Shown here: one piece after another, positions 1-64,000 of the stretch | Layout of the letters: every line of letters begins with the position of its first letter | Position numbering within the stretch: the stretch's first letter is position 1 | From: Patescibacteria group bacterium | GTDB lineage: Bacteria > Patescibacteriota > Patescibacteriia > 2-12-FULL-60-25 | Assembly (NCBI GenBank): GCA_031082005.1 | Contig: JAVHLR010000001.1 | Location: 935,251 to 999,250 of the forward strand | Direction of reading: 5' to 3' | Length of the DNA stretch: 64,000 bases | The notes under the pieces: model-generated | What the model saw: the letters and a program-made list of their open reading frames with translations, nothing else | What the model was told of the DNA's origin: nothing | Databases searched by the model: none | Program-made: the position numbers and the translations under genes

Positions 1-256
1 CCATGGCCGCCTTCGCTTCGCGATTCCAGATGAAATTCATGGCTTTCCCCACGTCCCTCTCGAATCCCTCGCTGCGCGAAAAATCATGACGTCTCACGAA
101 CAGGCGGCTGTCCGGAGTTTCGATGTTCTTTTCGGATGCAGTCGCCATGATATGCGCATCGTGGCCGGCCGCTGCCTGTTTTTCCATCAGCCGGTGGATG
201 TAAATATCGGTGCCATCCCGGAAATCAAAGAATTTATTCACGTGGAGTATTCGCAT
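1..256 (-). CDS. GT4-family glycosyltransferase, N-terminal part (cut by window edge)
   Basis: Reading the minus strand from an ATG at 256 gives an open frame to the window edge beginning MRILHVNKFFDFRDGTDIY, followed by IHRLMEKQAAAGHDAHIM. This is the usual start of the N-terminal Rossmann half of a GT-B fold glycosyltransferase (glycosyltransferase-4-like N-terminal domain), where a short beta strand leads into a GG/GT donor loop. Only 85 residues are visible, so the sugar donor and acceptor cannot be told. The start lies 1 base after the TGA of the upstream fusion gene, so the two are almost certainly co-transcribed and translationally coupled in a surface polysaccharide operon. Confidence 0.8.
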   Translation of the reverse strand, partial: MRILHVNKFFDFRDGTDIYIHRLMEKQAAAGHDAHIMATASEKNIETPDSRLFVRRHDFSRSEGFERDVGKAMNFIWNREAKAAM

Positions 257-257
257 A

Positions 258-3209
258 TCATTCACCTTTCAGATAACGAAAAAGATCGTACAGCCCAGCG
301 TACCTGCCCACCATCTCTGCGACAGAAAATTCGTGACGCACGCGATAGCCCAAGACCGCGCTGCGTCTCAAGGCGGCAGGATAATCGGACATCGCTTGCT
401 CCAGCGCACGCGCGAACGCGGCGTCGTCTTGCGGCAAGGCGAACAAAGCCTCACCCTTGCCAACGACTTCGTAAGCTTGCGGGATGTCCGGCAAGACCAG
501 CGGCACATCAGCCGCCGCAGCTTCGACATAAGTCAAAGCCAAACCTTCGTAACGCGACGTCGAGACGAAAATATCGGCCGCTGCCAATAGCTCCGGTACA
601 TCATCACGGAAACCCAAGAACCTGACTTTCCCTTCCAAACCGGCTTCGGTCACTTGCTGCTTCAATTCCGCTTCAAGCTCTCCGTTCCCGACAATATCCA
701 GGACGAAATCATGTTCGAGCCTGCCGACTGCCTTGATCAAGGTCGCGAAATCTTTTTGCTTCGACAACCGACCGACGGCCAACAGTCTCGGGACGGCAGA
801 CAGTGCTCGATTACCGCGACGCCTCACCTTCTTCATGTCGATGCCGTTCGGAATGACGAAGATCTTGCGTTCAGGCAAGTGCTCCTTCTCCTGCATGAAT
901 CCTTTGACGGTTTCCGAGACAGCGACGAACGCGTCGGTACAAGGCGAAAGGATCCATTTGACCGTGCGCATGAGACCACCGTCATCTGCATTCACGTTAT
1001 GCTCGGTGGAAAGCACTATCTTGCGCCACGTCAATTTCGCCGCCAGACGACCCCACACGTCGGCGCCGAACAGATGCGTATGCACGATGAGCGGCTTGTC
1101 GCGCAAGAAGAGACGGATCAAACGGAAAAAACCCATGACGTTGAACGGACCGCGTCGCTCGAAGACCGTGACATCGATACCGCGTCCATCCGCCTCTCGT
1201 TTCAATTCACCTCCGCCATACAACGCCACGACCTTGCTCGCGTAACCATGCGTCGCCAAACGCTGCGCCAGATCCAGTACCAACTTCTCCGCACCGCCGG
1301 GCATCAAGGTGGGTACGATCTGATAGACCAAACGCGACTTATTCCTGCGATCCAACTCCGATCTATACAGACCGGCGTACGCGTCGACGAACTTCTCCAG
1401 ATCCAATTCGACCCGCAACCGATCGCCGCAAGTCTGCGCAAAACGCAAAGCCTCATCCGGATTTTCCAACAATGAAGAAATCGCTTTTGCCCAAGCCGGA
1501 ACGTCGCACGATTCGACGAACACGGCCTCGTCCTGACGCAAAAATTCGTGCATCACCGGCAAATCCGAGACTATCAACGGTATGCCTGCAGCCGCCGCCT
1601 CAAGTACGGCCAAACCCTGACCTTCCCAACGCGAGGGGAAACAGAAAATGTCCGATTCGTGGATCAACGACGGCACATCATCGCTAAAGCCCAAAAACTC
1701 GACGCGTGATTCCAACCCGAGCCGTTTAGCCAGCTGCTTCAACTCTTCCTCCGCTTCACCTTGGCCAGCAATACGGAGAATCCATTCATTTTTCACTAAC
1801 GCCAACGCTTTAAGCAAGACATCGAAGCCTTTTTGGCGCGATAAACGTCCGACCGCCAAGAGGACCGGAACGTCTTTGAACTGGCGGCGTTCGCGCGTGA
1901 CGATGCGTGAAAAATCCAACCCGTTCGGTATGACCGTCACTTTATCCTCCGCGGTATTTTCGGAAACGCGCAGATACTCCTTAACAGTACGTGAAACGGC
2001 GACACCTCTTGTCGCCATACGATTTGTGAGATGTTTAAGCCACCGTCGCACCAGACCGAACTGCCGATTCACATTATGCTCGGTCCACAAGATGATCGGG
2101 ACGTGCGCGAAATACGCCGCTGCACGCGCGAAGATATCCGAATCGAACAGATGCGTGTGCACCACGTCCGGCCTCTCACGCCGAAAAAACGAAAAAGCGC
2201 GGAAAAAAGAATCTACGGCCCAAGGCCAGCGGTAATGACCGATCTCAACCTCGATTCCCGCTTGGCGAAAAAGCTTCTCCAACGGACCGCCACGCAACAA
2301 AGCTAAGACTTTCACCCTAAAACCCCGCTGCGGCAAACCGCGGACCAATTCATACAACATCCGTTCAGCGCCCCCCGCATTCAACGTGTCGATCACATGG
2401 ACGACGTACGGCTTATCGTGCGACTCGCGTCGCGCGGCGATCAGCCACCCGTCAGACACTGCATATGGCAGCCAAGAACTGAACGTCGCATCCCAGCTAT
2501 CCATCCGATGGAAAACGCTACTGCCGCGCCGCATGAAGAACCTTCCGAGGAGATAATAGAATTCCTTGAAGACTCCTGCCGCTTGAGCCAGCTCGTCCAC
2601 GCGCCAACCCGCACCGTGCAGCAGATCCCTAAGCGATTTCAAATGAAAAAAAACGAAGTGAGGATGATCCTGCGAGGTCTGCACGTCTTCATGCAGCAAA
2701 CGCTTCTTGATCATGCGTTTCACCCCCCGCCCAAGACGCGTGTGCGTCGTGATGAAACGTAAAGACTCTTCCAGGCTTCCTCCATTCGGCACGGAAAGCA
2801 ACAACAACCCTCCAGGCTTAAGATATTGCGCCGCTTGATCCAAAAAAGCCTTCGGGTCCTTCTGGTGCTCCAGCACCTCGCTGGCGATCACGACGTCGAA
2901 CGATCCTTCGCTGACGCGCTCGAAAGAACCGACGAAAAAATTCGCCTGCAGCCCTAATTCATCCGCCTGCTGTCTGGCACGTACGATCGAAGCCTCGTCA
3001 TAGTCCACTCCCGTCACCAGGTGACCGAGTTGCGCCAAAGGCAGGCTGATATTCCCGTTACCGCAACCGATATCAAGTATCGCAATGTCTTTTGCCGGTC
3101 TTTCACCGCGCCACTCCGCGATCCGATCGACGAAAAAATCCAATCTTCGCAGACCTCCCGGTTCGCGATGATAGGCCGTAAAATTGTGGTACGGCTTAAA
3201 AGGCTTCAC
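258..3209 (-). CDS. Three-domain fusion: SAM methyltransferase + two GT4 glycosyltransferases
   Basis: A 983-residue protein in three parts. Residues about 1-262 are a class I SAM-dependent methyltransferase (LDIGCGNG near residue 45, then EVLEH and a PGG loop). Residues about 266-630 and 641-983 are two complete GT-B glycosyltransferases of family GT4: each has an N-terminal GGAE loop, a HTHLF segment, TEHNVN, PNG, VGRLS-KQK/RQK and an EGxxL...EAAAA nucleotide-sugar binding motif. The two GT modules resemble each other closely and probably arose by duplication. The neighbours (O-antigen ligase-like gene upstream, another GT4 downstream) point to assembly of a cell-surface glycan, perhaps with methylation of a sugar. 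Such activities are normally separate genes. I see no stop or frameshift between modules. Donor sugars are unknown. Confidence 0.93.
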   Translation of the reverse strand: MKPFKPYHNFTAYHREPGGLRRLDFFVDRIAEWRGERPAKDIAILDIGCGNGNISLPLAQLGHLVTGVDYDEASIVRARQQADELGLQANFFVGSFERVSEGSFDVVIASEVLEHQKDPKAFLDQAAQYLKPGGLLLLSVPNGGSLEESLRFITTHTRLGRGVKRMIKKRLLHEDVQTSQDHPHFVFFHLKSLRDLLHGAGWRVDELAQAAGVFKEFYYLLGRFFMRRGSSVFHRMDSWDATFSSWLPYAVSDGWLIAARRESHDKPYVVHVIDTLNAGGAERMLYELVRGLPQRGFRVKVLALLRGGPLEKLFRQAGIEVEIGHYRWPWAVDSFFRAFSFFRRERPDVVHTHLFDSDIFARAAAYFAHVPIILWTEHNVNRQFGLVRRWLKHLTNRMATRGVAVSRTVKEYLRVSENTAEDKVTVIPNGLDFSRIVTRERRQFKDVPVLLAVGRLSRQKGFDVLLKALALVKNEWILRIAGQGEAEEELKQLAKRLGLESRVEFLGFSDDVPSLIHESDIFCFPSRWEGQGLAVLEAAAAGIPLIVSDLPVMHEFLRQDEAVFVESCDVPAWAKAISSLLENPDEALRFAQTCGDRLRVELDLEKFVDAYAGLYRSELDRRNKSRLVYQIVPTLMPGGAEKLVLDLAQRLATHGYASKVVALYGGGELKREADGRGIDVTVFERRGPFNVMGFFRLIRLFLRDKPLIVHTHLFGADVWGRLAAKLTWRKIVLSTEHNVNADDGGLMRTVKWILSPCTDAFVAVSETVKGFMQEKEHLPERKIFVIPNGIDMKKVRRRGNRALSAVPRLLAVGRLSKQKDFATLIKAVGRLEHDFVLDIVGNGELEAELKQQVTEAGLEGKVRFLGFRDDVPELLAAADIFVSTSRYEGLALTYVEAAAADVPLVLPDIPQAYEVVGKGEALFALPQDDAAFARALEQAMSDYPAALRRSAVLGYRVRHEFSVAEMVGRYAGLYDLFRYLKGE

Positions 3210-3286
3210 GCGCTAAGTATAGCAAAAAAAAAGCCTTTGCGCCCCTTCACCTCAATCCTTGGATGCTGACTGGTGGATGCTTCACG

Positions 3287-4717
3287 CTACTCTCTTCTTT
3301 CGTCTGTTTCCTTGCTCAAAACCTGAAATGCCGCCAGACATAATCCGATGGGCAGCCACATCTTGCCCGTCCAATAGTCCGTATTGAAAAGCTGATAAAC
3401 GAACGCTCCGCCCGCCGCGGCGATGAAAAGGCTCAAGATCTTTTGGTTACGTACACTCGCGATGGACTTCAGACCTTGTTTGACGAATACAACGAACGCG
3501 ACGAGCAACAGCAACAACGCCGCAAGACCCAAGACGCCGGTTTCCATCATCAGTTTCTGGATGAAGCCGTGTGCATCCAAAGGCGAGCCATATTCGATGG
3601 TGAATAAGGCGGTGGATCCTATGCGTTGGATGAAACTGCCGGCGCCGGCGCCGAAGATGGGGTCGTTCTTGAAATAATCCCAGGCGATCTCGGTCAGCGA
3701 AAGACGCGTCGTGTTGGAGCTCCTTGCGGTATAAGTCGTGGTGTAATACAGCACGCCAAGGGCGAATGGCGCGAGCAGGATAGCCACCATCACGAGTTGC
3801 GAAAAATATTTTTTGGCGCTCTCCCGCCACACCGTCAGACCGAGGAATGTAGCTTGCAGTACGGAAACGATCCAAAAAGTTCGGGTGAACGTCATTATGC
3901 CGATGAGCGTCTGGAATGCACCCAGCCACAACAATATGCGGCGCCATCTTTGGTCCTTGACCAGCATCGAAAGCGCCCACGCGAAAAACGAACCATAGAC
4001 CATTATTTCCGCCAGCTCGTTATGGTTCTCGCCCAAGGCACTCACCCCGAAAATCGGCAAAGGATGCGCGCGACCCAAGAGCATGCTCGGATCAGCCGGA
4101 AAAAAAATCGCGATCAAACCAGTCAGAGCAGCCAGAACGCTGGCCGCCAAGACCACCGACAACGCCCCGATCAGTCTCTTCTTCGATCTTATCAGATTGA
4201 CCGGAAGGGCGATGAAAGCCAGATAGTCGAACAGGACCGGACGCAGACTGAACTGCAGCGTGAATGCCTTATCCGGATAAGCTGAAGAAAAAATCGACAA
4301 GACGTGCGCGAAGAACAGAAAAAAATATTCTTTGATGAGCGGAAGCTTCGGGCGCCAATTCACATCATGTCTGCCGACCCACAAGACGATCAGCCGCATA
4401 GCCCACGCAGCCAAAACCGGAAACATCGCGACCTCGACCAAAAAAACATCCAGATCACCGCCAAATGATCGCTGACCCAAAAGCAAACCGCCCGTCGGGA
4501 CCGAGATCATGATCCCCAAAAAAGGAATCAAGAAGATTGCCGTATAGAATGCGGCATAGATAAATCGGTATGCGAACAGAACCGCGAAAGCCAGAGCCAA
4601 AAGGACGAGAGGAAGATAAGGCGGCCCGATTGCGCTCAAAGTCAAGGCCAGGATTAAAATCAAAAACATGCCCCACGTGAGCGTCGCGTAGTCGCGCTCT
4701 TCGGTGACCTGATGCAT
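3287..4717 (-). CDS. O-antigen ligase/polymerase-like membrane protein
   Basis: A 476-residue polytopic membrane protein with about a dozen hydrophobic segments and a large loop between them. The stretch around GRAHPLPIFGVSALGENHNE and the later FGAGAGSFIQ (the typical G.G.G.F motif of the Wzy_C/O-antigen ligase domain) place it in the O-antigen ligase-like superfamily (WaaL/Wzy-type). Members join or polymerise lipid-linked glycans on the outer face of the membrane. It precedes the fused methyltransferase-glycosyltransferase gene by 77 bases on the same strand, so it probably starts the same surface-polysaccharide operon. CPR bacteria usually lack classical LPS, so the acceptor is more likely another surface polymer; this is inference. 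Start at ATG 4717 gives MHQVTEERD before the first membrane helix. Confidence 0.85.
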   Translation of the reverse strand: MHQVTEERDYATLTWGMFLILILALTLSAIGPPYLPLVLLALAFAVLFAYRFIYAAFYTAIFLIPFLGIMISVPTGGLLLGQRSFGGDLDVFLVEVAMFPVLAAWAMRLIVLWVGRHDVNWRPKLPLIKEYFFLFFAHVLSIFSSAYPDKAFTLQFSLRPVLFDYLAFIALPVNLIRSKKRLIGALSVVLAASVLAALTGLIAIFFPADPSMLLGRAHPLPIFGVSALGENHNELAEIMVYGSFFAWALSMLVKDQRWRRILLWLGAFQTLIGIMTFTRTFWIVSVLQATFLGLTVWRESAKKYFSQLVMVAILLAPFALGVLYYTTTYTARSSNTTRLSLTEIAWDYFKNDPIFGAGAGSFIQRIGSTALFTIEYGSPLDAHGFIQKLMMETGVLGLAALLLLLVAFVVFVKQGLKSIASVRNQKILSLFIAAAGGAFVYQLFNTDYWTGKMWLPIGLCLAAFQVLSKETDERRE

Positions 4718-4752
4718 AAGGCAATTGTAACATGAAAAACAAAGATAAGCGG

Positions 4753-4837
4753 CTACACCATCCCCGCCCCTCCTTAAACAAGGAGGAGAATATTACACTA
4801 GCTCCCCTCCTCGGATGAGGAGGGGCTGGGGGTGGTT
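4753..4837. repeat. Dispersed palindromic repeat, ctcccctcct/aggagggg family
   Basis: Two nested hairpins (gcccctccttaaacaaggagg and cccctcctcggatgaggagg) lie between outer arms ctacaccatccccg and cgggggtggt-like sequence. The same unit occurs complete at 40938-41029 and as a half copy at 7598-7634, always between genes. It is a REP/MITE-type non-coding repeat. Confidence 0.8.
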
Positions 4838-4890
4838 GAGATTTCGCGCGGCACTAATAAAACCAAATCTTAAAACTCTCATTAAAAGGG

Positions 4891-4923
4891 AAGACCGCTC
4901 TGGCGATTGCACAGAGCGGTCTT
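4891..4923 (-). terminator. Intrinsic terminator of the TSP3 lipoprotein gene
   Basis: A 12-bp perfect stem (aagaccgctctg / cagagcggtctt) with a 9-base loop lies 28 bases past the stop of the minus-strand gene at 4951 and is followed on that strand by a short T-rich run. Confidence 0.8.
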
Positions 4924-4950
4924 TGAAGTAGGAAGGAGGTTGAGGAGAGG

Positions 4951-7359
4951 TCAGGGAGCAGGAGCCGCGGGAACCGGGTTGATCACGCCGTTCAGGTAGA
5001 GCGGCCCCAGTCCGTTCGACTGGTATGTGAACGGAACCACGTTGCCGCCGATGGTCACGACCATCGTGCCCACGTCAGCTCCGTTGCCGCCGCAGGGGAT
5101 GTCGGCCGAACGATCGAACGTGTAGCAGTACCCGCCGCCGCTTGCCGCGTATGCGTACATGCCGTCGAACACGAGGTTCGATCCGGTGGGCAAGCTAGCC
5201 GAGCAGCTGTACACACCGGACGCGAACGTCTGGGTGCAGAGCGTAGCCCAGGGATGGATCGGGCCGCTCAACGGCTCACGATACCAGCCCTGAATCACGA
5301 CTGCTCCGGTCGGCAAACGCGCCGGATCCGGGGTCCAGGTGAAGGTCAACACACTCGTGCCGCCACCAGCACCGCCCGTGCCACCCGTGCCTGCAGTGCC
5401 GCCAGTCCCAGCCGTTCCGCCGGTTCCGCCAGCACCGCCCGTGCCACCCGTGCCGGCATCGGTTCCGCCAGCACCACCGGTTCCTGCATCGGATCCACCA
5501 GTTCCGCCCGTGCCGGCATCACCGCACGTTCCGTTGCCGGGGTTGATGTTCGGATCCGTATCGTCGCAGTCGTTCGCTCCGCCGTTCTGGGTCGGGCATG
5601 CCTGCTCGTCGGATACGCCGATCTTGGACCAGCTGTCACGGTCGTCGTCGACGCCGTCGTCCACGAAACCGTCGCAGTCGTCGTCCAGGCCGTTGCACAG
5701 CTCGAGCGCGGACGTGTTGTACGTCGGCGCCGTGAGCGTGTTGCACTGACGCAGTCCCGAAATCTCGTTGCCCTTGTCGCAGCAGTCGCCCTGGGCGGCG
5801 GTCTGTCCGTCGCCGTCGGCGTCATCATCACAGATGTCGCCGAGTCCGTCCTTGTCCATGTCGGACTGGTTCGGATTCGAGTTGACCGGGCAATTGTCCG
5901 TGCCGCTACACTGCGTCGACTGCGTCACTTCGGGGTCGCAGACACCGTCGTTGTCGGCGTCATCGTCACAGGCGTCGCCGTAGGCGTCGCCATCCCCGTT
6001 GGCCTGGTCGGTGTTGGGCACCGTCTTGCAGTTGTCGTTGCCGTCGAGCACGGTGTCGCCGTCGCGATCATCATCACACACGTCGCCAACGCCATCCGCA
6101 TCCTGATCCGCCTGGTCGGCGTTCGCGTGATCAGGGCAGTTGTCGGAGACGTTGGGGACAAGATCGCCGTCGCGGTCATCGTCGCACAGGTTGCCTTCGT
6201 TGTCGGCATCCTGGTCGAGCTGGGAGAAGTTCGGAACAGTGGGGCAGTTGTCCTTGGGGACGCATGCCAGGTCCGTGTACTTCAGCTCGCCGCCGTTGGT
6301 GCAGTCCTCGACTCCGTCGCCGTCGGTGTCGCCTTCACAGGCGTCACCGGTTCCGTCGTGATCGCCGTCGGCCTGATTGACATTGGGGACGACCGGGCAA
6401 TTGTCATTGCCATCGCTGATGCCGTCGCCGTCCCGGTCGCCAGTACACGCGTCGCCGATCTCGTTGTTGTCGGTGTCGAGCTGATCGGGGTTCGGGGTGA
6501 ACTGACAGTTGTCAGAGACGTCGGGGACCAGATCGTTATCGTCGTCGCTGTCACACGCGTTTCCGAGTGGGTCAGCATCCGAGTTGGTCTGCTCGTTGTT
6601 CGCGACGTCCGGACAGTTGTCCGTGCCGCTGCAGGCGATCTTGGGACTGCCGGGATCGCAAATCCCATCGTTGTCGCGATCGAAATCGCAGAGATTGCCG
6701 CGGCCGTCCTGATCGGTGTCGAGCTGGTCGGGGTTGGCGACCGTCGGACAATTGTCTGCATACACGCACTCCGCGTCCGCGTACGTCAGCGTCGAGTCGG
6801 TGCAGTCGAGGACTCCATCGTTGTCGGAGTCGCCGTCGCACTGATCGCCGTCGCCGTCGCCGTCCGAATCGAGCTGGCCAGAGCACGTGCCCTCGACGCA
6901 GCTCCCTCCGGAGTTCAGACAGTCGCCGTCTCCTTCGCAGGAGGGCGGGGCGTTGGGCCGGTATGTGCAGTTGTCCAGGAGCTGCGAGGGTGTGGTTCGC
7001 CCACTCCCTGCGCTTGTGTCGTTGCACGGAAGGACGCCGCCATCGACGCAGTTGGGGACGCTATCCCCGTCGATATCGTCGTCACAGACATCACCCTTGC
7101 TGTCTGCATCGACGTTGTCCTGGTCGTGGTTGGACCGAGTGGGGCAGTTGTCCACGGGGACGCACTGCGGGATGACATTGCCGTTCGAATCCACTGCTGC
7201 AAGCAGCGGATCCGTGCAGTCTTCGACGCCGTCGTTGTCCTGGTCGATGGCCTGCTGGGTCTTGCCGGCCTTGTCGACGGTCGTGTCCGTGGTCGTGCTG
7301 CACGCGCCGAAGGCGATGAGGATGATGCATCCGAGCCCGAGTGTCTTGATATTCGTCAT
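4951..7359 (-). CDS. Thrombospondin type 3 repeat lipoprotein with Cys-containing C-terminal domain
   Basis: About 802 residues from ATG 7359, which follows AGGAGG at 9 bases; an in-frame ATG at 7413 also has a GAGGAG site and would add 18 residues. The N-terminus MTNIKTLGLGCIILIAFGAC is a lipoprotein signal peptide with a lipobox-like FGAC. Most of the rest is some 14 calcium-binding type 3 repeats of the DxDxDGxGDxCD / DNCPxxxNxDQ kind, rich in Asp and Cys. A GTGG-rich linker follows, then a domain of about 130 residues (HPWATLC, YSC, LPTGSNLVF, YCYTFDRSADIPCGGNG) that is also found in the protein at 9341-9835. A rigid, calcium-stabilised surface stalk carrying a terminal domain is the likely role (inference). 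Own promoter and terminator. The GC-rich, repeat-rich style resembles Myxococcota surface proteins and differs from the neighbours. Confidence 0.88.
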   Translation of the reverse strand: MTNIKTLGLGCIILIAFGACSTTTDTTVDKAGKTQQAIDQDNDGVEDCTDPLLAAVDSNGNVIPQCVPVDNCPTRSNHDQDNVDADSKGDVCDDDIDGDSVPNCVDGGVLPCNDTSAGSGRTTPSQLLDNCTYRPNAPPSCEGDGDCLNSGGSCVEGTCSGQLDSDGDGDGDQCDGDSDNDGVLDCTDSTLTYADAECVYADNCPTVANPDQLDTDQDGRGNLCDFDRDNDGICDPGSPKIACSGTDNCPDVANNEQTNSDADPLGNACDSDDDNDLVPDVSDNCQFTPNPDQLDTDNNEIGDACTGDRDGDGISDGNDNCPVVPNVNQADGDHDGTGDACEGDTDGDGVEDCTNGGELKYTDLACVPKDNCPTVPNFSQLDQDADNEGNLCDDDRDGDLVPNVSDNCPDHANADQADQDADGVGDVCDDDRDGDTVLDGNDNCKTVPNTDQANGDGDAYGDACDDDADNDGVCDPEVTQSTQCSGTDNCPVNSNPNQSDMDKDGLGDICDDDADGDGQTAAQGDCCDKGNEISGLRQCNTLTAPTYNTSALELCNGLDDDCDGFVDDGVDDDRDSWSKIGVSDEQACPTQNGGANDCDDTDPNINPGNGTCGDAGTGGTGGSDAGTGGAGGTDAGTGGTGGAGGTGGTAGTGGTAGTGGTGGAGGGTSVLTFTWTPDPARLPTGAVVIQGWYREPLSGPIHPWATLCTQTFASGVYSCSASLPTGSNLVFDGMYAYAASGGGYCYTFDRSADIPCGGNGADVGTMVVTIGGNVVPFTYQSNGLGPLYLNGVINPVPAAPAP

Positions 7360-7513
7360 GGCTACGGCCCTCCTATTGGCCGTGTGCTGAACTGTGCTCT
7401 TCGTGTTGGACATGTCGTATCTCTCCTCTTCCTCTGAACTTGTGAAGAACGACCCCAGCCTAAAAAGCACCGGGGATCCCCCGCCAATATTTGGCGCAAT
7501 TTGGGAATATCGA

Positions 7514-7542
7514 ACCCTAACAAAAATAGTAGAATCTGTCAA
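7514..7542 (-). promoter_or_regulatory. Sigma70-type promoter of the TSP3 lipoprotein gene
   Basis: On the minus strand, TTGACA (7537-7542), a 17-base spacer, then TAGGGT (7514-7519). The roughly 100-base leader that follows contains two short hairpins, cgccaaatattggcg and ggggatcccc. The rest of 7360-7749 holds this leader, a repeat half copy and the next gene's terminator, and no gene. Confidence 0.7.
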
Positions 7543-7597
7543 TAAGACCAGGATAAAACGATTAAAATAAGCAAAAAGCGTTTTAACTGTAAAAAAA

Positions 7598-7634
7598 CTC
7601 CCCTCCTTGGTTAAGGAGGGTAGGGGTGGTGTAG
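7598..7634. repeat. Half copy of the ctcccctcct palindromic repeat
   Basis: The sequence ctcccctccttggttaagg followed by agggtaggggtggtgtag matches one half of the repeat at 40938-41029, with the inner hairpin intact. Confidence 0.65.
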
Positions 7635-7682
7635 CTAAGAAGCCCAAGTCGTGCATCCCGCATAATTTCCGCAATCAGAAAA

Positions 7683-7726
7683 CCGCCAGGATCTCAATCG
7701 CGTGTTTCGCGAGAGCATCCTGGCGG
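7683..7726 (-). terminator. Intrinsic terminator of the 9835-7750 operon
   Basis: A 10-bp stem (ccgccaggat / atcctggcgg) encloses a second small hairpin (tcgcg/cgcga) and is followed on the minus strand by GGTTTTC. It lies 24 bases past the stop at 7750. Confidence 0.75.
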
Positions 7727-7749
7727 CTATTAGGAGGGAGGTGACCAAC

Positions 7750-9306
7750 TTAAAGGTTGGCCACCTTGTCATGGCAGGTATTGCCGGGCTGAAGTTCCAT
7801 GACGAGGTTGTAGAGCGAATTGCTCACCTCGTCGCTGACGGTCACGGCCACCGGCACGTAGGAGGGGCGCTTGCACTCCCCGTTATCGTACCCAACGTCC
7901 CAGGTCGCCCATCCGCTAATGATTCCCATCTTGATGGTGAAGTCGACCGGCGCGACCGCCTCTTCCACCAGCACCTCGTAGAGGCCTGATCCGATAGAAG
8001 ACATGTGGCGTTCGAGGCCGTTGCGATCCCAGTCTTGAAGGATGGGGTCGAGACCGCTGATGGAAGTCAACCGATATCGCACTCGGCGCGGCGCGTTCAT
8101 GCCGTCACAGTCGAAGTCGATGTCATCGTCCGGCGTCTCGACCTGGCCGTGGAACCTACGCGAGTCGTTGTCCGCACAATCATCCGCATCCGGCTCACCG
8201 TCGCCGTCAGCGTCGTTCGCCGTTGGCACAAGGGTGACCGCGTGGAACACGAAGTCACAACTGTCGGGACCGTTGACCACGACCTCTGGCGCCGGAACAG
8301 CGCTACCGTTGTAGGTCGCCCAGATGGCCGCCGTCGGCTCAGCCTTCACGGCGTCGCAGAACTTCTTGGCCCACGGATCCATCCCGCTCTCCGGATCGTA
8401 GTATCCGTTGACCTTCACCGACTTGCCGCTGCCGACGCTGAAGGAGTATGTGGTCCGCGTGACGTTGTTCTCGGTCCACACGGTATTCCAGTCCACCTCA
8501 CCCGGCACGGGATCCAGGCTCTGTGCACGCAGCGTAATGTTGTGCGTCCCAGAAACCGGAACAACAACCGTCACCAGCATCGTGCCAGTACTACCCGCCG
8601 AGCCACCGGAACCGCCCGTACCCGAGCTTCCGCCCGAGCCAGCCGCTCCTCCTGCTCCGCCGGTCCCTGCGCTTCCGCCACTACCGCCGTTGCAGTTGCT
8701 GATGTCTTCGCAGACATCCTCGTACCCGCTTCCGTCGGCCTTGCACGTGGCTTCCCCCATGCAAGTCGTCGTGAGCGCGCACGCTGCCTTGGCGCCAGGC
8801 ACGCAGACCGTCCCGACACTACCGCCCGAGCCAGCCGTTCCGCCAGTTCCCGCTTCTCCTCCGGTACCCGAGCTTCCGCCCGTTCCCGAAGTTCCGCCAG
8901 TCCCTGCGCTGCCAGCTTCGCCAGCCGAGCCAGCCGCGCCACCAGTCCCAGCTTCTCCGCCGCCAGAGCCTCCCGAAGGAGGATTGACTTCGGATCCACC
9001 AGAACCAGCCTGCGAACCGCCCGTACCAGCTTCGCCGGACGAACCACCGGTCGCAGTGCTTCCACTGCTTCCGCCAGTCGCGCTCGAACCGCTGGAGCCG
9101 CCCGTCTGGACGCTGCCGCCCGTGCCTGCTGCTCCGCCGCCACTCCCGCCCGTAGGAGGATTGACTTGGGAACCGCCGGCCGTGCCTGACGCGCCAGCCG
9201 CGTTGCTCTCGTCCATGAGCGAGCCTTCGGAGTTGTCGCCGCAGCCGACGAACGTAGAAAGAGACATCGCAACCATCGCAACCAGAGACACCATCTTGCT
9301 ATTCAT
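7750..9306 (-). CDS. Gly-rich surface lipoprotein with MopE-like Asp-rich segment
   Basis: 518 residues from ATG 9306, chosen because AAGGA lies 7 bases upstream and it gives the lipoprotein signal MNSKMVSLVAMVAMSLSTF ending in VGC. After the Cys comes a very long low-complexity linker of GTGGSSG/GEAGTGG type (about residues 30-170) with a Cys-bearing insert, then a second short Gly-rich linker and a folded C-terminal half. In that half a GYYDPESGMDPWAKKFC segment recalls the HPW...LC motif of the two neighbouring surface proteins, and DADGDGEPDADDCADND with DFDCDGMN resembles the Asp/Cys repeats of MopE-type proteins. It is 34 bases downstream of the small anchored protein, so both are one operon. 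Function unknown; surface adhesion or structure is a guess. Such linkers are typical of Myxococcota lipoproteins. Confidence 0.85.
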   Translation of the reverse strand: MNSKMVSLVAMVAMSLSTFVGCGDNSEGSLMDESNAAGASGTAGGSQVNPPTGGSGGGAAGTGGSVQTGGSSGSSATGGSSGSTATGGSSGEAGTGGSQAGSGGSEVNPPSGGSGGGEAGTGGAAGSAGEAGSAGTGGTSGTGGSSGTGGEAGTGGTAGSGGSVGTVCVPGAKAACALTTTCMGEATCKADGSGYEDVCEDISNCNGGSGGSAGTGGAGGAAGSGGSSGTGGSGGSAGSTGTMLVTVVVPVSGTHNITLRAQSLDPVPGEVDWNTVWTENNVTRTTYSFSVGSGKSVKVNGYYDPESGMDPWAKKFCDAVKAEPTAAIWATYNGSAVPAPEVVVNGPDSCDFVFHAVTLVPTANDADGDGEPDADDCADNDSRRFHGQVETPDDDIDFDCDGMNAPRRVRYRLTSISGLDPILQDWDRNGLERHMSSIGSGLYEVLVEEAVAPVDFTIKMGIISGWATWDVGYDNGECKRPSYVPVAVTVSDEVSNSLYNLVMELQPGNTCHDKVANL

Positions 9307-9340
9307 CGGACAATCCTTCTCCCGTCGATGACGGGTACAA

Positions 9341-9835
9341 TCACGGCATCGTTGTCTTAACGTTGAAGTAGGTCGCCGAACCGCTTGGTCCAGCAATCCC
9401 GTTGGAGACCAGCGTATAGCTAATCGGCTTTGACTCGTGTGTCAGCGTGACCGTGCCGACGTGGGCACTATTGCCCCCGCACGGCTTGTCCAGACTGTAA
9501 TCGAACGTCCAGCACGTCTTGTCCGTCTTGGAGTCGACGTACCGAATTGCGAACACGAGCTCGCTGCCCGATGGAATATCCACCGTACAGGCGTACTCGT
9601 TGCTCGCGCGTCGTTCCATCTCGCACAACGCCTGCCAGGGATGCTGTCTCCCGGCTTCGTTGTACGTTCCTTCGACAGAAACCACACCCTGGGGCACATG
9701 GTCCGGCGGGTAAACCCACCAGATGACCAGTCCCTCTGGATGGTTCGCGCATGCTCGCCACACGATCCCGCCGATGATGATCAGCAGGAACGCCGCGGCG
9801 ATGGCCGCAGCCGCCGCCACAAACGACTTTTTCAC
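9341..9835 (-). CDS. Small membrane-anchored surface protein sharing the HPW-LC/CGGN domain
   Basis: 164 residues from a GTG start at 9835 preceded by AGAAAGG. Residues 5-28 are one hydrophobic anchor (AAAAIAAAFLLIIIGGIVW). The outer part, residues about 37-155, aligns by eye with the last 130 residues of the TSP3 lipoprotein: HPWQALC, YACTVDIPSGSELVF, CWTFDYSLDKPCGGNSA and VGT, then SNG. The shared cysteines and the CGGN(G/S)A motif suggest a disulfide-containing beta domain that I do not recognise. First gene of a two-gene operon with the Gly-rich lipoprotein. A small hairpin (cccgcg/cgcggg, 9850-9867) sits directly before the ribosome binding site. Confidence 0.85.
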   Translation of the reverse strand: MKKSFVAAAAAIAAAFLLIIIGGIVWRACANHPEGLVIWWVYPPDHVPQGVVSVEGTYNEAGRQHPWQALCEMERRASNEYACTVDIPSGSELVFAIRYVDSKTDKTCWTFDYSLDKPCGGNSAHVGTVTLTHESKPISYTLVSNGIAGPSGSATYFNVKTTMP

Positions 9836-9872
9836 GGCAATACCTTTCTCCCGCGTAAAAACGCGGGTTGTT

Positions 9873-9960
9873 CGTTGTCATCCTGATTCAGAAAAACCTC
9901 TCTCATCATCCCAGGCTTGTCCCGGAATCTTGTAGTTTTCCCCAAATCAGAATGACAACG
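9873..9960. repeat. Palindromic intergenic repeat (tcatcc..cccgga family)
   Basis: Outer arms cgttgtcatcctgatt (9873-9888) and aatcagaatgacaacg (9945-9960) pair with one wobble. The centre contains atcccaggcttgtcccggaa, which matches the repeat fragments at 28167-28198 and inside the DUF4012 gene near 17776-17804. It lies in the leader of the 9835 operon. Confidence 0.6.
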
Positions 9961-9979
9961 GTTGTCTAAAGAACAAAAT

Positions 9980-10008
9980 AAGATATCACAAAATGCCACT
10001 TTTGTCAA
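9980..10008 (-). promoter_or_regulatory. Sigma70-type promoter of the 9835-7750 operon
   Basis: On the minus strand, TTGACA (10003-10008), 17 bases, TATCTT (9980-9985). The AT-rich stretch from 10009 to about 10165 upstream of it holds no gene that I can support. Confidence 0.75.
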
Positions 10009-10168
10009 TAGTCAGACTAAAAAAGATATCCTGAATTTTGGGCTAAAAATAAAGAAAAAACTCAACAACTAATTATTATGTAAACTAACTTAAAAACAAA
10101 ACAATGACCCTAAAAAATGACTAAAATTAGATAAATTATCTTTGCGTCAAGAAATCTTTACAAAAAAA

Positions 10169-10208
10169 GATTGCCACGTCGGTCGCAGCGCTCACTCCTC
10201 GCAATGAC
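10169..10208. repeat. Half copy of the attgcgagg...gcaatgac repeat
   Basis: gattgccacgtcggtcgc followed by ...tcctcgcaatgac matches the right half of the complete palindromic element at 42784-42869. Just after it, at 10211-10231, is an isolated right-half fragment (aaacgagcccccgcaggt) of the hairpin element described at 10269-10366. Confidence 0.55.
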
Positions 10209-10268
10209 ATAAAAACGAGCCCCCGCAGGTAGGAATGCAAGCTCCTCATCTGCCCTTCCCCCACCTCT

Positions 10269-10366
10269 AGGTGACAATGGGGTGCCCGCTTTCTTAACCG
10301 AGGATGTGTTCGAGATAGACTAAAACGAGCCCCGCAGGTAAGAAAGCGGGCACCCCATTGTCACCT
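10269..10366 (+). repeat. Hairpin element copy A (CGAGGA...CCGCAG core)
   Basis: A perfect 28-bp inverted repeat (10269-10296 and 10339-10366) encloses a 42-base core that begins accgaggatgtgttcgag and ends aaacgagccccgcagg. The core is shared almost base for base with the copy at 13172-13213, while the stems differ. The right arm touches the stop codon of the TrmB gene (10365). There is no T-run on either side, so it is not an ordinary intrinsic terminator. Confidence 0.8.
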
Positions 10367-11132
10367 ACCCCATCCTACTTTTATCCACCGGCTTAGCCAC
10401 CTGCCACGCCGCGTTGAACATCGCCCTAAATAAATCCGCCATCTCTTTGTTCTCGACCAAAAAACCCAACGGCTTATTTTTGACTACGTACGCAGCGACC
10501 TTATCATCCACAATATTGATCTCGCCGGTGAAAGGATAAGCGCCATACGGCAGCTGCTTGACTTGCCAATTCGTCAAATCCATCTTCGGTATCGCCATCT
10601 TGGGCTTAAGCGAAAAAATATATCTTCCATGGACCTTGCGCGACATTTTGATGCGTTGATCGGAATTTATGTTCGCCAAGCGCAACGTCCCCTCATCGAT
10701 CGCCGTAAAGCTCAAATACTCACCCTTGGATTGCGCCATGGATTCCCGTAGGGCAATAATCCCCTCTTCCCCCTCAAAAAACCTGACCTGTGGTTTATCA
10801 TCGACCGCGTTGTACAACGCCATGAAATACGGAATCGACTCCTGCAATTTTTGCTTCCTGCTCTCCAACTCATCACGTTCGCGATTCAAGACAGCCGAAA
10901 GCCGCGACGGCGATTCCGCCATAAACAGTGTCTTCTTGTTATCGGTGCTGGACGATGCCAATCCCCGCTTCTTCAACTCGTCCAACGTCAAATATGTCGT
11001 CGAGCGATTCACGCCGGCTTTCTGCGAAATGTCTTGCACGCTCGCCGGCCCGATCTCCAGCATCGCCAGATACACGCACGCCTCCTTGTTGCTCAACCCA
11101 AGTTCCAACAATCTAAGTGTCGCCTCATGCAT
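10365..11132 (-). CDS. TrmB-family HTH transcriptional regulator
   Basis: 255 residues. The first 70 form a winged helix-turn-helix (LLELGLSNKEACVYLAMLEI, then VQDISQKAGVNRSTTYLTLD) typical of the TrmB/sugar-specific regulator family. A short coiled coil follows (LNRERDELESRKQKLQE), then a phospholipase-D-like effector domain of the kind found in this family (VRFFEGEEGIIALRES through GFLVENKEM). Family members sense sugars or metabolites and repress or activate transport and central carbon genes; the ligand here cannot be read. It lies downstream of a GT4 glycosyltransferase's neighbouring region on the same strand with 50 bases between them, so its own regulation is uncertain. Confidence 0.85.
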   Translation of the reverse strand: MHEATLRLLELGLSNKEACVYLAMLEIGPASVQDISQKAGVNRSTTYLTLDELKKRGLASSSTDNKKTLFMAESPSRLSAVLNRERDELESRKQKLQESIPYFMALYNAVDDKPQVRFFEGEEGIIALRESMAQSKGEYLSFTAIDEGTLRLANINSDQRIKMSRKVHGRYIFSLKPKMAIPKMDLTNWQVKQLPYGAYPFTGEINIVDDKVAAYVVKNKPLGFLVENKEMADLFRAMFNAAWQVAKPVDKSRMG

Positions 11133-11182
11133 AAATCGAAATGCTAAATTCCAAATTTCTAATCCCTAACTACTGACTGGAC

Positions 11183-12313
11183 TCACCACTTCGTCAGCAC
11201 CGGCAGGATCTTCTCCGCAGCTGACTTCCAAGTATAGCGCTTGGCCATTTCCAGACCCGCGGCCGACAAAGTCGTGCGGGTTTCCGGCTCCTGGGCGACC
11301 TTATCCATCATCCCGATGAGTTGCTCCGGTTCTTCAGGAGAAAAATATAATGCTGCCTCACCCAAAATCTCTGGCAACGAAGCTGCGTTCGAAGACAACA
11401 CCGGCGTGCCGCAAGCCATCGCTTCGATCGGCGGGATGCCGAAGCCTTCATAAAACGCAGGATGGATGAATGCGTACGCTCCGGCGATGAGATATGGCTT
11501 ATCGGCTTCCGGAACATATCCCAGTTCGAGGATATCTGACTTCACGCTCGAATTCGCGATCTCGTGTTTGATGTCTTCGTAGCCGAAACCCTGCGGTCCG
11601 ATCAAGACGAGTTTGAACGGATCGCCGACGCCGCGCCGCACCTTGAACTGCGTAAACGCTTTCACCAGCATCGCGATATTCTTCTTTGCCTCCAATCTTC
11701 CGATGGCGAGGAAATACGGCTGATTGACGCGATAACGCCGCAATCTTTCTTCCACTGCATCACCGTCTTTGTGCAGCTTATAGATCTCGTGATCGATGCC
11801 GTTATAGGCGATGGCGATTTTGCTGGAATCGATGCCATAGGCTTCAGACATTTCACGGCCGGAGAATTCCGACACACTGATGATGCGCGCCGCTTTCTTG
11901 GCGATCTCTTTCATGGCGCGTTCGTGGATGTGGATCTGACGTTTCTTATACAGTCTCGGCAAACGATGAAAGCCTATGTCATGGACAGTCACGACTGTCT
12001 TTGGCGGAAAGATCCGCGGCAACGTACTTCCAGGCATCCACAGCACATCGATCTTATGGCGCTGCATCTCGTAAGAAAATGGAATCTGCGTCCAGCCGAA
12101 AGGTAAAGGCCACTTAAGCCGCACCTCGTACCAATTCTCGGGCAGCTTCTCCAACCCCCCAGTCAACGGCTTATTCGAGTATAAAATCCACGAGTTACCG
12201 TCGCCTGCCGTCAAGGCCTTAAGTTCCTGGATGATATGCCAGGCGTACCACTCTACCCCGGTTTTTGCCAGCTTATTGGCGCGCGTCGCTTCGATTCCGA
12301 TCAACATAATCAA
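11183..12313 (-). CDS. GT4-family glycosyltransferase (mannosyltransferase-like)
   Basis: 376 residues, the normal length for a single GT4 enzyme. Visible landmarks are the N-terminal IGIEATRANKLAKTGVEWY, VTVHDIGFHRLP, SVSEFSGREM, FLAIGRLEAKKNI in the UDP/GDP-binding half and the catalytic-loop motif EGFGIPPIEAMACGTPV with the two conserved Glu of the EX7E motif. It transfers a nucleotide-activated sugar to a growing glycan in the cytoplasm. The gene stands upstream of the TrmB regulator and is not next to the other glycosyltransferase clusters, so the product is not known. Start ATG 12313 could also be the in-frame ATG two codons later. Confidence 0.88.
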   Translation of the reverse strand: MIMLIGIEATRANKLAKTGVEWYAWHIIQELKALTAGDGNSWILYSNKPLTGGLEKLPENWYEVRLKWPLPFGWTQIPFSYEMQRHKIDVLWMPGSTLPRIFPPKTVVTVHDIGFHRLPRLYKKRQIHIHERAMKEIAKKAARIISVSEFSGREMSEAYGIDSSKIAIAYNGIDHEIYKLHKDGDAVEERLRRYRVNQPYFLAIGRLEAKKNIAMLVKAFTQFKVRRGVGDPFKLVLIGPQGFGYEDIKHEIANSSVKSDILELGYVPEADKPYLIAGAYAFIHPAFYEGFGIPPIEAMACGTPVLSSNAASLPEILGEAALYFSPEEPEQLIGMMDKVAQEPETRTTLSAAGLEMAKRYTWKSAAEKILPVLTKW

Positions 12314-12328
12314 GGCGATTATAACATG

Positions 12329-12366
12329 TAAAAGAAAACGCCGCTCCGCAGGGATGCGGAACGGCG
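12329..12366 (-). terminator. Intrinsic terminator of the 13066-12383 gene
   Basis: cgccgctccgca (12339-12350) pairs with tgcggaacggcg (12355-12366) around a 4-base loop and is followed on the minus strand by TTTTCTTTT. Confidence 0.85.
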
Positions 12367-12382
12367 AGACGCCGCACGGCTC

Positions 12383-13066
12383 TTATGGCAAGACGCGGAA
12401 AGCGCCTGGCGGCGGAAGTCGAGCAGCGACACACAGATCGCGTCTGACCGAGACGCGTCGTCCTATCCTAGGCAACGCTTCGCCGTGCAGCATCCGGATT
12501 ACGGTAAAGCGGCAATCCTGCTCATCGATCGCGAAATGCGGTTCGTACCAAGGTAACGCGTCGAATTTCACCATGATGCCGCTTTTGCGCTCGGATGGTC
12601 TTCCGACCACGCACTCATGCATCTCGTCTGCGCAGCGATACCCGCTCACCACTCCCTCGGCTTCGCCGTGCCTCTCAAGCCAGACCGCGGGGTTCCTGAA
12701 GCAGTCCCAGTGTTCGGCCCCGAAAGTCCACGCATGGATGACCGGAAACACCAAGATAACGATCATGTTCGCCGCAAGCACGAATCGGATCACCCATACG
12801 AAAAGAGGACCCGTTATCCTGGGCAGGAACTTATGGTTCGCCAAACCGCCAACCGCGACAAAAGGCATGAACAGGCCGAAGAGCCACGTGTTCAGATAGT
12901 CAGATGGCAGTTCGATCCGCCAACTGTTGCGGAGCATGTTCATGACCCACACGTTCAGCATGAACGTGAGGAAAAAAATCGGAGCGACTCCGACCAACGC
13001 ACCGAAAGGCCAACCAGGTCTCTCCTCCGCAGGCTCACCGTCGGTATCTTGCTCGTCGTCTTGCAT
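12383..13066 (-). CDS. Unrecognised three-helix membrane protein
   Basis: 227 residues from ATG 13066, chosen because GGAGG lies 5 bases upstream; a GTG two codons earlier overlaps that site. An acidic N-terminus (DDEQDTDGEPAEE) precedes three membrane segments at about residues 20-45, 60-78 and 86-113 (for example VGVAPIFFLTFMLNVWVMNM and RFVLAANMIVILVFPVIHAW). The C-terminal 110 residues are soluble, with paired Cys (HWDCF, GYRCADEMHECV, DEQDCRF, RRDLCV), suggesting a disulfide-bearing or metal-binding domain outside or inside the membrane. I do not recognise the family. It is a stand-alone unit with a strong promoter and terminator. Confidence 0.75.
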   Translation of the reverse strand: MQDDEQDTDGEPAEERPGWPFGALVGVAPIFFLTFMLNVWVMNMLRNSWRIELPSDYLNTWLFGLFMPFVAVGGLANHKFLPRITGPLFVWVIRFVLAANMIVILVFPVIHAWTFGAEHWDCFRNPAVWLERHGEAEGVVSGYRCADEMHECVVGRPSERKSGIMVKFDALPWYEPHFAIDEQDCRFTVIRMLHGEALPRIGRRVSVRRDLCVAARLPPPGAFRVLP

Positions 13067-13094
13067 CACCACCTCCGCGAAAAGGACTTGAGTG

Positions 13095-13123
13095 CTTATA
13101 ACTCACTGCCATAAATAAATCAA
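13095..13123 (-). promoter_or_regulatory. Sigma70-type promoter of the 13066 gene
   Basis: On the minus strand, TTGATT (13118-13123), 17 bases, TATAAG (13095-13100). A small gagt/actc hairpin overlaps the start of the leader. Confidence 0.7.
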
Positions 13124-13171
13124 CCCGCAGCCCTTCTCTTCTTTACCGAGCGTTGGGAAGTTCGATTTCTT

Positions 13172-13213
13172 GACCGAGGATGTGTTCGAGATAGACTGAA
13201 ACGAGCCCCGCAG
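13172..13213 (+). repeat. Hairpin element copy B
   Basis: The core gaccgaggatgtgttcgag ... gaaacgagccccgcag differs from copy A at a single position inside the core. The flanks atttcttg and ctaacaaat pair only imperfectly. It lies in the 224-base gap between the divergent genes at 13066 and 13291. Confidence 0.75.
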
Positions 13214-13247
13214 CTAACAAATGGTTACTGCACGAAGCCCCCCTCTC

Positions 13248-13277
13248 TTGACCAGCTACCCGCATCGTGCCTATTGT
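13248..13277 (+). promoter_or_regulatory. Probable promoter of the 13291 gene
   Basis: TTGACC (13248-13253), 18 bases, TATTGT (13272-13277). The predicted transcript start would be only about 7 bases before ATG 13291. Confidence 0.5.
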
Positions 13278-13290
13278 ATGCGGCGCACCC

Positions 13291-13806
13291 ATGCTAGAAC
13301 GCCCTTTTCGCCAAGCAATGCGCTCCGCTCCAAAAATCACACTCCGCTATGCCGATATCCTGGCAGCCCACTTTGCCGGGAAACGCACCCTACGGGTGCA
13401 TTTCGGCCACACGGACGAAAACGCATTCCTTATCGGACTGCTCTATGAAAGGAGTTGTGTCGATCCCGACATCGGCGCCGATGATGAGCGTCTGCCGATC
13501 GTAAGCGTATGGTGGAGACACCAAGCCGGACACGACATGTCCGCCTCCGGCACCATCGTAGAGATCGGAAGGTTGTCGTCGCTCTACGACGCCTTCACCA
13601 GTTGCTTCATGATCGAAGACCATCTGTACACCCAGGCTTACCGCGACCTGCTGAAAGCCCTGGATGCAGACAGCCCCTTGATCATCGAAGACCACGGCAA
13701 CCTGGACTACTACTTCCCGGTCGCCAGCGGCGACTCGATCATGGCTGTATGCTTCGACCTCGAACTCCTGCAACGGACAGGCGCGAGACTGCCGAAACAC
13801 AGCTGA
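13291..13806 (+). CDS. Unrecognised soluble protein, stand-alone gene
   Basis: 171 residues if started at ATG 13291; a GTG at 13267 and an ATG at 13318 are alternatives, and none has a clear ribosome binding site. The sequence has no membrane segment or signal peptide and is mildly acidic, with aromatic clusters such as VWWRHQAGHDM and HGNLDYYFPVASGD. I do not recognise the family. The opposite-strand frame at 13390-13812 is judged a shadow because the plus-strand product has the better-balanced composition and because a promoter-like sequence precedes it and a perfect terminator follows it at 13835. It is divergent from the membrane ORFan at 12383-13066. Confidence 0.65.
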   Translation: MLERPFRQAMRSAPKITLRYADILAAHFAGKRTLRVHFGHTDENAFLIGLLYERSCVDPDIGADDERLPIVSVWWRHQAGHDMSASGTIVEIGRLSSLYDAFTSCFMIEDHLYTQAYRDLLKALDADSPLIIEDHGNLDYYFPVASGDSIMAVCFDLELLQRTGARLPKHS

Positions 13807-13834
13807 ACGCACCCTCGCGGCTCACGCCACTCGA

Positions 13835-13866
13835 CGAACGGATCTCCTCCGTTCGTTTCCTTTTTA
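13835..13866 (+). terminator. Intrinsic terminator of the 13291 gene
   Basis: cgaacgga (13835-13842) pairs with tccgttcg (13848-13855), followed by tttcctttttat on the plus strand. Confidence 0.85.
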
Positions 13867-13878
13867 TAAAAGGAAACG

Positions 13879-13898
13879 CCCCGAGATTTCTCTCGAGG
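13879..13898 (-). terminator. Intrinsic terminator of the Cas4-like nuclease gene
   Basis: ccccgaga / tctcgagg with a tttc loop, 16 bases past the stop at 13914, followed on the minus strand by a TTTCCTTTT-type run. Confidence 0.75.
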
Positions 13899-13913
13899 CT
13901 TAGCATGGTGAGT

Positions 13914-14657
13914 TCAGACGGTTGATGCTTGAGCTACGTATCTGCAGTGTTCACAGCCCTTTGTCGCGACCGGCGGACGCGTTGCCATGAGGACACGCCG
14001 TGCCTTCCGGAGCAGAGGTTCGACCCATGCATCATCTCCCACGTAGGGAATCACGACCACATCGAACTCCACCCTGGCATCGAACGCGGCGCGATCCGAC
14101 TTGCCGGTGCAATACACGAAGTATCCGCGGTCATCCACCTCGAAGCCGTTCCAACGCAACAGCCGCTGGTAGATCTCCATCTGCCGCTTGTAGCTGTCAT
14201 GCCACTTGCTGTCGAGTGCGGTCACCGTCTCTTCTTTGCCCGTGGCTTTATAATCCACGACGATGAGTCGCTGTGGCGGCCTGACCCAGATGTCATCGAC
14301 CGCGCCGAAGATCAGCAGGTTGGTCTCGCGATGCAGGAAGCGTACGCCTTTGAAGTTATTGCGCCACTCATCGAGCTTGTCGTGCTCGAACGGGATGGCA
14401 TCGATGCCGTAGGCATCAAAGAGCGGATGACGCGAACCCACCGCCCTATGGATATCGAACTCCTTCTTGAGGAGCGTATCGACCGCCGTATTCAGCGTGT
14501 ACGGCGCGCCGGACGGGCGTTTGATGCCCAAGCGGCGATCCAGATAGAAACAGCGCGGGCATTGCATCAGGAGTTCGAGCTTGCTGCGGCTCAACTCATA
14601 CGGCTTGTCAGACTTGGGGTCGAACAACTTGCGTCGCGATTGCTTGGGTTCTGTCAT
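13914..14657 (-). CDS. PD-(D/E)XK nuclease, RecB/Cas4-like with Cys cluster
   Basis: 247 residues from ATG 14657 (GGAGG 5 bases upstream). Near the N-terminus is SKLELLMQCPRCFYLDRRLG, the RecB/Cas4-type opening; then GAVDDIW (first acidic metal ligand), VVDYKATGK (the D...K motif) and QMEIYQRLL (the conserved Q..Y motif IV). At the C-terminus KGCEHCRY supplies two more Cys, so with QCPRC a four-Cys iron-sulfur site as in Cas4/AddB is plausible. The protein would be a single-strand or end-processing DNA nuclease. No cas genes or CRISPR array are in the window, so a repair or uptake role is more likely than adaptation; this is inference. It is a stand-alone unit with its own promoter and terminator. 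Confidence 0.85.
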   Translation of the reverse strand: MTEPKQSRRKLFDPKSDKPYELSRSKLELLMQCPRCFYLDRRLGIKRPSGAPYTLNTAVDTLLKKEFDIHRAVGSRHPLFDAYGIDAIPFEHDKLDEWRNNFKGVRFLHRETNLLIFGAVDDIWVRPPQRLIVVDYKATGKEETVTALDSKWHDSYKRQMEIYQRLLRWNGFEVDDRGYFVYCTGKSDRAAFDARVEFDVVVIPYVGDDAWVEPLLRKARRVLMATRPPVATKGCEHCRYVAQASTV

Positions 14658-14673
14658 ATCTTCCTCCGCGAGG

Positions 14674-14702
14674 AAAGTAAGATAAAAAACGCCACGCGTC
14701 AA
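14674..14702 (-). promoter_or_regulatory. Sigma70-type promoter of the Cas4-like nuclease gene
   Basis: On the minus strand, TTGACG (14697-14702), 17 bases, TACTTT (14674-14679). Confidence 0.7.
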
Positions 14703-14729
14703 TACGTAACGTCTTGTCCTGACGAAAAA

Positions 14730-15734
14730 TCACGAACTGAAAATCGATCGCTTATAACTCTCCAGATTCTCCAACGCGATACCCGTGCCCTTAGCCACGC
14801 ACAGCTGCGGCGTATCCGCCATGAATACCGGCACGCCGGTGGCCTCTGAAATCAAACGATCCAGATTGCGCAATTGAGAAGTACCGCCAGACATCACCAT
14901 GCCTTTTTCCATCACGTCAGCGGAAAGTTCCGGCGGAGTGGCGTGCAGCACATCCTTCACCGCTTCGATTATGCCTTGCAGCTCGTGCTGGATAGCGTCG
15001 GTCACATCGTCGCTCGTCACGGTGATGATGCGCGGCAAGCCGGTTATCATGTCACGACCCTTGGCCTGCATCTCCATCTTTTCCTCCAGATATAAAGCGG
15101 AACCTATGCGGATCTTTATCTCTTCCGAAGAGCGTTCTCCGATGGCCAAGCCGTATTTTCGACGCACGTGCTCCTGGATCGCCAAGTCTATTTTGTTGCC
15201 GCCGATACGCACTGACGATGACGACACGATCCCGCCGAGCGAGATGACCGCGATTTCCGAAGTCCCGCCCCCGATATCCACGATCATATGCCCCGAAGCG
15301 GAACCGATCGGGATATCCGCACCGATGGCGGCCACGACAGGTTCTTTGATGATGTAAGCGGCGCGTGCACCGGCGGAGATCGTCGCGTCGATGACGGCGC
15401 GCCTCTCTGTCGATGTGATGCCGCCCGGTACCGCGACCATAACTTCTGGCCTGAACAGTCGTATACCTCCCACGGCTTTGTTGATGAAATAACGTAACAT
15501 CGCCTCGGTCGTACGATAGTCGGCGATTACCCCATCCTTAAGCGGACGACGAGCAACGATCGTATCCGGAGTTCGTCCCAGCATCTCCTTAGCCTCTTTA
15601 CCCACAGCCAAAACACGTTTATCCGCCAAAGACACCGCGACCACTGAAGGCTCGTTCAACACAATCCCCTTTTTGGGGATATAAACGAGCACCGTGGTCG
15701 TGCCCAAGTCGATTCCTATTTTTTTTGAAAACAT
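14730..15734 (-). CDS. mreB: Rod shape-determining protein MreB (actin-like)
   Basis: 334 residues from ATG 15734, which gives the canonical opening MFSKKIGIDLGTTTVLVYI; an in-frame ATG at 15755 would add 7 residues. The actin-fold ATP-binding segments are visible: phosphate-1 (IDLGTTT), connect-1, phosphate-2 (MIVDIGGGTSEIAVIS) and the adenosine motif (VMSGGTSQLRN). MreB forms membrane-bound filaments that direct elongation of the wall. It is the last gene of the envelope operon that starts at 22414, following DUF4012 and the glycosyltransferases, which ties filament-guided growth to surface polymer synthesis here. Confidence 0.96.
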   Translation of the reverse strand: MFSKKIGIDLGTTTVLVYIPKKGIVLNEPSVVAVSLADKRVLAVGKEAKEMLGRTPDTIVARRPLKDGVIADYRTTEAMLRYFINKAVGGIRLFRPEVMVAVPGGITSTERRAVIDATISAGARAAYIIKEPVVAAIGADIPIGSASGHMIVDIGGGTSEIAVISLGGIVSSSSVRIGGNKIDLAIQEHVRRKYGLAIGERSSEEIKIRIGSALYLEEKMEMQAKGRDMITGLPRIITVTSDDVTDAIQHELQGIIEAVKDVLHATPPELSADVMEKGMVMSGGTSQLRNLDRLISEATGVPVFMADTPQLCVAKGTGIALENLESYKRSIFSS

Positions 15735-15774
15735 AAAATATTTGATGTCACGCATTGCGCGACGATCGCCCGCC

Positions 15775-17988
15775 TCACAGCTTCACTTCGAACGTCCTAT
15801 CGACTAATGAATCCGTCTTATATTCATACCGGGCATCTCCCCACTTTTCCTGGTCTTCTCCCGGTATGGCTGACCTTATGTTCTTACCGAATTTGAGGTC
15901 AAGAGTCAATCCCGTTTTATCCGCTCCTGATTGCTTTTGCCAGTCCAATATGTACTCCCCTTGCCCAGCTTTTTCCGCCACGGATTGCGGCAGTCGATAT
16001 TTGAATTTCAACGTACCGGTCTGTCCCGGTTCGATGGACCAGAACGCCCCGAGCACCGTCTTACCCAGCTCATGCGTGACATCGACACGGCCCGGCACGG
16101 ACACTCCTCCGGTCCGATACCGATCATCCTTCATGGCGCCGGAAGAAGTGATGAGCTGACTACCGTCCGGCACATAGACGCGGGTATAGCTGCGGTAACG
16201 CGTATATCTCCAATCGATGGTCTTGTTCGTGTTCTTATAGGTCAAAGTGACTGTCGCGACCGAACCCTGCGGATCAGTCGCATCCAACTCATACTTCACG
16301 TTCTTATCCATCACGCCGTCCGTCTTGAGCGCCCCTAAATTCGCATCCACGACCCACAGATAGTCATTCCGCGTCGCTTTTGCTCGTGCAGTCCAAGCCC
16401 GTTTATCCAGGATCGTCAGCACCGCCGGATCGCGGGCGTATGCCATAATCTGTTTCCGCTCAAGCGCCTTGGTCACGACATCCAAAAGTTCCCCCCAGCG
16501 TGCAGCCGGCAAAGCCTCTATCTTCGACACCATCTGTTCCCCTAACTTCGAGATGATCGCCTTGCGCTCGCTGACCGGCACGCCCTCTTTGAAGAAACCC
16601 TGTTCCACTTCGTACTGGATGCGGTCAAAAAAATTATTCTCATCGAAAACCTTGCCGTCCACTTCCAGCGAACCCGTCAGATGGAGCAACGACTTGAAGA
16701 ATGAAGGGTTCAGCGCGACCACAGCAGTCGGCGGATGCGGATCCGTCGCACCATATGAAGCTCGCTCACCGGCATAAAAATCCAACAATGTCTCCGCCGA
16801 AGTCGGGAAGTCCGGCGACCAATTCGCATCACGGAAATACCAGGTGCTTAATCCGAGCCTTTCCTTGATGGGCAACGGGGGTTCGGCTTTCCACCTGCCC
16901 TCTGCAGGGCCATCCAATTTGTACACGTCAGCAAATGCGATTTCCGTCATCTCGCCCGCATCCATGGTCATGAGCCCGATATTGCCGATGAATCCTCCAG
17001 TCGGACGTATCTCATCCGTATTCTGCAACAGCAACAGATAGCGCATCTGGTTAGGATATCCGGCAAGAGGAATCAAGACTTCGACCAAAGGCACGGACTG
17101 ATCCAAGGCTTGACGCAGCACCGGCAGATTGTCGGCAAGAGGTTTGAGCGCGGTCCGGAGCGGCGCATAAAGCTCGTCCTGCGGAACGCGGCTCCACAAT
17201 TCCACGGCCAGGTCGATGTTGTCGCGCGCCATCCGAAGTTTCGGTAACGCGTTATCCAACTTCTGCAGCATGTCGCGCTTTTCTTCCGCCGAAAGATCCC
17301 CGTAACTGCGCGTCCCGCCGACGCGGGGTACGCTGCCTTCAGCCGCCGCCCCGCCCTGCAACGCATCCGTCACCACACGAAAGACCTGCAACAATTCACC
17401 AACCCCGTCCAGCGTGCTTATACCCGCAGCCGTCGCTCCTTCCAGACCCTTTATCTGCGTACCGACACCCGGCATATCGCGCCAGAATCCGACGCCTTTC
17501 AAATTCTCTTGCGCCGCCGTGAGTTCGTCACGCGCCTCATCGAGCTTATCAGCCGCTCCTCCCACATCCAATTTCTTCAGGCTATCAGCTGCAGCGTTCA
17601 AGGCGATCTTGGCTGAATTGAATCGGAGCAACGCCTGAACGCCGGCGACGACAGCCGGGACCGTAAAAATCGCGACCAAAAGTACGACGACCAGCACGCC
17701 AGCGATAATCGGCTTTTTCATCCCGAACTTCGGTCTGACCCTGCTGGCTTTCTTTTCTTCGACAGATATCTTCCTGTCATCCTGAGCATGACCCGGAATC
17801 CCCTCACCGTTTCGAGACGCGCCAGGTTGGACTACCGGCCTTAACGCAAAAGATTCCTGCGGCAACGGGCCCTTGGTGGGCGTTTCTTTTGAGGGTTCGA
17901 CACGCTCAACCTTATCCTCCTGCTTCTTAGGCGGAGGTGATTCCGGATAGATCGGACAAGTCAAGAAATTCGGCGATTTATGTGTCAT
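15775..17988 (-). CDS. DUF4012 membrane protein
   Basis: 737 residues. A disordered, charged cytoplasmic tail (1-about 88) is followed by one membrane helix (IIAGVLVVVLLVAIFTVPAV, about 94-115), a helical segment with ALRFNSAKIALNAAADSLKK, and a large extracytoplasmic DUF4012 domain (RYLLLLQNTDEIRPTGGFIG, then NWSPDFPTSAETLL and the DPHPPTAVVALNPSFF region). DUF4012 proteins are widespread in Actinobacteria and CPR next to glycosyltransferase genes; the biochemical role is not known to me, although they resemble LytR-type surroundings. Part of the tail (about 17776-17804) is encoded by a sequence that matches the intergenic cccgga repeats, suggesting insertion of a repeat into the reading frame. 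Overlaps the upstream GT2 gene by 11 bases. Confidence 0.92.
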   Translation of the reverse strand: MTHKSPNFLTCPIYPESPPPKKQEDKVERVEPSKETPTKGPLPQESFALRPVVQPGASRNGEGIPGHAQDDRKISVEEKKASRVRPKFGMKKPIIAGVLVVVLLVAIFTVPAVVAGVQALLRFNSAKIALNAAADSLKKLDVGGAADKLDEARDELTAAQENLKGVGFWRDMPGVGTQIKGLEGATAAGISTLDGVGELLQVFRVVTDALQGGAAAEGSVPRVGGTRSYGDLSAEEKRDMLQKLDNALPKLRMARDNIDLAVELWSRVPQDELYAPLRTALKPLADNLPVLRQALDQSVPLVEVLIPLAGYPNQMRYLLLLQNTDEIRPTGGFIGNIGLMTMDAGEMTEIAFADVYKLDGPAEGRWKAEPPLPIKERLGLSTWYFRDANWSPDFPTSAETLLDFYAGERASYGATDPHPPTAVVALNPSFFKSLLHLTGSLEVDGKVFDENNFFDRIQYEVEQGFFKEGVPVSERKAIISKLGEQMVSKIEALPAARWGELLDVVTKALERKQIMAYARDPAVLTILDKRAWTARAKATRNDYLWVVDANLGALKTDGVMDKNVKYELDATDPQGSVATVTLTYKNTNKTIDWRYTRYRSYTRVYVPDGSQLITSSGAMKDDRYRTGGVSVPGRVDVTHELGKTVLGAFWSIEPGQTGTLKFKYRLPQSVAEKAGQGEYILDWQKQSGADKTGLTLDLKFGKNIRSAIPGEDQEKWGDARYEYKTDSLVDRTFEVKL

Positions 17989-18820
17989 GTGTGGTCGAAG
18001 GCGTCGCGGGCAACGGCTTGCCGCGGAACTTCCAGAAGTATTTTACCGCGCTTGAGATATGTGCGCGAGCCACACGATTGGTGAGGATGAGCCACGGACG
18101 CGAAACCTTGCTTTCGCGCGTATGATAATGCACGAAAACCGCATCCGGATAATATATGACGCGCCAACCGCTTTCACGGATACGCCGGCACAAATCCACG
18201 TCCTCGAAATACATGAAATACCGCTCATCGAAATATCCTATCTGTTTGAGCACGTCGCGTCGGATCAAGCAGGCAGCGCCGAAGATCCCGTCCGCGTCGA
18301 TCGTCCTGTTTTCGTCCACGTCACGCATGAAATACCAATCGACGTGCCGCTTACCCCACGAAGTACGCCCAAGGAACGTACGGCGATATACCGGAGTCAT
18401 CAATTTCGGATAACGGTGGAACGACCTCTGCATCTCGCGGTTCGGATACATCAGACGCGGCCCGACGACACCCGACTTCGGCAGACTCTCCGCGGCCGCC
18501 AGAAGCTTCTCCATCTCCCCCTGGAATACGATCAAGTCGGGGTTTATGAACATGACGTATTCGCCCTGCGCTTCGCGGAACGCTATGTTGTGTCCGCCGG
18601 CGAAACCCACATTGCCCGGCGCATCCAAGACTTTCACCCAAGGGAACTTCTCACGCACCATCTCGCTCGTACCATCACCCGGCGCATTGTTCACCAGGAT
18701 GTACTCGAATGAAAAATCAAAATTAAGCCCGCCGATGCCCGAAAGCAACGTACGGATCAGATCCGGCGTGCGGTAAGCCACGGTAACGAAAGTGACCTTC
18801 ACCGGATATACGTCGCTCAT
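17978..18820 (-). CDS. GT2-family glycosyltransferase (rhamnosyltransferase-like)
   Basis: 280 residues from ATG 18820, which forms an ATGA overlap with the upstream stop; an ATG 9 bases earlier is possible. The GT-A fold is clear: VTFVTVAYRTPDLI at the start, NNAPGDGT, GNVGFAGGHNIAF, the metal-binding FINPDLI (N.D form of DXD) and GAACLIRRDVLKQIGYFDER with FEDVDLCRR. This is the WbbL/RfbF-like subgroup that often adds rhamnose to surface polysaccharides. It sits between another GT2 and DUF4012 in the envelope operon. Confidence 0.92.
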   Translation of the reverse strand: MSDVYPVKVTFVTVAYRTPDLIRTLLSGIGGLNFDFSFEYILVNNAPGDGTSEMVREKFPWVKVLDAPGNVGFAGGHNIAFREAQGEYVMFINPDLIVFQGEMEKLLAAAESLPKSGVVGPRLMYPNREMQRSFHRYPKLMTPVYRRTFLGRTSWGKRHVDWYFMRDVDENRTIDADGIFGAACLIRRDVLKQIGYFDERYFMYFEDVDLCRRIRESGWRVIYYPDAVFVHYHTRESKVSRPWLILTNRVARAHISSAVKYFWKFRGKPLPATPSTTHDT

Positions 18821-19869
18821 ACGTACCATTTGCGCATCTCCAGACCCGAAACTTTTGCCCGTTTCTTGAGTTCCTCACGCTTCTTTTTCATCTTAAAATA
18901 CCCGCCCCAAGCCGCGAACACCGCCTTGAAGGAACTTGGCGTCAGGATATATGAGATAAGTTTGCTCGCCTCGTAGGGCACGATCCAAGGTGCATGCACC
19001 AAACGGTTCACCAGCTCATCGTTTTTCCAGGTCAGCCAACAGTGGTTTCGCGTTGAACCGAAATTTATCCGCTTCGGTTTCTTGAAGCGTCTGAAGAAAG
19101 CCTTGAGCCAGAACAGGCCTTGTCTAGCCGAAGGCGCGCTGCGGTGGTGCCATGCCACGGCTCCGGGCACCAAGCTGACCCGCATACCCAAACGCCGCAT
19201 ACGCCAACCCAAGTCGATGTCCTCTTTGTATGAACCGAAATCTTCGTCGAAATACTCTCCTGCCAGTTTCGCTTCAGCCAACGCCGACGCGCGATACATA
19301 GCCAAAGCTCCGGTCAAAGAAAAAACTTCGCACGCCACATCGTATTGCCCCCGATCCGACTCACCGGCGCCACGTTCATACGCACGACGCGCTTTCGTCA
19401 ATACGATTCCGACCGAATCGATAAGGTCTCCACGTTCCGTCTCGCGCGTACCGTCAGTCTCCGCCACAAAACTCGCCTGCAACAATTTGGGCTGGACCCC
19501 GGCCAGGCTCGGGTCAGCATCCAAGGCGGCGACAAGTTGACGCAAACAGTCCGGAGCAAGTTCTAAATCCTGGTTCGCGATCAGGATGTAACGGTCCTTC
19601 CATGTCTCCTCCGGCCAACGCGACAAGGCCAAAGTTATCGCCTGATTATTGGCCCTTGAAAAACCCTGATTCTTGAAATTACGCAACAGTGCAGTATCCG
19701 GACGCTCGTTCTCCAGCCACTTGAGCGTGCCGTCATCCGAAGCGTTATCCACCACCGAAACGGTGAAATCCCTATAAGTCTGCTCGTCCAAAGAGACAAA
19801 AAAATTCGGCAGATAGGCCAGCCCATTCCACGTGACGACGTTGATGATGGTTTTTTTCGCTTCTTGCAT
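18817..19869 (-). CDS. GT2-family glycosyltransferase
   Basis: 350 residues with the same GT-A layout as its downstream neighbour: INVVTWNGLAYLPNF, VDNASDDGT, KNQGFSRANNQAI, LIANQDLEL and LTGALAMYRASAL with FDEDFGSYKEDIDLGWR. Roughly 70 extra basic residues at the C-terminus (FKMKKKREELKKRAKVSG) may contact the membrane. It is read from the same transcript as three other glycan genes, with stop and start overlapping by 4 bases at 18817-18820. Donor and acceptor unknown; a rhamnosyl or related transferase is likely from the family. Confidence 0.92.
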   Translation of the reverse strand: MQEAKKTIINVVTWNGLAYLPNFFVSLDEQTYRDFTVSVVDNASDDGTLKWLENERPDTALLRNFKNQGFSRANNQAITLALSRWPEETWKDRYILIANQDLELAPDCLRQLVAALDADPSLAGVQPKLLQASFVAETDGTRETERGDLIDSVGIVLTKARRAYERGAGESDRGQYDVACEVFSLTGALAMYRASALAEAKLAGEYFDEDFGSYKEDIDLGWRMRRLGMRVSLVPGAVAWHHRSAPSARQGLFWLKAFFRRFKKPKRINFGSTRNHCWLTWKNDELVNRLVHAPWIVPYEASKLISYILTPSSFKAVFAAWGGYFKMKKKREELKKRAKVSGLEMRKWYV

Positions 19870-19885
19870 AAGATCTGCTCACCGA

Positions 19886-21430
19886 CTAATACCTTACGGT
19901 CTCGGATTTAGGGCGTAGTACTTCGGCTTTTACGTTTTTCCCCGCTCTTTTAGGACTGACATTAAACCCTAAACGCCATCTTCCGCCAAGCATGTGCCGC
20001 GTCTGCGCATCGATAGCAGGAATCGCGCCGAACAGGACGAATGTAATCGGCAGAAGAACCCACTGCAGGACCGTCACCACGACGTACTGACGCCGCGCTA
20101 TATGAGATGGCTTGGGGGGTAAAAGGGTAAAAGCCAAACCAGCCGAAACGAACACGCCGACCATCGCCAAACGCATCAAGTTCTGCAGCATGAAAGGGGT
20201 ATTCTGGAACACCGCGAATTCGCGGAATACGTCCGGCGCGACCCAGAACGGCAGACGGCCCAAAAGGAATATGAGCAAAGGAGCGGTAGCCCAGGTATAC
20301 ATGCCTTCCAGTTGCTTGAAGATGAAGAAAGCCTTCAAGTTCCAAGGCATCGTCCTGTCACGCGAGAACTCGCGCATCATGTACGGGAAATTCTCCACCC
20401 CCCAGGCCCAACGCCGCAGCTGTTTATACAGAGCGAACAGAGCCTTCCAATAATCCCCTGTCATGACCGTATCCATCGAGACCGGAAGATACATCGGCGT
20501 CACGCGATAACGCCCGTGATAATGCATCAGACCCTGCAGGAAGATACGCGAATCTTCGCTGACGATGTCTTTCTGCCAGAATCCGACGTCAATAAGCATG
20601 CGCAGACTCATCGAATGCGAAGAGAACGTCATCATGCCCTCTGGCCGTGAGAGCTCCGTCATGAGCCAGAAAGTAGTTCCGAACATTGCGACACGAACGG
20701 CCGCAGGAGAATCCCAAAGGTTGTTGTTGTATAAAGGTATGGGCTGGAACGAACTGCGCGTCGGTTCCGGCGTAGTCAGATACAGATACGTCAGGCAAGA
20801 AAAATATTGCGGATGCACGATAGTGTCCACGTCGAACGATGATACTATCACCTTGTCCGGATCAAGCCCGAGCTCCTGGGTCACGACAGGCAGCACCTGA
20901 TGACCCGACCAATTCAAGTTCGACCCTTTCCCGATTATCTCATCCGGCAAATCCGCCGGATGTTCGGTAGTCATCAGCTTAAGGAATCTTCCGTCGAACT
21001 CCTTGCGCAAGACATCAATCAACTGGACGAAGTGATCGTGCGCCCGCGCTTCCCCGGCCAAAACGACTATCATGCGCTCCGGCGGGTACGGACTCTTACA
21101 TAATGTGTTCAACGTGTCTCGGACCACCGAAACATCTTCCTTGACCGTCGGCAAAAATATCAGATGCCTGACTTCGTCATAACCCTGCACCTTCTCTGCG
21201 ACGGCCTGCCAATCCTTCTTCAACGCGGCGCGATAACGCCACCACGAGACCAAAAGGAACGGCATGTAGTAAGCGACGCGGAAAAGCCAATACAGATCAA
21301 AGATAACGACGAAATAGATGACCCACAGCGGCTGGAAAAAAGACAAAACAACCGACGCAATCAACGTCAGCCACACCAAGGCGCCGGGCAGTATCTCGTA
21401 AAAACGCGTTTTCAGTCTTTCATTATTCAT
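19886..21430 (-). CDS. Membrane-bound GT2 glycosyltransferase (cellulose synthase-like)
   Basis: 514 residues. Two N-terminal membrane helices (about 14-55) precede the catalytic domain, and three or more follow it. The processive GT2 signature can be read: HLIFLPTVKEDVSVV, VLAGEAR, SSFDVDTIVHPQYF (DXD), DIVSEDSRIF (ED) and KQLRRWAWGVENF (QxxRW). Enzymes of this kind polymerise or add sugars from nucleotide donors while feeding the chain through the membrane. The gene overlaps the upstream TsaB-like gene by ATGA and is followed by two soluble GT2 genes. The polymer is not known. Confidence 0.9.
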   Translation of the reverse strand: MNNERLKTRFYEILPGALVWLTLIASVVLSFFQPLWVIYFVVIFDLYWLFRVAYYMPFLLVSWWRYRAALKKDWQAVAEKVQGYDEVRHLIFLPTVKEDVSVVRDTLNTLCKSPYPPERMIVVLAGEARAHDHFVQLIDVLRKEFDGRFLKLMTTEHPADLPDEIIGKGSNLNWSGHQVLPVVTQELGLDPDKVIVSSFDVDTIVHPQYFSCLTYLYLTTPEPTRSSFQPIPLYNNNLWDSPAAVRVAMFGTTFWLMTELSRPEGMMTFSSHSMSLRMLIDVGFWQKDIVSEDSRIFLQGLMHYHGRYRVTPMYLPVSMDTVMTGDYWKALFALYKQLRRWAWGVENFPYMMREFSRDRTMPWNLKAFFIFKQLEGMYTWATAPLLIFLLGRLPFWVAPDVFREFAVFQNTPFMLQNLMRLAMVGVFVSAGLAFTLLPPKPSHIARRQYVVVTVLQWVLLPITFVLFGAIPAIDAQTRHMLGGRWRLGFNVSPKRAGKNVKAEVLRPKSETVRY

Positions 21431-21816
21431 GCGTGAGGAAGAGTGATGTTCGGCTCTGCGTCATAGACCGGCTTAACGTACGTGCTTTTTTTGAATTTCC
21501 CTTGTGCCAACTTGGCACCTAAGCTAAGCATGTCTTTCGTCTGCCCAAGCTTGATACCGACGAGCGGCTTCTTGAGTTTGCGCGCCAGGATGTTCGCGAT
21601 GAGTACACCCGTACGCACCGACGTGAAAGATCCAGGGCCGCTCACGACACAGATCCCGCCAAGGCCGGTCAACGCCGTCCGCTTGACCAACGACGATAAG
21701 CGCGTCAATACGGAGTTGGACCTGCCCTTATAGGTTTTCACCTTGGCATCCTTTGGACCCAATAACCCCAACCTGAACTCGCCCGGTCTGGTCGTCTCGA
21801 TAAAAAGCCACTCCAT
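21427..21816 (-). CDS. TsaB-like protein (tRNA t6A modification), short form
   Basis: 129 residues from ATG 21816. The start MEWLFIETTRPGEFRLGLLG and the motif VVSGPGSFTSVRTGVLIAN correspond to the ASKHA-fold N-terminal lobe of TsaB/YeaZ, the dimerising partner of TsaD in making N6-threonylcarbamoyladenosine on tRNA. The family is usually 200-230 residues; here the C-terminal lobe is missing or very reduced, as in other small CPR versions. Placement inside a glycosyltransferase operon is unusual for this housekeeping role. Seven bases separate it from the upstream regulator gene. An in-frame start at 21843 would overlap that gene. Confidence 0.75.
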   Translation of the reverse strand: MEWLFIETTRPGEFRLGLLGPKDAKVKTYKGRSNSVLTRLSSLVKRTALTGLGGICVVSGPGSFTSVRTGVLIANILARKLKKPLVGIKLGQTKDMLSLGAKLAQGKFKKSTYVKPVYDAEPNITLPHA

Positions 21817-21823
21817 AGTGAGA

Positions 21824-22414
21824 TCAGTTCTTATCAAGGGCATCGATGACTACGCTCTTAGGCGCTTTCAGGATACCCTCGAGGAAACGGTCAGCCATCT
21901 CCTTGCGATAAGCATACTCCTGCGAAGTCATGACCGTATAGTTGATTTCCGCACCCAATTTCTCTTCGGCCTGTCTGATCAATTCCTTGAGCTCCGATTT
22001 TCCGACCTCTCCGACGACAAAGACGTCGACCGGCTGGTTGGACTGCCCGATAAAATAGCCCATCAGCGCGAGATAACGGATGTCACCCAGGGCACGGATA
22101 CGATCCTCCAGTTTCCACTCCATCAGGGCATAGGCTTTTAGCAATAAAGCACGGACTTCCTGCATAAGCGGGAAACCCATGTTTGCCGTGTAGTATTTTC
22201 GTTTCAGTCCGGGCAATTTCACCTCATCATCTTTGGATGCTCCTTCGATTATCAGCCCAATTCCGCTCAAATTCTGGATTTCGCGCCTGACCGCATTGAT
22301 CTGCGTGCCGACGCGACGGGTCAATTCACGCACATAGAACACCTCGTCCGGCGACTGGATGAACAACATGAGTAATTTTAGTCTTGTTCTTGAGCCAAAT
22401 AAGTGTTCAAGCAT
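21824..22414 (-). CDS. Winged-helix regulator with nucleotidyltransferase-like C-terminal domain
   Basis: 196 residues from ATG 22414, which has GGAGG 8 bases upstream. Residues 1-80 are a winged helix-turn-helix of ArsR/MarR type (MLEHLFGSRTRLKLLMLFI, VRELTRRVGTQINAVRREIQ, GLI, KRKYYTAN). The second half (IRYLALMGYFIG, VDVFVVGEVGKSELKELIRQ, INYTVMTSQEY) resembles the nucleotidyltransferase-like domain seen in archaeal and CPR transcriptional regulators of this build. It is the first gene of the envelope operon and divergent from the large 22553 gene, and a palindrome in the shared promoter (TATACT-ccgc-AGTATA, 22513-22528) is a candidate operator. Its target is inferred only from position. 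Confidence 0.8.
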   Translation of the reverse strand: MLEHLFGSRTRLKLLMLFIQSPDEVFYVRELTRRVGTQINAVRREIQNLSGIGLIIEGASKDDEVKLPGLKRKYYTANMGFPLMQEVRALLLKAYALMEWKLEDRIRALGDIRYLALMGYFIGQSNQPVDVFVVGEVGKSELKELIRQAEEKLGAEINYTVMTSQEYAYRKEMADRFLEGILKAPKSVVIDALDKN

Positions 22415-22489
22415 ATTCCATGCCTCCATACTGCCTGCAGAAACCGCTCTTGACAAGGGGTGTGCGTTTTGCCTAACGGTCGTCTAGGA

Positions 22490-22518
22490 TAGACTTAAAT
22501 GCCTGCATAAAGTATACT
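22490..22518 (+). promoter_or_regulatory. Promoter of the 22553 gene with overlapping palindrome
   Basis: TAGACT (22490-22495), 17 bases, TATACT (22513-22518). The -10 box is one arm of TATACT-ccgc-AGTATA; the other arm is a TATACT box facing the divergent gene, so both promoters could be controlled through one site. Confidence 0.6.
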
Positions 22519-22552
22519 CCGCAGTATATTCGCCCTGCAGAAAACACGGCAC

Positions 22553-24676
22553 ATGAGCGACGAAAAACAACAATTCCGAATTGCCGAACTCGAAGTGGCC
22601 AAAAGCCTGAGCGACGATACCATCGTCGGCATATTTCGTTTCGACAACCCCAGCCGTCCCAAGGTCGGACCGACACTTCTGGTGATCGCTGACATCAAGT
22701 CCACGCTCTATGCGTATGAGCGTCTTTTGGATGCTCTAAACGCCGCTGCAGAACGTACCCGCCATCTCGTTAGCCAGGTGGACCAAGACCCGCTTGCGCG
22801 CTTCGAAAAACTAGTGCAGCAGCTGAACGAAACAGCCGCCGGATTCGTCGACGAAGAAGCCGCACCATTGCAATGGCAGCGCATCAACATCTACATCATA
22901 GAGCTTTCCGAGGGCCACATGTGCTTCACCGGCACAGGCCGGCTGATGAACACCTTCCTTCAAAAACAAGCGGATGGTGGTTTTAAGGCCTTCGACATCT
23001 TCGGTTCCCTCGAGCAACCCACCCACACCGATCCGCAAAAACCTTTCGCTTCCATCATCTGCGGCGACATCCGCCCAGGCGACATGCTCATCGCCGGAAG
23101 CTCCAATCTCGATAGGTTGCGCGGAGAGCTTCGCATCGCGGAACGCATGACGGCCATGCCACCGGTGACGGCAGCTATGGAGCTCAAGCACGATTTGGAA
23201 CGCCGCGGCATACCGGATGACTTCGTGGCCGCCATAATCGCTTGCTACGAAAACAAACCGCAGGAACCTCAACTCACTCTCGAACTCAAAAAAGACGACG
23301 TGCCCGAAAAAGACGTCAGCACCGGCTCGATCCAAAGGCTCCAAGAGGCGGAAGATGACGCCGAACAGAACCTGGCCCCTGTCCTGACTCCGCTGGACGG
23401 GCTGAAGGGCGGCAAAGAGCTCGTCCAGAAATTGATTCGCCTGCTGCAGTCAGGCAGCAAGAAGACCATCAGTGCCATCCAACACCTAGCCAAAAAACGC
23501 GAACCGGCTGACCCTGTCGCGATGGCAAGCCTGCGTAGCATGAACGCAGGTTACCGCAGCGCCCTGACGCGCAAACACAAGCTGATGATAGCTGCTGTCG
23601 GACTCGCTTTGGCCGGATCCGTCGTCGGATATTTCTGGTGGCAACACTCAAAACGCGTCGCCGCAGAGATCGCCGCCTGGAACACGACTTATGAAACGGC
23701 AATCGATAACCGCAATCGCGCCGAATCTGACTTGGTCTATGGCAACGAACTGCGTGCCCGCAGTGAGATCGACCAAGCGGAAAAGATAGTCACGAGCCTG
23801 ACCGCAGACACCAACAACGAAGACCGTAAGGCTAAACTGGAAAAGGTCACGCAGGAGCTGCAAGGTTTGAAAGAAAAACTGAAAAAGATCGTCAAAGCAA
23901 CGAACGTTAGCGAGCTCTATTCGCTGCCCGAAGGTACGCCCTCCGGAAGTCTCTCCGGTCTGATTCTAGTCAAGGATACGGCATATATCGCCGACAAGGC
24001 AGGCAATAACATCCTGAAGATCAGCCTCGCCGACAAATCAATCAAACCCGTGAGCCTGCCCGCTGGCAATGAACCGATTGTTTCAGCCAATGAAGGCCAA
24101 GATTCTATCTACTTCGCCACTTCAGACGGCAAGCTCTATGGTTTGAGCAAAACGACAGATCTCTTGAAGACGCTCAATTGGAGCACAACCAAGACGCCCA
24201 TCCAAGACACTTTCCTTTATGCCAACAGGATCTATAGCCTGGATGCCGGCGGTAACCAGATTTGGCGCTACAACGCAGTCGGCGGCGGCTTCAGCGGCGA
24301 AGCGTCTTACATCAAAGCCAGCGACGTCAGCCTGAACGGAGCAGTCTCACTCGCCATCGATTCGAACGTTTACGTCATGAAGAACGACGGCCAGCTCATG
24401 CAATTCCTCTCCGGAGGCCAAGTGAGCTTTGGCCTACCGACGATCGATCCGCCGCTCCGCGCTGCTTCATCGCTCTGGACGGAAACCGATTCGTCGCTAC
24501 TCGTGATCACCGATTCAGCCGAAAAACGCATCCTTATATTCGATAAAAGCGGCACGCTTAAAGCGCAGGTCACTTCGCCCGAATTCCACGAGCTCCGTGA
24601 CCTCTCCATCGACGAAGCCGGTAAGCGCATCCTCGTCGTAGACGGAAACCGTCTGCTCGTCGTTCCGCTGCCGTAA
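22553..24676 (+). CDS. Large membrane protein: phosphatase-like N-domain, one helix, beta-propeller
   Basis: 707 residues. Residues about 1-235 form a soluble domain with a PP2C-like rhythm (TLLVIADIK, INIYIIELSEGHMCFTGTGR, FASIICGDIRPGDMLIAGSS) but without the usual pairs of metal-binding Asp, so an inactive PP2C-like fold is only a suggestion. A linker leads to one membrane helix (KLMIAAVGLALAGSVVGYFW, about 345-364), a coiled coil (about 375-450) and a C-terminal six-stranded-repeat region (SGLILVKDTAYIADKAGNNI, IYFATSDGKLYGLSK, ANRIYSLDAGGNQIWRY, ILIFDKSGTL) that looks like an NHL/beta-propeller outside the cell. Proteins of this build are known in CPR genomes, without known function. No Shine-Dalgarno site is visible. 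Confidence 0.85.
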   Translation: MSDEKQQFRIAELEVAKSLSDDTIVGIFRFDNPSRPKVGPTLLVIADIKSTLYAYERLLDALNAAAERTRHLVSQVDQDPLARFEKLVQQLNETAAGFVDEEAAPLQWQRINIYIIELSEGHMCFTGTGRLMNTFLQKQADGGFKAFDIFGSLEQPTHTDPQKPFASIICGDIRPGDMLIAGSSNLDRLRGELRIAERMTAMPPVTAAMELKHDLERRGIPDDFVAAIIACYENKPQEPQLTLELKKDDVPEKDVSTGSIQRLQEAEDDAEQNLAPVLTPLDGLKGGKELVQKLIRLLQSGSKKTISAIQHLAKKREPADPVAMASLRSMNAGYRSALTRKHKLMIAAVGLALAGSVVGYFWWQHSKRVAAEIAAWNTTYETAIDNRNRAESDLVYGNELRARSEIDQAEKIVTSLTADTNNEDRKAKLEKVTQELQGLKEKLKKIVKATNVSELYSLPEGTPSGSLSGLILVKDTAYIADKAGNNILKISLADKSIKPVSLPAGNEPIVSANEGQDSIYFATSDGKLYGLSKTTDLLKTLNWSTTKTPIQDTFLYANRIYSLDAGGNQIWRYNAVGGGFSGEASYIKASDVSLNGAVSLAIDSNVYVMKNDGQLMQFLSGGQVSFGLPTIDPPLRAASSLWTETDSSLLVITDSAEKRILIFDKSGTLKAQVTSPEFHELRDLSIDEAGKRILVVDGNRLLVVPLP

Positions 24677-24692
24677 TAAAAAGCATAAAACG

Positions 24693-24722
24693 AATCCCCG
24701 AGGCCAAGCGGCTTCGGGGATT
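24693..24722. terminator. Bidirectional terminator between convergent genes
   Basis: aatccccgaggc (24693-24704) pairs with gcttcggggatt (24711-24722); T-rich tracts follow on both strands (aagttttt on plus, CGTTTTA on minus). Confidence 0.85.
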
Positions 24723-24753
24723 TAAGTTTTTGATGGTTTTTTCTTCGGACCAT

Positions 24754-26847
24754 CTATCCGGCTATTTGGGGTACGGCCGACGGCGGCACCGATCCTCCCG
24801 CGGCTCTACGGCTGAATTCCGGAGCACACGCGAGATGGACTCGATCCACCGCTTCCGCAAACCCTGATGTCACCGCGGCACGAATCCCGGAGCTGTTGAC
24901 CAGCCGGGAAAGAAGGAATCTGTTCAGGTCAAACGCCTCATGAGGCGCCTCCAGGGTATAAGCCGGAGAATCTCGCTCCGACCTGATCGCCCACTCGTGG
25001 ATACATGCCTTCAGGCACTGTCCGACTGATGCGTCGGAGACGTCACAGATGGCACCGCGGAAAGCTTCGATATCTATCGCCCTTTCCTGCAACAGATCCG
25101 TCATCCTGGCGATACGCACGATGTCGGAAGAGCTGACGAGCGGGATGGTGCTCTGCGCCCGCGCTTCACTGCCGACCGAAGCTCGGCCGCTCGCAACCCA
25201 TGTTTGGCAGGCATCGGTCACGGCCGCGACGATCTCGTCCGTCTTGATCCTCAACTCATCGAGCGGCTGCGTCTTAAGCTCATCTGTCCAAGACAGCAGG
25301 CCGCAGATCCTGGCCAAAGCACGGCGAAACAACTCACACTCCGCACGGGCGCTGGCGAGCCTCTGCGCCATGATGGGAAACAACTCCTCGGGATCCGGCG
25401 AATCGACTTCGGCCTTGGCGAATCCCATCGCTGCTTCCACGGAATCTTGCGTGACCGAAGTTCTGCTCGGCGCATCGACGCGCGTGACTTCTTCGTCGAA
25501 TCCATCGGACGAAGGCGCGTCCCAAGAACGTCCTCGTTCTTCACTCCGCTCGTTCTCGAGCTGCAAGACCTGACCGGCCAAGCGTAGGTTCTCTTCTTCA
25601 CGCGCTACGACCGCTTCGCGCAACCGGCCGTTCTCCGTGCGTAGTGCCGCCAGCTGCTGCTCTTGCTCCCGCTGCGTTTTCTGCAGTTTCTTATGTGCTT
25701 CGTCAAGATCGTTGAACTGCTCGGTCGCAGAGGTCAAGCTATCCTCCAAGAGTTTGAGCGTCGATTTTCCGTCCGACGAACTCGGGCGGACAACCCGCAA
25801 TGCCTCCAAGTTACTCTTGAGAGAAGCGTTCTCCTTCATGAGCCCGGCGTTCTTCCGTTCGGCTTCGTCCAAGCGCGCCTGCGAAGTCTGAAGACGTCCG
25901 TCCAGATCCTTTTGCTCCGTCGCTTCGGCGTTCTTCCGATCCGCTTCAGCCTGTCTCAACCGCGACGCCTCCTCGCGCACGGCGTGTAGCTTCATGGTCA
26001 GATCGCGTACAGCTTCGAGCGGGTCGGCATAACCGTATTTGTCGACCGTCAAAGGACGCAGCTTGAAGCGGTATGCGGCGGCCGCAAGGGTGACGAGAAA
26101 CGCATAAGCGAGCGCGAGGGCAAGCAAACCGACCACGTATGGGAACGTAGCGACGCGATAAGCCTTGTCGGCAATCTCCTGCAGCATTGCCTCAAGCCCT
26201 GCGGATCTTTTCTGCTCCTTCTTGAGCTCGCCTTCCGCCTTTGCGGCACGCTTGAAGGCTTCCGATTCCAGTCTCGCTTCTTCGGCAACTTTGGCAGCGG
26301 CTGCTGCACGCTTGAGCTTTTCGGCTTCTTGCACCGCGCGCTGTTCCTCCAACTCGGATGGTGTGAGGACACGTGTCTGCGGAACGATGAAGACCGCGTT
26401 AGGCACGGCGTAATAGAAGACGAGGTGCTTGCAGATGCGCGCCTCTTCTGAATCGTGATGCGGATCAGGCTCGCCGTCAGGCGTGCAATTTCGTCTGACG
26501 GTTCCGGTCACGAACGAACCATCCGCCTGCTTCACCAGGTTGGCGGCGTAGATGCTGCGCATCTGGATCTGCTTGGGCAAAGGATCGCCCTTCGCGTCAC
26601 GCTGCGGATAATCGCGCAACGCTGTGTAGATATTGCATCGGTCCGTGTTCTCGACCATGACCTTGGTGCCCAGGTCATCCTCGCCGAGCTTGCGGATGCA
26701 ATAGCCCGAAGTGATCGCCTGCGCTGGTCGCGCAAGCGTCGTGAACAGCAGGAGCATCAACACGCAGGATACTGCCGTCACCACCATCTTCCTCCGAACG
26801 GCGCATGCGCCGCGGAGCAGTAGTCTACGGACTATCTGATGAATCAT
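24754..26847 (-). CDS. Unrecognised bitopic membrane protein with long coiled coils
   Basis: 697 residues, ATG 26847 with GGAGG 4 bases upstream. A signal peptide (VTAVSCVLMLLLFTTLARPA, cleavage after AQA near 44) leads into a small outer domain with four Cys (SGYCIRKL, DRCNIY, RRNCTPD, ARICKH), then a coiled coil (EAEKLKRAAAAAKVAEEARL), one membrane helix (VVGLLALALAYAFLVTLAAA, about 239-260) and a long inner coiled coil (about 285-430) followed by a helical C-terminal domain. The order suggests a sensor or scaffold linking an outer domain to a cytoplasmic rod. I do not recognise the family. It is a stand-alone gene of the same style as the one at 50988-52499. Confidence 0.82.
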   Translation of the reverse strand: MIHQIVRRLLLRGACAVRRKMVVTAVSCVLMLLLFTTLARPAQAITSGYCIRKLGEDDLGTKVMVENTDRCNIYTALRDYPQRDAKGDPLPKQIQMRSIYAANLVKQADGSFVTGTVRRNCTPDGEPDPHHDSEEARICKHLVFYYAVPNAVFIVPQTRVLTPSELEEQRAVQEAEKLKRAAAAAKVAEEARLESEAFKRAAKAEGELKKEQKRSAGLEAMLQEIADKAYRVATFPYVVGLLALALAYAFLVTLAAAAYRFKLRPLTVDKYGYADPLEAVRDLTMKLHAVREEASRLRQAEADRKNAEATEQKDLDGRLQTSQARLDEAERKNAGLMKENASLKSNLEALRVVRPSSSDGKSTLKLLEDSLTSATEQFNDLDEAHKKLQKTQREQEQQLAALRTENGRLREAVVAREEENLRLAGQVLQLENERSEERGRSWDAPSSDGFDEEVTRVDAPSRTSVTQDSVEAAMGFAKAEVDSPDPEELFPIMAQRLASARAECELFRRALARICGLLSWTDELKTQPLDELRIKTDEIVAAVTDACQTWVASGRASVGSEARAQSTIPLVSSSDIVRIARMTDLLQERAIDIEAFRGAICDVSDASVGQCLKACIHEWAIRSERDSPAYTLEAPHEAFDLNRFLLSRLVNSSGIRAAVTSGFAEAVDRVHLACAPEFSRRAAGGSVPPSAVPQIAG

Positions 26848-26965
26848 GCTACCTCCAGTCTGGCGCCTGTGAACACTACAGTGATGAAAAGTGCTGTCTT
26901 AAGCATACCAAAAGACCCCCATAACACCACCATTTTTTCAGCCATTGGTCAAGATAAGGGACAGA

Positions 26966-26995
26966 AAAAAAGACGCCCCGCAGGACGTCTTTTTT
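26966..26995 (-). terminator. Intrinsic terminator of the rplJ-rplL operon
   Basis: aaaaaagacg / cgtctttttt around a 10-base loop, 17 bases past the rplL stop, with a long T-run on the minus strand. Confidence 0.85.
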
Positions 26996-27011
26996 CTTGA
27001 AAAACCTTTGG

Positions 27012-27410
27012 TTATTTCAGGTTGACCTTGCCGCCAGCCTCTTCGACCTTCTTCTTGATCTCTTCGGCTGTGGCCTTGTCGGCACCTTCCTTGATCATTT
27101 TCGGTGCGCCGTCGACCAGGTCTTTGGCTTCTTTAAGGCCCAAACCAGTCACTTCACGCACGACTTTGATGACACCGATCTTGTTGCCGCCGGCTTCCGC
27201 CAACTCGACATTGAACGAGGTCTTCTCTTCGGCAGCGGCGGCACCAGCGCCAGCGGCGGCCATCATGACCGGAGCTGCGGCAGACACACCGAACTTATCT
27301 TCCAGGACCTTGACCAACTCGGCCAAATCGAGGACGGACAATTTCTCGATTGATTCGACGAAGGCCTTGAATTTCTCCGGCACTTCGACGTTCTTCATTT
27401 CGTCAGACAT
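27012..27410 (-). CDS. rplL: 50S ribosomal protein L7/L12
   Basis: 132 residues. The N-terminal dimerisation helices ([20 protein letters not shown]), the Ala/Gly-rich hinge ([20 protein letters not shown]) and the C-terminal factor-binding domain ([27 protein letters not shown]) are all present at standard length. L7/L12 dimers form the ribosomal stalk that recruits and stimulates GTPase translation factors. It lies 30 bases downstream of rplJ, the normal bacterial order, and shares its leader. Confidence 0.98.
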
Positions 27411-27440
27411 AATTTTTTAATTATCTTCCTGTGAATAATC

Positions 27441-28088
27441 TTACGCTGCAGCCGGAGCATCCGTAGCAGGCGCTTCCGACGTTTCCGTCGGAACGGCGTC
27501 TGCCGTTGGCTCTACCGGTTTTTCTTCGGCCTTAGGCTCTTCAGCCTTCGGCTCCTCCGCTTTCTCTTCTGAAACCACCGTCTCCGTAACCACCGGAGAA
27601 CCTTTCTCCATCGATTCACGGATTGCATTCAAGGCGCGGACAAAAGCCGAGACCGGAGCGTACATCGTGCCCACCAACTGTCCGAGCAACTGCTGCTTGG
27701 AAGGCAGTTTGGAGAGCGCAATCGCCTTATCGGCACCGACGACCTGACCTTCGAAGATACCGCCGACCAACTTGATCGGGGTATCCTTGGTCATATCGCC
27801 AAGCACCTTGGCCGGCGCGACCTCATCCTCTTTGCCGAAAGCAGCACCCAACATGCCCGTCAACTTGGAAGTATCCAAATCGAAACCGGCCAGTTTGGCT
27901 GCCTTGGACAAGAGGGTTTTTTTGGCGACCATGTAGCGGACACCTGACTCACGCGCTTTGTTGCGTAACTCATCAGCCTTCGCCACGGTCAACCCCTGAT
28001 AGTCGGCGAACACGACTGACTTGGCTTCCTTGAACTCCTTCACCAAATCGTTGATCGCCACCTCTTTTTGCTGTCTTGTTTTTGGCAT
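27441..28088 (-). CDS. rplJ: 50S ribosomal protein L10 with Glu/Pro/Ala-rich tail
   Basis: 215 residues from ATG 28088 (MPKTRQQKEVAINDLVKEFK); a longer frame runs back through the attenuator hairpin and is not a real start. The L10 fold is evident (VVFADYQGLTVAKADELRNK, VRYMVAKKTLLSKA, LVGGIFEGQV). After about residue 170, the region that binds L12 dimers, comes an unusual 45-residue acidic tail with EEPKAEEPKAEEKP repeats, an extension seen in some CPR ribosomal proteins. L10 with L12 binds 23S rRNA as the stalk base and represses its own leader. Confidence 0.97.
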   Translation of the reverse strand: MPKTRQQKEVAINDLVKEFKEAKSVVFADYQGLTVAKADELRNKARESGVRYMVAKKTLLSKAAKLAGFDLDTSKLTGMLGAAFGKEDEVAPAKVLGDMTKDTPIKLVGGIFEGQVVGADKAIALSKLPSKQQLLGQLVGTMYAPVSAFVRALNAIRESMEKGSPVVTETVVSEEKAEEPKAEEPKAEEKPVEPTADAVPTETSEAPATDAPAAA

Positions 28089-28130
28089 AGTAATTTTTTT
28101 CTGATTGTTCGACCTTTGGGGAATAAAACA

Positions 28131-28151
28131 CCCCCAGGCATCCTGTGGGGG
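28131..28151 (-). terminator. Attenuator hairpin before rplJ
   Basis: On the minus strand, CCCCCACAGG-atg-CCTGGGGG followed by TGTTTTATT. It lies between the L10-binding leader and the rplJ start, the expected place for premature termination control. Confidence 0.7.
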
Positions 28152-28212
28152 CTTCATATCTTTCCCTATGTCATCCCGGACTTGATCCTGGATCTAGGGT
28201 AGATAGCATGCG

Positions 28213-28262
28213 CCTCGGCAGGTAATTAAGCCCCTTTTTATCGGGACACCTGCTGTCTCAGG
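28213..28262 (-). ncRNA. Ribosomal protein L10 leader
   Basis: The minus strand reads TGAGACAGCAGGTGTCC ... GGGGCTTAATTACCTGCCGAGG. GCAGGT pairs with ACCTGC and the conserved GAGACAGCAGG, CTTAATT and CCTGCCGAG blocks match the known L10 leader, which binds the L10(L12) complex to control the operon. It starts about 13 bases after the predicted transcript start. A cccgga-type repeat fragment (28167-28198) sits between this structure and the attenuator. Confidence 0.88.
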
Positions 28263-28281
28263 ACCTTTGAGTGTTGGCCGT

Positions 28282-28310
28282 AATTTAGCAGAACCAGGCG
28301 AATACGTCAA
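28282..28310 (-). promoter_or_regulatory. Promoter of the rplJ-rplL operon
   Basis: On the minus strand, TTGACG (28305-28310), 17 bases, TAAATT (28282-28287). Confidence 0.75.
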
Positions 28311-28392
28311 TATCCCCACAACGTACCTTCTTTACAACCTTCTGCTCCGGAATCATGCTGTTTGGAGCTCTTTCCCGAAAGGCAGGATGACG

Positions 28393-28668
28393 ATGAAAAT
28401 CACAATCGAGGTGCCTGACCATCTAGCGCCCCAACTCCAGAGCATGGTGTACGAGACGCACGCCGCGAACCTGCGCGATCTGCTCCTGCGCGGGATGATC
28501 CTCTATCTGTACCTTTTCCGCACCCTAGGCAGGGGTTTGAGGATGTTCATCTTCGACGAGAACGTAGAGGTGGTCGCCCAGCTCGACCAAGAAAAACTGG
28601 TCAACCTGACCTTCGACGACGCGGACGGGTCGATCCCGCCCGAAGAACCCAACAACACGGAGAACTGA
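28393..28668 (+). CDS. Small unrecognised protein, stand-alone gene
   Basis: 91 residues from ATG 28393 (an ATG two codons earlier is equally possible; AAAGGCAGG precedes both). It opens MKITIEVPDHLAPQLQSMVY, reminiscent of the strand plus first helix of ribbon-helix-helix proteins, followed by a hydrophobic helix (LLLRGMILYLYLFRTLG) and an acidic C-terminus (DDADGSIPPEEPN). I cannot assign a family; a small DNA-binding or partner-binding protein is only a guess. It is transcribed away from rplJ; a possible promoter is TTTACA-17-CATGCT at 28331-28359. A strong terminator follows at 28691. Confidence 0.6.
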   Translation: MKITIEVPDHLAPQLQSMVYETHAANLRDLLLRGMILYLYLFRTLGRGLRMFIFDENVEVVAQLDQEKLVNLTFDDADGSIPPEEPNNTEN

Positions 28669-28690
28669 AGATGAGGTTCGTGAACAGCTC

Positions 28691-28723
28691 GACCTGACAC
28701 CCCTGTGTCAGGTCTGCTTTTTT
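28691..28723 (+). terminator. Intrinsic terminator of the 28393 gene
   Basis: gacctgacac / gtgtcaggtc, 10-bp perfect stem with a 4-base loop, followed by tgctttttt. Confidence 0.9.
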
Positions 28724-28735
28724 CCGGTCTGACGG

Positions 28736-29185
28736 CTATTGCTGATTACCCGACGCCATCTTTGGGACCTCGACACTTTTCTTCGTATAGAGTCTGCCTC
28801 CCAACACACTGAACAGGAACATGAACGAACCCATGATGAGCAAGACGATAGGCCCGAGCCAGATGGACAAAAACCCCTTGATTTCAGCCCCCTGCGGATC
28901 GATGGGGTCGTAAAGCACATTAACCGTCTCTCCCACTCCATAGCTCGGCGACGATGAAGATAGTTTCGAGGTGAACTCGACGCTCGCACCTTCGGCTGTC
29001 TTGAAACTCACCTTAGGGGCATACGTCGGTCTGCCCTTGCTTCTGGTCTTCCGAACCATCTCAAGTACCCTGCCTTTCGTTTCGACAGCACGATCCAAAA
29101 AATCGTATTGATGATATGCAAGATATCCTCCTCCCACAAGCAGACCAGCTCCAATAAACCCCATCAAAAAACGTTTCCAAACCAT
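28736..29185 (-). CDS. DUF3592 membrane protein
   Basis: 149 residues: an N-terminal membrane helix (FLMGFIGAGLLVGGGYLAY), a beta-rich outer domain of DUF3592 type (KGRVLEMVRKT, APKVSFKTAEGASVEFTS, YGVGETVNVLYDPIDPQGAE) and a C-terminal helix (IWLGPIVLLIMGSFMFLFSV). The function of the domain is unknown. It lies 6 bases downstream of the UMP kinase gene, and a second DUF3592 gene lies on the kinase's other side, so the three form one small operon with the holin-like gene at 30375. Confidence 0.85.
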   Translation of the reverse strand: MVWKRFLMGFIGAGLLVGGGYLAYHQYDFLDRAVETKGRVLEMVRKTRSKGRPTYAPKVSFKTAEGASVEFTSKLSSSSPSYGVGETVNVLYDPIDPQGAEIKGFLSIWLGPIVLLIMGSFMFLFSVLGGRLYTKKSVEVPKMASGNQQ

Positions 29186-29191
29186 ATATTT

Positions 29192-29887
29192 TTATTCTCC
29201 GTCGATTATTGTTCCTTTGAATTTTTTATTCTCGATTATCGCTTTCACATTTTTTAAATCATGTCCCGACGCAATAATAGCCTCAAGACCCCACTTCTGA
29301 CCGAGCTTTGAGGCAATCGGATCGAATGGCGCATTCGCCCCCGGCGACCATTTATCGCCCACGATCTTCCTGAAATCCTTCCACGCAATCCGCTTAATCG
29401 CGACTGCATCATCGAACCTCGCCGGATCCTTGTCGTAAACCGCATCAATATTAGTGAGATTGACGACCCTTTGCGCGCCGTATTTCCTGGCCAAACGGAC
29501 GGCGACGTAGTCAGTGCTCCACCCAGGTTTCCACCCAGCCGCGACCAGAATCGGCTCTGTCCAAGACATACGCTTGGTCGGATCCTTGCAGATTCGCGGA
29601 TTCGCTAGGTCCTTGAATATCGTACGGACGAGTTGCGCATTCAATCTGGTCGAATGGATACCCAACCAATCGGCGTCATCGTCAGCTAACTTTCCGATCG
29701 CTTTTGCGGCTATCTGGTACTGTCTTGCCGTATAACCCCCTCCGATGACGATGATAAAACGCTTTCCGAGCTTGACTTGGTTCCGTATGAACCTATTCAG
29801 TTCGCGCAGATATTCGATAGCGATACCGTCCTTCGGTACGACCAACGAACCGCCGATGGAAATGACCGTCAAAGTTTGCGCCGCCAT
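29192..29887 (-). CDS. UMP kinase, archaeal-type (amino acid kinase fold)
   Basis: 231 residues. The amino acid kinase fold is seen in TVISIGGSLVVPKDGI, FIIVIGGGYTARQYQIAAK, STDYVAVRLARKYGAQRVVNLTNIDAVYDKDP and ANAPFDPIASKLGQKWGLE. The glycine loop IGGSL, the absence of the bacterial SGEAL motif and the overall length fit the archaeal PyrH branch that phosphorylates UMP to UDP. It lies away from frr/tsf, the usual bacterial neighbours, between two DUF3592 membrane genes, and overlaps the upstream one by 19 bases. Other amino acid kinases (for example fosfomycin- or isopentenyl phosphate-type) are less likely because of the pattern around the nucleotide-binding region. Confidence 0.8.
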   Translation of the reverse strand: MAAQTLTVISIGGSLVVPKDGIAIEYLRELNRFIRNQVKLGKRFIIVIGGGYTARQYQIAAKAIGKLADDDADWLGIHSTRLNAQLVRTIFKDLANPRICKDPTKRMSWTEPILVAAGWKPGWSTDYVAVRLARKYGAQRVVNLTNIDAVYDKDPARFDDAVAIKRIAWKDFRKIVGDKWSPGANAPFDPIASKLGQKWGLEAIIASGHDLKNVKAIIENKKFKGTIIDGE

Positions 29888-30378
29888 AAGTTTTTCTTCA
29901 TGATTTTAAGATTTGAAAAATTTAATAGCAACAATAACACACTAAACGCAAGCCCAATCAAAAAACCCTCGAAATCTGCAACGCCAGATAACACACTCGA
30001 CGACGGCTTCGCGGGATCGAACGATATCTCCGCTTCCTTGCCTGAATACCGTCCCACAAAACTCTTGGCTCGTGACTCTGATATAAGGATGACTTTATGC
30101 GTATAGCCTACATAGTCTTTCCCATCGACACTGTACCGATATCTGATCCGCGCATCATATTGAGGAAACAACAGATGCCAGAGTTTCGTCCTCGCAAGAC
30201 GTCCATAATCCCTTGAATAGCTTGATTGGATGACTGTTGCTTCTCCTGCCTGCCAGGACAATTGATGCTTATACGCTAAAAAAAGCGGATATACCGTCGA
30301 CCCCAAAAAAAACAAAAACAACAAACCAGAAACTACGCTAGACCAAATGAATCCTTTCTTGGATAAAGCTATGCTCAT
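29869..30378 (-). CDS. DUF3592 membrane protein, second copy
   Basis: 169 residues from ATG 30378, which overlaps the upstream stop as ATGA. Layout as in the gene at 28736: N-terminal helix (WSSVVSGLLFLFFLGSTVYP), a beta domain (GEATVIQSSYSRDYG, YDARIRYRYSVDGKDYVGYT, FVGRYSGKEAEISFDPAKPS) and a C-terminal helix (FLIGLAFSVLLLLLNF). The beta domain is the DUF3592 type, of unknown role. The flanking pair around UMP kinase suggests a duplicated membrane protein that shares expression with the kinase rather than function. Confidence 0.85.
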   Translation of the reverse strand: MSIALSKKGFIWSSVVSGLLFLFFLGSTVYPLFLAYKHQLSWQAGEATVIQSSYSRDYGRLARTKLWHLLFPQYDARIRYRYSVDGKDYVGYTHKVILISESRAKSFVGRYSGKEAEISFDPAKPSSSVLSGVADFEGFLIGLAFSVLLLLLNFSNLKIMKKNLWRRKL

Positions 30379-30716
30379 TTCGTCCCCAGCAATCCGTTCA
30401 CGATCCACGACACCAACCAAAACACCAACGCGCCAAGGAATGCCGCCTTGAAATTCGCGACGTCAAACCCTTTTGCGATCGACGAAGCCAGCCAGAACAT
30501 CAACGCGTTCACGACCAAGGTGAACAGACCAAGCGTCAGGATATTGACGGGCAAGGTCAACAACAGGATCAGCGGCCTGATCAAAGCATTAACCAGACCG
30601 ATGATGAGCGCTGCCACAAGCGCGCTCCACAGATTTGCCACGCGCACGCCGGGAACGAGATATGCCGCCGCCATAACTGACCCGGCGCTGATGAGCCATC
30701 GTAGTATTAGATACAT
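30375..30716 (-). CDS. Holin-4-superfamily/YvlD-like membrane protein
   Basis: 113 residues with four membrane helices (LRWLISAGSVMAAAYLVPGV, LWSALVAALIIGLVNALIRP, LLTLPVNILTLGLFTLVVNA, AFLGALVFWLVSWIVNGLLG). The pattern NALIRPLILLLTLPVNILTLGLF is the signature of the family named phage holin family 4 (PF04020, YvlD-like), which is common in bacterial chromosomes and is not evidence of a prophage. Function unknown. First gene of the four-gene operon down to 28736. Confidence 0.88.
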   Translation of the reverse strand: MYLILRWLISAGSVMAAAYLVPGVRVANLWSALVAALIIGLVNALIRPLILLLTLPVNILTLGLFTLVVNALMFWLASSIAKGFDVANFKAAFLGALVFWLVSWIVNGLLGTK

Positions 30717-30790
30717 ATTTTTTTCATGTAACGCTTATCATGTGACATCGGACTAACCAATCCAATGCTACATGCTGCATATTGCATGAT

Positions 30791-30997
30791 TCATGATTCA
30801 TATTTCTTCTTTATCTCTTTGATCTTATTTTCCGCCACAGACAATTTCTTCTTGAGCGTCGAAGCTATCTCCAAAGCCCGCTCGAACTTCTGCAAGCCCT
30901 GATCCAAATCCGTCTCACCGCTTTCGAACCATGTCGCGATGTTCTCAAGCTCCTCGAAACCTTTTCCCATGTCGATTTCTTTCGTATCTTTCTTCAT
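30791..30997 (-). CDS. xseB: Exodeoxyribonuclease VII small subunit
   Basis: 68 residues, the usual XseB length. FEELENIATWFESGETDLDQ and LQKFERALEIASTLKKKL are the two helices that bind the XseA C-terminal region; several copies wrap one XseA. The complex degrades single-stranded DNA to oligonucleotides. It follows xseA on the same strand, separated by 89 bases that hold a palindromic repeat, so the two are probably still co-transcribed. Confidence 0.93.
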   Translation of the reverse strand: MKKDTKEIDMGKGFEELENIATWFESGETDLDQGLQKFERALEIASTLKKKLSVAENKIKEIKKKYES

Positions 30998-31007
30998 ACG
31001 TTCATTA

Positions 31008-31079
31008 CGTCATCCTGAGCTCGTCGAAGGATCTTGATCAAAGATCCTTCAACTCCGCTACGCTTCGTTCAGGACGACG
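31008..31079. repeat. Palindromic repeat between xseA and xseB
   Basis: cgtcatcctgagctcgtcg ... ttcgttcaggacgacg with a central ggatcttgatcaaagatcc palindrome. This is the widespread tcctgagc-type intergenic repeat. Confidence 0.7.
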
Positions 31080-31086
31080 AAAATTA

Positions 31087-32301
31087 TCACAACAATTTAG
31101 TCTGAAATTTATCCCCCCTGCCATCAATAGTAGCCCCAACCTCGCCATCCTGCAAAACCAAAGTCACCGCATCACCGAAGTGCAGTGTTTTGGCCGAAGT
31201 CACAGCTTTTCCTGCCATATCTTTCACCATGGCATATCCTCGACGCAAAACTGCTCTTGGATCCAACGACTGCAGAAGTCTCAACTTATCCGACAAGTTT
31301 TGATGCAACTGTAAAAGCCAAGAATCGACCGCCGTCACGACCCTCATACTCATGCCGTCGAGTTCAACCGTCCTGCCCATAAGCCAAACGCCGGGTGCGG
31401 CAAAAGCCCGTTCCAGGATAGCCTGTTTCTCCTCTAAACTGGTTGCCATCGAGCCCTCGATCTTCTCGAGCGCCATCGCCAACTCGTACAGCACGTCGCG
31501 CTTATCCGGGACTAATCGACGGGCACAATCCGTAGGCGTCGAGCCCCTGACGTCCGCCGCTTCCTCAGCAAACGTCAAATCACGCTCGTGGCCGATCGCC
31601 ACCAACGTCGGAATCTTCGAGCCGAAAATCGCACGCACGACACGCTCATCATTGAATGCCATCAGCTCTTCGAGCGAACCTCCGCCGCGCGTCATGACCA
31701 GGACGTCGTAATACGAACTCTCTCCCTGCTTAGAGGAATGGGAATTCGCTTCCTCGATTGCTTTCACGATGTCTTGCGGCGCACGCTGCCCTTGCACCAA
31801 GACATGATAAGAGTCGATCTCCAATCCGCCCCATCTTTCTCCCAATATCTTGATGAAATCTCCGAACGCTGCGCTTTCTCGAGAAGCAATCAGCGCTATG
31901 CGACGAGGGAAGCGAGGAAGACTACGCTTCCTAGCCTGATCGAACATGCCCTCTTTCTCGAGCTTAAGCCGAAGCGCAGCTAAAGCCTTCTTCAATGCAC
32001 CTTCTCCCGAAAGCTCGACCCGCTCCGCGGTAATCGAAAATTTTCCATATTTGGGATAAATCCGCGGAAGCCCAAAGACCTTCACGCGCATCCCATCCTC
32101 AAGGGGTACGTTAAGGCTCCACAGCGGCATGAAGATATTCAGCAGAGACTTCTCGTCTTTCAGATCAAAAGTCACCCATTGGCCTTGGTTTACCCGATAT
32201 CCGGATATTTCCCCCTCAACAGCGAATACTTCCCCGCTCAACGTTTCCCGCAGGATGCCGTTGACGATCTCGATGAATTCGCTGACCTGTAAAACCCGCA
32301 T
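31087..32301 (-). CDS. xseA: Exodeoxyribonuclease VII large subunit
   Basis: 404 residues from ATG 32301; a GTG one codon earlier is possible. An N-terminal OB-fold (FAVEGEISGYRVNQGQWVTF, DLKDEKSLLNIFMPLW) is followed by the nuclease domain (RIALIASRESAAFGDFIKIL, VLVMTRGGGSLEELMAFNDE, PTLVAIGHERDLTFAEEAAD, RGSTPTDCA) and a helical C-terminus that recruits XseB. It works with the gene 89 bases downstream in mismatch and recombination clean-up of single-stranded DNA. Slightly short for the family because the C-terminal coiled coil is reduced. Confidence 0.96.
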   Translation of the reverse strand: MRVLQVSEFIEIVNGILRETLSGEVFAVEGEISGYRVNQGQWVTFDLKDEKSLLNIFMPLWSLNVPLEDGMRVKVFGLPRIYPKYGKFSITAERVELSGEGALKKALAALRLKLEKEGMFDQARKRSLPRFPRRIALIASRESAAFGDFIKILGERWGGLEIDSYHVLVQGQRAPQDIVKAIEEANSHSSKQGESSYYDVLVMTRGGGSLEELMAFNDERVVRAIFGSKIPTLVAIGHERDLTFAEEAADVRGSTPTDCARRLVPDKRDVLYELAMALEKIEGSMATSLEEKQAILERAFAAPGVWLMGRTVELDGMSMRVVTAVDSWLLQLHQNLSDKLRLLQSLDPRAVLRRGYAMVKDMAGKAVTSAKTLHFGDAVTLVLQDGEVGATIDGRGDKFQTKLL

Positions 32302-32333
32302 CACGCAATCATAGACAACCGGAGAAACAAAGG

Positions 32334-32367
32334 CAAAAAGACAATCCCAGCCGATGATGACTGGGAT
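32334..32367 (-). terminator. Intrinsic terminator of the 32662 gene
   Basis: atcccag (32344-32350) pairs with ctgggat (32361-32367), followed on the minus strand by TGTCTTTTTG. Confidence 0.75.
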
Positions 32368-32416
32368 GATGAGACGACGTTCGGATATCCGACCGTAAGA
32401 TGGCAGCGGCAGCGCC

Positions 32417-32662
32417 TCAACGGCAGCCGCAGACAGGACAGGTGCAGCAGCGCAAGACGCACTTGCCGCAAACGCAGATGTTCAGCTTCGACATCTTCCT
32501 CTGACAGTCAGGACACACCACGTCCTCCCCGATTTCATCATCAGAGAATCCATCCTGCGCACCTGCCTGTCTTGTACCGTGGGTCGCGAAATACGATCGC
32601 GAAGCCGTCATGGAGCTGTGGCTTGTCTGCAAAGAGGCACGTCGATCCGTTTGGTGAGCCAT
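32417..32662 (-). CDS. Small Cys-rich protein, probable double zinc ribbon
   Basis: 81 residues from ATG 32662 (GGAGG 5 bases upstream). The first half is polar and probably disordered (Ser, Thr, Gln rich). The last 35 residues hold ten Cys: CPDCQRKMSKLNICVCGKC, then VLRCCTCPVCGCR, arranged as CxxC...CxCxxC...CCxCxxCxC, enough for two zinc sites. Such small ribbons often bind nucleic acid or partner proteins. I do not recognise a named family. It is a single-gene unit with its own promoter (TAGACA-17-TTAGCT at 32687-32715) and terminator. Confidence 0.75.
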   Translation of the reverse strand: MAHQTDRRASLQTSHSSMTASRSYFATHGTRQAGAQDGFSDDEIGEDVVCPDCQRKMSKLNICVCGKCVLRCCTCPVCGCR

Positions 32663-32734
32663 CACTTCCTCCTGAATCTGTTTCAGAGCTAAGCAAAAAA
32701 AGTCTAAGCTGTCTAGTGCCTCCCCCGCCTCTCG

Positions 32735-33841
32735 TTAAAACGACAATTCCCCTTTTTTGATTCCCTCGGCCAAAGCCGGATCGGAGATCTCGGCCAAACG
32801 ATCCAAACGTTGTTGCCGTGCAGAACCCTGCAAGACATTAGGCTGGCTCTTGACAATCTGTATCGGAAAAAAATCCAAAGAAGTCCCACTCTCTTTTAGG
32901 TTCAAGGTCACGGCCAAACCGTAATTCGTCTCTTCAGACCAATCTTGATCGAAAATTAAATTACCCAAGGAATACACGATCGGCTTGCCTTGGTATGACT
33001 CGACGCCCTGCATCCAGTGCGGGTGTCCGCCTATCACGGCATCAACGCCTAAATCGATGAACCAATGCGCCAACGCGACCTGATCGGGATTCGGCTTGGC
33101 TTTATATTCGCTGCCCCAATGGATGACGACGATCGTGCGGTCGGCCTGCACCAGAGCCTGGTCGATGGATGCACGCGCCGCTGCCTTGTCCAAGAGGTTA
33201 TCCGTGATATTGAAACCGACCAAGGCGATCTTCTTGCCGTTGGCTTGCAGAACAGTCAAAGAATTCGCCGCGTCATCCCGCACCTGATCGCCAAATACAC
33301 CGATGCCATTCTCGAGCAACGTCTTCCGCGATTCTTCCGCTCCGCCGCGTCCCTGATCCAAGGTATGGTTGTTCGCTTGCGAGACCGCATCGAAACCTTG
33401 ATCTTTAAGTACCTTGGCGATATAAGGGTCGAAACTGAAATCAATACTTTTTACAGGTGCCGCTTTTTTCGCCGTCAACGGTCCTTCGAGGTTTCCCACT
33501 AGAAGGTCGACACGTCCGAACGTCCCGCTCCTGAAACCTCCGATGTTCTCGAAAGGATAAGAGCTCGAACCGGCTTTCTTCATGCGCGTAGCGACAGTAC
33601 GATCAAACATCATGTCACCCAAAAACAGCACCGACACGTCGTGGATACCAGGTTCCGCGTCTTCCGCCTGCGGTAAAGTATGGAGAGATGAAAGTATCGG
33701 CGCGACAATCTGCGGTATCTCGACCATCTGCTGCGGTAAAGTTTTTGCGCGCGTTAAGCCAGACAAGGGCAGTAACACCAAAATCGTCCCCAACATCATG
33801 CCGGAGACCAAGAAAAGCGATAGGAACAAATGTTTCTTCAC
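32735..33841 (-). CDS. CapA-family (PGA_cap) metallophosphatase-like surface protein
   Basis: 368 residues from a GTG at 33841 that overlaps the upstream stop (GTGA); longer frames reach back into the neighbour. An N-terminal signal anchor (LFLSLFLVSGMMLGTILVLL) precedes the CapA domain: VLFLGDMMFDRTV, VGNLEGPLT, SQANNHTLDQGRGG, IVVIHWGSEYKAKPNPDQ and VIGGHPHWMQGVE carry the metal-binding Asp, Asn and His of this calcineurin-like fold. The family is named for poly-gamma-glutamate capsule synthesis, but many members have unknown substrates. It is the last gene of a chain running from 35432. Confidence 0.92.
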   Translation of the reverse strand: MKKHLFLSLFLVSGMMLGTILVLLPLSGLTRAKTLPQQMVEIPQIVAPILSSLHTLPQAEDAEPGIHDVSVLFLGDMMFDRTVATRMKKAGSSSYPFENIGGFRSGTFGRVDLLVGNLEGPLTAKKAAPVKSIDFSFDPYIAKVLKDQGFDAVSQANNHTLDQGRGGAEESRKTLLENGIGVFGDQVRDDAANSLTVLQANGKKIALVGFNITDNLLDKAAARASIDQALVQADRTIVVIHWGSEYKAKPNPDQVALAHWFIDLGVDAVIGGHPHWMQGVESYQGKPIVYSLGNLIFDQDWSEETNYGLAVTLNLKESGTSLDFFPIQIVKSQPNVLQGSARQQRLDRLAEISDPALAEGIKKGELSF

Positions 33842-34266
33842 CACAAAATTAAAATCCACCAGAACAATACGCCCCAAAGTATGTTTGTCAAGAACAGATC
33901 CACCGGAAACCAGGAATCTTCCTTCACTCCGAAGATGCCGTGCCCTTCAAGCGGCATCAGCACTCCGCCGTAGAACAGCATCGCTACCAGACTCCATCCC
34001 ATGACAGAAATGAATCCTGTGCCATCCATCAAACCAAGATCGACAGCCAGACCGAACAGTGCGCCGGAAATCAAGCAGAACAGGACGTGCAACAGCACGC
34101 CAAGATAATGCGCTTCGCGATGCGTTATCTGCTTGCCGAAAAATCTCGGGTCATCCAGATCGCGCACGAAATTCCCCGCCCCGAAGAACGGCGCAAGGTG
34201 CGACAAGAACAGCATGATGACTCCTGCTATCGTCCCTGCTGCTGCGCCGAGAAAAATCATATTCAT
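33838..34266 (-). CDS. Four-helix membrane protein of unknown function
   Basis: 142 residues with four hydrophobic helices (IFLGAAAGTIAGVIMLFLSH, LGVLLHVLFCLISGALFGLA, VMGWSLVAMLFYGGVLMPLE, LFLTNILWGVLFWWILILW). Conserved-looking polar positions are HREAHYLG and LEGHGIFG, where two His could bind metal. I know similar short proteins from CPR genomes but no function. It overlaps both neighbours by 4 bases (ATGA and GTGA), so it is translated with the GerMN/Gmad2 protein and CapA. Confidence 0.78.
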   Translation of the reverse strand: MNMIFLGAAAGTIAGVIMLFLSHLAPFFGAGNFVRDLDDPRFFGKQITHREAHYLGVLLHVLFCLISGALFGLAVDLGLMDGTGFISVMGWSLVAMLFYGGVLMPLEGHGIFGVKEDSWFPVDLFLTNILWGVLFWWILILW

Positions 34267-35432
34267 GGCTGGAGGATATCCTCCGTCCTGCCGTCTATGG
34301 AGATAATCGGATCCGTATCCATTTCCGCATTACGTTTGTATGTCTCCACGATTTGAGCCCTGATTGCCGACACACGACAAGAGCCACCGACCTCACGTTC
34401 AAGATCTTCGCTAAAAGCGACCTCATCATTTTTTTTCAGTTCGGGTTGCGGAACATTTTGCGGCAGGCTGGTGTAATAGCCTTGTGATAATTCCCATTTC
34501 GTCGGCCCCTTCAGGAGCTCGTGCATCGCTACCTCGACATCCGACTTATCTTTGATGTGATAAGCAGTAACTTCATGGGCGACGGGATAGACCAAAGAAC
34601 AATCGGCAGCGTTCGGATTCTTCTGGCTATTGCCCCAATAAACATAGACCTGCATCTTCGCGGTCGGCAAAAGTACGGGAATCGAAACCACATGTATCGG
34701 TTCGCCGTCTTTAGCCGAAGCTTCATAGACCATCAAAGTACCGGATGGCGATGACGGGATCACGTCGTAAAACCCTTTGACACGAAAATCTCCCGGTATG
34801 CCGATATCAGGGCTGTCCACATAAGTATAACCACGAGCCACAACTTTTCCATCCGACTGCAAAAGCTGCCAGGAAAGATTATTTTCAAAAGCTGTCGTAG
34901 TTCCTGAAAAACCGAAAGGATTGAAAAGCGTCGGAGGATAGATGCCGCTGCCTTGGGCATCAAGCACAACGCTCGTTACTCCGTCTTCACTCTTGAATTC
35001 GTTTAACGACGTTGGAGCGTCTTCTTGCATCGGCTCTTTCTGCGGCTGCTTCGTCATGCAGATTCCGACACCATCATCCAAGATTTCACCGCAGGCGTAA
35101 CCCGTTGGACATTGCTCCTGGCTACGGCACTCGCACTGCGGTACACAGACCTGTGCACAGACCGTCCCGGCTGGTTTACCTCTACACAAACTCCCGCAGT
35201 CGTTCCACGTTCCGCCTCGCTCCGCACAGGATTCCTCGCTTAACGGCTTGAATCCCGTCGTGTCCTCTTCTCCGGTGCCTTGTCCGTCGTTGTCGCTAGG
35301 TTCCTCGACCTGTCCGGCGCCTTTATCCGTAGGCGTCATCAGCGCATTGCGCCAGCTGACGAAAAAAGCCAGAGCGGCAGCTAAACCGATCACACCGACG
35401 ACCGCAAAAATCAATTTTCTTGTCTTGTCCAT
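34263..35432 (-). CDS. Membrane-anchored protein with Cys-rich, Gmad2 and GerMN-like domains
   Basis: 389 residues from ATG 35432. One N-terminal anchor (LIFAVVGVIGLAAALAFFVS), an acidic linker, then a Cys-rich knot (ESCAERGGTWNDCGSLCRGK, VCAQVCVPQCECRSQEQCPT, GYACGE) with eleven or so Cys of a protease-inhibitor-like spacing. Residues about 185-270 form a Gmad2 immunoglobulin-like domain (FNPFGFSGTTTAFENNLSWQ to GTLMVYEASAKDG), and 285-370 a GerMN domain (MQVYVYWGNSQ to AMHELLKGPT). Gmad2 and GerMN are best known from spore germination proteins, but this organism shows no sporulation genes here; a surface or cell-wall role is inferred. Confidence 0.85.
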   Translation of the reverse strand: MDKTRKLIFAVVGVIGLAAALAFFVSWRNALMTPTDKGAGQVEEPSDNDGQGTGEEDTTGFKPLSEESCAERGGTWNDCGSLCRGKPAGTVCAQVCVPQCECRSQEQCPTGYACGEILDDGVGICMTKQPQKEPMQEDAPTSLNEFKSEDGVTSVVLDAQGSGIYPPTLFNPFGFSGTTTAFENNLSWQLLQSDGKVVARGYTYVDSPDIGIPGDFRVKGFYDVIPSSPSGTLMVYEASAKDGEPIHVVSIPVLLPTAKMQVYVYWGNSQKNPNAADCSLVYPVAHEVTAYHIKDKSDVEVAMHELLKGPTKWELSQGYYTSLPQNVPQPELKKNDEVAFSEDLEREVGGSCRVSAIRAQIVETYKRNAEMDTDPIISIDGRTEDILQP

Positions 35433-35442
35433 ATCCGTCGTC

Positions 35443-35688
35443 TTATTTTTTTCCGCTCTGCGGAGTCGCTTCGAGCATAAAATTCTCTGACGTCGCAACA
35501 CCGCCCTCAACCAAAGTATAGTCACCGGAAGGTGCTTCAAGCCCAGGCTCTTGCGCTGTTTCTTCTGTCTTTCCGCCAGTTACCGTCGCTTCTTGAGGCC
35601 GTTTCTCGTCCCGAGACAGGAAAAACACCGAAAAACCTACGACCAACAGTACAAGCACGGAAAATAAAATGATGGATGATTTCTTCAT
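35443..35688 (-). CDS. Short membrane-anchored protein
   Basis: 81 residues: a single N-terminal helix (SIILFSVLVLLVVGFSVFFL) and an acidic, low-complexity outer tail (RPQEATVTGGKTEETAQEP and onward) without Cys. No family recognised. It lies 10 bases upstream of the GerMN/Gmad2 gene, which points to co-expression, and 32 bases downstream of the cyclophilin gene. Confidence 0.65.
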   Translation of the reverse strand: MKKSSIILFSVLVLLVVGFSVFFLSRDEKRPQEATVTGGKTEETAQEPGLEAPSGDYTLVEGGVATSENFMLEATPQSGKK

Positions 35689-35720
35689 GTCATCATTTTA
35701 CACCGAAACACGTCTTTACG

Positions 35721-36494
35721 TCACTTCTTCGGCTCGACCGTCACAGAAATCATTTTATCCCCCACCCCAATCTTTCCGACCACATCCATACCCTTCGTGA
35801 CACGTCCAAAAATCGAATAACTCTTCGGCATTTCCCAATCCGGCGTCTCCAGCATGATGAAGAATTGTGACCCGTTCGTGTTCGGCCCGGAGTTGGCCAT
35901 CGCCACCGTTCCCGTCGTGTACCATTGTGAGACCTTATCATCTTCGAATTTATATCCTGGGTCGCCTGAACCATACGGATGATATGGGTCTTGGGCGTAA
36001 CGTGTCAGCGGATCGCCACCCTGTATAACGAAATGCGGTACCACGCGATGGAACATTAGCCCATCGTAGAATTTACGTTTCGCCAGGTACACGAAATTCG
36101 ATGCCGCTTTCGGCCCTTCCTTGGGCAAAAGTTCGAACACGATATCGCCTTTGGAGGTCTTTATCCTGACCTGCTTGTTGGTGATATCCGCGCTCGGCAA
36201 AACTCCAGGAAAAGCCAACGGCCCTTCTTCCTCTTTAGCTGCGGTCGTCGTGGCTTCTTCGGTCTTTTGCTCTTCCTCTTGGACTAGATCGTTTGGGTTG
36301 GCTTGTGACATATTTTGTTCTTGATTATTTTCTTTCGGAGGTGATGGAGGCGGCTCGACCAACCCGTTCTGCGCCTGATTCATCGCGCCGCTCGGCAAAG
36401 GCCTATCCAAATCCGTCGGACTATCGTTCGCGCATCCCGCGCCAAAAAAAACCAAAACTGAAATCGAGATGAAGACAGACCATTTATTTTTCAT
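35721..36494 (-). CDS. Cyclophilin-type peptidyl-prolyl isomerase lipoprotein
   Basis: 257 residues. A lipoprotein signal (SVFISISVLVFFGAGC) is followed by an acidic, Gln-rich linker to about residue 95 and then a compact cyclophilin domain: KTSKGDIVFELLPKEGPKAA, FYDGLMFHRVVPHFVIQGGD, TGTVAMANSGPNTNGSQFFI and FGRVTKGMDVVGKI. The catalytic Arg of FHRV and the Gln of GSQFFI are kept. It speeds proline isomerisation in exported proteins at the cell surface. Genes for several exported proteins follow on the same strand, which fits a folding-helper role. Confidence 0.93.
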   Translation of the reverse strand: MKNKWSVFISISVLVFFGAGCANDSPTDLDRPLPSGAMNQAQNGLVEPPPSPPKENNQEQNMSQANPNDLVQEEEQKTEEATTTAAKEEEGPLAFPGVLPSADITNKQVRIKTSKGDIVFELLPKEGPKAASNFVYLAKRKFYDGLMFHRVVPHFVIQGGDPLTRYAQDPYHPYGSGDPGYKFEDDKVSQWYTTGTVAMANSGPNTNGSQFFIMLETPDWEMPKSYSIFGRVTKGMDVVGKIGVGDKMISVTVEPKK

Positions 36495-36519
36495 AGCCGA
36501 TTTATTCTAGCAGAACCGT

Positions 36520-37506
36520 TCAATCTTCCCAAGGCAACCCCGGTTGTCCCGCGAATCCCCACAACGCCGCCTCCGAACTCAATCCCGGCCGCTGCCAATC
36601 GGACAATACGCGCTTGATCGATAGTTCATCCTTATTCAGCTGCGACGAAAGGTCGTTTCCTTTTTCATCACGCGCTCGCACGTGCGACGGGAATGAATCC
36701 CCTGCTTCAAAGACCAACTGCAACATCGCCGACTTCGCACCCTGCGCCACCAACTTCCGTGCCGCGGCCCGAGCCAACCAAGCACCAGACTTCTCCGGAT
36801 GCCGCAGATCATAACCGATACCTCCGCGCACCGCCGGCAACATCGGTCCATACAACAGCACATCCTTGCCCGAAGCACCCGACATGTTATGCAGACCGCG
36901 CACCTCATTCGGACCGAGAGGATTTATTTTGATCCTCGCTTCCGGCGCGAGCGCCCGCACGACTTCCGTCAACTTGTTCCTAGCCAGACTCAAATCATGA
37001 TTGCCATGCTCGACCAAAAGACGCACGTAAATTTCATCGCCTTCCTCATGCACGGTCACCTCACCATCCGCACCCAACCAAAACCACGCCTCATCGCTCG
37101 TCCTCAAATCATGCAGACGCTTGGCTATCACTCGCGACAACGAAACCGGACGCGGCAACAGATCGACCGTATCCTTGGTCGCATATCCGACGACAGTCAC
37201 GCTTTCTGCAGGCCCTTGAGTCATCTGTTCTTTCTGTTCTGGCGCGACCTGTTCGATGGCGATGAACGGTTCGAACTCTTGGATCACTCCTGCCCGGCCC
37301 AATGCCTGCCGCACGATCGCCGTAACATCGAAATCCGCCGTGCTGTTCACGTCGCCACAGACAAAAATCGCACCCCGCCCGCCGATGGCATTGATGCACA
37401 GTCGCGACTCCGGATCGCGCCGCAAATATTCATCGACAATAGATTCGACGACCAAATCACAGACTTTATCCGGATGCCCGGGAAGCCTTGTCCTAGCTGA
37501 TCTCAT
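36520..37506 (-). CDS. metK: S-adenosylmethionine synthetase, short divergent form
   Basis: 328 residues against about 380-400 in most bacteria. The ATP-binding GHPDKVCDLVVESIVDEYL is at the very start, where most bacterial enzymes have 10 or more residues before it. GRGAIFVCGDVNSTADFDVT, the middle-domain GNHDLS, and RGGIGYDLRHPEKSGAWLAR-AAARKLVAQGAK (equivalent to the GGGAFSGKDPTKVDRSAAY region) are recognisable, but the pyrophosphate loop GGPQGDAGLTGRK is replaced by NMSGASGKD. It makes the methyl donor used by the methyltransferases in this window. The divergence leaves some room for altered activity. Confidence 0.82.
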   Translation of the reverse strand: MRSARTRLPGHPDKVCDLVVESIVDEYLRRDPESRLCINAIGGRGAIFVCGDVNSTADFDVTAIVRQALGRAGVIQEFEPFIAIEQVAPEQKEQMTQGPAESVTVVGYATKDTVDLLPRPVSLSRVIAKRLHDLRTSDEAWFWLGADGEVTVHEEGDEIYVRLLVEHGNHDLSLARNKLTEVVRALAPEARIKINPLGPNEVRGLHNMSGASGKDVLLYGPMLPAVRGGIGYDLRHPEKSGAWLARAAARKLVAQGAKSAMLQLVFEAGDSFPSHVRARDEKGNDLSSQLNKDELSIKRVLSDWQRPGLSSEAALWGFAGQPGLPWED

Positions 37507-37577
37507 GCGTGATTCTTTAACATTTCAGAGGCAAAAAATCAAGGTTTTCAGTCTCAAACGATTATACTTTAAAACAA

Positions 37578-37615
37578 AAGAGCGCACCCGGAGCGGCGTA
37601 AGCAGGTGTGCTCTT
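37578..37615 (-). terminator. Intrinsic terminator of the 38071 gene
   Basis: aagagcgcacc (37578-37588) pairs with ggtgtgctctt (37605-37615) with one mismatch, followed on the minus strand by TTGTTTT. Confidence 0.8.
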
Positions 37616-37642
37616 GCCGCGCAGGATGCGCAAAGGTGGGTG

Positions 37643-38071
37643 CTACCGCCAGACGGCCTCCAGTTCGAGACCGGCCTTCTTGACGCGATCCACGACGCCT
37701 GGATAGCAGTAGCTGTTGCTGAAGAAACCGTCGAAATCGACAGAGATGGGATCGAAACCGTTCACCGCGAGCAAGCGATTGAGAGCCTCATAGCTCTGGT
37801 GTTCGCCTTGCTGCCGCCACATGCAACGCCCTTCCGCCTCTGCCTTCTCGATGGCAGTGACGAGCCGAGCATGGACCTCGCGTCCCTTCTCGACATCATC
37901 GCGGAAGAACCAGAGCACTTCGTTGCAAGGCTCCTTCTCCTTCCACGGGTCGATGGCGTGCTCCCGACAGCAGCCGAAGTAGAACAGACCGGTTTCAAGG
38001 TCGCTCTCCGTGACCTTCCCTGCCTTGAGTGCGCCCAACGTGCCGGTAAAAGAAACGAACAGATGACGCAT
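37643..38071 (-). CDS. Unrecognised soluble protein, stand-alone gene
   Basis: 142 residues, ATG 38071 with GGGAGG 8 bases upstream. It has no membrane segment. Distinctive stretches are FYFGCCREHAIDPWKEKEPC, VLWFFRDDVEKGREVHARLV, EGRCMWRQQGEHQSYEALNR and DFDGFFSNSYCYPGVVDRVK; five Cys and several His could bind metal, and FDGFF recalls the Asp-rich start of HAD-type enzymes, but not convincingly. I do not recognise the family. It has a strong promoter, a leader hairpin and a terminator of its own. Confidence 0.72.
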   Translation of the reverse strand: MRHLFVSFTGTLGALKAGKVTESDLETGLFYFGCCREHAIDPWKEKEPCNEVLWFFRDDVEKGREVHARLVTAIEKAEAEGRCMWRQQGEHQSYEALNRLLAVNGFDPISVDFDGFFSNSYCYPGVVDRVKKAGLELEAVWR

Positions 38072-38129
38072 TTTTCGAGCCTCCCAAACATCCCGACACC
38101 TTGCCGGAATGGTTCATTTTGAACGAATC

Positions 38130-38158
38130 ACAATAACACAAAAAAAGGGTTTTGTCAA
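38130..38158 (-). promoter_or_regulatory. Sigma70-type promoter of the 38071 gene
   Basis: On the minus strand, TTGACA (38153-38158), 17 bases, TATTGT (38130-38135). The leader contains a gttca/tgaac hairpin. Confidence 0.8.
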
Positions 38159-38178
38159 CCCTTTTACTTACAAATATC

Positions 38179-38730
38179 TCAATAAATGAATATTTTAGCT
38201 AATTTTCGCGTAACTCCACGTGCTTCCAAAAGCCTTTTTGCCTCCCACCCCGGAATCTCAAATTCCGCCGAAACGACGACGGTTCCCGGCTTAGCTTTTT
38301 CTTTTATCATCTTCCCCACTTCCGGCAGCATCCGCGGCAACAAAAAGAGATAAATCCCACTCGCCTGTTCGAACGGAGCAGCAGAAAAATCCTGTCTCAC
38401 GATCTTCACCGGCGAACGCGTAATCCAGTTCCAAAATCTTCCAATGAGATACGGCCACAGCGCCGTCTCATAGCCTATGAATGGTCCGCTATATCCAGCG
38501 CGCCAAATCCTGCGCAACGCCCAGCCTGTCCCACATCCCAAATCCAATATTAAACCTTCGCGCGGAAAAACCTGCGCCTTTATCACTTTGTCGACCACCG
38601 GCCAAGAAGATGATACGGCGGGCACGCCTCGCTTGATCGTGACGCGCCACATCTCGTTCAAGATCAAAGTGAGCGACGTCGTAGTCAAAACAATCAATAA
38701 AATCAGGACGAGCCAGAGAAGATAAATCAT
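38179..38730 (-). CDS. Membrane-anchored class I SAM methyltransferase
   Basis: 183 residues. A strong N-terminal helix (LLWLVLILLIVLTTTSLTLI) is followed by a small Rossmann methyltransferase with LILDLGCGTGWALRRIWRAG (SAM-binding motif I) and IGYETALWPYLIG; later motifs are shortened. The placement of the catalytic part next to the membrane suggests a lipid-linked or membrane-protein substrate, but this is inference. It overlaps the upstream UvrD gene by ATGA at 38727-38730, so it is translated after the helicase without obvious functional link. Confidence 0.82.
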   Translation of the reverse strand: MIYLLWLVLILLIVLTTTSLTLILNEMWRVTIKRGVPAVSSSWPVVDKVIKAQVFPREGLILDLGCGTGWALRRIWRAGYSGPFIGYETALWPYLIGRFWNWITRSPVKIVRQDFSAAPFEQASGIYLFLLPRMLPEVGKMIKEKAKPGTVVVSAEFEIPGWEAKRLLEARGVTRKLAKIFIY

Positions 38731-40895
38731 AGCTCATCCACATCCCTCAAAAACGACGATGGCTTTTGCTTATCGTTATTCGTGGATGTTTTCCACACCG
38801 TCTTACCCGCAGTACCCTGGTTCCTATTTCCATGTCCATCAATTTCAATCGCCGGTTCGTCATACCCCTCATCCCAATTCCATTCATCCGCAGTTCGGGT
38901 TTTATGGAAAGCGGTAGCGCTCTCCTGCATCTTGTCACGTACTTCAATCCTCTCCATCAATCGCGGCGAAAGTTCTTCGATGAAAAGCGAAGGCTGATTG
39001 AACATGAGCGCGTCATAGCCAGCTGTGACTGGGTAACACAAAAATAATCTCTGCTTAGCACGCGTCACTGCGACATAAAACAGACGACGCTCCTCCTCTA
39101 TCCCCCCTTCTTCGCCCATGGCCCGCTTGTTCGGGAAAAAAGAATCCGCCAGATGGATGATGAACACCGTATCCCACTCCAAACCCTTGGCTTGATGGAT
39201 CGTGGATAGGATTATCCTCTCGCTTTCTCCAGAAGCATCAGCCTCTTCCCGTTTTGCAGCGACTTCGTCATACAAAGCGATGTCTGACAAGAAAGATGAA
39301 AGGTCATGATAATTCTCGGCGAACACGACAAGTTGTTCCAAGTCTTCGAATCTATCGCGCCAATCCGGATATTCGCGCTCCAGATAATCGCGATACGGCG
39401 ACTGCAAAAAAGTCCGCAGCATGAAAGCCGGCGCCGGCGCTTGCGCCAGCATGTCGCGTTCCATTTCGGCTAAAGATTGGAAACCTTGCGTCGCACGCGA
39501 GGGCAACTCCTGACCCGCTCTGTCCAACGCTTGTTCGATACTCTCCATCGTCCTGATCCGATTCACCAGAGTCGTTGCAGTCACGCCGCCGATTCCCGTC
39601 TGCAGATTCAAGATACGTAACCACGCGACCTCATCGTGCACGTTATGGATGACGCGCAGATGCGACAACGCGTCCTTGATGTGTGCACGCTCGAAGAATT
39701 TCATGCCGCCGCGATATTCATACGGCACGTCGCGCTTCATCAGTTCGAATTCCAATGCCTGCGAATGCGCCGAAGACCTGAACAGCACTGCCATATTCCC
39801 CAGCGCCGTACCTTGCGCGCGCAAAGACAAAATCTGCTCCGCCACATAACGTGCTTCTTGGCTGGCCGAGGCGACCGCGACCATATTCGGCTTTACGCCC
39901 GAACCACGCACCGCCCTCAAATCCTTCTGGAATTGTTTCGTGTTGTGCTGCAAGGATTCGTTGGCGAGCTCCAAAATTTCCGGTGCGCTACGATAATTCG
40001 TCAACAACTTAAAGATCTTTGCCTTCGGCCACTCGTTAGGAAAATTCAAGATATTCTTCACGTCCGCCCCACGGAAAGCGTAAATCGACTGTGCATCATC
40101 ACCTACGACCAACACGTTGCCATGCACACTCCCAAGTTTCCGGATGATAGCCGCTTGGATCGCATTCGTGTCTTGATACTCGTCGACTAAGACATACTTG
40201 AAACGACTGGAGATAGCAGGACCGATATCAGGGTGTTCCAACATGCCGAGCCAGTTGGCGAGCAAGTCATCGAAATCCATCACGTTGGCCTCACGTTTGC
40301 GCCGCGCATAAATCTCGGCCACCGCTTCGATATCAGACAAGAGCGGTAAAAAATTCTCATGTTTCAACTCTAGTGCGCTCCCTACAGTCTGCAGAGTATT
40401 CCGAGCGTAAGAAACGACGTTCTGCAACACCGCCGCAGTCGGAAACCTACGCGCCTTTGGATCGATTTTCAGCTCCTTCATCACCGCTTTAATCAGACTC
40501 TGCGAATCTTCTTGATCCAAGATAGTGAAGTTACGACCGTAATCAGATGTGACTCCGCCTGAACGTAAAATGCGGTTAGCCGTCGAATGAAAAGTTCCGC
40601 CCCACACGCCGCGCGATGTCTGGCCGAGCAAAGACTCGACGCGCTGCATCATCTCACGCGCCGCCTTGTTGGTAAAAGTCAGCAACATGATGGATTGCGG
40701 ATCCACACCCTGCTCCAAAAGATAAGCCACGCGATAAGTCACCGTCCGCGTCTTCCCCGACCCCGCGCCAGCCAAAACCAAACACGGCCCATCACCGTTA
40801 AGGACGACCTCCAGCTGTTCCTGGTTCAGTTCACGCGAATAATCAATCCGCCGCGCGCCGACCTCGCCGCCATTCTGCAAGACAAAAACTGACAT
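38727..40895 (-). CDS. uvrD: UvrD/PcrA-type DNA helicase
   Basis: 722 residues with the full superfamily 1A set: Q-motif region LNQEQLEVVL, Walker A LAGAGSGKTRTVTYRVAYLL, TFTNKAAREMM, Walker B-type YVLVDEYQDTNAIQAAI, GDDAQSIYAFRGADV, NYRSAPEILELAN, LSTIHQAKGLEWDTVFI and YVAVTRAKQRLFL. The enzyme unwinds DNA 3' to 5' in excision and mismatch repair and removes RecA. The C-terminal 100 residues are less conserved and probably bind partners. Start ATG 40895. Confidence 0.96.
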   Translation of the reverse strand: MSVFVLQNGGEVGARRIDYSRELNQEQLEVVLNGDGPCLVLAGAGSGKTRTVTYRVAYLLEQGVDPQSIMLLTFTNKAAREMMQRVESLLGQTSRGVWGGTFHSTANRILRSGGVTSDYGRNFTILDQEDSQSLIKAVMKELKIDPKARRFPTAAVLQNVVSYARNTLQTVGSALELKHENFLPLLSDIEAVAEIYARRKREANVMDFDDLLANWLGMLEHPDIGPAISSRFKYVLVDEYQDTNAIQAAIIRKLGSVHGNVLVVGDDAQSIYAFRGADVKNILNFPNEWPKAKIFKLLTNYRSAPEILELANESLQHNTKQFQKDLRAVRGSGVKPNMVAVASASQEARYVAEQILSLRAQGTALGNMAVLFRSSAHSQALEFELMKRDVPYEYRGGMKFFERAHIKDALSHLRVIHNVHDEVAWLRILNLQTGIGGVTATTLVNRIRTMESIEQALDRAGQELPSRATQGFQSLAEMERDMLAQAPAPAFMLRTFLQSPYRDYLEREYPDWRDRFEDLEQLVVFAENYHDLSSFLSDIALYDEVAAKREEADASGESERIILSTIHQAKGLEWDTVFIIHLADSFFPNKRAMGEEGGIEEERRLFYVAVTRAKQRLFLCYPVTAGYDALMFNQPSLFIEELSPRLMERIEVRDKMQESATAFHKTRTADEWNWDEGYDEPAIEIDGHGNRNQGTAGKTVWKTSTNNDKQKPSSFLRDVDEL

Positions 40896-40937
40896 GGCGC
40901 CATGTTAGCGCGAAGACACAAACACGACTACCCCCGG

Positions 40938-41029
40938 CTACACCACCCCCTGCCCCCTCCTTAATTAAGGAGGGGAGTTCTAATTTACGGCTCCCCTCCT
41001 CGGATGAGGAGGGGCCAGGGGTGGTGTAG
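40938..41029. repeat. Complete ctcccctcct palindromic repeat
   Basis: Outer arms ctacaccacccc / ggggtggtgtag enclose two hairpins (cccctccttaattaaggagg and ctcctcggatgaggag). Same family as 4753-4837. Confidence 0.8.
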
Positions 41030-41055
41030 CCCGAAGGGGGTCGGTTGTGATTGAA

Positions 41056-41088
41056 AAACCGCCTGCGGGTTAGAGCCGTGGGCGGTTT
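41056..41088 (-). terminator. Intrinsic terminator of the 41631 gene
   Basis: aaaccgcc (41056-41063) pairs with ggcggttt (41081-41088); TTTTTC follows on the minus strand. Confidence 0.8.
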
Positions 41089-41139
41089 GTGGCAGAAGGT
41101 GCTAAGAGGTGACGTGGCTTCGGTGAGGTTGGAGGCAAT

Positions 41140-41631
41140 TCAGAACGTTACATTTACTACGTCTGATCGCCACCTTTCCCCTCCCGACGTCTCGAACCCC
41201 TCCCAGATCTGCTTGGCCTCAGCAATGAGTGCAGAGACGCCTACATCGTCTGCCTTACGCCAGGGCGATCCCTGCTTCCTGTCGCTGCAGTACTGCAGGC
41301 CGCTGGAACCCTCGATTCTGAGCATGAACCAGAGGCACACTGTCCGTCGTTCATCCACGTGGAACACTTTGCTCGGGCTGGTCGCGACGGTCCAGCGGTG
41401 GCCTGGTCCGGTCTTCTCGATCCGGATCGCGAACTCGGTTGAGTCCACGTGCTCGTCGAAACCTGCCAGGCAGAGACGAATCTCGGAGTCAGGGAGTTCC
41501 TGCTCGAGCCGCGACACGAGAACCGCGATCGCTGCGTAGATCTCCGGCTTTTGTGACCTGCCTGGGCTGTAGGTTGTTAAGATGTGCCTAAGGGCATCCA
41601 GACTCACTTCAACGAGAGGTCTCTCTTCCAT
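41140..41631 (-). CDS. Unrecognised soluble protein, stand-alone gene
   Basis: 163 residues from ATG 41631; AAGGAGG lies 5 bases upstream and is preceded at once by a cttgc/gcaag hairpin. No membrane segment. The middle alternates strand-like stretches (IRLCLAGFDEHVDSTEFAIR, HRWTVATSPSKVFHVDERRT, LWFMLRIEGSSG) that suggest a beta sheet, between an N-terminal helix pair and a C-terminal helix (VSALIAEAKQIWEGFE). No family recognised. It is divergent from the DUF4349 gene; its promoter is at 41656-41684. Confidence 0.72.
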   Translation of the reverse strand: MEERPLVEVSLDALRHILTTYSPGRSQKPEIYAAIAVLVSRLEQELPDSEIRLCLAGFDEHVDSTEFAIRIEKTGPGHRWTVATSPSKVFHVDERRTVCLWFMLRIEGSSGLQYCSDRKQGSPWRKADDVGVSALIAEAKQIWEGFETSGGERWRSDVVNVTF

Positions 41632-41655
41632 CGTTTCCTCCTTGCGGTGCAAGCA

Positions 41656-41684
41656 CTTAAACATCTACTATTTACGCCTGTCAA
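41656..41684 (-). promoter_or_regulatory. Sigma70-type promoter of the 41631 gene
   Basis: On the minus strand, TTGACA (41679-41684), 17 bases, TTTAAG (41656-41661). Confidence 0.7.
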
Positions 41685-41748
41685 CCTTAACCTCTCATTC
41701 CCCATTCTCGCCCCTCCCCCTGTTTCCTGCTATCCTATTAGCAATTAT

Positions 41749-42765
41749 ATGCCTACACCCAACACTCCCCCTCCGATCCGTCCGCACACCCTACGGACCG
41801 TCATCCTGACGATCGTCGGAACGATAGTCGTCGTATTCACCTTAATCCTCCTCCTTGCCTGGAGAACCTCCGAAGACTCTTCCGAGGGAGTCGCGCTCCA
41901 AACACGCAACTCCGGTGGCATGATGGGATACGGAGTCTCTGATAGCAGCTCGATCTCCAGTAAAGCCATCGCCCCTAGCGCATCCCCCGAGATCGCCTAC
42001 GACATGATGGCTCCGACGATGCCCTCGCCCATGCCGCCGATCTATGACGGCAGCGGCGCCACCGCCGAAGAGCGGGAAGAAATCGGACAAAAAATCATCC
42101 GTAACGGATATCTCAACCTACGTGTTGATGACGCCGAAAAACGCCTCACTGAAGCCAAAGGATTGGCGACGCAATTCGGCGGCTTTGTCGCCAGCTCGAA
42201 TCTGCAGGATAACGCCGGGGTCAAAACCGCGTACCTGACCATCCGCGTCCCGTCGGATAAATTCGACAGCCTGGTGGATGCCTCGAAAAAACTAGCCTCT
42301 CTCGTCACCTCCGAGTCATCGAACGCCGACGATGTCACCGACCAATTCGTTGATCTGAACGCCCGTCTCAAAGCTGCCCAAGCCGAAGAAGCGCAATATC
42401 TCGAGATTCTGAAGCAAGCGAAATCAGTGGAAGACACGCTGAAAGTCACGAGCGCACTTAGCCAAGTCAGGGCTCGCATCGAGCAGATGCAGGGTCAATT
42501 GCGCTACCTGACCGACAAGACGGACTACGCCACGCTCAACCTGACCTTGACGGAGGACACACGAATCGAGGTTCCGACCCGCACGTGGGAACCGCTCGAG
42601 TCGATCCGACAATCTTTCCGCGGCCTCATCATCGCGCTCCAAGCCTTGGTCGACCTGCTCATCGGTTTGGTCTTCTATGGCATCGGCCTGCTGTTGCCAG
42701 TCCTATTGATCCTGTACGTGATTTATCGCCTGACACGTTGGGTAATCGGAAAATTCAAGAAATAA
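41749..42765 (+). CDS. DUF4349 membrane protein
   Basis: 338 residues from ATG 41749; a longer frame from 41584 reads back through the divergent gene and is rejected. An N-terminal helix (VILTIVGTIVVVFTLILLLA) and a Met/Pro/Ser-rich linker precede the DUF4349 domain: IIRNGYLNLRVDDAEKRLTE, AYLTIRVPSDKFDSLVDASK, SNADDVTDQFVDLNARLKAA, a coiled coil with QYLEILKQAKSVEDTLKV and TDYATLNLTLTED. A second helix (LLIGLVFYGIGLLLPVLLIL) closes the protein. The domain is common in bacteria but its role is unknown. A TATCCT box at 41731 puts the transcript start only about 6 bases before ATG. Confidence 0.92.
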   Translation: MPTPNTPPPIRPHTLRTVILTIVGTIVVVFTLILLLAWRTSEDSSEGVALQTRNSGGMMGYGVSDSSSISSKAIAPSASPEIAYDMMAPTMPSPMPPIYDGSGATAEEREEIGQKIIRNGYLNLRVDDAEKRLTEAKGLATQFGGFVASSNLQDNAGVKTAYLTIRVPSDKFDSLVDASKKLASLVTSESSNADDVTDQFVDLNARLKAAQAEEAQYLEILKQAKSVEDTLKVTSALSQVRARIEQMQGQLRYLTDKTDYATLNLTLTEDTRIEVPTRTWEPLESIRQSFRGLIIALQALVDLLIGLVFYGIGLLLPVLLILYVIYRLTRWVIGKFKK

Positions 42766-42783
42766 CATTTCGTGACAAGTAAC

Positions 42784-42869
42784 GTCATTGCGAGGAGCTC
42801 GGCGACGAAGCAATCTTACAAATATCCAAGAGATTGCCGCGCGCCGCTAGTCTATGCGCTCGCAATGAC
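42784..42869. repeat. Palindromic repeat, gtcattgcgag/ctcgcaatgac family
   Basis: Perfect 11-bp terminal inverted repeats gtcattgcgag (42784-42794) and ctcgcaatgac (42859-42869) with internal gaagcaatct / agattgccgc. This MITE-like element lies between two convergent genes; a half copy is at 10169-10208. Confidence 0.8.
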
Positions 42870-42882
42870 AAAGAATTGAAAA

Positions 42883-42913
42883 GCGCCGCCTCACCTGATT
42901 CGGTGGGCGGCGC
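42883..42913 (-). terminator. Intrinsic terminator of the 44238 gene
   Basis: gcgccgcc (42883-42890) pairs with ggcggcgc (42906-42913); TTTTC follows on the minus strand. Confidence 0.85.
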
Positions 42914-42933
42914 GAGCCGTGAGAGCGGTCAGG

Positions 42934-44238
42934 CTACATGAGCCTGGCCGCTTTTACGAGATTGACCTGAGCGACCTTCCAGTTGTCCGTGGCAAGGGCT
43001 TCCTTTGCCGTACCGAGATAGAGCTCGACCCGTTTCTTGATCTTGTGGTCAAGATCCTGCTCATTGCACTTTTCGCGGACCCTGGTCCTGACCGATTCGA
43101 GAGCTTGCTCAATCAGGGCGAAGTACTCAGGAGCCGCGCTGCGTGGAATCACGAACTTCCGCTTTCCGGCATCGTCGACCACGACCTGTACAGCGCGCAG
43201 CTTCTTCAGCGCATCCAAGAGCAACGAAAGACGGAAAATCACCTCACGCTGAAGCGCCTGCAGCGCAAAGACCCAACGCAACCCGCGACGCGTCTTGCGC
43301 AGCAGGGGGACAAGCTCCAGCCTGTTGCCCTGCTCGCAGAGATCCTTTGCGCGCGTCAGTTCCTTGATGACATGCGCCGCGTTCTTGCGGAACGGCAGCG
43401 CTTGGATCGTCGAGAGCGGGTCGATGTATGACTGGATAACCCTAGCGGCTGCCTTCAGGCCATCCTTGCCGCGGACGTCGCTCAACCAGTTGTCGGAGCC
43501 GATCTTCAGGTAGGTGTCTTCTGTGAAGATCCTTTCCGCGACATCCGTCGTACCAGGCCTCTGCGCCATACTAAGCGCCATCCAAAGACGCTCGTGGAGA
43601 TACAGATGGTCGTCGATCGCATCGATGACCTGCTGCGTGCGCCACTCTTCGTATGCCAGGATGGCTGCAGCGCGTTCACGCCGCGTCTTGAAACGGCCGA
43701 TTGCTCCGCCGCTCTGCATCGCCTTGGCCACAGGATTCAGCCGTCCTGTCGCATCGACGAGATTGAAGGCGGCATCCATCATGGCCCGCGCCGCGATCTT
43801 GTCGCTATCGCGCACCATGGCGAGCGTTCGCGAGAGACCCATGTGCAACGCGAAGCGTTCGCGACGCTCGTCTTCCACGGTCGCGGCATAGTTGAGCAAA
43901 AAGAGGGAAAAATCCCTCTGCTCGCCCATCAGACGACGCATCTCCTCTCTATCGAACCTTTCGAAGAGCTGCGCGTGACGACCCGCGAGCTCCAGCTCGT
44001 ACAGATCGGCGTAGTGGGCATGCGTGGACTTGCCCTTGGTCCGATTCCTCAACTCGGCGTTGCTGCGCCAGAAGGATCCGGAAGGCACAAGCACTTCGCC
44101 GTTCTTGCCACGCGGCTGCTTGAGGGTACCATCCTCCAAGACCATGTAGTCTCCGCCCCAAGAAAGCCTGCCCAATACTGCGGTCAGACTCCCTCGGGAA
44201 TTCTGCACAGTCGCTTCCTCGGGGATATAGCACAACAT
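42934..44238 (-). CDS. Unrecognised helical protein, stand-alone gene
   Basis: 434 residues from ATG 44238 with GAGG 7 bases upstream. It is almost entirely alpha-helical and rich in Arg and Glu, without membrane segments or Cys clusters. Stretches such as RRERAAAILAYEEWRTQQVI, LPFRKNAAHVIKELTRAKDL, RRGLRWVFALQALQREVIFR and KIKKRVELYLGTAKEALATD look like helical repeats. The N-terminus (RGSLTAVLGRLSWGGDYMVL) is more beta-like. No family recognised. It forms a single-gene unit with promoter TTGACT-17-TAGATT, a cattcc/ggaatg leader hairpin and a GC-rich terminator. Confidence 0.75.
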   Translation of the reverse strand: MLCYIPEEATVQNSRGSLTAVLGRLSWGGDYMVLEDGTLKQPRGKNGEVLVPSGSFWRSNAELRNRTKGKSTHAHYADLYELELAGRHAQLFERFDREEMRRLMGEQRDFSLFLLNYAATVEDERRERFALHMGLSRTLAMVRDSDKIAARAMMDAAFNLVDATGRLNPVAKAMQSGGAIGRFKTRRERAAAILAYEEWRTQQVIDAIDDHLYLHERLWMALSMAQRPGTTDVAERIFTEDTYLKIGSDNWLSDVRGKDGLKAAARVIQSYIDPLSTIQALPFRKNAAHVIKELTRAKDLCEQGNRLELVPLLRKTRRGLRWVFALQALQREVIFRLSLLLDALKKLRAVQVVVDDAGKRKFVIPRSAAPEYFALIEQALESVRTRVREKCNEQDLDHKIKKRVELYLGTAKEALATDNWKVAQVNLVKAARLM

Positions 44239-44291
44239 TCCTGGACCTCTAACCTTTCTGAAAAGAACGTCATTCCTTTCTGGAATGGCTT

Positions 44292-44320
44292 AATCTAACT
44301 GGAACTGTTGAAAAAGTCAA
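44292..44320 (-). promoter_or_regulatory. Sigma70-type promoter of the 44238 gene
   Basis: On the minus strand, TTGACT (44315-44320), 17 bases, TAGATT (44292-44297). Confidence 0.75.
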
Positions 44321-44331
44321 CCCATGAACTC

Positions 44332-44358
44332 AAAAAAGCCATTAAAAACGGCTTTTTT
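44332..44358 (-). terminator. Intrinsic terminator of mltG
   Basis: aaaaaagcc / ggctttttt with a 9-base loop, 19 bases past the mltG stop. Confidence 0.85.
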
Positions 44359-44376
44359 GACGAACATCAACTCAAC

Positions 44377-45405
44377 TTATTCCCCGTATGCTTTCCAACG
44401 GTTCACTTTATGTTCCTCCAAAGTCCTGGCGTAATAGCTCTTGCCCTCGGCGTCATGCAGATAATAAAGATAATCGGATGGGGTCGGATTTAAAGCCGCT
44501 AAAATCGATTCCTTTCCCGGATTACAGATTGGCGCCGGTGGAAGACCTTTGTATTTATAAGTATTGAACGGTGAATCAACGGCTAAATCATCCAAAGTCG
44601 GGCGTGCCCTACCCGCACCCGTCACGTAATTGACGGTCGCGTCCGATTGCAACAACATCCCGCGCTTGATGCGATTCAGATATATTCCTGCCACCATCTT
44701 CTTATCTTCGGCACTTGCGGCTTCTCGCTCCACGATCGAAGCCAAGACCATCAGCTCATCCAAACTCCTGCCCTGTTTCTTCAGTTCTGAAGAAATCTCA
44801 TCATACAACTTGGAGAATTGCGTGAGCTGTTTAAGCACCAAGCTTTCCGGTAACTGGTCTTGCCATACGCGGTAAGTATCGGGGAAGAGATAACCTTCAA
44901 GCGAAGAATCGGCGGGCAACTCGGACAGGAAAGCATGATCTTCTTTCAATGCAGGATCGAACCCCTTTTTGGCGTTATAATTTCCGCTCATAGCACGAAA
45001 ATCTTTCCCCTCGACTCCATACTTCGCCAAAGCAGCTTCTTCGTCGCTCAAATCCCAACCTTCGATGATCTTCACCTCGATTTCGTTGCGCTCCGGACCC
45101 AAAGCGAAAAGTCGCGCCAACTTACGGTAGCTCATTCCGCTTTTGACTAGGTAGTCACCCGCTTTCGGACGTCGTGCCGTCGCATCGATCCTCACATACA
45201 ACGAATAACCCCAAGCCGATCCGATAATGCCCCGCTCCTGCAACGCTTCGCCGACCTCGCTTGGAGTCGCACCGTCAGGCACATCGAACTTTACGGACTG
45301 TGCATCGCTTTCGGGCGTCGATAGCCAAGCAGCGGGTGCGAACCACGAAAAAAAACCTGCCGCAAAAAGCAGGATCAGCGCCGACGCGAAAAAAAATTTC
45401 TTCAT
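44377..45405 (-). CDS. mltG: Endolytic murein transglycosylase MltG
   Basis: 342 residues. One N-terminal helix (FFFASALILLFAAGFFSWFA), then the YceG domain: VPDGATPSEVGEALQERGII (LysM-like subdomain), EVKIIEGWDL, DSSLEGYLFPDTYRVW, LASIVEREAASAEDKKMVAG with the catalytic Glu, LLQSDATVNY, SPFNTYKYKGLPPAPICNPG and AALNPTPSDYLYYLHDAEGK. MltG cuts nascent peptidoglycan strands in the membrane and sets chain length. Overlaps the PAP2 gene by 4 bases (ATGA), so wall release and lipid-carrier phosphate removal may be coupled. Confidence 0.96.
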   Translation of the reverse strand: MKKFFFASALILLFAAGFFSWFAPAAWLSTPESDAQSVKFDVPDGATPSEVGEALQERGIIGSAWGYSLYVRIDATARRPKAGDYLVKSGMSYRKLARLFALGPERNEIEVKIIEGWDLSDEEAALAKYGVEGKDFRAMSGNYNAKKGFDPALKEDHAFLSELPADSSLEGYLFPDTYRVWQDQLPESLVLKQLTQFSKLYDEISSELKKQGRSLDELMVLASIVEREAASAEDKKMVAGIYLNRIKRGMLLQSDATVNYVTGAGRARPTLDDLAVDSPFNTYKYKGLPPAPICNPGKESILAALNPTPSDYLYYLHDAEGKSYYARTLEEHKVNRWKAYGE

Positions 45406-45962
45406 TTCTTTTTGTTTCCGACGAATGCTTGGGACAAATCGCGTCGCTTCAATTCGCCGTGCATGAACCTGACCAGGACGAAGCTGACGAAGCCCACCAA
45501 AACTCCTCCGATTATGTCGCTTGGATAATGTACTCCGACAGCCATCCTACCAAACGCTATCGAACAAGCCAACACCAAAGCGAAAATCCCCCAACGCCTG
45601 TCGGCATACAGGATGGCGAATGCAATGGCGAATGATGCGGCAGTGTGTCCGGACGGAAATGAAGTATTGAGAGGCGGCGGGATGAGCAGGCTGATCCCCG
45701 ACATATCGATATAAGGACGAGGTCTTTGGATTAGATAAGCCATCAAAGTCGTCAATATCAGCGCGATGCCGCCGCTCCAAGCTGCTTCCGCAACAGCATG
45801 CTGCAACAACTTCTTCTTCGTCTTCATGAAGCAAACCACCGGGACCAAAAACAGATAAATCGCCCAACGCGCCAAAAAAACGGCGATGACTTTTGCCATC
45901 GGATCAGCCAAAAAAACGACTTGGATGAAACCGACGGAGTACCAATCGAAGAATGACAACAT
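45402..45962 (-). CDS. PAP2-family membrane phosphatase
   Basis: 186 residues from ATG 45962; a TTG start at 45995 would add 11. Several membrane helices and the three PAP2 signature motifs can be read: LIQRPRP (KX6RP-type), SFPSGHTAASF (PSGH) and GRMAVGVHYPSD (SRX5HX3D-type). Members remove a phosphate from lipid pyrophosphates such as undecaprenyl pyrophosphate or from phosphatidic acid. Next to mltG, recycling of the undecaprenyl carrier is the more likely job, but the substrate cannot be read. Confidence 0.9.
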   Translation of the reverse strand: MLSFFDWYSVGFIQVVFLADPMAKVIAVFLARWAIYLFLVPVVCFMKTKKKLLQHAVAEAAWSGGIALILTTLMAYLIQRPRPYIDMSGISLLIPPPLNTSFPSGHTAASFAIAFAILYADRRWGIFALVLACSIAFGRMAVGVHYPSDIIGGVLVGFVSFVLVRFMHGELKRRDLSQAFVGNKKK

Positions 45963-46000
45963 CGTGATTAGGATAGCATTCGGGAAAAAAAACAAAAAAT

Positions 46001-46648
46001 TCAGCGCTTTCCTGAAGGCTCTTTCGTCTTCGGTTGGAACCTACACCACTTAGCCACAGGACACATCCAGCACTTCGGCTTCTTGCCGCCGATACAGATT
46101 TCGCGGCCGAACCTCACCATCGTACGGTTGACGTCGCCCCACGATTTTTCCGGCAAGATCCTTTTGATATCCTGTTCGACTTTCTCGGGCGTCTTGCCGT
46201 CCGACCAGCCCAAACGATGCGCGATACGGAACACGTGCGTATCCACCGCGACTGATGGCACATGAAAACAGACGGACAAGACGCAGCTGGCTGTCTTACG
46301 TCCGACGCCGGGCAAGGTTATCAGCTCATCCATCGTCTTCGGCACCCGGCCATCGAAATCGCGGATCATCCTTTGCGCCAATGCTTTGACTGATTTCGCC
46401 TTGTTCCGATACAACCCGATCGTGTTGATCGATTTCGCGATTTCCGATGCTTTCGCTCGCACCAGGCTCTTCCAATCCGGAAACTTCTTCCGAAACGACG
46501 GAAACATCTTCAGGACCTGTACATCCGTCGTCCGCGCCGAGAATATCGTGGCGATCAAAGAATCCTCCGGATTACCCAAATCCATATCCGCTTTCTGCGG
46601 ATAGCGCTTCTTCAATGCTTCGACGATCTTAACCCCGTCTTCGTTCAT
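46001..46648 (-). CDS. nth: Endonuclease III (DNA glycosylase/AP lyase)
   Basis: 215 residues. DSLIATIFSARTTDVQVLKM, the helix-hairpin-helix LPGVGRKTASCVLSVCF with the catalytic Lys, VDTHVFRIAHRLGW with the catalytic Asp, and the 4Fe-4S loop CIGGKKPKCWMCPVAKWC are all present. The first Cys spacing is 7 rather than the usual 6 residues. It removes oxidised pyrimidines and nicks the abasic site. It lies 9 bases downstream of mutM, forming a base-excision repair pair. Confidence 0.96.
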   Translation of the reverse strand: MNEDGVKIVEALKKRYPQKADMDLGNPEDSLIATIFSARTTDVQVLKMFPSFRKKFPDWKSLVRAKASEIAKSINTIGLYRNKAKSVKALAQRMIRDFDGRVPKTMDELITLPGVGRKTASCVLSVCFHVPSVAVDTHVFRIAHRLGWSDGKTPEKVEQDIKRILPEKSWGDVNRTMVRFGREICIGGKKPKCWMCPVAKWCRFQPKTKEPSGKR

Positions 46649-46657
46649 GTTTTTGAT

Positions 46658-47479
46658 TCACTTTTGGCACTTCGGACAATAATGCGTCCCGCGCTGTCCG
46701 ATGACGATTCGTTTTATCGGCGTACCGCACTTCACGCACTCCTCCCCGCCCCTGCCATAGACCTGGAGTAATTTCAAAAATTTACCCTGCTTTCCCGAAG
46801 CATCGACATAATCGTTCGCGCTCGTCCCACGGTGCTTGATCGAGAGCTTCAATAGCGCCTGGACTTGCTGCGCGATCTCTAATCTTTCTTTTGCCGTCAA
46901 CTCTCCCAAAGGACGAGTCGGTCTGACACCCGCGCGAAACAACGCCTCGTCGGCATAGATATTCCCGATTCCCGCGATCGTCGCCTGATCCATCAGAGCG
47001 ACTTTTATCTTGCGCGTCTTCGGCTTCAATAACCTATCCGCCAATTCCTGCGCGCTTATCTCCAATGGCTCCGGTCCATATGCATCCAAGACTTTCTTCG
47101 CATCTTCCGCCGAAAGACATTTCATGAAACCGAATTGCCTGACATCCGACCAAACTAAATCCTTTCCGCCTTTCTTGCCCTTCAGCTTGAATACCGCCCG
47201 ATCATGTTTACGTGGTTTGTATCTCTTGTCCTCCAAAACCAACCGCCCGGTCATCTTGAGATGCGTAAACATGACCGACCCGTCGACGAACCGCCAGACT
47301 ATGAGCTTAGCCCGTCGTTCGATATTTTTGATCTTCTTGCCCGTCAGACAAGCCACGAATTCCTTCCCCACCGGCTCTTCCCTACCGGACTTCAAAAGCT
47401 CAACGGACTCGATCCGCATCCCCGCCAACGCGTCATCCAATTGTCTTCGGATAGTCTCCACTTCTGGTAGCTCGGGCAT
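46658..47479 (-). CDS. mutM: Formamidopyrimidine-DNA glycosylase
   Basis: 273 residues. Starts MPELPEVETIRRQLDD with the catalytic Pro2 and Glu3; the helix-two-turn-helix region is at DQATIAGIGNIYADEALFRA and the C-terminal zinc finger at CVKCGTPIKR...HYCPKC. The enzyme excises 8-oxoguanine and formamidopyrimidines. It pairs with nth 9 bases downstream. Its 123-base upstream gap is filled by hairpin element copy C. Confidence 0.97.
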   Translation of the reverse strand: MPELPEVETIRRQLDDALAGMRIESVELLKSGREEPVGKEFVACLTGKKIKNIERRAKLIVWRFVDGSVMFTHLKMTGRLVLEDKRYKPRKHDRAVFKLKGKKGGKDLVWSDVRQFGFMKCLSAEDAKKVLDAYGPEPLEISAQELADRLLKPKTRKIKVALMDQATIAGIGNIYADEALFRAGVRPTRPLGELTAKERLEIAQQVQALLKLSIKHRGTSANDYVDASGKQGKFLKLLQVYGRGGEECVKCGTPIKRIVIGQRGTHYCPKCQK

Positions 47480-47505
47480 ACCTATCGTTCATTCTTTTTC
47501 CTCAA

Positions 47506-47612
47506 GCTTATTTGAATTTCGCGTTTTCTGCAGCGAGGACTGTCTGAGGCCGCTATATAAAGGTGCGGCGGCCGAGTTCCGCAGCAAAAGAAAACGCGAA
47601 GTTCAAATAAGC
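47506..47612 (+). repeat. Hairpin element copy C
   Basis: A 24-bp stem (47506-47529 with 47589-47612) with one U-G wobble holds the core gcagcgaggactgtctgag, an inner stem gccgc/gcggc with a loop, and ccgagttccgcagc. The right arm contains the last codons and the stop of gpmI (47603-47605); the left arm is their inverted copy. No T-run follows on either strand. Confidence 0.8.
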
Positions 47613-49177
47613 GGCTTCCCCGTCATTTCCGCCGGCTGCGGCAATTCCATGATCTTCAATATCGTCGGCGCGACGTCAGCCAACATGCCGACCGGTGTAG
47701 TCAAAGAAAGGTCTCCGCCGATCACATCGCCGATCGGTGCTCGCACGCCTTCGAATTGTTTACCGATGATGATGAACGGAACGGGATTGGTCGAATGTTC
47801 CTTATCCATATCGCCCGTCATCAGGTTCTTCACTTCTTCCGCATTACCGTGGTCAGCCGTGATGAGGCACACCCCACCGACCGCCAAGACCGAATCTACG
47901 ATTTTAGCCATGGCCTTATCGACGGTCTGGCACGCTTCGATGGTCGCCTTCTCATCGCCTGTATGTCCCACCATGTCAGGATTGGCGAAATTAAGAATCA
48001 CTAGATCATAACTCCCCTTGGACACCTCTTCAACGACGCGGTCAGCGATGAGCGGCGCCGACATCTCCGGAGCCTTATCATATGTCGAGACACGCGGACT
48101 CGGGATGATGACACGATCCTCACCGGGGAACTCCGATTCGATCATGCCGTTCATGAAGAAAGTCACGTGCGCATATTTCTCGGTCTCCGCGATATGCATC
48201 TGGCGCAAACCGGCATCAGACACGATTTTCGCCAGACAGTTGTCGATAGCCAAAGGTGGATACGCCACCGCCACCGGCAAGTCCTTCTCGTACTCGGTCA
48301 TGGTACCGAAATACAGATCTTTGATCTGCTCACGCGGAAACTTCTCGAAACTCGGCAAGACGAATGCTTTAGTGATTTCACGTGCACGATCAGGACGGCT
48401 ATTGAAGAATATCACCGCATCCCCGTCAGCTATCGTCGCCACCGGTTTCCCGCCCTTCTCCATCACGGTCGGCAGGATCTCTTCGTCATAAACTTTCTGG
48501 TCATACCAATGTTGGACTGCCTCCGTCGCAGAAGGAGCCAAGATCTCACCCACTCCTTTTGCCATGGCATCATAGGCCTTCTGGATGCGATCCCACCGGT
48601 TGTCGCGATCCATGGCGAAATAGCGTCCGCACACGGTCGCGATCTTGCCAATCTTGAATTCCTTCATCTTTTCCTCCAAGTCATGGATGAAGCCTATACC
48701 GCTATTGAAGATGGTGTCGCGACCATCCAGAAATGCATGGACAAAAACCTTGTCGAATTTCTGACGGCTGAACAGATCGAGCAGCGCGTGCAGATGGGCA
48801 TCGGAAGAATGGACGCCTCCAGGCGAAACCAAGCCCATCAGATGGATTTTGCCTCCCGTCTTCTTACAGTGCGCGATAGCATCCAAAAAGACTTTATTGG
48901 AGTAGAACTCCCCGTTCTCGATGGCGAAACTGATGCGCGGAATGCTCTGGAAAAAGATCCTGCCTGCGCCGATGGTCAGATGTCCCACCTCCGAATTTCC
49001 CATCATACCCCACGACAGACCCACGGCAGAGCCTGACGCCAAGACCGTCATCGCCGGATAACTTTCGATATAGTGTCTGAAATTCGGCATCTCCGATTCG
49101 ACGACAGCATTCCCGTCCGCCGGAGGAGCGACGCCTAATCCATCCACGATGATCAATACTACAGGCTTTGGTCTCAT
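47603..49177 (-). CDS. gpmI: 2,3-bisphosphoglycerate-independent phosphoglycerate mutase (first paralog)
   Basis: 524 residues. Landmarks of the alkaline phosphatase-like iPGM family are VLIIVDGLGVAPPADGNAV with a metal-binding Asp, MGNSEVGHLTIGAGR with the catalytic Ser, HAFLDGRDT, CGRYFAMDRDNRWDR, SRPDRAREITKAF, NFANPDMVGHTGD and ITADHGNAEEV. It interconverts 3- and 2-phosphoglycerate in glycolysis with Mn2+. A second complete paralog lies 4 bases upstream, so both are made from one transcript. The catalytic residues look intact in both. Confidence 0.96.
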   Translation of the reverse strand: MRPKPVVLIIVDGLGVAPPADGNAVVESEMPNFRHYIESYPAMTVLASGSAVGLSWGMMGNSEVGHLTIGAGRIFFQSIPRISFAIENGEFYSNKVFLDAIAHCKKTGGKIHLMGLVSPGGVHSSDAHLHALLDLFSRQKFDKVFVHAFLDGRDTIFNSGIGFIHDLEEKMKEFKIGKIATVCGRYFAMDRDNRWDRIQKAYDAMAKGVGEILAPSATEAVQHWYDQKVYDEEILPTVMEKGGKPVATIADGDAVIFFNSRPDRAREITKAFVLPSFEKFPREQIKDLYFGTMTEYEKDLPVAVAYPPLAIDNCLAKIVSDAGLRQMHIAETEKYAHVTFFMNGMIESEFPGEDRVIIPSPRVSTYDKAPEMSAPLIADRVVEEVSKGSYDLVILNFANPDMVGHTGDEKATIEACQTVDKAMAKIVDSVLAVGGVCLITADHGNAEEVKNLMTGDMDKEHSTNPVPFIIIGKQFEGVRAPIGDVIGGDLSLTTPVGMLADVAPTILKIMELPQPAEMTGKPLI

Positions 49178-49181
49178 AATA

Positions 49182-50747
49182 TTATCTAAGCAGGTTATGT
49201 CCGGTCATCTCTTTCGGTTTGTCTATGCCCAACAACCACAACACCGTCGGGGCGATATCGGACAAAGCACCACGTCGCGCGTCCTTTGATTTTACATACT
49301 CACCTGCCGCCAGAAAAGGCACCGGGCTCATATTGTGTTCCGTATCCGCACCGCCGAAAGGCGATTCCATCCTCTCCGCGTTGCCGTGATCCGCCGTGAC
49401 TATAAGCGTTCCCTTGGCTTGATCCACTTTCTTCCAGATGACGCCCAAAGCATCATCCAACGCCTCACAGGCTTTTATGCCGGCATTCAGATTTCCGGTG
49501 TGTCCCACCATGTCGGCGTTCGCGAAATTCACCAAGATGAGGTCATATCCCTTGCCGATCGACTTAGCGACTTCCGTAGCCAGCTCTGCCGCTCTCATGC
49601 GAGGCGAATGGTCATAACGCGCAACTCGTTTTGAAGGGATGCGGATGCGCTCTTCATGGAACCTTGGCCGATCATATCCACCATTGAGGAAGTACGTGAC
49701 CTGCGAAAACTTCTCGCTTTCCGCGATATACATCTGCTTATTGAAACGCAAGGCTTCGACCAACGTGCCCGGCACTTCGCGATGAGGAAAAGCCGAAATA
49801 ACGCTATCCAAATCCTTGGCGAATTCAGTCATGGTCACATACATCAGGTTCTTCAGCTTGACCTTGCGCTTGAAAGCGTTCCGCTCCTTCTTTTCGAATT
49901 CAGGCATGACGAACGGCTTCGTCAACTGTCGCGCGCGATCGGAACGCAGATTCCAAAAGATCATCGCATCGCCGTCCGTCACCGGCGCTTCGCAATAATC
50001 ATTGGGGCAAATCACCGTCGGTGTGATGTACTCGTCGCTCTCTCCACGGGTATAAGCGTGGGTAATCGCCTGCGTCGCCGATTCCGCGACGACTCCCAGC
50101 CCTGACGTCAAAGCGGCATAAGCCATCGCCGTCCTCTCCCAGTACTTGTTCCGATCCATGGCATAGAACCTTCCCATCACGGATGCAATCGTAAAATTCT
50201 TCGGCAACTTCCTTTCCAGCTCGGCGATCAAGGAAGCCGCGCGGAACGGAGACGTGTCACGTCCATCAGTGAAAAGATGCAAAGCGACGCGTTTTAAGTC
50301 GAACGTCGAAGCGAAAGCGATCAATGAGTTGACATGATGCGGCGACGCGTGACCACTTTTTTCGTCAGTCAGAAGACCCATCATGTGCAGCGTGCTCTTA
50401 TTGCGCAGACAGTGCGCAGCCGCCTGCATCAAGGCCTGGTTATTCTCGAACGAACGGCTCCGTATCGCGCGGTCAATCGCCACCTGATCGGTCTCGACTG
50501 CCCTGCCCGCACCGATCGTGGCGTGTCCCGCTTCCGAGTTTCCAGGTTGCCCTGGAGGTAATCCGACGTTGATGCCATCAGCCCAAAGCAGAGAATTCGG
50601 ATATTCATCCCACAACTTATGCCAAACCGGCATCTTGGCGTAAAAGGTAGCATTACCCTCTTTATTCTTGCTTACACCAAAACCATCCCAAACCACCACA
50701 ACCACCGGACCCTTGGAGTGTCTTTCTGACTTGTTTTTTAAGCCCAT
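49182..50747 (-). CDS. gpmI: 2,3-bisphosphoglycerate-independent phosphoglycerate mutase (second paralog)
   Basis: 521 residues with the same motifs as the gene 4 bases downstream: VVVVWDGFGVSKNKEGNAT, GNSEAGHATIGAGR with the catalytic Ser, HLFTDGRDT, MGRFYAMDRNKYWER, RSDRARQLTKPF, NFANADMVGHTGN and VTADHGNAERM. The pair differ through much of their length, so the duplication is old. Both appear catalytically complete; one may act on another phosphate ester. First gene of the pair, with no ribosome binding site seen before ATG 50747. Confidence 0.95.
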   Translation of the reverse strand: MGLKNKSERHSKGPVVVVVWDGFGVSKNKEGNATFYAKMPVWHKLWDEYPNSLLWADGINVGLPPGQPGNSEAGHATIGAGRAVETDQVAIDRAIRSRSFENNQALMQAAAHCLRNKSTLHMMGLLTDEKSGHASPHHVNSLIAFASTFDLKRVALHLFTDGRDTSPFRAASLIAELERKLPKNFTIASVMGRFYAMDRNKYWERTAMAYAALTSGLGVVAESATQAITHAYTRGESDEYITPTVICPNDYCEAPVTDGDAMIFWNLRSDRARQLTKPFVMPEFEKKERNAFKRKVKLKNLMYVTMTEFAKDLDSVISAFPHREVPGTLVEALRFNKQMYIAESEKFSQVTYFLNGGYDRPRFHEERIRIPSKRVARYDHSPRMRAAELATEVAKSIGKGYDLILVNFANADMVGHTGNLNAGIKACEALDDALGVIWKKVDQAKGTLIVTADHGNAERMESPFGGADTEHNMSPVPFLAAGEYVKSKDARRGALSDIAPTVLWLLGIDKPKEMTGHNLLR

Positions 50748-50832
50748 AAGTCAAATCATGATAGCTTTTAGGCAAGATTGGTACAAGACCGGCGGGTGTT
50801 AATTTAGACAAAATAGAGTGTTAACTTTTATC

Positions 50833-50861
50833 TTGACAAAATCCACGTTTTATGCTATTTT
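50833..50861 (+). promoter_or_regulatory. Sigma70-type promoter of the 50988 gene
   Basis: TTGACA (50833-50838), 17 bases, TATTTT (50856-50861). The leader includes a ctccgtt/aacggag hairpin at 50942-50957. Confidence 0.8.
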
Positions 50862-50987
50862 TACACGTTCTCGTATTGTCTCTATTAGGCTTACAGAACG
50901 CTTAACTTGTTCTCTCACAACGTAACAGACACAGGTGACTAGCTCCGTTCAACGGAGTTCAACCCCCAACGCACAAGGAGATTGTCC

Positions 50988-52499
50988 ATGGTTGCTCCCC
51001 GCAAAGGTCCCGCTGGAATCGCAGCTCCCCCGGCCGTCCCCGCCGTCATCACCGCCCCGCCCGCCGATCCGGCTCCCGTTCAGGAAGTCGGGTTCGACAT
51101 CGTGTTCGATGAAACCCAATTCAAGGAGTTCGTCGAACGGGATCCGTCTGGCGAGACGCAAAAACTCGACTTCGGCATCATTGTGCCTGCCGATTTCGCG
51201 AATGCTGTCGTGGCCGCCGCGCGAAACAAGGCTGGCAACGACACGCCGACCGTCTCGCAGTGGATTGAAGCGGCAGCAGAGAAGGCACGACGAGTGAAGC
51301 CAGCCGTCGATACCGGCAAGCTCACGGAAGATCAGGGCGCTTGCGTCCTTATCGTGATCTTGTTCATGGTCTTCACGGCCGCCCGAAAACGCGGCGATTC
51401 CATCGACACGGCAATGAAGGTCGTGGAAAAGACCGTCGATGAGCTGTCGAAACCCGTGACACCTCCTCTTCCCAAGGTTGACCCTGCGGCCATGACCGTC
51501 GAGGCGCCCAAAACGCCTGCGCCGGCAAGCAGCGGATCACCAGCACCGTCGGCAGATGGCAAGATCAAGTTGGTCAAGCCAACAAGCAAGCCGCCAGCGA
51601 CGAGCAATCCTAGCGGCCGCCGTAGCACGACACCGACGGATGTCATGGAACGGGTCGGAGCCGCCGCGGCGGAAGGCGGCTTCGGCGATTCCATCCGTCC
51701 GGACGCAGCAGCGGCGAAGGCGGAAGCTGACGCCAAGCGACAAGCCGATGCCGACAAGGCGGAGGCCGAACACCGAGCAGCCGAGGCCAAGGCAGAAGCC
51801 GAGCGCCAAGCGAAGCAAGCCGAGCGCGAACAACTGCTTGCCGAAGCACGCGCGAAGGCCGATGCCGACAAGGCTGAAGCGAAAGCGGAAGCCGAACACA
51901 AGAAGGCCGAAGCAGACCGCAAGAGAGCGGAAGCCGAGGCCAAGGCCGAAGCCGCAAAGGCGGAGAAGGACCTGCGCGTCAAGCGCGCCGCCAAACTCCG
52001 CGGCGACCGTCTGCGCCTCATCGCTGCTCACACCGCGGCGCGCGCCACAGTCAACGGCCCGGAACGAGCGCAACTCGACGCCGAACACAAGGCGGCGCTG
52101 CTCGAGCTCGACGCGGAGCTGGCCAACTTGGGTGCAAAGCCTTCTGGCAACAGCAGCCGCTTCACCAAGGTCGTTTTCACGATCATCGGGCTCCTGCTCG
52201 CGCTCGGACTCGTCCTCGGTGCGCTCAAGCTCGCCGAGAGCCTCCCCGCTTCGGCGCAGCAGCCCGTCCCCACCGTGACGGTTCCCCCCGTTACCCCCAT
52301 GCCCGGCGTCGAGACCTGTGGACCGGTGACCGCCGCACTTCTCGAGTACTACCTCGGCGGCAACGACCCCACACGCTACGTCGATCGAGGACAGAAATTC
52401 GCCAAGAACGGCGCCCGGCTGCAATGCGAAGGCCGTCAGCGCAGCCTCGGCAACAACTCGTACGACGTCACCGCCTGCAACATCTGTTACACCCCCTAA
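50988..52499 (+). CDS. TolA-like coiled-coil protein with C-terminal membrane anchor
   Basis: 503 residues from ATG 50988 (AAGGAG 7 bases upstream). A Pro/Ala-rich start is followed by a small domain (about 30-165; VGFDIVFDETQFKEFVERDP, TEDQGACVLIVILFMVFTAA), a disordered Pro/Ser linker and a long, highly charged Ala/Glu/Lys coiled coil (about 235-370; KAEAERQAKQAEREQLLAEA). One membrane helix (VVFTIIGLLLALGLVLGALK, about 388-408) leads to an outer Cys-containing domain of 75 residues (VETCGPVTAALLEYYLGGND, LQCEGRQRS, VTACNICYTP). So most of the protein is cytoplasmic and the tail is outside. I do not recognise the family. Stand-alone gene. Confidence 0.8.
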   Translation: MVAPRKGPAGIAAPPAVPAVITAPPADPAPVQEVGFDIVFDETQFKEFVERDPSGETQKLDFGIIVPADFANAVVAAARNKAGNDTPTVSQWIEAAAEKARRVKPAVDTGKLTEDQGACVLIVILFMVFTAARKRGDSIDTAMKVVEKTVDELSKPVTPPLPKVDPAAMTVEAPKTPAPASSGSPAPSADGKIKLVKPTSKPPATSNPSGRRSTTPTDVMERVGAAAAEGGFGDSIRPDAAAAKAEADAKRQADADKAEAEHRAAEAKAEAERQAKQAEREQLLAEARAKADADKAEAKAEAEHKKAEADRKRAEAEAKAEAAKAEKDLRVKRAAKLRGDRLRLIAAHTAARATVNGPERAQLDAEHKAALLELDAELANLGAKPSGNSSRFTKVVFTIIGLLLALGLVLGALKLAESLPASAQQPVPTVTVPPVTPMPGVETCGPVTAALLEYYLGGNDPTRYVDRGQKFAKNGARLQCEGRQRSLGNNSYDVTACNICYTP

Positions 52500-52515
52500 T
52501 CGCGTTCAACGCGAC

Positions 52516-52562
52516 AACGCCCCGTAGCGAAAGCCATTCTGGCTCTCTCGCTGCGGGGTGTT
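52516..52562 (+). terminator. Intrinsic terminator of the 50988 gene
   Basis: aacgccccg (52516-52524) pairs with cggggtgtt (52554-52562), extended inward by agcga/tcgct; a weak T-tract follows. Confidence 0.75.
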
Positions 52563-52600
52563 CCAATTCAATCAACTCAACGATCCATTAAAAAAATCAA

Positions 52601-52702
52601 GCCAGACGAGCCATCGGATTCTGAACCGAGGACTGTCTGAGGCCGCAGTTTATCAGCAACGCGGCCGAGTTCCGCAGGGAAGAATTCGATGGCTTGTCTG
52701 GC
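52601..52702 (+). repeat. Hairpin element copy D
   Basis: A 22-bp stem (52601-52622 with 52681-52702) with two G-U wobbles holds the core ccgaggactgtctgag, inner stem ggccgc/gcggcc, and cgagttccgcag. The core is of the same subtype as copy C. Confidence 0.8.
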
Positions 52703-52716
52703 GACCTAAATAAACA

Positions 52717-52778
52717 AGGAGGGTTTCGAGACAGACTAGACGAGCCCCGCAGCGATAAAAAAATTTCAGTACCCTCCT
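52717..52778 (+). repeat. Hairpin element copy E (copy A/B subtype)
   Basis: ggagggtttcgagacagact followed by agacgagccccgcagc aligns with the A/B core; outer arms aggagggt (52717-52724) and accctcct (52771-52778) pair. It begins 15 bases after copy D in the same orientation. Confidence 0.6.
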
Positions 52779-52796
52779 GCACTACTGAAAATTTTT
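52757..52796 (-). terminator. Terminator overlapping the end of the RNHCP gene
   Basis: aaaaaatttcagta (52758-52771) pairs with tactgaaaattttt (52783-52796). The right arm includes the last codons and stop of the minus-strand gene, and TTTTTTTATC follows on that strand. Confidence 0.65.
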
Positions 52797-53087
52797 CGAC
52801 AACTTCAATATCTCCTCAAAATCATCCGCCTTATCCGTCTTATTCCATTTTTCATGCTTACACGCGACACAACGATGCAATATCGCTTGTTCCCCTTTCT
52901 CCAATCTGAATCCCACAGGCTGCATCAAGCCTCCGCATTCAGAGGCGCGATCACCTGGGTTGATATCTACATGCTTGCTCCACAAGCACTTGGGGCAGTG
53001 ATTCGTATAGCCTGAACCACTAACAGCGAATCCGCATTTCTCGCAGATAAAATCCTCTTTGACGCGTGTGAACTTCGGCGTGTCCAT
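52782..53087 (-). CDS. RNHCP domain protein
   Basis: 101 residues built round zinc-binding Cys: DFICEKCGFAVSGSGYTNHC with PKC directly after (the R/TNHCP motif of the RNHCP family, PF12647), DRASECGGLM and HRCVACKHEKWNK. The family is found in many bacteria and its role is unknown; a nucleic acid-binding zinc ribbon linked to translation is often supposed. Here it lies 1 base after the metG stop, on the same strand, which fits a translation-related function. Confidence 0.9.
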   Translation of the reverse strand: MDTPKFTRVKEDFICEKCGFAVSGSGYTNHCPKCLWSKHVDINPGDRASECGGLMQPVGFRLEKGEQAILHRCVACKHEKWNKTDKADDFEEILKLSKNFQ

Positions 53088-53088
53088 C

Positions 53089-54705
53089 CTATTCTTTCTT
53101 GTCCTCCAAACGCGGAAACAAGACCGCTCCCGCTTTCAGCTCACCGCCCGGAAGCAGACCTCCCCACGTCTTCAATACATCCAATCCTTTGCTCCTCTCC
53201 GCTTCCGAGTCCTGCCCTAATTGTTCGATGATGCTTTTGGCGATGTTCGGCATCACAGGTTCGATCATCCATGCGAACTGTCTGCAGCCTTCCAACAACG
53301 CATACAGGACCAACGCAGTCTTTTCCGGATCTACTTTGATGAGTTTGAACGGCTGCGTCTCTTCCACCAATTTATCCGCCGCGATAAGCGACGCCCCTTC
53401 AGAATTCCAGATCGCCTCCAGCATCAGATCCAATCGATTTTTCGCCAATTCCGTCTCGACGCTCTCCCACAACTTTTCCAATCCAACTTTTCCTTTCCAG
53501 ATCTCTCCGCTGATTTCTGCCGCCCTCGCCACGTCCACCTCGGGGACCTTTCCGTCGAAGTATTTAGCGCTCATGGCGATGGTCCGATTGACCAGGTTCC
53601 CCAATTTGTTCGCCAACTCGCCGGAATACCGCTCCTTCAGCCGAGCGAAAGAAAAATCTCCGTCTTCGCCGAACGAAATCTCGCGCAACAAGAAGTATCT
53701 TACCGCATCGAACGGATATTCCTTTGCCAGATCCAAAGGATCGACGACATTCCCCAAAGACTTGCTGATCTTTTGTCCGTTCAGGGTGAAGAAACCGTGG
53801 GCGAAAACCCGCTCCGGCAATTTCGGCGTTCCATCGTCGTTCCTCAACGCAGCATCAGACTTTGCCGCGCTCATAATCATGGCCGGCCACAAGGCACAAT
53901 GGAATTTTATGATGTCTTTTCCGACCAGATGCAGACTAGCGGGCCACCATTTGGCGAACAGCGCGTCATCCGTACCGTAACCGACGGCCGACATGTAATT
54001 GATCAGAGCGTCGAACCAGACATAGATTTTCTGGCTCTCATCGCCGGGTACTGGGATACCGCAGGATAGTTTTTTTGCTTCCCGGGAAATCGAAAAATCC
54101 TCGAACGCCGATTCGATATAGCTCCTGACCTCGTTCAGACGGCTCTTCGGTTGGACGAACTCCGGCCTATCCTCCAACAGCTTCAACAAAGCGTCTTTGT
54201 ACTTGGATGCGCGGAAAAAATAGTTCTCTTCGCGGATGCGTTCAAGGTCGCGGTTGGGGTGCAGCGGACACCGGCCATCGACGAGCTCCGTCGCCGTCTT
54301 GAACGATTCGCAACCGACGCAGTACTCCCGTTCATACTCCGCTTTATATATGTCGCCCGAGGCCTCTACGGCACGCCAAAACTTCTCGACGGCTGCCAGA
54401 TGGCGTTGCTCCGTCGTGCGGATGAAATCATCGAAAGAAATCCCCAATTCTTTCCATGTTTTGCGCCAAGTCTCCGCCATGCCTTCCAGATAGGATGTCA
54501 GGTCTTTTGCACCCGCTTTTTCTGCCGCTTCAAGGTTTTTCTGGCTGTTCTCGTCCGTTCCGGTCAGGAACAAGGTCGGAACGCCGCGCAGACGATAAGC
54601 CCGCGCTAATGCATCAGCCACGACAGTGGTATATGTCGAACCTATATGCGGCTTATCGTTCACATAATAGATCGGCGTGGTGACGAAAAATTTCTTCTGT
54701 TCCAT
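53089..54705 (-). CDS. metG: Methionyl-tRNA synthetase
   Basis: 538 residues, lacking the C-terminal tRNA-binding/dimerisation extension. The class I catalytic motifs are TTPIYYVNDKPHIGSTYTTV (HIGS as the HIGH box), FLTGTDENSQKN and KISKSLGNVVDPL (KMSKS box). A zinc-knuckle insertion is visible with YCVGCESFKTATEL and RCPLHPN. The anticodon-binding domain follows (WNSEGASLIAADKLVEETQP). The enzyme charges tRNA-Met. The FecR-domain gene precedes it by 3 bases and RNHCP follows by 1 base, so the three form an operon. Confidence 0.96.
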   Translation of the reverse strand: MEQKKFFVTTPIYYVNDKPHIGSTYTTVVADALARAYRLRGVPTLFLTGTDENSQKNLEAAEKAGAKDLTSYLEGMAETWRKTWKELGISFDDFIRTTEQRHLAAVEKFWRAVEASGDIYKAEYEREYCVGCESFKTATELVDGRCPLHPNRDLERIREENYFFRASKYKDALLKLLEDRPEFVQPKSRLNEVRSYIESAFEDFSISREAKKLSCGIPVPGDESQKIYVWFDALINYMSAVGYGTDDALFAKWWPASLHLVGKDIIKFHCALWPAMIMSAAKSDAALRNDDGTPKLPERVFAHGFFTLNGQKISKSLGNVVDPLDLAKEYPFDAVRYFLLREISFGEDGDFSFARLKERYSGELANKLGNLVNRTIAMSAKYFDGKVPEVDVARAAEISGEIWKGKVGLEKLWESVETELAKNRLDLMLEAIWNSEGASLIAADKLVEETQPFKLIKVDPEKTALVLYALLEGCRQFAWMIEPVMPNIAKSIIEQLGQDSEAERSKGLDVLKTWGGLLPGGELKAGAVLFPRLEDKKE

Positions 54706-54708
54706 AGC

Positions 54709-56787
54709 TTAGCGTAACGGCGGGATGGTCGTCATGTTAATCGTATAATTATTCGGGCTGTACGGCGCAGTGCCGTTCGACGGTTGCAGAGCCGGATCTA
54801 GGCTGATGGTGAAGGTCAGGGATCCAGTTACGTTGTTTCCGCCCTCGCTATAAGCGCACACCGCATCCACCTTCCCGGTACCTGACAACGCGGTCATTTT
54901 CCTCTCGATGACCGCCGCCAGCTTCGGATCGCTCGTCGACCATCTGCACTGCTGCGTGACATCCTGCGAACGGTCATCCGAATATATTGCCACAGCTTCG
55001 ACCGGTACGCTTTGGCCAGTCGTAAGCGATGTCGGCCCTAAGGCAGTGACTCTAACGGCCTCCAAAGTCCTTGTCGCCTGCGCGACTAGAATATTGGCTT
55101 CCGCCGTACGCCTCACACCATTCTCCGTAAACGACCCAATCAAAACCATACCGCCTGACAAGCTAGGATAAAACAGATTGCCCGAAATCCTGCCTGATTT
55201 CTGGTCAGCGGGATAAAATGTCGAACGCATCGTCACATCATCCACCTTCCCGTTGGCACATGCCGCCAATAAAGTCAGTGTCACCTTATCCCCGATCTTT
55301 ATGCCCGAGGACGGTGTCACGGCTAAAGTCAACGTGTGATAGGTGCAAGTCGTCCCTGCGGCAGGAGCGTTATTCGGCTGTGTCGCTGTTCCCGTCTGCT
55401 GGTCGGTAGAATCCGTGCCATCTCCTGTAGGCCGCTGTTCCGCGGGTTCGACCAGACTGTCCAAAAAATCTTCAGTCGTGGTCGTCGCAGCTTCATCCTC
55501 GAACGCATCCTCGCCTGACCCATCTTCCCTGATACGCTCATGCAGTGCAGAGACCTTCAGCCAAAGATTCTCGTCAGGTTTCTCATACGCCTGTTTGAGC
55601 GCAAGCTTGGTCTGCCACTGCTCCAGTTCCCCTGTCACCGTAGCTTTTTCGTCCTGGACTTTGCGCCCCTCGTGCTCAATACCCCGTACTATGTCGTCGA
55701 TGCGATCGTCATATTCCAAAGCTCGCGCGTAAGCCTCGCCATTGTCCTGCGGGGCGAACAACGACGAACGCAAATCGATGAAAGCTTTTTCCAGAAAGGA
55801 AAATCGATATTCATAACCCCGCAAGACGAACAGGGTCGCAGAAATATCCAACAACAGTGCGTCCCGCTCTTTACCCATCAGAACCAAAGGCAACGTCCTT
55901 CTGTTCCTCTGACGAAACTCATCGAGCGACGAATAGCGTGTCAGATCGATACCCGTCTCTGCTAAATCACGTTTAAGATACGACGACGCCAAAACCCTGC
56001 GCTCCTCGCCTTGCGCCAAACCTAGATGCAGATTCTCCGAAAGCGCCACCAACCAATCCGGCGCCGCAGTGTGCAACTTTTTGGCGCGTTGGATGAGTTC
56101 TTCGCGTAATTCGCGGTCGTATTTTTCATCCAAAACACGATTTTCGTTTGGCCAAGCGTCCTGCTCCGTCAACTCACGCATGCCCTCAAGCGTGCCGCTT
56201 GCCGAATACCTGGCCACGCGTCCCTCACGTACCAACGAAAGCTGACCTTCGCCCGACGCAGGCAAGACACTGACGGCAGAATCGGTCACCGCGATATCAG
56301 CGCTAGCCGCATCGTCGATCACCCCGAAGGACGTACCGCGCACCGTGGCCGCGACTTCGTTCGTCCTGACTTCGAAACTGCTTTCCAAATCCAACAGCTT
56401 CATGACGCGCGACCAAACCCGTCCCGAATTCAACCTCAAACCGACCGAAGCTTTGGTCAAAACGGGCAAATCTATCGGCAGTTTATCGATCACCAGCTCC
56501 GTATCGCTATCCAACCGCGTGACTCCTCGATCGCCCCAGCGGATTTCTGCCTTACCAACCGCATCGGTACGCACGGTATCACCCTCGTTGACCGCCGCCG
56601 TCGCAACCACATCTTCCCACTGTTGCTGTCCGGCCTTCTTGATCTCTACCTTGGCGTACATCTTTTCGACCCTGACTTGCGCCACGTCCACGGACGCCAC
56701 CGCACCTAATGACCAAAACCATTCGGCGAAAAATATCAAAACGACGGCCGCAAAACAGCCTAAAGCTATCTTTTGTGCTTTCTTCAT
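54709..56787 (-). CDS. FecR-domain membrane protein with Ig-like C-terminal domain
   Basis: 692 residues from ATG 56787. An N-terminal helix (IALGCFAAVVLIFFAEWFWS) anchors an outer FecR domain (VRVEKMYAKVEIKKAGQQQW, EGDTVRTDAVGKAEIRWGDR, FEVRTNEVAATVRGTSFGVI). A helical middle (about 230-450) with coiled-coil content is followed by a Thr/Gln/Asp-rich linker, then two beta domains; the last (VRVTALGPTSLTTGQSVPVE, QQCRWSTSDPKLAAVIERK) resembles a bacterial Ig-like Big_2 fold. FecR here is a surface-protein building block rather than part of iron signalling, since no sigma factor is nearby. The frame extends to 56871 but that would overlap the EVE gene. Confidence 0.85.
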   Translation of the reverse strand: MKKAQKIALGCFAAVVLIFFAEWFWSLGAVASVDVAQVRVEKMYAKVEIKKAGQQQWEDVVATAAVNEGDTVRTDAVGKAEIRWGDRGVTRLDSDTELVIDKLPIDLPVLTKASVGLRLNSGRVWSRVMKLLDLESSFEVRTNEVAATVRGTSFGVIDDAASADIAVTDSAVSVLPASGEGQLSLVREGRVARYSASGTLEGMRELTEQDAWPNENRVLDEKYDRELREELIQRAKKLHTAAPDWLVALSENLHLGLAQGEERRVLASSYLKRDLAETGIDLTRYSSLDEFRQRNRRTLPLVLMGKERDALLLDISATLFVLRGYEYRFSFLEKAFIDLRSSLFAPQDNGEAYARALEYDDRIDDIVRGIEHEGRKVQDEKATVTGELEQWQTKLALKQAYEKPDENLWLKVSALHERIREDGSGEDAFEDEAATTTTEDFLDSLVEPAEQRPTGDGTDSTDQQTGTATQPNNAPAAGTTCTYHTLTLAVTPSSGIKIGDKVTLTLLAACANGKVDDVTMRSTFYPADQKSGRISGNLFYPSLSGGMVLIGSFTENGVRRTAEANILVAQATRTLEAVRVTALGPTSLTTGQSVPVEAVAIYSDDRSQDVTQQCRWSTSDPKLAAVIERKMTALSGTGKVDAVCAYSEGGNNVTGSLTFTISLDPALQPSNGTAPYSPNNYTINMTTIPPLR

Positions 56788-56818
56788 GCGGATATTTAAC
56801 CTGAAAAACCCTAAAAAA

Positions 56819-57235
56819 TCAACCCATCTCGGTCTTACCGATCTTAAGCAGCATGGTGGCTTGAGCTTCACTCACCGGATGCACCGTCAACCTCGATTGG
56901 CTAGCCAATGGCATGACCGACAGACCATGGGTATTCCTGATCTCATCCAAAGAAATCACCCTGTTCAAAGGCTTAAGCGGCTTGATCTCGATTGCCGACC
57001 AGTCGCCACTGGATGCGGTCGGATCGGGCCGCACATCGCCCACCACTTCGGCCAAACCGACGATCATCCGCTCTTCGCCCGAATGATAGATGAACACGGC
57101 ATCCCCAGCCTTCATTTCACGTAGATAATTACGCGCTTGATAGTTACGCGTTCCCGTCCAGACCGTTCCGCCCTCTTGTTCCAATTTTTCCCAAGAGTAT
57201 TTTGCCGGCTCCATTTTGAGCAACCAATATGCCAT
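56819..57235 (-). CDS. EVE domain protein
   Basis: 138 residues, a complete EVE domain: MAYWLLKMEPAKYSWEKLEQ, VWTGTRNYQARNYLREMKAG, DAVFIYHSGEERMIVGLAEV and the C-terminal SQSRLTVHPVSEAQATMLLK. EVE domains are PUA-like folds that read modified bases in DNA or RNA and often occur with restriction or modification genes; none is next to it here. Divergent from the pterin dehydratase-like gene at 57304. Confidence 0.93.
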   Translation of the reverse strand: MAYWLLKMEPAKYSWEKLEQEGGTVWTGTRNYQARNYLREMKAGDAVFIYHSGEERMIVGLAEVVGDVRPDPTASSGDWSAIEIKPLKPLNRVISLDEIRNTHGLSVMPLASQSRLTVHPVSEAQATMLLKIGKTEMG

Positions 57236-57265
57236 ATGCCGAAATCATAGCAGAAACAAAGATTA

Positions 57266-57294
57266 TTGGCACATTCATGCGTACCGCTTATGAT
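57266..57294 (+). promoter_or_regulatory. Promoter of the pterin dehydratase-like gene
   Basis: TTGGCA (57266-57271), 17 bases, TATGAT (57289-57294). The transcript start would fall about 3 bases before ATG 57304, an essentially leaderless message. Confidence 0.7.
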
Positions 57295-57303
57295 AAAACA
57301 GAT

Positions 57304-57651
57304 ATGACAGACACAACCGACCTGCTGAAGCGTAATTGCGCACCCATCTTGCCCTGGACCGTACCCATCGACAGACAACACGCCTTGTCCCTGGCCAAAC
57401 TGGCGGGGAACTGGGCGTTATCCGCCGACAGCAAAAAAATCCAAAAAAAATTCGAGTTTGAAAATTCCTCGGACGTCCTATACTTCGTCAACGGCACCGG
57501 AAAAATCGCGACAGAGGAAAAACATTTTCCAGAGATAAAAAACGAAAAGTTCATCGTCACGCTCGTCCTCACCACCGATCAAATCGGTGGATTATCCCAG
57601 AACGATTTCATCCTTGCTGCCAAGATAAACGGCTTAGCCGACAGCATGTGA
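57304..57651 (+). CDS. Pterin-4a-carbinolamine dehydratase-like protein
   Basis: 115 residues from ATG 57304. NWALSADSKKIQKKFEFENS, DVLYFVNGTGKIATEEKHFP and IGGLSQNDFILAAKINGL follow the PCD/DCoH pattern (W...I.K.F.F, ...AE..HHP, GLT..D..LA..I). The usual HHP appears as KHFPEI, so one of the catalytic His is changed to Phe, and dehydratase activity is doubtful. PCD normally recycles tetrahydrobiopterin; no aromatic hydroxylase is seen here, and many bacterial members have other roles. The longer frame from 57229 lies upstream of the promoter and is rejected. Confidence 0.8.
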   Translation: MTDTTDLLKRNCAPILPWTVPIDRQHALSLAKLAGNWALSADSKKIQKKFEFENSSDVLYFVNGTGKIATEEKHFPEIKNEKFIVTLVLTTDQIGGLSQNDFILAAKINGLADSM

Positions 57652-57668
57652 TACGGACGTTGGCCGGA

Positions 57669-58655
57669 TCATTTCAACAATCTCTTCAGACCCTCAAGAG
57701 CTACGGCCGGCAAGGATCTGCGTCGCGGAAATCCGACCAGTTCCATGAAACCAGTGCCTAAAATTTCCTTTCCATCCAACGAAGCCCGGGCGACCAAAGG
57801 GCCTTCCCAATAGTTCATCAATCCGAAGAGCATCTCCTGTTCTTTCATCGTAGCCTTGCAGGTAATCTCGAAATCCAGATCAGCCGCGGTAATCTTCCAC
57901 TCCAACGGATAGGCCGCGCCCGTCGATGGGCTAATCCAACTTTCTCCCAGCGGTACGATCTCCACCTTATGGCTGAAGGTCGTTCCGCCATGACCATCAG
58001 ACAACGTCACCATGGCGGCGCGTTTTTTACGTCCGTATTCGAAACACATCGCATCAGTCCCATCGTCCAGCTGGAAGCAGAACCAACGCCACACGTGCTC
58101 GGCGCCGAACGATATCGGACTCCACTGATGGTCCATCCAGACCATGCCTTCGACGTCGATCCATTCCGCCTCTCCGTCCAACCGCAACTTTCCTTGAGCC
58201 GACATCCTAGGCCATGAATAATAGCTCGTGGTCGAAGTCTTCAGGTCCACGTCACCCGTGCCGCCCACCAGCATCGCCGGCTTAAGCGTCTGCAGATCGA
58301 GCGCAATACGTGGAGTGCGGATGAAATATGCACCCTCTTCCTTCTTGCCGACGTCGAACTTGCCCTTGACGCTCGCTTTGAACTGCTTTCCGCTGAAACT
58401 GCCCTTATCCAACCCCGTGAAATAAAATTCTATCTGCGGTTCGAACTTTCCTGTCTCGACACATGAAACCAAGGAATGAGAAAACCAGACTGCAGGGACT
58501 TTTTGGTACGGCAAAGGACGCGCCTTAAACAAGGCCAGCATGAAAGAATATGTGTTGCCGTCTTTTCCTTTTGCGTGTCCGCTCCAATACCACCATTCGA
58601 TCGGATCCTTCTGTATCCCCTCATCCCGCGGTAAAATGATTTTTCTTCCTGTCAT
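57669..58655 (-). CDS. CrtC/AttH-type lipocalin-like protein
   Basis: 328 residues without signal peptide or membrane helix. The motifs of the double-lipocalin CrtC-like family are present: DPIEWWYWSGHAKGKDGNTY, FSHSLVS, SYYSWPRMSAQGKLRL, GMVWMDHQWSPI, WRWFCFQLDDGTDAMCFEY and the closing YWEGPLVARASLDG...GTGFMELVGFPRR. Known members act on carotenoids (1,2-hydratase) or other lipids; others have no known substrate. Neighbours give no pathway. It is convergent with the pterin dehydratase-like gene, 17 bases apart. Confidence 0.88.
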   Translation of the reverse strand: MTGRKIILPRDEGIQKDPIEWWYWSGHAKGKDGNTYSFMLALFKARPLPYQKVPAVWFSHSLVSCVETGKFEPQIEFYFTGLDKGSFSGKQFKASVKGKFDVGKKEEGAYFIRTPRIALDLQTLKPAMLVGGTGDVDLKTSTTSYYSWPRMSAQGKLRLDGEAEWIDVEGMVWMDHQWSPISFGAEHVWRWFCFQLDDGTDAMCFEYGRKKRAAMVTLSDGHGGTTFSHKVEIVPLGESWISPSTGAAYPLEWKITAADLDFEITCKATMKEQEMLFGLMNYWEGPLVARASLDGKEILGTGFMELVGFPRRRSLPAVALEGLKRLLK

Positions 58656-58679
58656 GGTGATAGCTTAGCATAAAGAGAA

Positions 58680-58705
58680 GAGGCTTAGGATTTCTCCCAA
58701 GCCTC
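58680..58705 (-). terminator. Intrinsic terminator of the 59337 gene
   Basis: gaggcttagga (58680-58690) pairs with tcccaagcctc (58695-58705) with one G-U, and TTCTCTTT follows on the minus strand. Confidence 0.8.
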
Positions 58706-58722
58706 AATAGGTGGTCAGCGTG

Positions 58723-59337
58723 TTAGCGCCTCCCGAACGCTCTCCGAAATGCGCCGCCTGCTGCCTCGTCTTTCCAGGCATCAGCAGCGGCCTCGAGGTC
58801 GCGCTTCGTCGGCTTCTGTCCCGACAGGGCCTTGCCGAAAGCCACGAGGATATTACCCTCGTTCGGCCGGTCCGTGACCACAGCCTGCGGGTGGCAGAAC
58901 GCCGCGATGGCCCGAATCATCTCCGGCCCACCCTTCGGCGCTCGCTTGACCATCTCATTCCACCTCTTCAGATCCAGCGACGTGAGATGCTCCACGAACA
59001 AGCGCATGCGGAAGAGATGGAAGTCGAAGAACGCCTGACGTCCGTCCTGGTAGTAGAACCCGCAGTCCGGAGTCTGTCCCGCGGCGTGCAGGATCACTTC
59101 GTGCAAGCGGGGTGACGGCTGGAGCGGCGCCCAGTGCCACGCCTCATAGAGGTTTTCGCCACGCGATGTAGCAGGTGGCTCGATGACCCAGTCCGGATGC
59201 CGATAGCTGTGGCCATCATGCTTCTCTTGCCTGACCTTACAGCCCCGCCGACGCGCCCGGCCAAGATACTCTTCCAAAGCCTCTTGGCTCATTGCGTATG
59301 TCCCGCAATTCGGGATTTCAACGATCTCTTTCTTCAT
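58723..59337 (-). CDS. Unrecognised soluble protein, stand-alone gene
   Basis: 204 residues from ATG 59337 with GGAGG 8 bases upstream; the frame continues to 59454 but passes through the promoter. No membrane segment. Recognisable stretches are YAMSQEALEEYLGRARRRGC, HSYRHPDWVIEPP, YEAWHWAPLQPSPRLHEVIL, FYYQDGRQAFFDFHLFRMRL and EGNILVAFGKALSG. The density of His, Tyr and Trp is high in the centre. No family recognised. Promoter TTGACA-17-TATTTT and a terminator enclose this single gene. Confidence 0.72.
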   Translation of the reverse strand: MKKEIVEIPNCGTYAMSQEALEEYLGRARRRGCKVRQEKHDGHSYRHPDWVIEPPATSRGENLYEAWHWAPLQPSPRLHEVILHAAGQTPDCGFYYQDGRQAFFDFHLFRMRLFVEHLTSLDLKRWNEMVKRAPKGGPEMIRAIAAFCHPQAVVTDRPNEGNILVAFGKALSGQKPTKRDLEAAADAWKDEAAGGAFRRAFGRR

Positions 59338-59374
59338 GCTTCGACCCTCCATAGAAAGGACAATCTGACCGCAA

Positions 59375-59403
59375 AAAATACACAACAACCGCAATTTTGT
59401 CAA
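59375..59403 (-). promoter_or_regulatory. Sigma70-type promoter of the 59337 gene
   Basis: On the minus strand, TTGACA (59398-59403), 17 bases, TATTTT (59375-59380); boxes and spacing equal those at 50833-50861. Confidence 0.8.
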
Positions 59404-59420
59404 GGTCGACACAATCGAAA

Positions 59421-59448
59421 AACGCCCCAGTCGTCTGACCGGGGCGTT
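59421..59448 (-). terminator. Intrinsic terminator of the 60670 gene
   Basis: aacgcccc / ggggcgtt with a 12-base loop; TTTTTCG follows on the minus strand. It lies just upstream of the next gene's promoter. Confidence 0.8.
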
Positions 59449-59464
59449 CCTCATTTTATCTCAA

Positions 59465-60670
59465 TCACGGCAATGTTATCTCCCCTCTTGTTGTCGCTTT
59501 CTCTGCGCAATCCTGATTGCCGTCGGCTCGCTGACACTCGTCGTCGAAAGTGAACTTCGTCGCCGTGTAGGTCAGGACACCGTCGTCTTCATTGAGTACC
59601 TCTAACTTATATTCTGTATCAGGATCCTCATGCAAGACTTTAGTCTGACCACCGAGGATATTTTTGTAGATTATTTTGCTGTTGTTTCTTGGCCCTGGTT
59701 GGATATAACGCACGGACTTGTCGCCTTGATCCAGATAGATCACTTTGCTGAAAGCGTCGTAGAACAACGCCGAATCAGTAGCCAGGAAAACCGGTTTCTG
59801 TTCGCTTCCCTTTGAGATATCGACTGTCCAGTACGCCGGCGTGGCACTGCCCCCTCCCGCACCGGGGCTAAGCATCAAATCCTTCAGTATGATCAGCTGG
59901 TCATTCTTGCTCCAGGCTAGAGGCATCGACAGATATCCGGAGTTCGCTCCGTGGACTTCCTGCAATACAAGAAAACTCTCAAGCGCGTATGTCTTGGCAT
60001 CGTAAACCCTAAACTCTTCTTCCCATTTCCCGCAAACTGGCGCATCGGTGCCGGCGATCGCTTCGGTGCAAGTAAGATATGCCCGCAAGATCTTATCGCC
60101 TTTATTCGATTGAAGACTGTAATAATGGAATCCATTAGTCGGTGGAAAATTCTTTTCCCCTATATCGAACTCGTTCGGAAACAGATATTTCTCATCGAGA
60201 ATTACACCTACCGCATTACTCAATTCAGCGTCATTCTTCCAGTCGGCAGACAACTGTTGAAGAACCTGATTCTGAAGATCCTGAGCGCTCTTGAGTGCCG
60301 CAGACAAGCTCCCGTCGCTCAACCCGCTGACTGTCGTTACGGTCCCGCTGGCAGAAGGTAGATTCGCTCTCATCTGCATCAGGCGTACAGCCTCTCGTAA
60401 CTCTCCATTTTCCTCCATCACGAAACCCAAATTCACCTTGGTCTGATAGACCATGCAAGCCATGGCGAAAATCCCAGCAGCCAAAAAAAACGCGAACAGC
60501 GACCAAAGCACGCCTGTACGGTATTGCGGTTTCTTTGGCGTCGGTACGACCGTTTTTGTGGCGACTGGCGGCATAATTAGTGTCTCTTCAAGTACCGGCA
60601 TCAAAATCGGCGTGGGTTTCGTCGTCATGCTGGGCTTGACGACTTTCTTGGCGGAAATTTTTCGTGGCAT
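59465..60670 (-). CDS. Membrane-anchored protein of unknown function
   Basis: 401 residues. A basic, Pro-rich cytoplasmic start (MPRKISAKKVVKPSMTTKPT) leads to one helix (VLWSLFAFFLAAGIFAMACM, about 54-73) and a short coiled coil (FVMEENGELREAVRLMQMRA). The outer 300 residues are beta-rich with repeated strand patterns (LRAYLTCTEAIAG, EEFRVYDAKTYALESFLVLQ, YWTVDISKGSEQKPVFLATD, VIYLDQGDKSVRYIQPGPRN), possibly a propeller or stacked sheet, and four Cys. No family recognised. Upstream at 60701 is a gene for an anchored C39-like peptidase on the same strand, 30 bases away. Confidence 0.8.
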   Translation of the reverse strand: MPRKISAKKVVKPSMTTKPTPILMPVLEETLIMPPVATKTVVPTPKKPQYRTGVLWSLFAFFLAAGIFAMACMVYQTKVNLGFVMEENGELREAVRLMQMRANLPSASGTVTTVSGLSDGSLSAALKSAQDLQNQVLQQLSADWKNDAELSNAVGVILDEKYLFPNEFDIGEKNFPPTNGFHYYSLQSNKGDKILRAYLTCTEAIAGTDAPVCGKWEEEFRVYDAKTYALESFLVLQEVHGANSGYLSMPLAWSKNDQLIILKDLMLSPGAGGGSATPAYWTVDISKGSEQKPVFLATDSALFYDAFSKVIYLDQGDKSVRYIQPGPRNNSKIIYKNILGGQTKVLHEDPDTEYKLEVLNEDDGVLTYTATKFTFDDECQRADGNQDCAEKATTRGEITLP

Positions 60671-60700
60671 ATGTCAACATATTATACCACACGCACACGT

Positions 60701-61501
60701 TCATTTTTTCTCGGTAAAGATCACCGTCGCCGGTAAGTCAGTTTTCTTCGTAGCAAAGTTATAATCATGCAGGCTTCGCATGAATAGATCATACCCATAA
60801 CGGTAACCGAAGCCGGTCTTCTCATCACCGTCGTCGTTCGTGATGAACTCTTGCGTAGCGTCATCATATCCCGTGACCACGATCATGTGATAATACGAAC
60901 CATACGTGGCGAAAGGTACGTTCTTGTTCTGCAGATCCTTTCCGTAATGTAACGAAATGACCGGACGTCCGGCGCGAAGCTCCGCTTTTATGTCATCTTT
61001 CGTCGGATTGATCACGGCCCGCGCGCCATACGCGAAATTGTCCTCGATGATCTTCACAGTACGTGCAGCGTCCGAGTTCGCGTTCGAACCCCAAACTTCA
61101 TTCTGGTATGCGAACAGTTCCCGCATCTTATCCGCCGCCTCTGCCGGCTCGATTTCCGACTTGCCCGCGTAATAGCCCTCCACCATCACCATACTCGCCT
61201 CCTCGCAAGCATTGATCCAAGGACTTTTCCAATTGCCCTCCGGCGCTTCAGTCACGAAAGGGACAGTAAGTGAAACCTTCTCCGTCAACGTCTCCTCCAC
61301 TTCCGGAGGGACAGATACGACAGGCTCCGCGCGAGGCACTACAGCTCTGACCCCCACCTCCGCCTGGCCAACGATCTGCGTCACTGCGGTAGCCGTCACC
61401 CCGTCCATGACTTCCTGATTAGCTCGTGGAGGATTGTTCGTCAAAACCACGGCCAGAAAAACCGCCTCCAGAAGAAAAATCAAGGAGATGACGAGGTTCA
61501 T
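60701..61501 (-). CDS. C39-like papain-fold peptidase, membrane-anchored
   Basis: 266 residues. An N-terminal helix (LVISLIFLLEAVFLAVVLTN) and a Val/Glu-rich linker precede a C39-type domain: LTVPFVTEAPEGNWKSPWIN with the catalytic Cys in NACEEASMVM, GRPVISLHYGKD, and YYHMIVVTGYDDATQEFITN with the catalytic His and following Asp/Asn. Outer-surface peptidases of this kind cut peptides or may act on wall material; the substrate is not known. It is read with the 59465 gene downstream. Confidence 0.88.
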   Translation of the reverse strand: MNLVISLIFLLEAVFLAVVLTNNPPRANQEVMDGVTATAVTQIVGQAEVGVRAVVPRAEPVVSVPPEVEETLTEKVSLTVPFVTEAPEGNWKSPWINACEEASMVMVEGYYAGKSEIEPAEAADKMRELFAYQNEVWGSNANSDAARTVKIIEDNFAYGARAVINPTKDDIKAELRAGRPVISLHYGKDLQNKNVPFATYGSYYHMIVVTGYDDATQEFITNDDGDEKTGFGYRYGYDLFMRSLHDYNFATKKTDLPATVIFTEKK

Positions 61502-61621
61502 ATCTCGATTATACCTTATTCAGAGATTCTTAAATGAATCCCCTCATTAACGCAACGCATAAACACTGTCAAAAACAACGGACAATCCCGTTATACCTCA
61601 AGTCAACCCCGCCTCAAGGGA

Positions 61622-61650
61622 TTGACAAAATCAACGATTCCTGCTAAATT
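61622..61650 (+). promoter_or_regulatory. Promoter of the vanW-like gene
   Basis: TTGACA (61622-61627), 17 bases, TAAATT (61645-61650); the transcript start would lie within about 9 bases of ATG 61666. Confidence 0.8.
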
Positions 61651-61665
61651 AACGCATTATTTTTT

Positions 61666-62484
61666 ATGAGCTTGGCTAAACGGTTCCCCAAAATCGCTCC
61701 TCTCTGCGCCCTCGGGCTGCAAACCAAACGCCGTATGGCCTGGCATTTAGATTCAAAAAAATACGCCCAACGACGCACAACCAACGTGTTGCCCACCAGT
61801 ATATTCCGTCATCAATCGTTATTGGTGCGCAAATTAGGCTCGACCGACCTACGCCTCCAGCACAACAAAATCATCAATCTTAGGCTTGCCGCCCGACGCA
61901 TCAACTCCGTGACCATCCGTCCTGGCGAGACCTTTTCGCTCTGGAAATTGGTTGGCCGGCCGACCAGACGCAAAGGTTACGTCGAAGGCCTGCTTTTAGC
62001 GAACGGCGAAGTGACATCCGGGATCGGCGGAGGATTATGTCAGATGGCTAACTTGCTGCATTGGATGTTTCTGCACACCCCGCTCGTCGTGACCGAACGC
62101 TTCCACCACGGTTTCGATGCCTTCCCTGATTCTGGCCGCACTGTCCCCTTCGGTACCGGCGCTACCCTCTTCTACAATTACGTCGATCTGCAGTGCCACA
62201 ACCCGACGGATCAGACGTTCCAGATCACGGTTTGGGTCACCGACCAACATCTCAAAGGAGAAATCCGCTCCGACCGCGACACGCCGGAACGGTACCACAT
62301 CAACGAACGAGATCACCACTATCTACGCCGTGCCACCGACGGAAAACACTTCCGCGCCAACAAGATATTCCGCGAACGTCGCGAAACCCAAACAGGCCGA
62401 CGGATCGGCGAGGATCTGCTCATGGATAATTTCTGCGAAATGAAATACGAACCACCTGCGGACGCCAAAGTGGAAACAATCTGA
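61666..62484 (+). CDS. VanW family protein
   Basis: 272 residues. The VanW domain is seen in NKIINLRLAARRINSVTIRP, GETFSLWKLVGRPTRRKGYV, LLLANGEVTSGIGGGLCQMA (the strongly conserved GGG.CQ...L) and FHHGFDAFPDSGRTVPFGTG. VanW was named from vancomycin resistance operons, but most members stand alone and their role in the wall is unknown; no van genes are present. There is no signal peptide. No Shine-Dalgarno site; the message is probably almost leaderless. Confidence 0.93.
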   Translation: MSLAKRFPKIAPLCALGLQTKRRMAWHLDSKKYAQRRTTNVLPTSIFRHQSLLVRKLGSTDLRLQHNKIINLRLAARRINSVTIRPGETFSLWKLVGRPTRRKGYVEGLLLANGEVTSGIGGGLCQMANLLHWMFLHTPLVVTERFHHGFDAFPDSGRTVPFGTGATLFYNYVDLQCHNPTDQTFQITVWVTDQHLKGEIRSDRDTPERYHINERDHHYLRRATDGKHFRANKIFRERRETQTGRRIGEDLLMDNFCEMKYEPPADAKVETI

Positions 62485-62490
62485 AATTCC

Positions 62491-62814
62491 AAAAACGAGG
62501 GACAAGCCCCCACGGTTTTCATATTGCTTTTTTACCTCCCAGCGCAACAAAGTTTAATCCGCCCATTGCAGGCGGATATCGGGAGGAGGGGCGTTAGGCG
62601 GCGGGCACGTGCAAAGCGCCCGCAGGACAATGAGCCACTGGCCTAAGAAACCAGCGTCGGAGGGTGGGGAGGGCCATCTTTTTTGCCCAAAAGTGATTTG
62701 CCATTCCAACTCGAGCCTCTTTTGTTTCTGGAGTTTTTGGCAGTCTCCTTCTCGGGTCAAAGCGAGATTCCTGCCGGTCCTAGGTGGGTGCTCCGACGAG
62801 AGGTGGATTGGCGT
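62491..62814 (-). ncRNA. Candidate structured RNA of unknown family
   Basis: The 447-base gap after the vanW-like gene has, on the minus strand, an extended -10 (TGCTATACT, 62821-62829), about 320 bases with many pairings, then a hairpin gaggg/ccccc (62497-62511) and a T-run. Helices seen: CGTCGGAG/CTCCGACG long-range, TTAGGC/GCCTAA around gcgggc/gcccgc, ggcag/ctgcc around tctcg/cgaga, and cctccc/gggagg around tccgcc/ggcgga. I could not match it to RNase P, tmRNA, SRP or 6S RNA by eye. Short frames on both strands are judged accidental. Confidence 0.45.
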
Positions 62815-62883
62815 TTGAAAAGTATAGCACGTTCTATTTATCGAGGTACGACGCGACCGATGGCTACTGCTTTTAGAAATTTT

Positions 62884-62912
62884 AAAAACAACTGGATAAA
62901 CCAGCTGTTTTT
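62884..62912 (-). terminator. Intrinsic terminator of the 63264 gene
   Basis: aaaaacaactgg / ccagctgttttt with one mismatch and a 5-base loop, 20 bases past the stop at 62932. Confidence 0.8.
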
Positions 62913-62931
62913 ATAATTCATCTTATTCAAT

Positions 62932-63264
62932 TCACCCTTTCGGAGCTGAATATGTCGGCTTGATTTCGACTTCTCCATCTCTCACTTCTATTTGAAGGCT
63001 CATCAACTTTTCGCTCAACGGAAGCGCTCTGATCTTAGCGGCAATGGCATTCAAATCTTCCAAATCATCGAATGCAATAATCCGAGGTTGGCCATTGACT
63101 TTAACATTTATTATTTCTTTGATTCTTTGCGCATCGTCAAAGGTTAGAGTCGCGCTGATTGATGAGCTCTTGTCGTTTGTCAATGAGTTAAATAGGGTCT
63201 GTGCAAATTCAAGAAATTTTTGAGACTGGGCATCATTCGTTTCTTGTTGAATAGACATAGGCAT
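62932..63264 (-). CDS. Small unrecognised protein
   Basis: 110 residues from ATG 63264 (ATG two codons later also possible); no ribosome binding site is visible. It is mildly acidic and soluble: LEFAQTLFNSLTNDKSSSIS, ATLTFDDAQRIKEIINVKVN, IIAFDDLEDLNAIAAKIRAL, LQIEVRDGEVEIKPTY. The composition (low GC, more Asn, Ile and Lys) differs from most of the window and suggests a more recent arrival or weaker expression. No family recognised. Confidence 0.65.
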   Translation of the reverse strand: MPMSIQQETNDAQSQKFLEFAQTLFNSLTNDKSSSISATLTFDDAQRIKEIINVKVNGQPRIIAFDDLEDLNAIAAKIRALPLSEKLMSLQIEVRDGEVEIKPTYSAPKG

Positions 63265-63597
63265 TAACTGATTGTGTTATTAACAACATACTACTTCAAA
63301 ACGAAATAAAATTCCATTGACCATATTCACTTCACGTCTTAAAAAACACGACGCCCCAAAACGTCCGAATACCGTGTTCCGACACACCACCGACAGTATC
63401 ACACGTTTATTTTTCACCAATGCAGCGCCCCTCTGAATCAACGACGCATGATTTTCTCTCACTATTCCAGAAACCACATCAGCCCCAACTCTCTGGGGAT
63501 GACGTGTTTGACGCCGTTTACTGAACCCCAAAAGGGGGTTGACTTATCTGTCTGCATAGGGCAATATACGCTCACAAATTAAGACCCCATCGCGCAT
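63265..63597. other. Gene-poor stretch before the tRNA locus
   Basis: No convincing gene. A minus-strand frame at 63280-63531 has no start signals and poor composition. A cccc...gggg hairpin (63483-63498) is present. The only other feature is the tRNA promoter at 63539-63567. Confidence 0.5.
63539..63567 (+). promoter_or_regulatory. Possible promoter of the tRNA locus
   Basis: TTGACT (63539-63544), 17 bases, CAATAT (63562-63567), about 30 bases before the first tRNA-like sequence. Confidence 0.5.
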
Positions 63598-63668
63598 GGG
63601 TGCGTGGTGTAGCCCGGTTAACACGCCCCGGTGTCCACCGGGGAAATCGAGGGTTCGAACCACGCATC
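63598..63668 (+). pseudogene. Degenerate tRNA-Asp-like copy
   Basis: The first 30 bases (gggtgcgtggtgtagcccgg and onward) are identical to the real tRNA-Asp 98 bases downstream. The anticodon arm ccccg-gtgtccac-cgggg has an 8-base loop, and the 3' half of the T-stem is missing (gggttcgaacc runs straight into acgcatc). An acceptor-like pairing ggtgcgt/acgcatc remains. No CCA follows. A broken partial duplicate is the simplest reading. Confidence 0.55.
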
Positions 63669-63695
63669 ATTCAAAAACAAAAATAGTCCACGCTT

Positions 63696-63773
63696 GGGTG
63701 CGTGGTGTAGCCCGGTTAACACGTCTCCCTGTCACGGAGAAGATCGAGGGTTCGAATCCCTTCGCACCCGCCA
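63696..63773 (+). tRNA. tRNA-Asp (GTC)
   Basis: Acceptor gggtgcg/cgcaccc, anticodon arm tctcc-ctgtcac-ggaga with GTC anticodon, T-arm gaggg-ttcgaat-ccctt, discriminator G and an encoded CCA. A terminator follows at 63782. Confidence 0.95.
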
Positions 63774-63781
63774 GCAGAAAT

Positions 63782-63801
63782 CCCGCGAAAGCGGGGTTTT
63801 T
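63782..63801 (+). terminator. Intrinsic terminator of the tRNA locus
   Basis: cccgc-gaaa-gcggg followed by gtttttga. Confidence 0.85.
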
Positions 63802-63840
63802 GATTTGCGGCTTTATTTAGACTAAACTGCAGTTGAGTAA

Positions 63841-64000
63841 ATGAAACCTATGTCCAAATCCAATAAAATTGAGCTTCACACAGATGAGTATTCTGTCCCT
63901 AAAAACTGTCATACGGTTACAAAAAAGGTATTCAACGATTTGGGCTACGAGGTCTCAGACGCAAGGAGCGACACCCATGCAATCGGAGGCCCCAGTTGGA
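63841..64000 (+). CDS. Partial gene at window end, unrecognised
   Basis: From ATG 63841 the frame MKPMSKSNKIELHTDEYSVP runs open to the window edge (53 codons), continuing KNCHTVTKKVFNDLGYEVSD. An alternative ATG is at 63850. Only the N-terminus is visible; it looks soluble and I do not recognise it. No Shine-Dalgarno site is clear. It lies 40 bases after the tRNA terminator. Confidence 0.5.
   Translation, partial: MKPMSKSNKIELHTDEYSVPKNCHTVTKKVFNDLGYEVSDARSDTHAIGGPSW

What the first reader, a model, noticed from the sequence alone, without database searches (positions are those of the whole stretch)
4951..9835. Three linked surface proteins, two sharing an undescribed Cys-containing domain
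The last 130 residues of the TSP3 lipoprotein and the outer part of the 9341-9835 protein share HPW..LC, a YxC...(L/I)P(T/S)GSxLVF block, C(Y/W)TFDxSxDxPCGGN and VGT at matching spacing. The Gly-rich lipoprotein between them has DPWAKKFC, which may be a distant version. Calcium-binding type 3 repeats, Gly linkers and a shared tip domain look like parts of one cell-surface apparatus, perhaps for contact with a host cell.
Basis: partly seen in the sequence, partly recalled or inferred. Interest (0 to 1): 0.62.

Follow-up and report, generated by a model that had tools for sequence, protein, structure and literature searches.

The report
Sugar-binding-like tip domain on Uhrbacteria lipoproteins
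Two neighbouring surface proteins of a tiny Uhrbacteria-like bacterium really do share a previously unnamed domain; it looks like a distant cousin of known sugar-binding modules, is also fused to cell-wall-cutting enzymes, and sits in a conserved slot of a surface-sugar gene cluster, which suggests it grips a glycan, though no binding has been tested.

Summary
The last ~120 residues of the TSP3 lipoprotein (A) and the outer part of the 164-aa protein (C) are one domain (40% identity, BLASTP E 5e-21). B's DPWAKKFC is not shown to be a version of it. No Pfam family covers the domain. The genome is Candidatus Uhrbacteria-like (a genus-mate is named so). A profile finds the domain in 20 of 41 genomes of its family, with no convincing copy elsewhere in the phylum sampled. 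Architectures: TSP3/MopE stalks, M23-like peptidases (including a third copy in this genome), stand-alone membrane-anchored proteins. AlphaFold gives a confident beta-sandwich (pLDDT 93.5). Structure and profile comparison both point to the CBM48 glycogen-binding fold, with aromatic residues at the two sugar-stacking tryptophan positions in 27 of 28 copies. B's C-terminal domain independently matches the same fold. The lipoproteins occupy a conserved slot, GT-trmB-[lipoproteins]-wzy-GT. Best reading: a new CBM48-like glycan-binding tip on surface lipoproteins tied to surface polysaccharide. Ligand, and own-surface versus host-surface role, are unknown; host adhesion is untested. New variant of a known kind.

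The parts
9341..9835 (-). Protein C, 164 aa: N-terminal transmembrane anchor (no canonical lipobox) plus the domain (residues 36-164, about 9344-9730)
   Evidence: GTG start with RBS; domain profile E 2.2e-50; model pLDDT 93.5
7750..9306 (-). Protein B, Gly-rich lipoprotein, start ATG 9306; separate family with its own C-terminal two-domain region
   Evidence: lipobox TFVGC; relatives in about 13 of 41 family genomes
8230..8592 (-). B domain 1 (contains DPWAKKFC): predicted beta-sandwich, closest to FN3-type folds; homology to the A/C domain not shown
8098..8181 (-). MopE-type metal-binding motif between the two B domains
   Evidence: PF11617 below cut-off in this copy; above cut-off in the G001 ortholog
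7753..8103 (-). B domain 2: CBM48-like beta-sandwich by predicted structure
   Evidence: The 13 best structural rows are all AMPK/SNF1 glycogen-binding domains, Z 7.7-7.2; model region mostly pLDDT 70-85
4951..7359 (-). Protein A, TSP3 lipoprotein, about 802 aa from ATG 7359 (the listed ORF start at 7674 is upstream)
   Evidence: relaxed lipobox AFGAC, orthologs ISAC and FVAC
5839..7248 (-). TSP3 calcium-binding repeat stalk of A (approximate limits)
   Evidence: PF02412, 10 stretches, E 6e-48
5533..5730 (-). MopE-type metal-binding motifs of A
   Evidence: PF11617 at 31.5 bits (cut-off 27) and 16.4 bits
5359..5529 (-). Gly/Thr/Ser/Ala-rich linker of A (approximate limits)
   Evidence: Sequence
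4987..5349 (-). C-terminal copy of the domain in A
   Evidence: BLASTP E 4.9e-21 to C; profile E 7e-47
10365..11132 (-). TrmB-type regulator, upstream border of the lipoprotein slot
   Evidence: PF01978 E 3.3e-13; synteny
3287..4717 (-). Wzy_C membrane protein (O-antigen ligase/polymerase/O-OTase family), downstream border of the slot
   Evidence: PF04932 41.4 bits, cut-off 31.7; synteny
9980..10008 (-). Promoter-like site upstream of C (TTGACA-17-TATCTT with extended TG)
   Evidence: Consensus match 10 of 12; not evidence of function
7601..7620 (-). Terminator-like hairpin between B and A, suggesting C-B as one transcript and A as another
   Evidence: Consensus scan; 7 such sites found against 6.3 expected, so weak

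Best explanation
The shared element is a family-specific, divergent CBM48/AMPK-glycogen-binding-type beta-sandwich used as the outward end of membrane-anchored surface proteins. Shown: A and C share it; the predicted fold; an invariant Cys pair; near-invariant aromatic residues at two positions; fusion to TSP3 stalks, M23-like peptidases and membrane anchors; placement of the lipoproteins in a conserved trmB-wzy slot. Inferred: the two aromatic residues stack against sugar rings as Trp100 and Trp133 do in AMPK, so the domain binds a glycan. The TSP3/MopE segment (calcium-stiffened) and Gly linker hold it away from the membrane. The most likely ligand is cell-envelope glycan: the surface polysaccharide made by the neighbouring glycosyltransferase/Wzy genes, or wall glycan in the peptidase-fused copies. 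On C and A this would tether or organise the surface glycan; on the peptidase it would target the enzyme. Which glycan, and whether it is the cell's own or a partner cell's, is not decided.
For: Homology and spread. Fold: pLDDT 93.5, pTM 0.87. Structural neighbours: AMPK beta CBM48 4yef Z 7.5, rmsd 2.8, 77 of 79 residues; also CBM56 and GH13 N-terminal modules. Profile: A2 against the AMPK CBM sequence from the PDB scores 30.7, P 3.4e-5; 300 shuffles have mean 10.8, sd 2.1, max 19.0; reversed sequence 10.6. The register puts HPW on Trp100 and CWTFDYS on Trp133-THDPS; two disjoint subgroups each support one half of it. In 28 copies the first position is W or Y in 27 and the second W, Y or F in 27; both core Cys and the Asp are in all 28. 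Trp100/Trp133 are the glucan-stacking residues of CBM48 (PMC9788615, PMC4339375). B's second domain independently matches AMPK CBM48, Z 7.7. Locus conservation. M23-like fusion with HxxxD and HxH motifs.
Against: No Pfam CBM48 or AMPK1_CBM model reaches threshold. Z 7.5 is within the range that common beta-sandwich arrangements reach, and P. gingivalis PPAD's Ig-like domain ties with it. Foldseek has nothing below E 0.001. The profile score to AMPK falls to 20.2 with a broader 28-sequence alignment, about the highest shuffle (20.8), and is not significant against a mixed AMPK/GlgB/GlgX profile. The AMPK target was chosen after the structure search. The genomes tested have no CBM48 glycogen enzymes, so glycogen itself is unlikely. 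No binding data.
Confidence: 0.5

Rival explanations
1. Host-contact adhesin: the lipoproteins form a calcium-stiffened surface apparatus whose tip domain binds glycans or proteins on the partner cell of this episymbiont-like bacterium.
For: Surface lipoproteins, TSP3 stalks, terminal domain, variable content of the slot between genomes, and M23-like fusions that could act on a partner's wall.
Against: No host is known here and no adhesion data exist; the genes sit in a polysaccharide locus, which suits the cell's own glycan equally well.
Confidence: 0.2
2. The lipoproteins are substrates: the adjacent Wzy_C protein is a protein O-glycosyltransferase that decorates their Gly/Ser/Thr-rich linkers, and the C-terminal domain is only a folded cap or protein-protein module.
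For: Wzy_C (PF04932) covers both O-antigen ligases and PglL-type O-OTases, and candidate PglL genes are mostly adjacent to possible target proteins (PMC3643930). The slot is bordered by Wzy_C in nearly all loci where both flanks could be read.
Against: The PglL-specific PglL_A family (PF15864) was not reported for the window's Wzy protein at E 0.1; G018 has trmB next to wzy with no lipoprotein between them, so Wzy does not need this partner. Compatible with the best explanation.
Confidence: 0.18
3. A structural Ig-like or FN3-like spacer or protein-protein domain with no sugar binding; the conserved Trp, Cys and Asp serve stability.
For: Middling Z scores, many Ig-like hits, no Pfam match.
Against: Two aromatic positions kept in 27 of 28 copies that share little else, in a register matching sugar-binding residues; terminal rather than internal position.
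Confidence: 0.12

Closest known systems
CBM48 / AMPK beta glycogen-binding domain (PF16561, PF02922)
   Same: Beta-sandwich, 77 of 79 residues superposed; aromatic residues at both sugar-stacking positions; motif order preserved
   Different: Sequence below Pfam detection; about 130 rather than 80 residues; extra C-terminal region (VSNG..YFN); disulfide-like Cys; secreted and lipoprotein-borne; no glycogen enzymes of this family in the genomes tested
MtsC and other TSP3-repeat cohesion proteins of myxobacteria (NF047638)
   Same: TSP3 repeats in a surface protein (197 bits to A)
   Different: Below the family cut-off of 350; the match is over TSP3 repeats; A is a lipoprotein with its own C-terminal domain
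Peptidase family M23 (PF01551)
   Same: The peptidase-like domain fused to this domain has HxxxD and HxH motifs
   Different: Below the Pfam cut-off (15.3 and 25.2 against 28.7); the fused tip domain is not described in Pfam
PglL-type O-oligosaccharyltransferase loci
   Same: Wzy_C gene beside Ser/Thr-rich surface proteins
   Different: PglL_A signature not seen; no glycosylation data

Membership tests
CBM48 / AMPK1_CBM | Sequence match above Pfam cut-off (PF02922, PF16561) | tested here: not met
   No such match for single copies at E up to 10 or for 14 members at E up to 1; genome searches with both models found no domain copy
CBM48 / AMPK1_CBM | E-set/Ig-like beta-sandwich fold of CBM48 type | tested here: inconclusive
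   AMPK CBM among the best structural matches but Z 7.5 is under 8 and tied with PPAD; B domain 2 matches more exclusively, Z 7.7
CBM48 / AMPK1_CBM | Two sugar-stacking tryptophans (Trp100, Trp133 in AMPK) | tested here: inconclusive
   Aromatic at both aligned positions in 27 of 28 copies, but W at the second in only 13; the equivalence rests on profile alignment, weaker with the broad alignment, and was not checked on coordinates
CBM48 / AMPK1_CBM | Binds alpha-glucan | not testable with these tools
   Needs a binding assay
Thrombospondin type 3 repeat proteins (PF02412) | TSP3 repeats above cut-off | tested here: met
   A: 160.7 bits against 25, 10 stretches
Peptidase M23 (PF01551), third domain copy | Match above Pfam cut-off | tested here: not met
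   15.3 bits for the window genome's copy and 25.2 for L024, cut-off 28.7
Peptidase M23 (PF01551), third domain copy | Zinc-binding HxxxD and HxH motifs | tested here: met
   HLAHD and HIH in L063:6737-8941; HLGYD and HLH in L024 (sequence)
PglL O-oligosaccharyltransferase (window Wzy protein) | PglL_A signature (PF15864) besides Wzy_C | tested here: not met
   Only Wzy_C reported at E up to 0.1; PilO-type O-OTases also lack it (PMC3643930), so function stays open

The most novel reading that the evidence does not exclude
A lineage-restricted family of CBM48-like glycan-binding modules, re-used on calcium-stiffened stalks, wall hydrolases and membrane anchors, is the business end of a variable surface-protein cassette built into the polysaccharide locus of an Uhrbacteria family, and decides which glycan (its own capsule or a partner cell's) these cells hold on to.
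Probability: 0.25. Interest if true: 0.62.

Novelty: new variant of a known kind. Interest (0 to 1): 0.42.

Why it matters
How Candidate Phyla Radiation bacteria hold on to surfaces and partners is largely open, and few of their surface proteins have an assignable function. This gives a defined, foldable, expressible 130-residue domain with two nameable residues to mutate, a conserved locus to look for in other genomes, and a direct question (which glycan?) that a glycan array could answer. If only the cell's own capsule is bound it is still an unnamed domain family absent from Pfam.

Tried and rejected
B's DPWAKKFC as a distant copy of HPW..LC: not above shuffles, 3% profile probability, different place in the fold. 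A second register of my own (B domain 1 collinear with the whole A/C domain) was not recovered by profile alignment. B domain 2 against the A/C domain by profile: P 0.04, not significant. Viral and plasmid collections: no relatives. Fold search in viral models: nothing below E 0.001. The genome-contig scan with strict patterns gave three loci, all from two close relatives; it is low in sensitivity, so absence outside the phylum is not shown. Hits outside the family are weak: G286 has two stop codons, G442 has E 3e-5 and 6e-4 and was not examined further. One AMPK1_CBM hit (L090) lies in unrelated ORFs. PDB sequence search with the profile gave only weak ryanodine receptor matches (best E 0.017). 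DUF7863 appears at E 0.04-0.18, far below cut-off. Literature searches found no paper naming Uhrbacteria together with thrombospondin repeats or surface proteins.

Full report
WHAT WAS CHECKED. The window is G000:C3:935251-999250 of a 1.31-Mb, 100% complete genome. Relatives that could be named are Candidatus Uhrbacteria (G001) and an unclassified bacterium FK3.bin42 (G003); placing the window genome in Uhrbacteria is therefore an inference from its genus-mate. Three minus-strand genes lie in order C (9341-9835), B (7750-9306) and A (4951-7359). C has a transmembrane anchor; A and B have lipoprotein-type signal peptides, with canonical lipoboxes in orthologs.

THE SHARED DOMAIN. A's last 120 residues and C's residues 36-164 are homologous: BLASTP E 5e-21, shuffle z about 35, with all motifs in register. 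No Pfam or NCBIfam model covers the domain. A profile from 14 copies hits 20 of 41 genomes of the GTDB family. In 380 genomes drawn from the phylum and 381 from the class the only hits outside the family are weak: one with stop codons, and two borderline ones in G442 that were not followed up. Iterative search gives 28 aligned copies in the fetched loci. Two Cys and one Asp are invariant in all 28. A second Cys pair is present together in 8 and absent together in 20, as expected of a disulfide.

ARCHITECTURES. (i) TSP3 repeats plus MopE motifs plus Gly linker plus domain: A, G001, G003, G014. (ii) M23-like peptidase domain plus the domain, including a third copy in the window's own genome at G000:C3:1174740-1175105 (L063) and many relatives; the HxxxD and HxH motifs are kept, but the Pfam M23 score is below cut-off. 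(iii) Short anchored proteins: C, and relatives in G003, G001 and G002. (iv) Other Gly-rich or MopE proteins. Re-use on unrelated stalks and an enzyme-like domain is how binding modules behave; this is inference.

PROTEIN B. B is a separate lipoprotein family, matched in 15 of 41 genomes, two of them over the MopE motif only. It ends in two predicted beta-sandwich domains around a MopE motif (mean pLDDT 72). Its similarity to HPW..LC is not significant and fades in B's orthologs. Sequence evidence linking it to the A/C domain is lacking (P 0.04).

FOLD AND LIKELY FUNCTION OF THE A/C DOMAIN. The AlphaFold model is confident (pLDDT 93.5). Foldseek gives no significant PDB hit. VIA-align places AMPK beta CBM48 among the best (Z 7.5, 77 of 79 residues), tied with the Ig-like domain of PPAD, then CBM56 and GH13 N-terminal modules. 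Z under 8 alone could be a common arrangement. As a second line, the domain profile was aligned with the AMPK CBM sequence taken from the PDB: score 30.7, P 3.4e-5, against shuffles of mean 10.8, sd 2.1, max 19.0. The alignment places the HPW tryptophan on AMPK Trp100 and the CW/YW/WW position on Trp133. The two subgroups (TSP3/stand-alone and peptidase-fused) each recover one half of the same register. With a broader 28-row alignment the score drops to 20.2, near the top of its shuffles (20.8), though the register stays; a mixed AMPK/GlgB/GlgX profile gives nothing. The target was also chosen after seeing the structural hit. So CBM48 kinship is probable rather than proven. Aromatic residues occupy both positions in 27 of 28 copies. 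In AMPK these two residues stack on glucose units (PMC9788615), and the equivalent pair is required for starch binding in PTST (PMC4339375). None of 19 relatives tested has a CBM48 match, so the ligand is unlikely to be glycogen made by such enzymes.

THE LOCUS. The gene order GT - trmB - [lipoproteins] - wzy - GT, often with mreB upstream, holds across the family. The slot contains C-B-A in G000 and G003; B-A in G001 and G014; a domain-bearing lipoprotein in G004 and, next to wzy at a contig end, in G013. It contains B in G016, G023, G045, G048, G049, G051 and G052, mostly with a second Gly-rich lipoprotein that can lie on the opposite strand; B also lies beside trmB in G047 and G011, where the contig ends before wzy. 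In G005, G012, G021, G041 and G042 it holds other Gly-rich or MopE-like proteins that were not among the A/C-domain or B hits. In G018 it is empty. Others (G009, G015, G020, G053) could not be judged. This is a conserved slot with variable surface-protein content beside glycosyltransferases and a Wzy_C protein.

RIVALS. Wzy_C proteins include protein O-oligosaccharyltransferases that usually lie beside possible substrates (PMC3643930). The Ser/Thr-rich Gly linkers could be such substrates. The PglL_A signature was not seen, but PilO-type enzymes lack it too. Host adhesion remains possible but has no direct support. A pure spacer role fits less well with the two conserved aromatic positions.

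VERDICT. The shared domain is real and undescribed in the libraries searched; the B extension is not supported as stated; the domain is most likely a divergent CBM48-like glycan-binding tip. It is a new variant of a known kind, of moderate interest.

Noticed in passing
G000:C3:1168001-1182000 (L063:6737-8941, minus): A third copy of the domain in the same genome, at the end of a 734-aa M23-like peptidase lipoprotein with a MopE-like segment.
   Followed up: yes
G000:C3:1-9000 (L109:607-1740, plus): Another Gly-rich lipoprotein with a strong MopE motif (47 bits) near the start of the contig, without the A/C domain.
   Followed up: no
L098:5258-5572 and 5954-6268 (G045): Two identical 104-aa ORFs that look like GIY-YIG endonucleases lie inside the lipoprotein slot, suggesting recent duplication or mobility there.
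   Followed up: no
L099, L100, L102, L103, L104 (slot between B and wzy): The second lipoprotein lies on the opposite strand; in several it carries repeated small Cys-rich modules (CxPGKQDxCxCGG..G.QxCKADGSGYDPCxC) and a different C-terminal domain.
   Followed up: partly
L018:8423-8902 (G001): The stand-alone domain protein is outside the slot in G001 and sits beside a ychF-like GTPase gene, with a canonical lipobox instead of a transmembrane anchor.
   Followed up: partly
L106:4425-6173 (G023): A 582-aa Gly-rich lipoprotein in the slot ends in a region (VVWVPPTTYSP...WGTT...GLCGG) that may be a further diverged copy of the domain; not tested.
   Followed up: no
window 7601-7620 and 7564-7593: A terminator-like hairpin followed by a promoter-like site lies between B and A, hinting at separate transcription of A.
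   Followed up: partly

Follow-up and report, generated by a model that had tools for sequence, protein, structure and literature searches.

The window analysed here, a stretch of 64,000 nucleotides at positions 935251–999250 of contig C3 in a patescibacterial genome of 1.31 Mb (G000), carries five copies of a hairpin element and the remnant of an older one. All five lie where a preliminary description, made by inspection of the sequence, had placed them, and within a fragment that it had claimed at 10211–10231 the 3′ half of a core was found. The units are listed with E values from two covariance models, R1 and R2, which were built from 30 type-A and 28 type-C units, respectively; G007 is a sister species.

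10216–10228, + strand: old half core CGAGCCCCCGCAG, identified by sequence, remnant of an earlier tandem unit; a homologous remnant lies beside the G007 ortholog
10268–10367, + strand: unit A, type A, 29-bp arms at 10268–10296 and 10339–10367, core at 10299–10337 (R1, E = 3.7e-21)
13151–13238, + strand: unit B, type A, core at 13175–13213, arms decayed and unpaired (R1, E = 4.2e-13)
47506–47612, + strand: unit C, type C, 24-bp arms, core at 47534–47584, GC-rich apical stem (R2, E = 3.7e-20)
52601–52702, + strand: unit D, type C, 22-bp arms, core at 52627–52677 (R2, E = 2.5e-20)
52710–52778, + strand: unit E, truncated type A in tandem with unit D (partial R1 match at 52710–52756, E = 0.0026)

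Long stems of 28, 24 and 22 bp had been claimed for units A, C and D only; these comprised 29, 24 and 22 pairs, and their z-scores against shuffled sequences on the + strand (−12.1, −7.6 and −8.1) showed them to be real. The arms of unit B did not pair (z = +0.7), and unit E retained only an 8-bp stem (z = −1.3). The division into two subtypes (A/B/E vs. C/D) was likewise real. The 3′ box of the core, CGAGNNCCGCAG, had exactly five exact matches in the window, which are the five units; with up to two mismatches allowed, no excess was found there (88 vs. 88.25 expected). The right arm of unit A terminates on the stop codon of a minus-strand ORF (10365–11132), that of unit C overlaps the 3′ end of another (47603–49177), and unit B is followed on the same strand by a sigma70-like pair (TTGACC-18-TATTGT). 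The T-run reported for unit D on the minus strand is visible in the sequence. A separate GC-rich hairpin, CCCCGTAGCG...CGCTGCGGGG, is located beside unit D at 52520–52559 and is conserved in G007, which lacks unit D.

Searching G000 with the gapped core pattern CGAGGAN{15,45}CGAGNNCCGCAG gave 28 occurrences (27 forward and 1 reverse), and the same pattern read backwards gave none. At a cut-off of E up to 0.01, model R1 matched 32 times and R2 27 times, which combined to 37 places, 36 on the + strand and 1 on the − strand. Nine of these had been missed by the core pattern and were new to the models, while the other 28 were all present in the training alignments. Contig C3 carries all 37, of which 33 are located beyond 640 kb and 4 before it. 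The covariance search proposed in the preliminary description thus yielded further copies, and its central observation, a dispersed hairpin element with a conserved core, was confirmed and extends beyond one CPR genome to many phyla. That description had seen the element dispersed in one CPR genome; sister species were found to replace the arms in place.

The core is a conserved asymmetric internal loop, with CGAGGA..GAG opposite CGAG..CCGCAG, closed by an outer stem of approximately 25 bp; type C adds an apical stem, formed by the segment between GAG and CGAG. Within the alignments, whose units were chosen by the exact core pattern, the core boxes were invariant or nearly so. The arms of the 30 type-A units behaved differently: both members had changed in 20 of 21 arm pairs, and the covariation score was 0.627, compared to a mean of 0.161 for shuffled arms and at most 0.188 for slid ones, in support of the earlier claim that pairing rather than sequence is kept in the stems. 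Cruder measures, namely counts of pairs altered in both arms and of further pair types, were hardly above shuffles (reached by 19 and 30 of 500, respectively). In the apical stem, the first inner pair was Watson-Crick in 27 of 30 CPR units (shuffle maximum 18) and in 82 of 90 others (maximum 55), whereas the fourth pair in CPR units merely equalled the shuffle maximum. Since both the outer and the apical stems covary, what is conserved is the internal loop, and the helices on either side of it are free in sequence. Folding of the unit as a whole was also reflected in genome_contigs loci (including a few CPR records, as in the ORF orientation counts below), where the flanks paired over at least 10 positions in 124 of 130 units vs. 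50 of 130 with swapped flanks. A continuous stem next to the core (8 in 10 pairs) was present in 27 of 90 genome_contigs units, the simple search having failed in the other 63; the stem was interrupted in the betaproteobacterial copies that were inspected, and in other phyla the arms were semi-conserved within a genome.

Mismatches in the arms, read on the CGAGGA-bearing element strand with equal penalties, were more often G.T than A.C (34 vs. 15 in 55 stems of the window's family and 36 vs. 12 in 30 other stems), a skew that strand-biased mutation could also produce. With the arms considered alone, the element strand was the more stable in 42 of 70 stems, the less stable in 25 and equal in 3, and in a further set of 134 it was favoured in 101 vs. 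33. As the wobble pairs favour the element strand, it is probably the strand that folds; the wobble data do not distinguish DNA from RNA. The inner part of the loop, CTGTCTGAG..CGAGTT, recurs in another hairpin with a different closing stem, GGCAT/ATGCC (G007 counterpart of locus 776709), which suggests that the internal loop may be an independent module. Two unrelated units have a core that is broken up by a GC-rich hairpin, CCCCGCCGCTCGCGAGCAGCGGGG: the G007 counterpart of 1070771, whose arms are still perfect despite the interruption, and L044:4686–4709.

The units are intergenic, often just past a stop codon or just ahead of a promoter. In 29 of 55 units from G000, G007, G006 and G012 the stop codon of an opposing ORF lies 7–35 nt from the core (a raw count without control), so that the hairpin reaches it or comes very close; the arm at locus C includes the last codons and the stop codon of the gene. 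A sigma70-like promoter pair follows on the same strand in 9 of 55 units (one doubtful, being inside a neighbouring unit) vs. 2% of random windows, which include coding DNA, and 17 of 55 units have neither neighbour. Among 46 genome_contigs units that could be classed with crude ORF callers and without control, an opposing ORF was on the 3′ side in 32, and only 2 lay between divergent ORFs; this classing left out 26 units at locus edges, 23 inside a long, probably often spurious, ORF and 2 without a left ORF. Where the flanking ORFs were co-directional, the folded strand was antisense in 17 and sense in 12 of the genome_contigs loci, which rules out a strict antisense orientation to genes; the corresponding numbers in G000 were 11 and 5. 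Of 56 long-stemmed units, 34 have CCCC immediately 3′ of the hairpin. C-runs of at least 5 were counted in a sample of G000 sequence in which units are over-represented; they numbered 183 on the + strand and 28 on the − strand beyond 640 kb, and 26 and 37, respectively, before it. This asymmetry parallels the bias of the units for one strand and one half of the contig, and may cause it.

For comparison with G007, 34 G000 units were queried, of which 31 had anchors on both sides in the sampled parts of G007; the anchors disagreed at 1126893 and 923723, leaving 29 loci. At six orthologous loci (637501, 826092, 923856, 1043845, 1076986 and 1217423) the core was whole or nearly whole in both genomes, with one and two changed box letters in the G000 core at 637501 and 1217423, respectively. 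The arms at these loci were 0.47–0.61 identical, compared to 0.61–0.68 for the best of 200 left-arm shuffles, and the 3′ flanks were 0.61–0.83 identical. Orthology was established from the anchors on both sides, and it rests on them at 826092 and 923856, where flank identity was low (0.61 and 0.62). The subtype differed between the two genomes at 637501 and 1043845. Locus 869522 was left out of the arm comparison, the sister unit being elsewhere in the gap. At 827908 and 945549 (unit A of the window), the gene and an older unit are separated in G007 by a new unit whose arms are unrelated; one arm of this older unit was 0.92 identical to that of G000 and the other 0.47 and 0.70 at the two loci. 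The oldest remnants lie further out, the perfect-armed unit thus being on the gene side of older, damaged ones. The unit at 948425 (unit B) is decayed in G000, and G007 has a unit there with other, perfect arms and a variant core.

Elsewhere, homologous arms were kept, at 690033, 1052201 and 1070771 (about 80% DNA identity) and at 1041600; at 1052201 and 1070771, changes in one arm are compensated in the other. For unit C, an ortholog is present in G006, a damaged copy in G007 and none in G008, a genome of the same genus as G000; between G000 and G006 both arms of unit C had changed together, with compensatory changes that include the last codons of the gene. Ten loci had no core in G007, some of them with other hairpins; what occupies a given locus in sister species is type A, type C, another hairpin or nothing. 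The G007 counterparts of 809469 and 1040375 (contig C3 of G000) carry a different long-armed hairpin, built around a core of its own, GATGCAGNACGCGAA ... GACAAAGTNATGCGC, once with CGAGCAACG/CGAGTAGCG boxes like those outside betaproteobacterial units. No clean target-site duplication was seen, and at several empty G007 sites more than the hairpin differs. A source for the left arms of 28 units was not found in 371 kb (28%) of G000: they had 20 13-mer matches vs. a control mean of 12.2, and copying of arms from elsewhere in the genome was rejected. The single left arm with a run of such matches pointed to an older tandem unit about 250 nt away. Replacement of arms in place raises the question of how a cell makes a new 25-bp perfect palindrome around a fixed core.

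Within the window's family, the core pattern occurred in 11 of 41 genomes and 8 of 21 genera; G006 and G012 had 10 matches each and G007 had 15. At least one single match among these genomes, in G024, resembles a chance match in coding sequence and was left out of the unit counts. In genome_contigs, where many records are metagenome bins, the type-C pattern matched at least 120 stretches from about eleven phyla, according to record titles. These were mostly Beta- and Gammaproteobacteria (Gallionella, Dechloromonas, Azonexus, Niveibacterium, Methylotenera and others), and the matches also included Nitrospira, Coriobacteriia, Lachnospiraceae, Bacteroidales, Spirochaetes, Omnitrophica, Myxococcota, Desulfobulbaceae, Gastranaerophilales and several CPR lineages. 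One viral contig in IMG/VR carried the pattern, and the family was therefore not taken to be phage cargo; among plasmids, a betaproteobacterial composite copy, used as query instead of the bare core, gave one distant match. The Niveibacterium and Dechloromonas copies (L225–L239) embed the core in a composite repeat of greater size, which also contains a TACTTTCTTTGTGCGAACAAAGAAAGTA-type palindrome and has CGAGCAGCGCAG boxes on the outside; these repeats often occur as pairs that face outward, about 220–340 bp from each other. Identical boxes flank the internal loop from Ca. Uhrbacteria to Betaproteobacteria, Nitrospira, Coriobacteria and Lachnospiraceae; because they recur across these groups, something probably recognises them, and knowing this recogniser would explain many intergenic hairpins of these genomes.

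The preliminary description knew of no named family, and none was found here: Rfam gave no family at gathering score and only a tRNA in the window, seven carrier loci gave just four sub-threshold matches (E up to 5), and searches of open-licence PMC papers by core strings and by topic returned no description. The CPR units used in the tests for tags, R boxes and T-runs were the 56 with long stems; another 15 that lacked one were left aside. A T-run followed the hairpin in 2 of 56 on the element strand and in 3 of 56 on the other; its scarcity, already remarked for the window, is thus general, and the intrinsic terminator was rejected as the main reading. GTAG was found 5′ of the hairpin in 0 of 56, CTAC 3′ of it in 5 of 56, and CGTC at the hairpin ends in 0. 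The R-box pair of attC (R″ RYYYAAC, R′ GTTRRRY) was found at the hairpin base in 0 of 56, and attC was rejected as the main reading. The Y1 transposase (PF01797) was absent in G000, G008, G012 and 8 of 16 other carriers, and pieces of it occurred in G006 (4, all at contig ends), in G007 (1) and in the other 8 carriers. None of 33 Y1 loci, comprising 12 of the 29 matches from the search that included G000 and its sister genomes and all 21 from other carriers (up to 1.5 kb on each side, three overlapping), carried the core; the match to a known transposon end that would have spoken against the earlier description was thus not seen, and RAYT/REP proper was also set aside as the main reading. The REP feature of dispersed intergenic palindromes with one folding strand is present in the family. 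RVT_1 (PF00078) was absent in G000 and G012 and present in G007 (2) and G008 (1), and retro-copying by an RVT_1 enzyme of its own was rejected given its absence in G000. The resident transposase or reverse transcriptase expected for a derivative of IS200/IS605 or of a retroelement was thus missing from G000 and G012, and G006, G007 and G008 had one or both. A large autonomous copy with a gene inside the type-C core was not found either, as 7 of 9 type-C 5′ half sites in G000 were complete cores and the remaining two (637501 and 1126782) were also matched by model R2.

A fixed centre and arms that are replaced at the same spot point to an undescribed kind of mobile or self-renewing hairpin. We tentatively read the family as a non-autonomous, REP-like mobile DNA hairpin that would act as a folded single strand and have its arms renewed at insertion, and we give this a little less than an even chance. 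The element strand, when single-stranded in replication, repair or DNA uptake, would fold; a putative structure-specific enzyme would recognise the internal loop and insert the hairpin, often 5′ of C-runs; both arms would be renewed at insertion, e.g., by fold-back copying, and would decay afterwards. Units that start out with perfect arms, decay and are replaced where they stood, with arms not found elsewhere in the sampled genome, fit such an insertion of a folded single-stranded hairpin. Copy number and orientation bias in G000 are consistent with it, as are the covariation of arms and apical stem, the wobble asymmetry, the flank pairing (124 vs. 50 of 130), the turnover at six loci, the new units beside old ones at 945549 and 827908, the ten loci without a core in G007, and the CCCC 3′ of 34 of 56 units together with the strand bias of C-runs. 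Against mobility count the failure to find an enzyme (Y1 and RVT_1 are absent in G000, though some exist in sisters), an arm source in 28% of G000 or a clean target-site duplication, the single viral contig, the changed box letters at 637501 (1) and 1217423 (2), the semi-conserved arms in other phyla with 63 of 90 failed stem searches, the compensated homologous arms that also fit selection in place, and the strand-biased mutation that may underlie the wobble asymmetry. A further step, which we regard as possible but doubtful, is that the family is mobile DNA of a new class: a folded-strand element whose only defining feature is its small conserved internal loop, which makes fresh perfect complementary arms at each insertion, places new units on the gene side of old ones and has passed from one bacterial phylum to another with no resident transposase of a known type.

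The main rival is a host 3′-end element, i.e., an RNA hairpin that would end or insulate transcription or protect mRNA 3′ ends, with the internal loop as a putative site for an RNA-binding protein; stem turnover would then be fast because any stem works. We judge it unlikely, yet it retains considerable weight, given that stop codons and promoters are in contact with units and that compensatory changes have preserved some arms. The opposing stop codons (29 of 55, uncontrolled), the promoter-like pairs (9 of 55 vs. 2%), the rarity of units between divergent ORFs (2 of 46, crude ORFs, uncontrolled) and the compensatory changes at locus C between G000 and G006 agree with it, as do the tandem G.A steps of the motif, which occur in RNA internal loops. 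However, the folding strand is not consistently the transcribed one (antisense 17 and sense 12 in genome_contigs, 11 and 5 in G000), most units have no T-run, no Rfam family matches, and sister species have type A, type C, other hairpins or nothing at the same locus. Neutral palindromes, kept perfect by hairpin-templated repair (quasi-palindrome correction) and with a core kept by gene conversion, would need neither mobility nor function, and near-perfect arms of unrelated sequence and the compensatory double changes at 1070771 and 1052201 are what they would show; unrelated arms beside 73–83% identical flanks (637501, 1043845, 1076986 and 1217423) are hard to obtain by point correction, and the type swaps at 637501 and 1043845 and the spread over phyla make this explanation very improbable.

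Two further explanations were considered. A classical REP family mobilised by RAYT, the Y1 transposase, would account for dispersed intergenic palindromes in tandem and outward-facing pairs with wobble on one strand, and Y1 pieces do exist in G006, G007 and 8 of 16 other carriers; given their absence in G000, G008, G012 and the other 8, the 0 of 33 Y1 loci with a core and the 0 of 56 hairpins with GTAG, we consider it highly unlikely, and for G000 itself a RAYT-driven REP is mostly refuted. Similarly remote is a recombination site of a structure-specific tyrosine recombinase, like integron attC, in which the folded strand would be recombined downstream of genes: the folded strand is antisense to the gene whose stop codon the unit abuts in 29 of 55 and tandem units occur, but no unit of 56 has an R-box pair, the apex rather than the base is conserved, and orientation is mixed in genome_contigs loci.

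We file the family as interspersed bacterial palindromes in a new form, REP-like in behaviour and without the defining REP/RAYT, attC and terminator features that were tested for. Like REP, BIME and REPIN with RAYT, these are short interspersed intergenic palindromes with tandem and inverted pairs of which one strand folds; unlike them, the arms are unrelated from copy to copy and replaced in place, the conserved internal loop is near the apex, and there is no GTAG tag, no Y1 gene in G000 and no core flanking the examined Y1 genes. Integron attC sites fold on the antisense strand right after a gene and have variable but complementary arms. The present family shares such arms, and this position in about half of its units, and differs in having no R boxes, in its conserved apex and in that no cassette arrays were seen. 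According to the available text of one paper, GTAG- and CGTC-tagged palindromes form small families across phyla, as here, the CGTC ones not being associated with transposase genes (PMC3733652); most GTAG stems there are 6–9 bp, in contrast to about 25 bp in this family, which has neither end tag, and that text contains no word beginning with CGAG. The passages available on the repetitive hairpin-forming elements of mitochondria (PMC2800124) describe similarly mobile-looking intergenic hairpins whose mechanism is not known and in which hairpin and repeat are one and the same; these passages do not mention arms that differ from copy to copy around a conserved internal loop, as in this family.

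A strict orientation relative to the replication strand was rejected, as the 4 units in the other half of G000 keep the same strand and the 13 units of a one-contig Nitrospirales chromosome had no consistent relation to GC skew. In both G000 (C3) and G007 (C1), GC skew is strong in one half of the chromosome (mostly 0.10–0.17 in size) and near zero in the other, while the genes of G000 are strand-biased in both halves despite the one-sided skew. This half-chromosome skew resembles, but differs from, the whole-chromosome disparity described, in the part of the source available, for some Microgenomates (PMC7143001).
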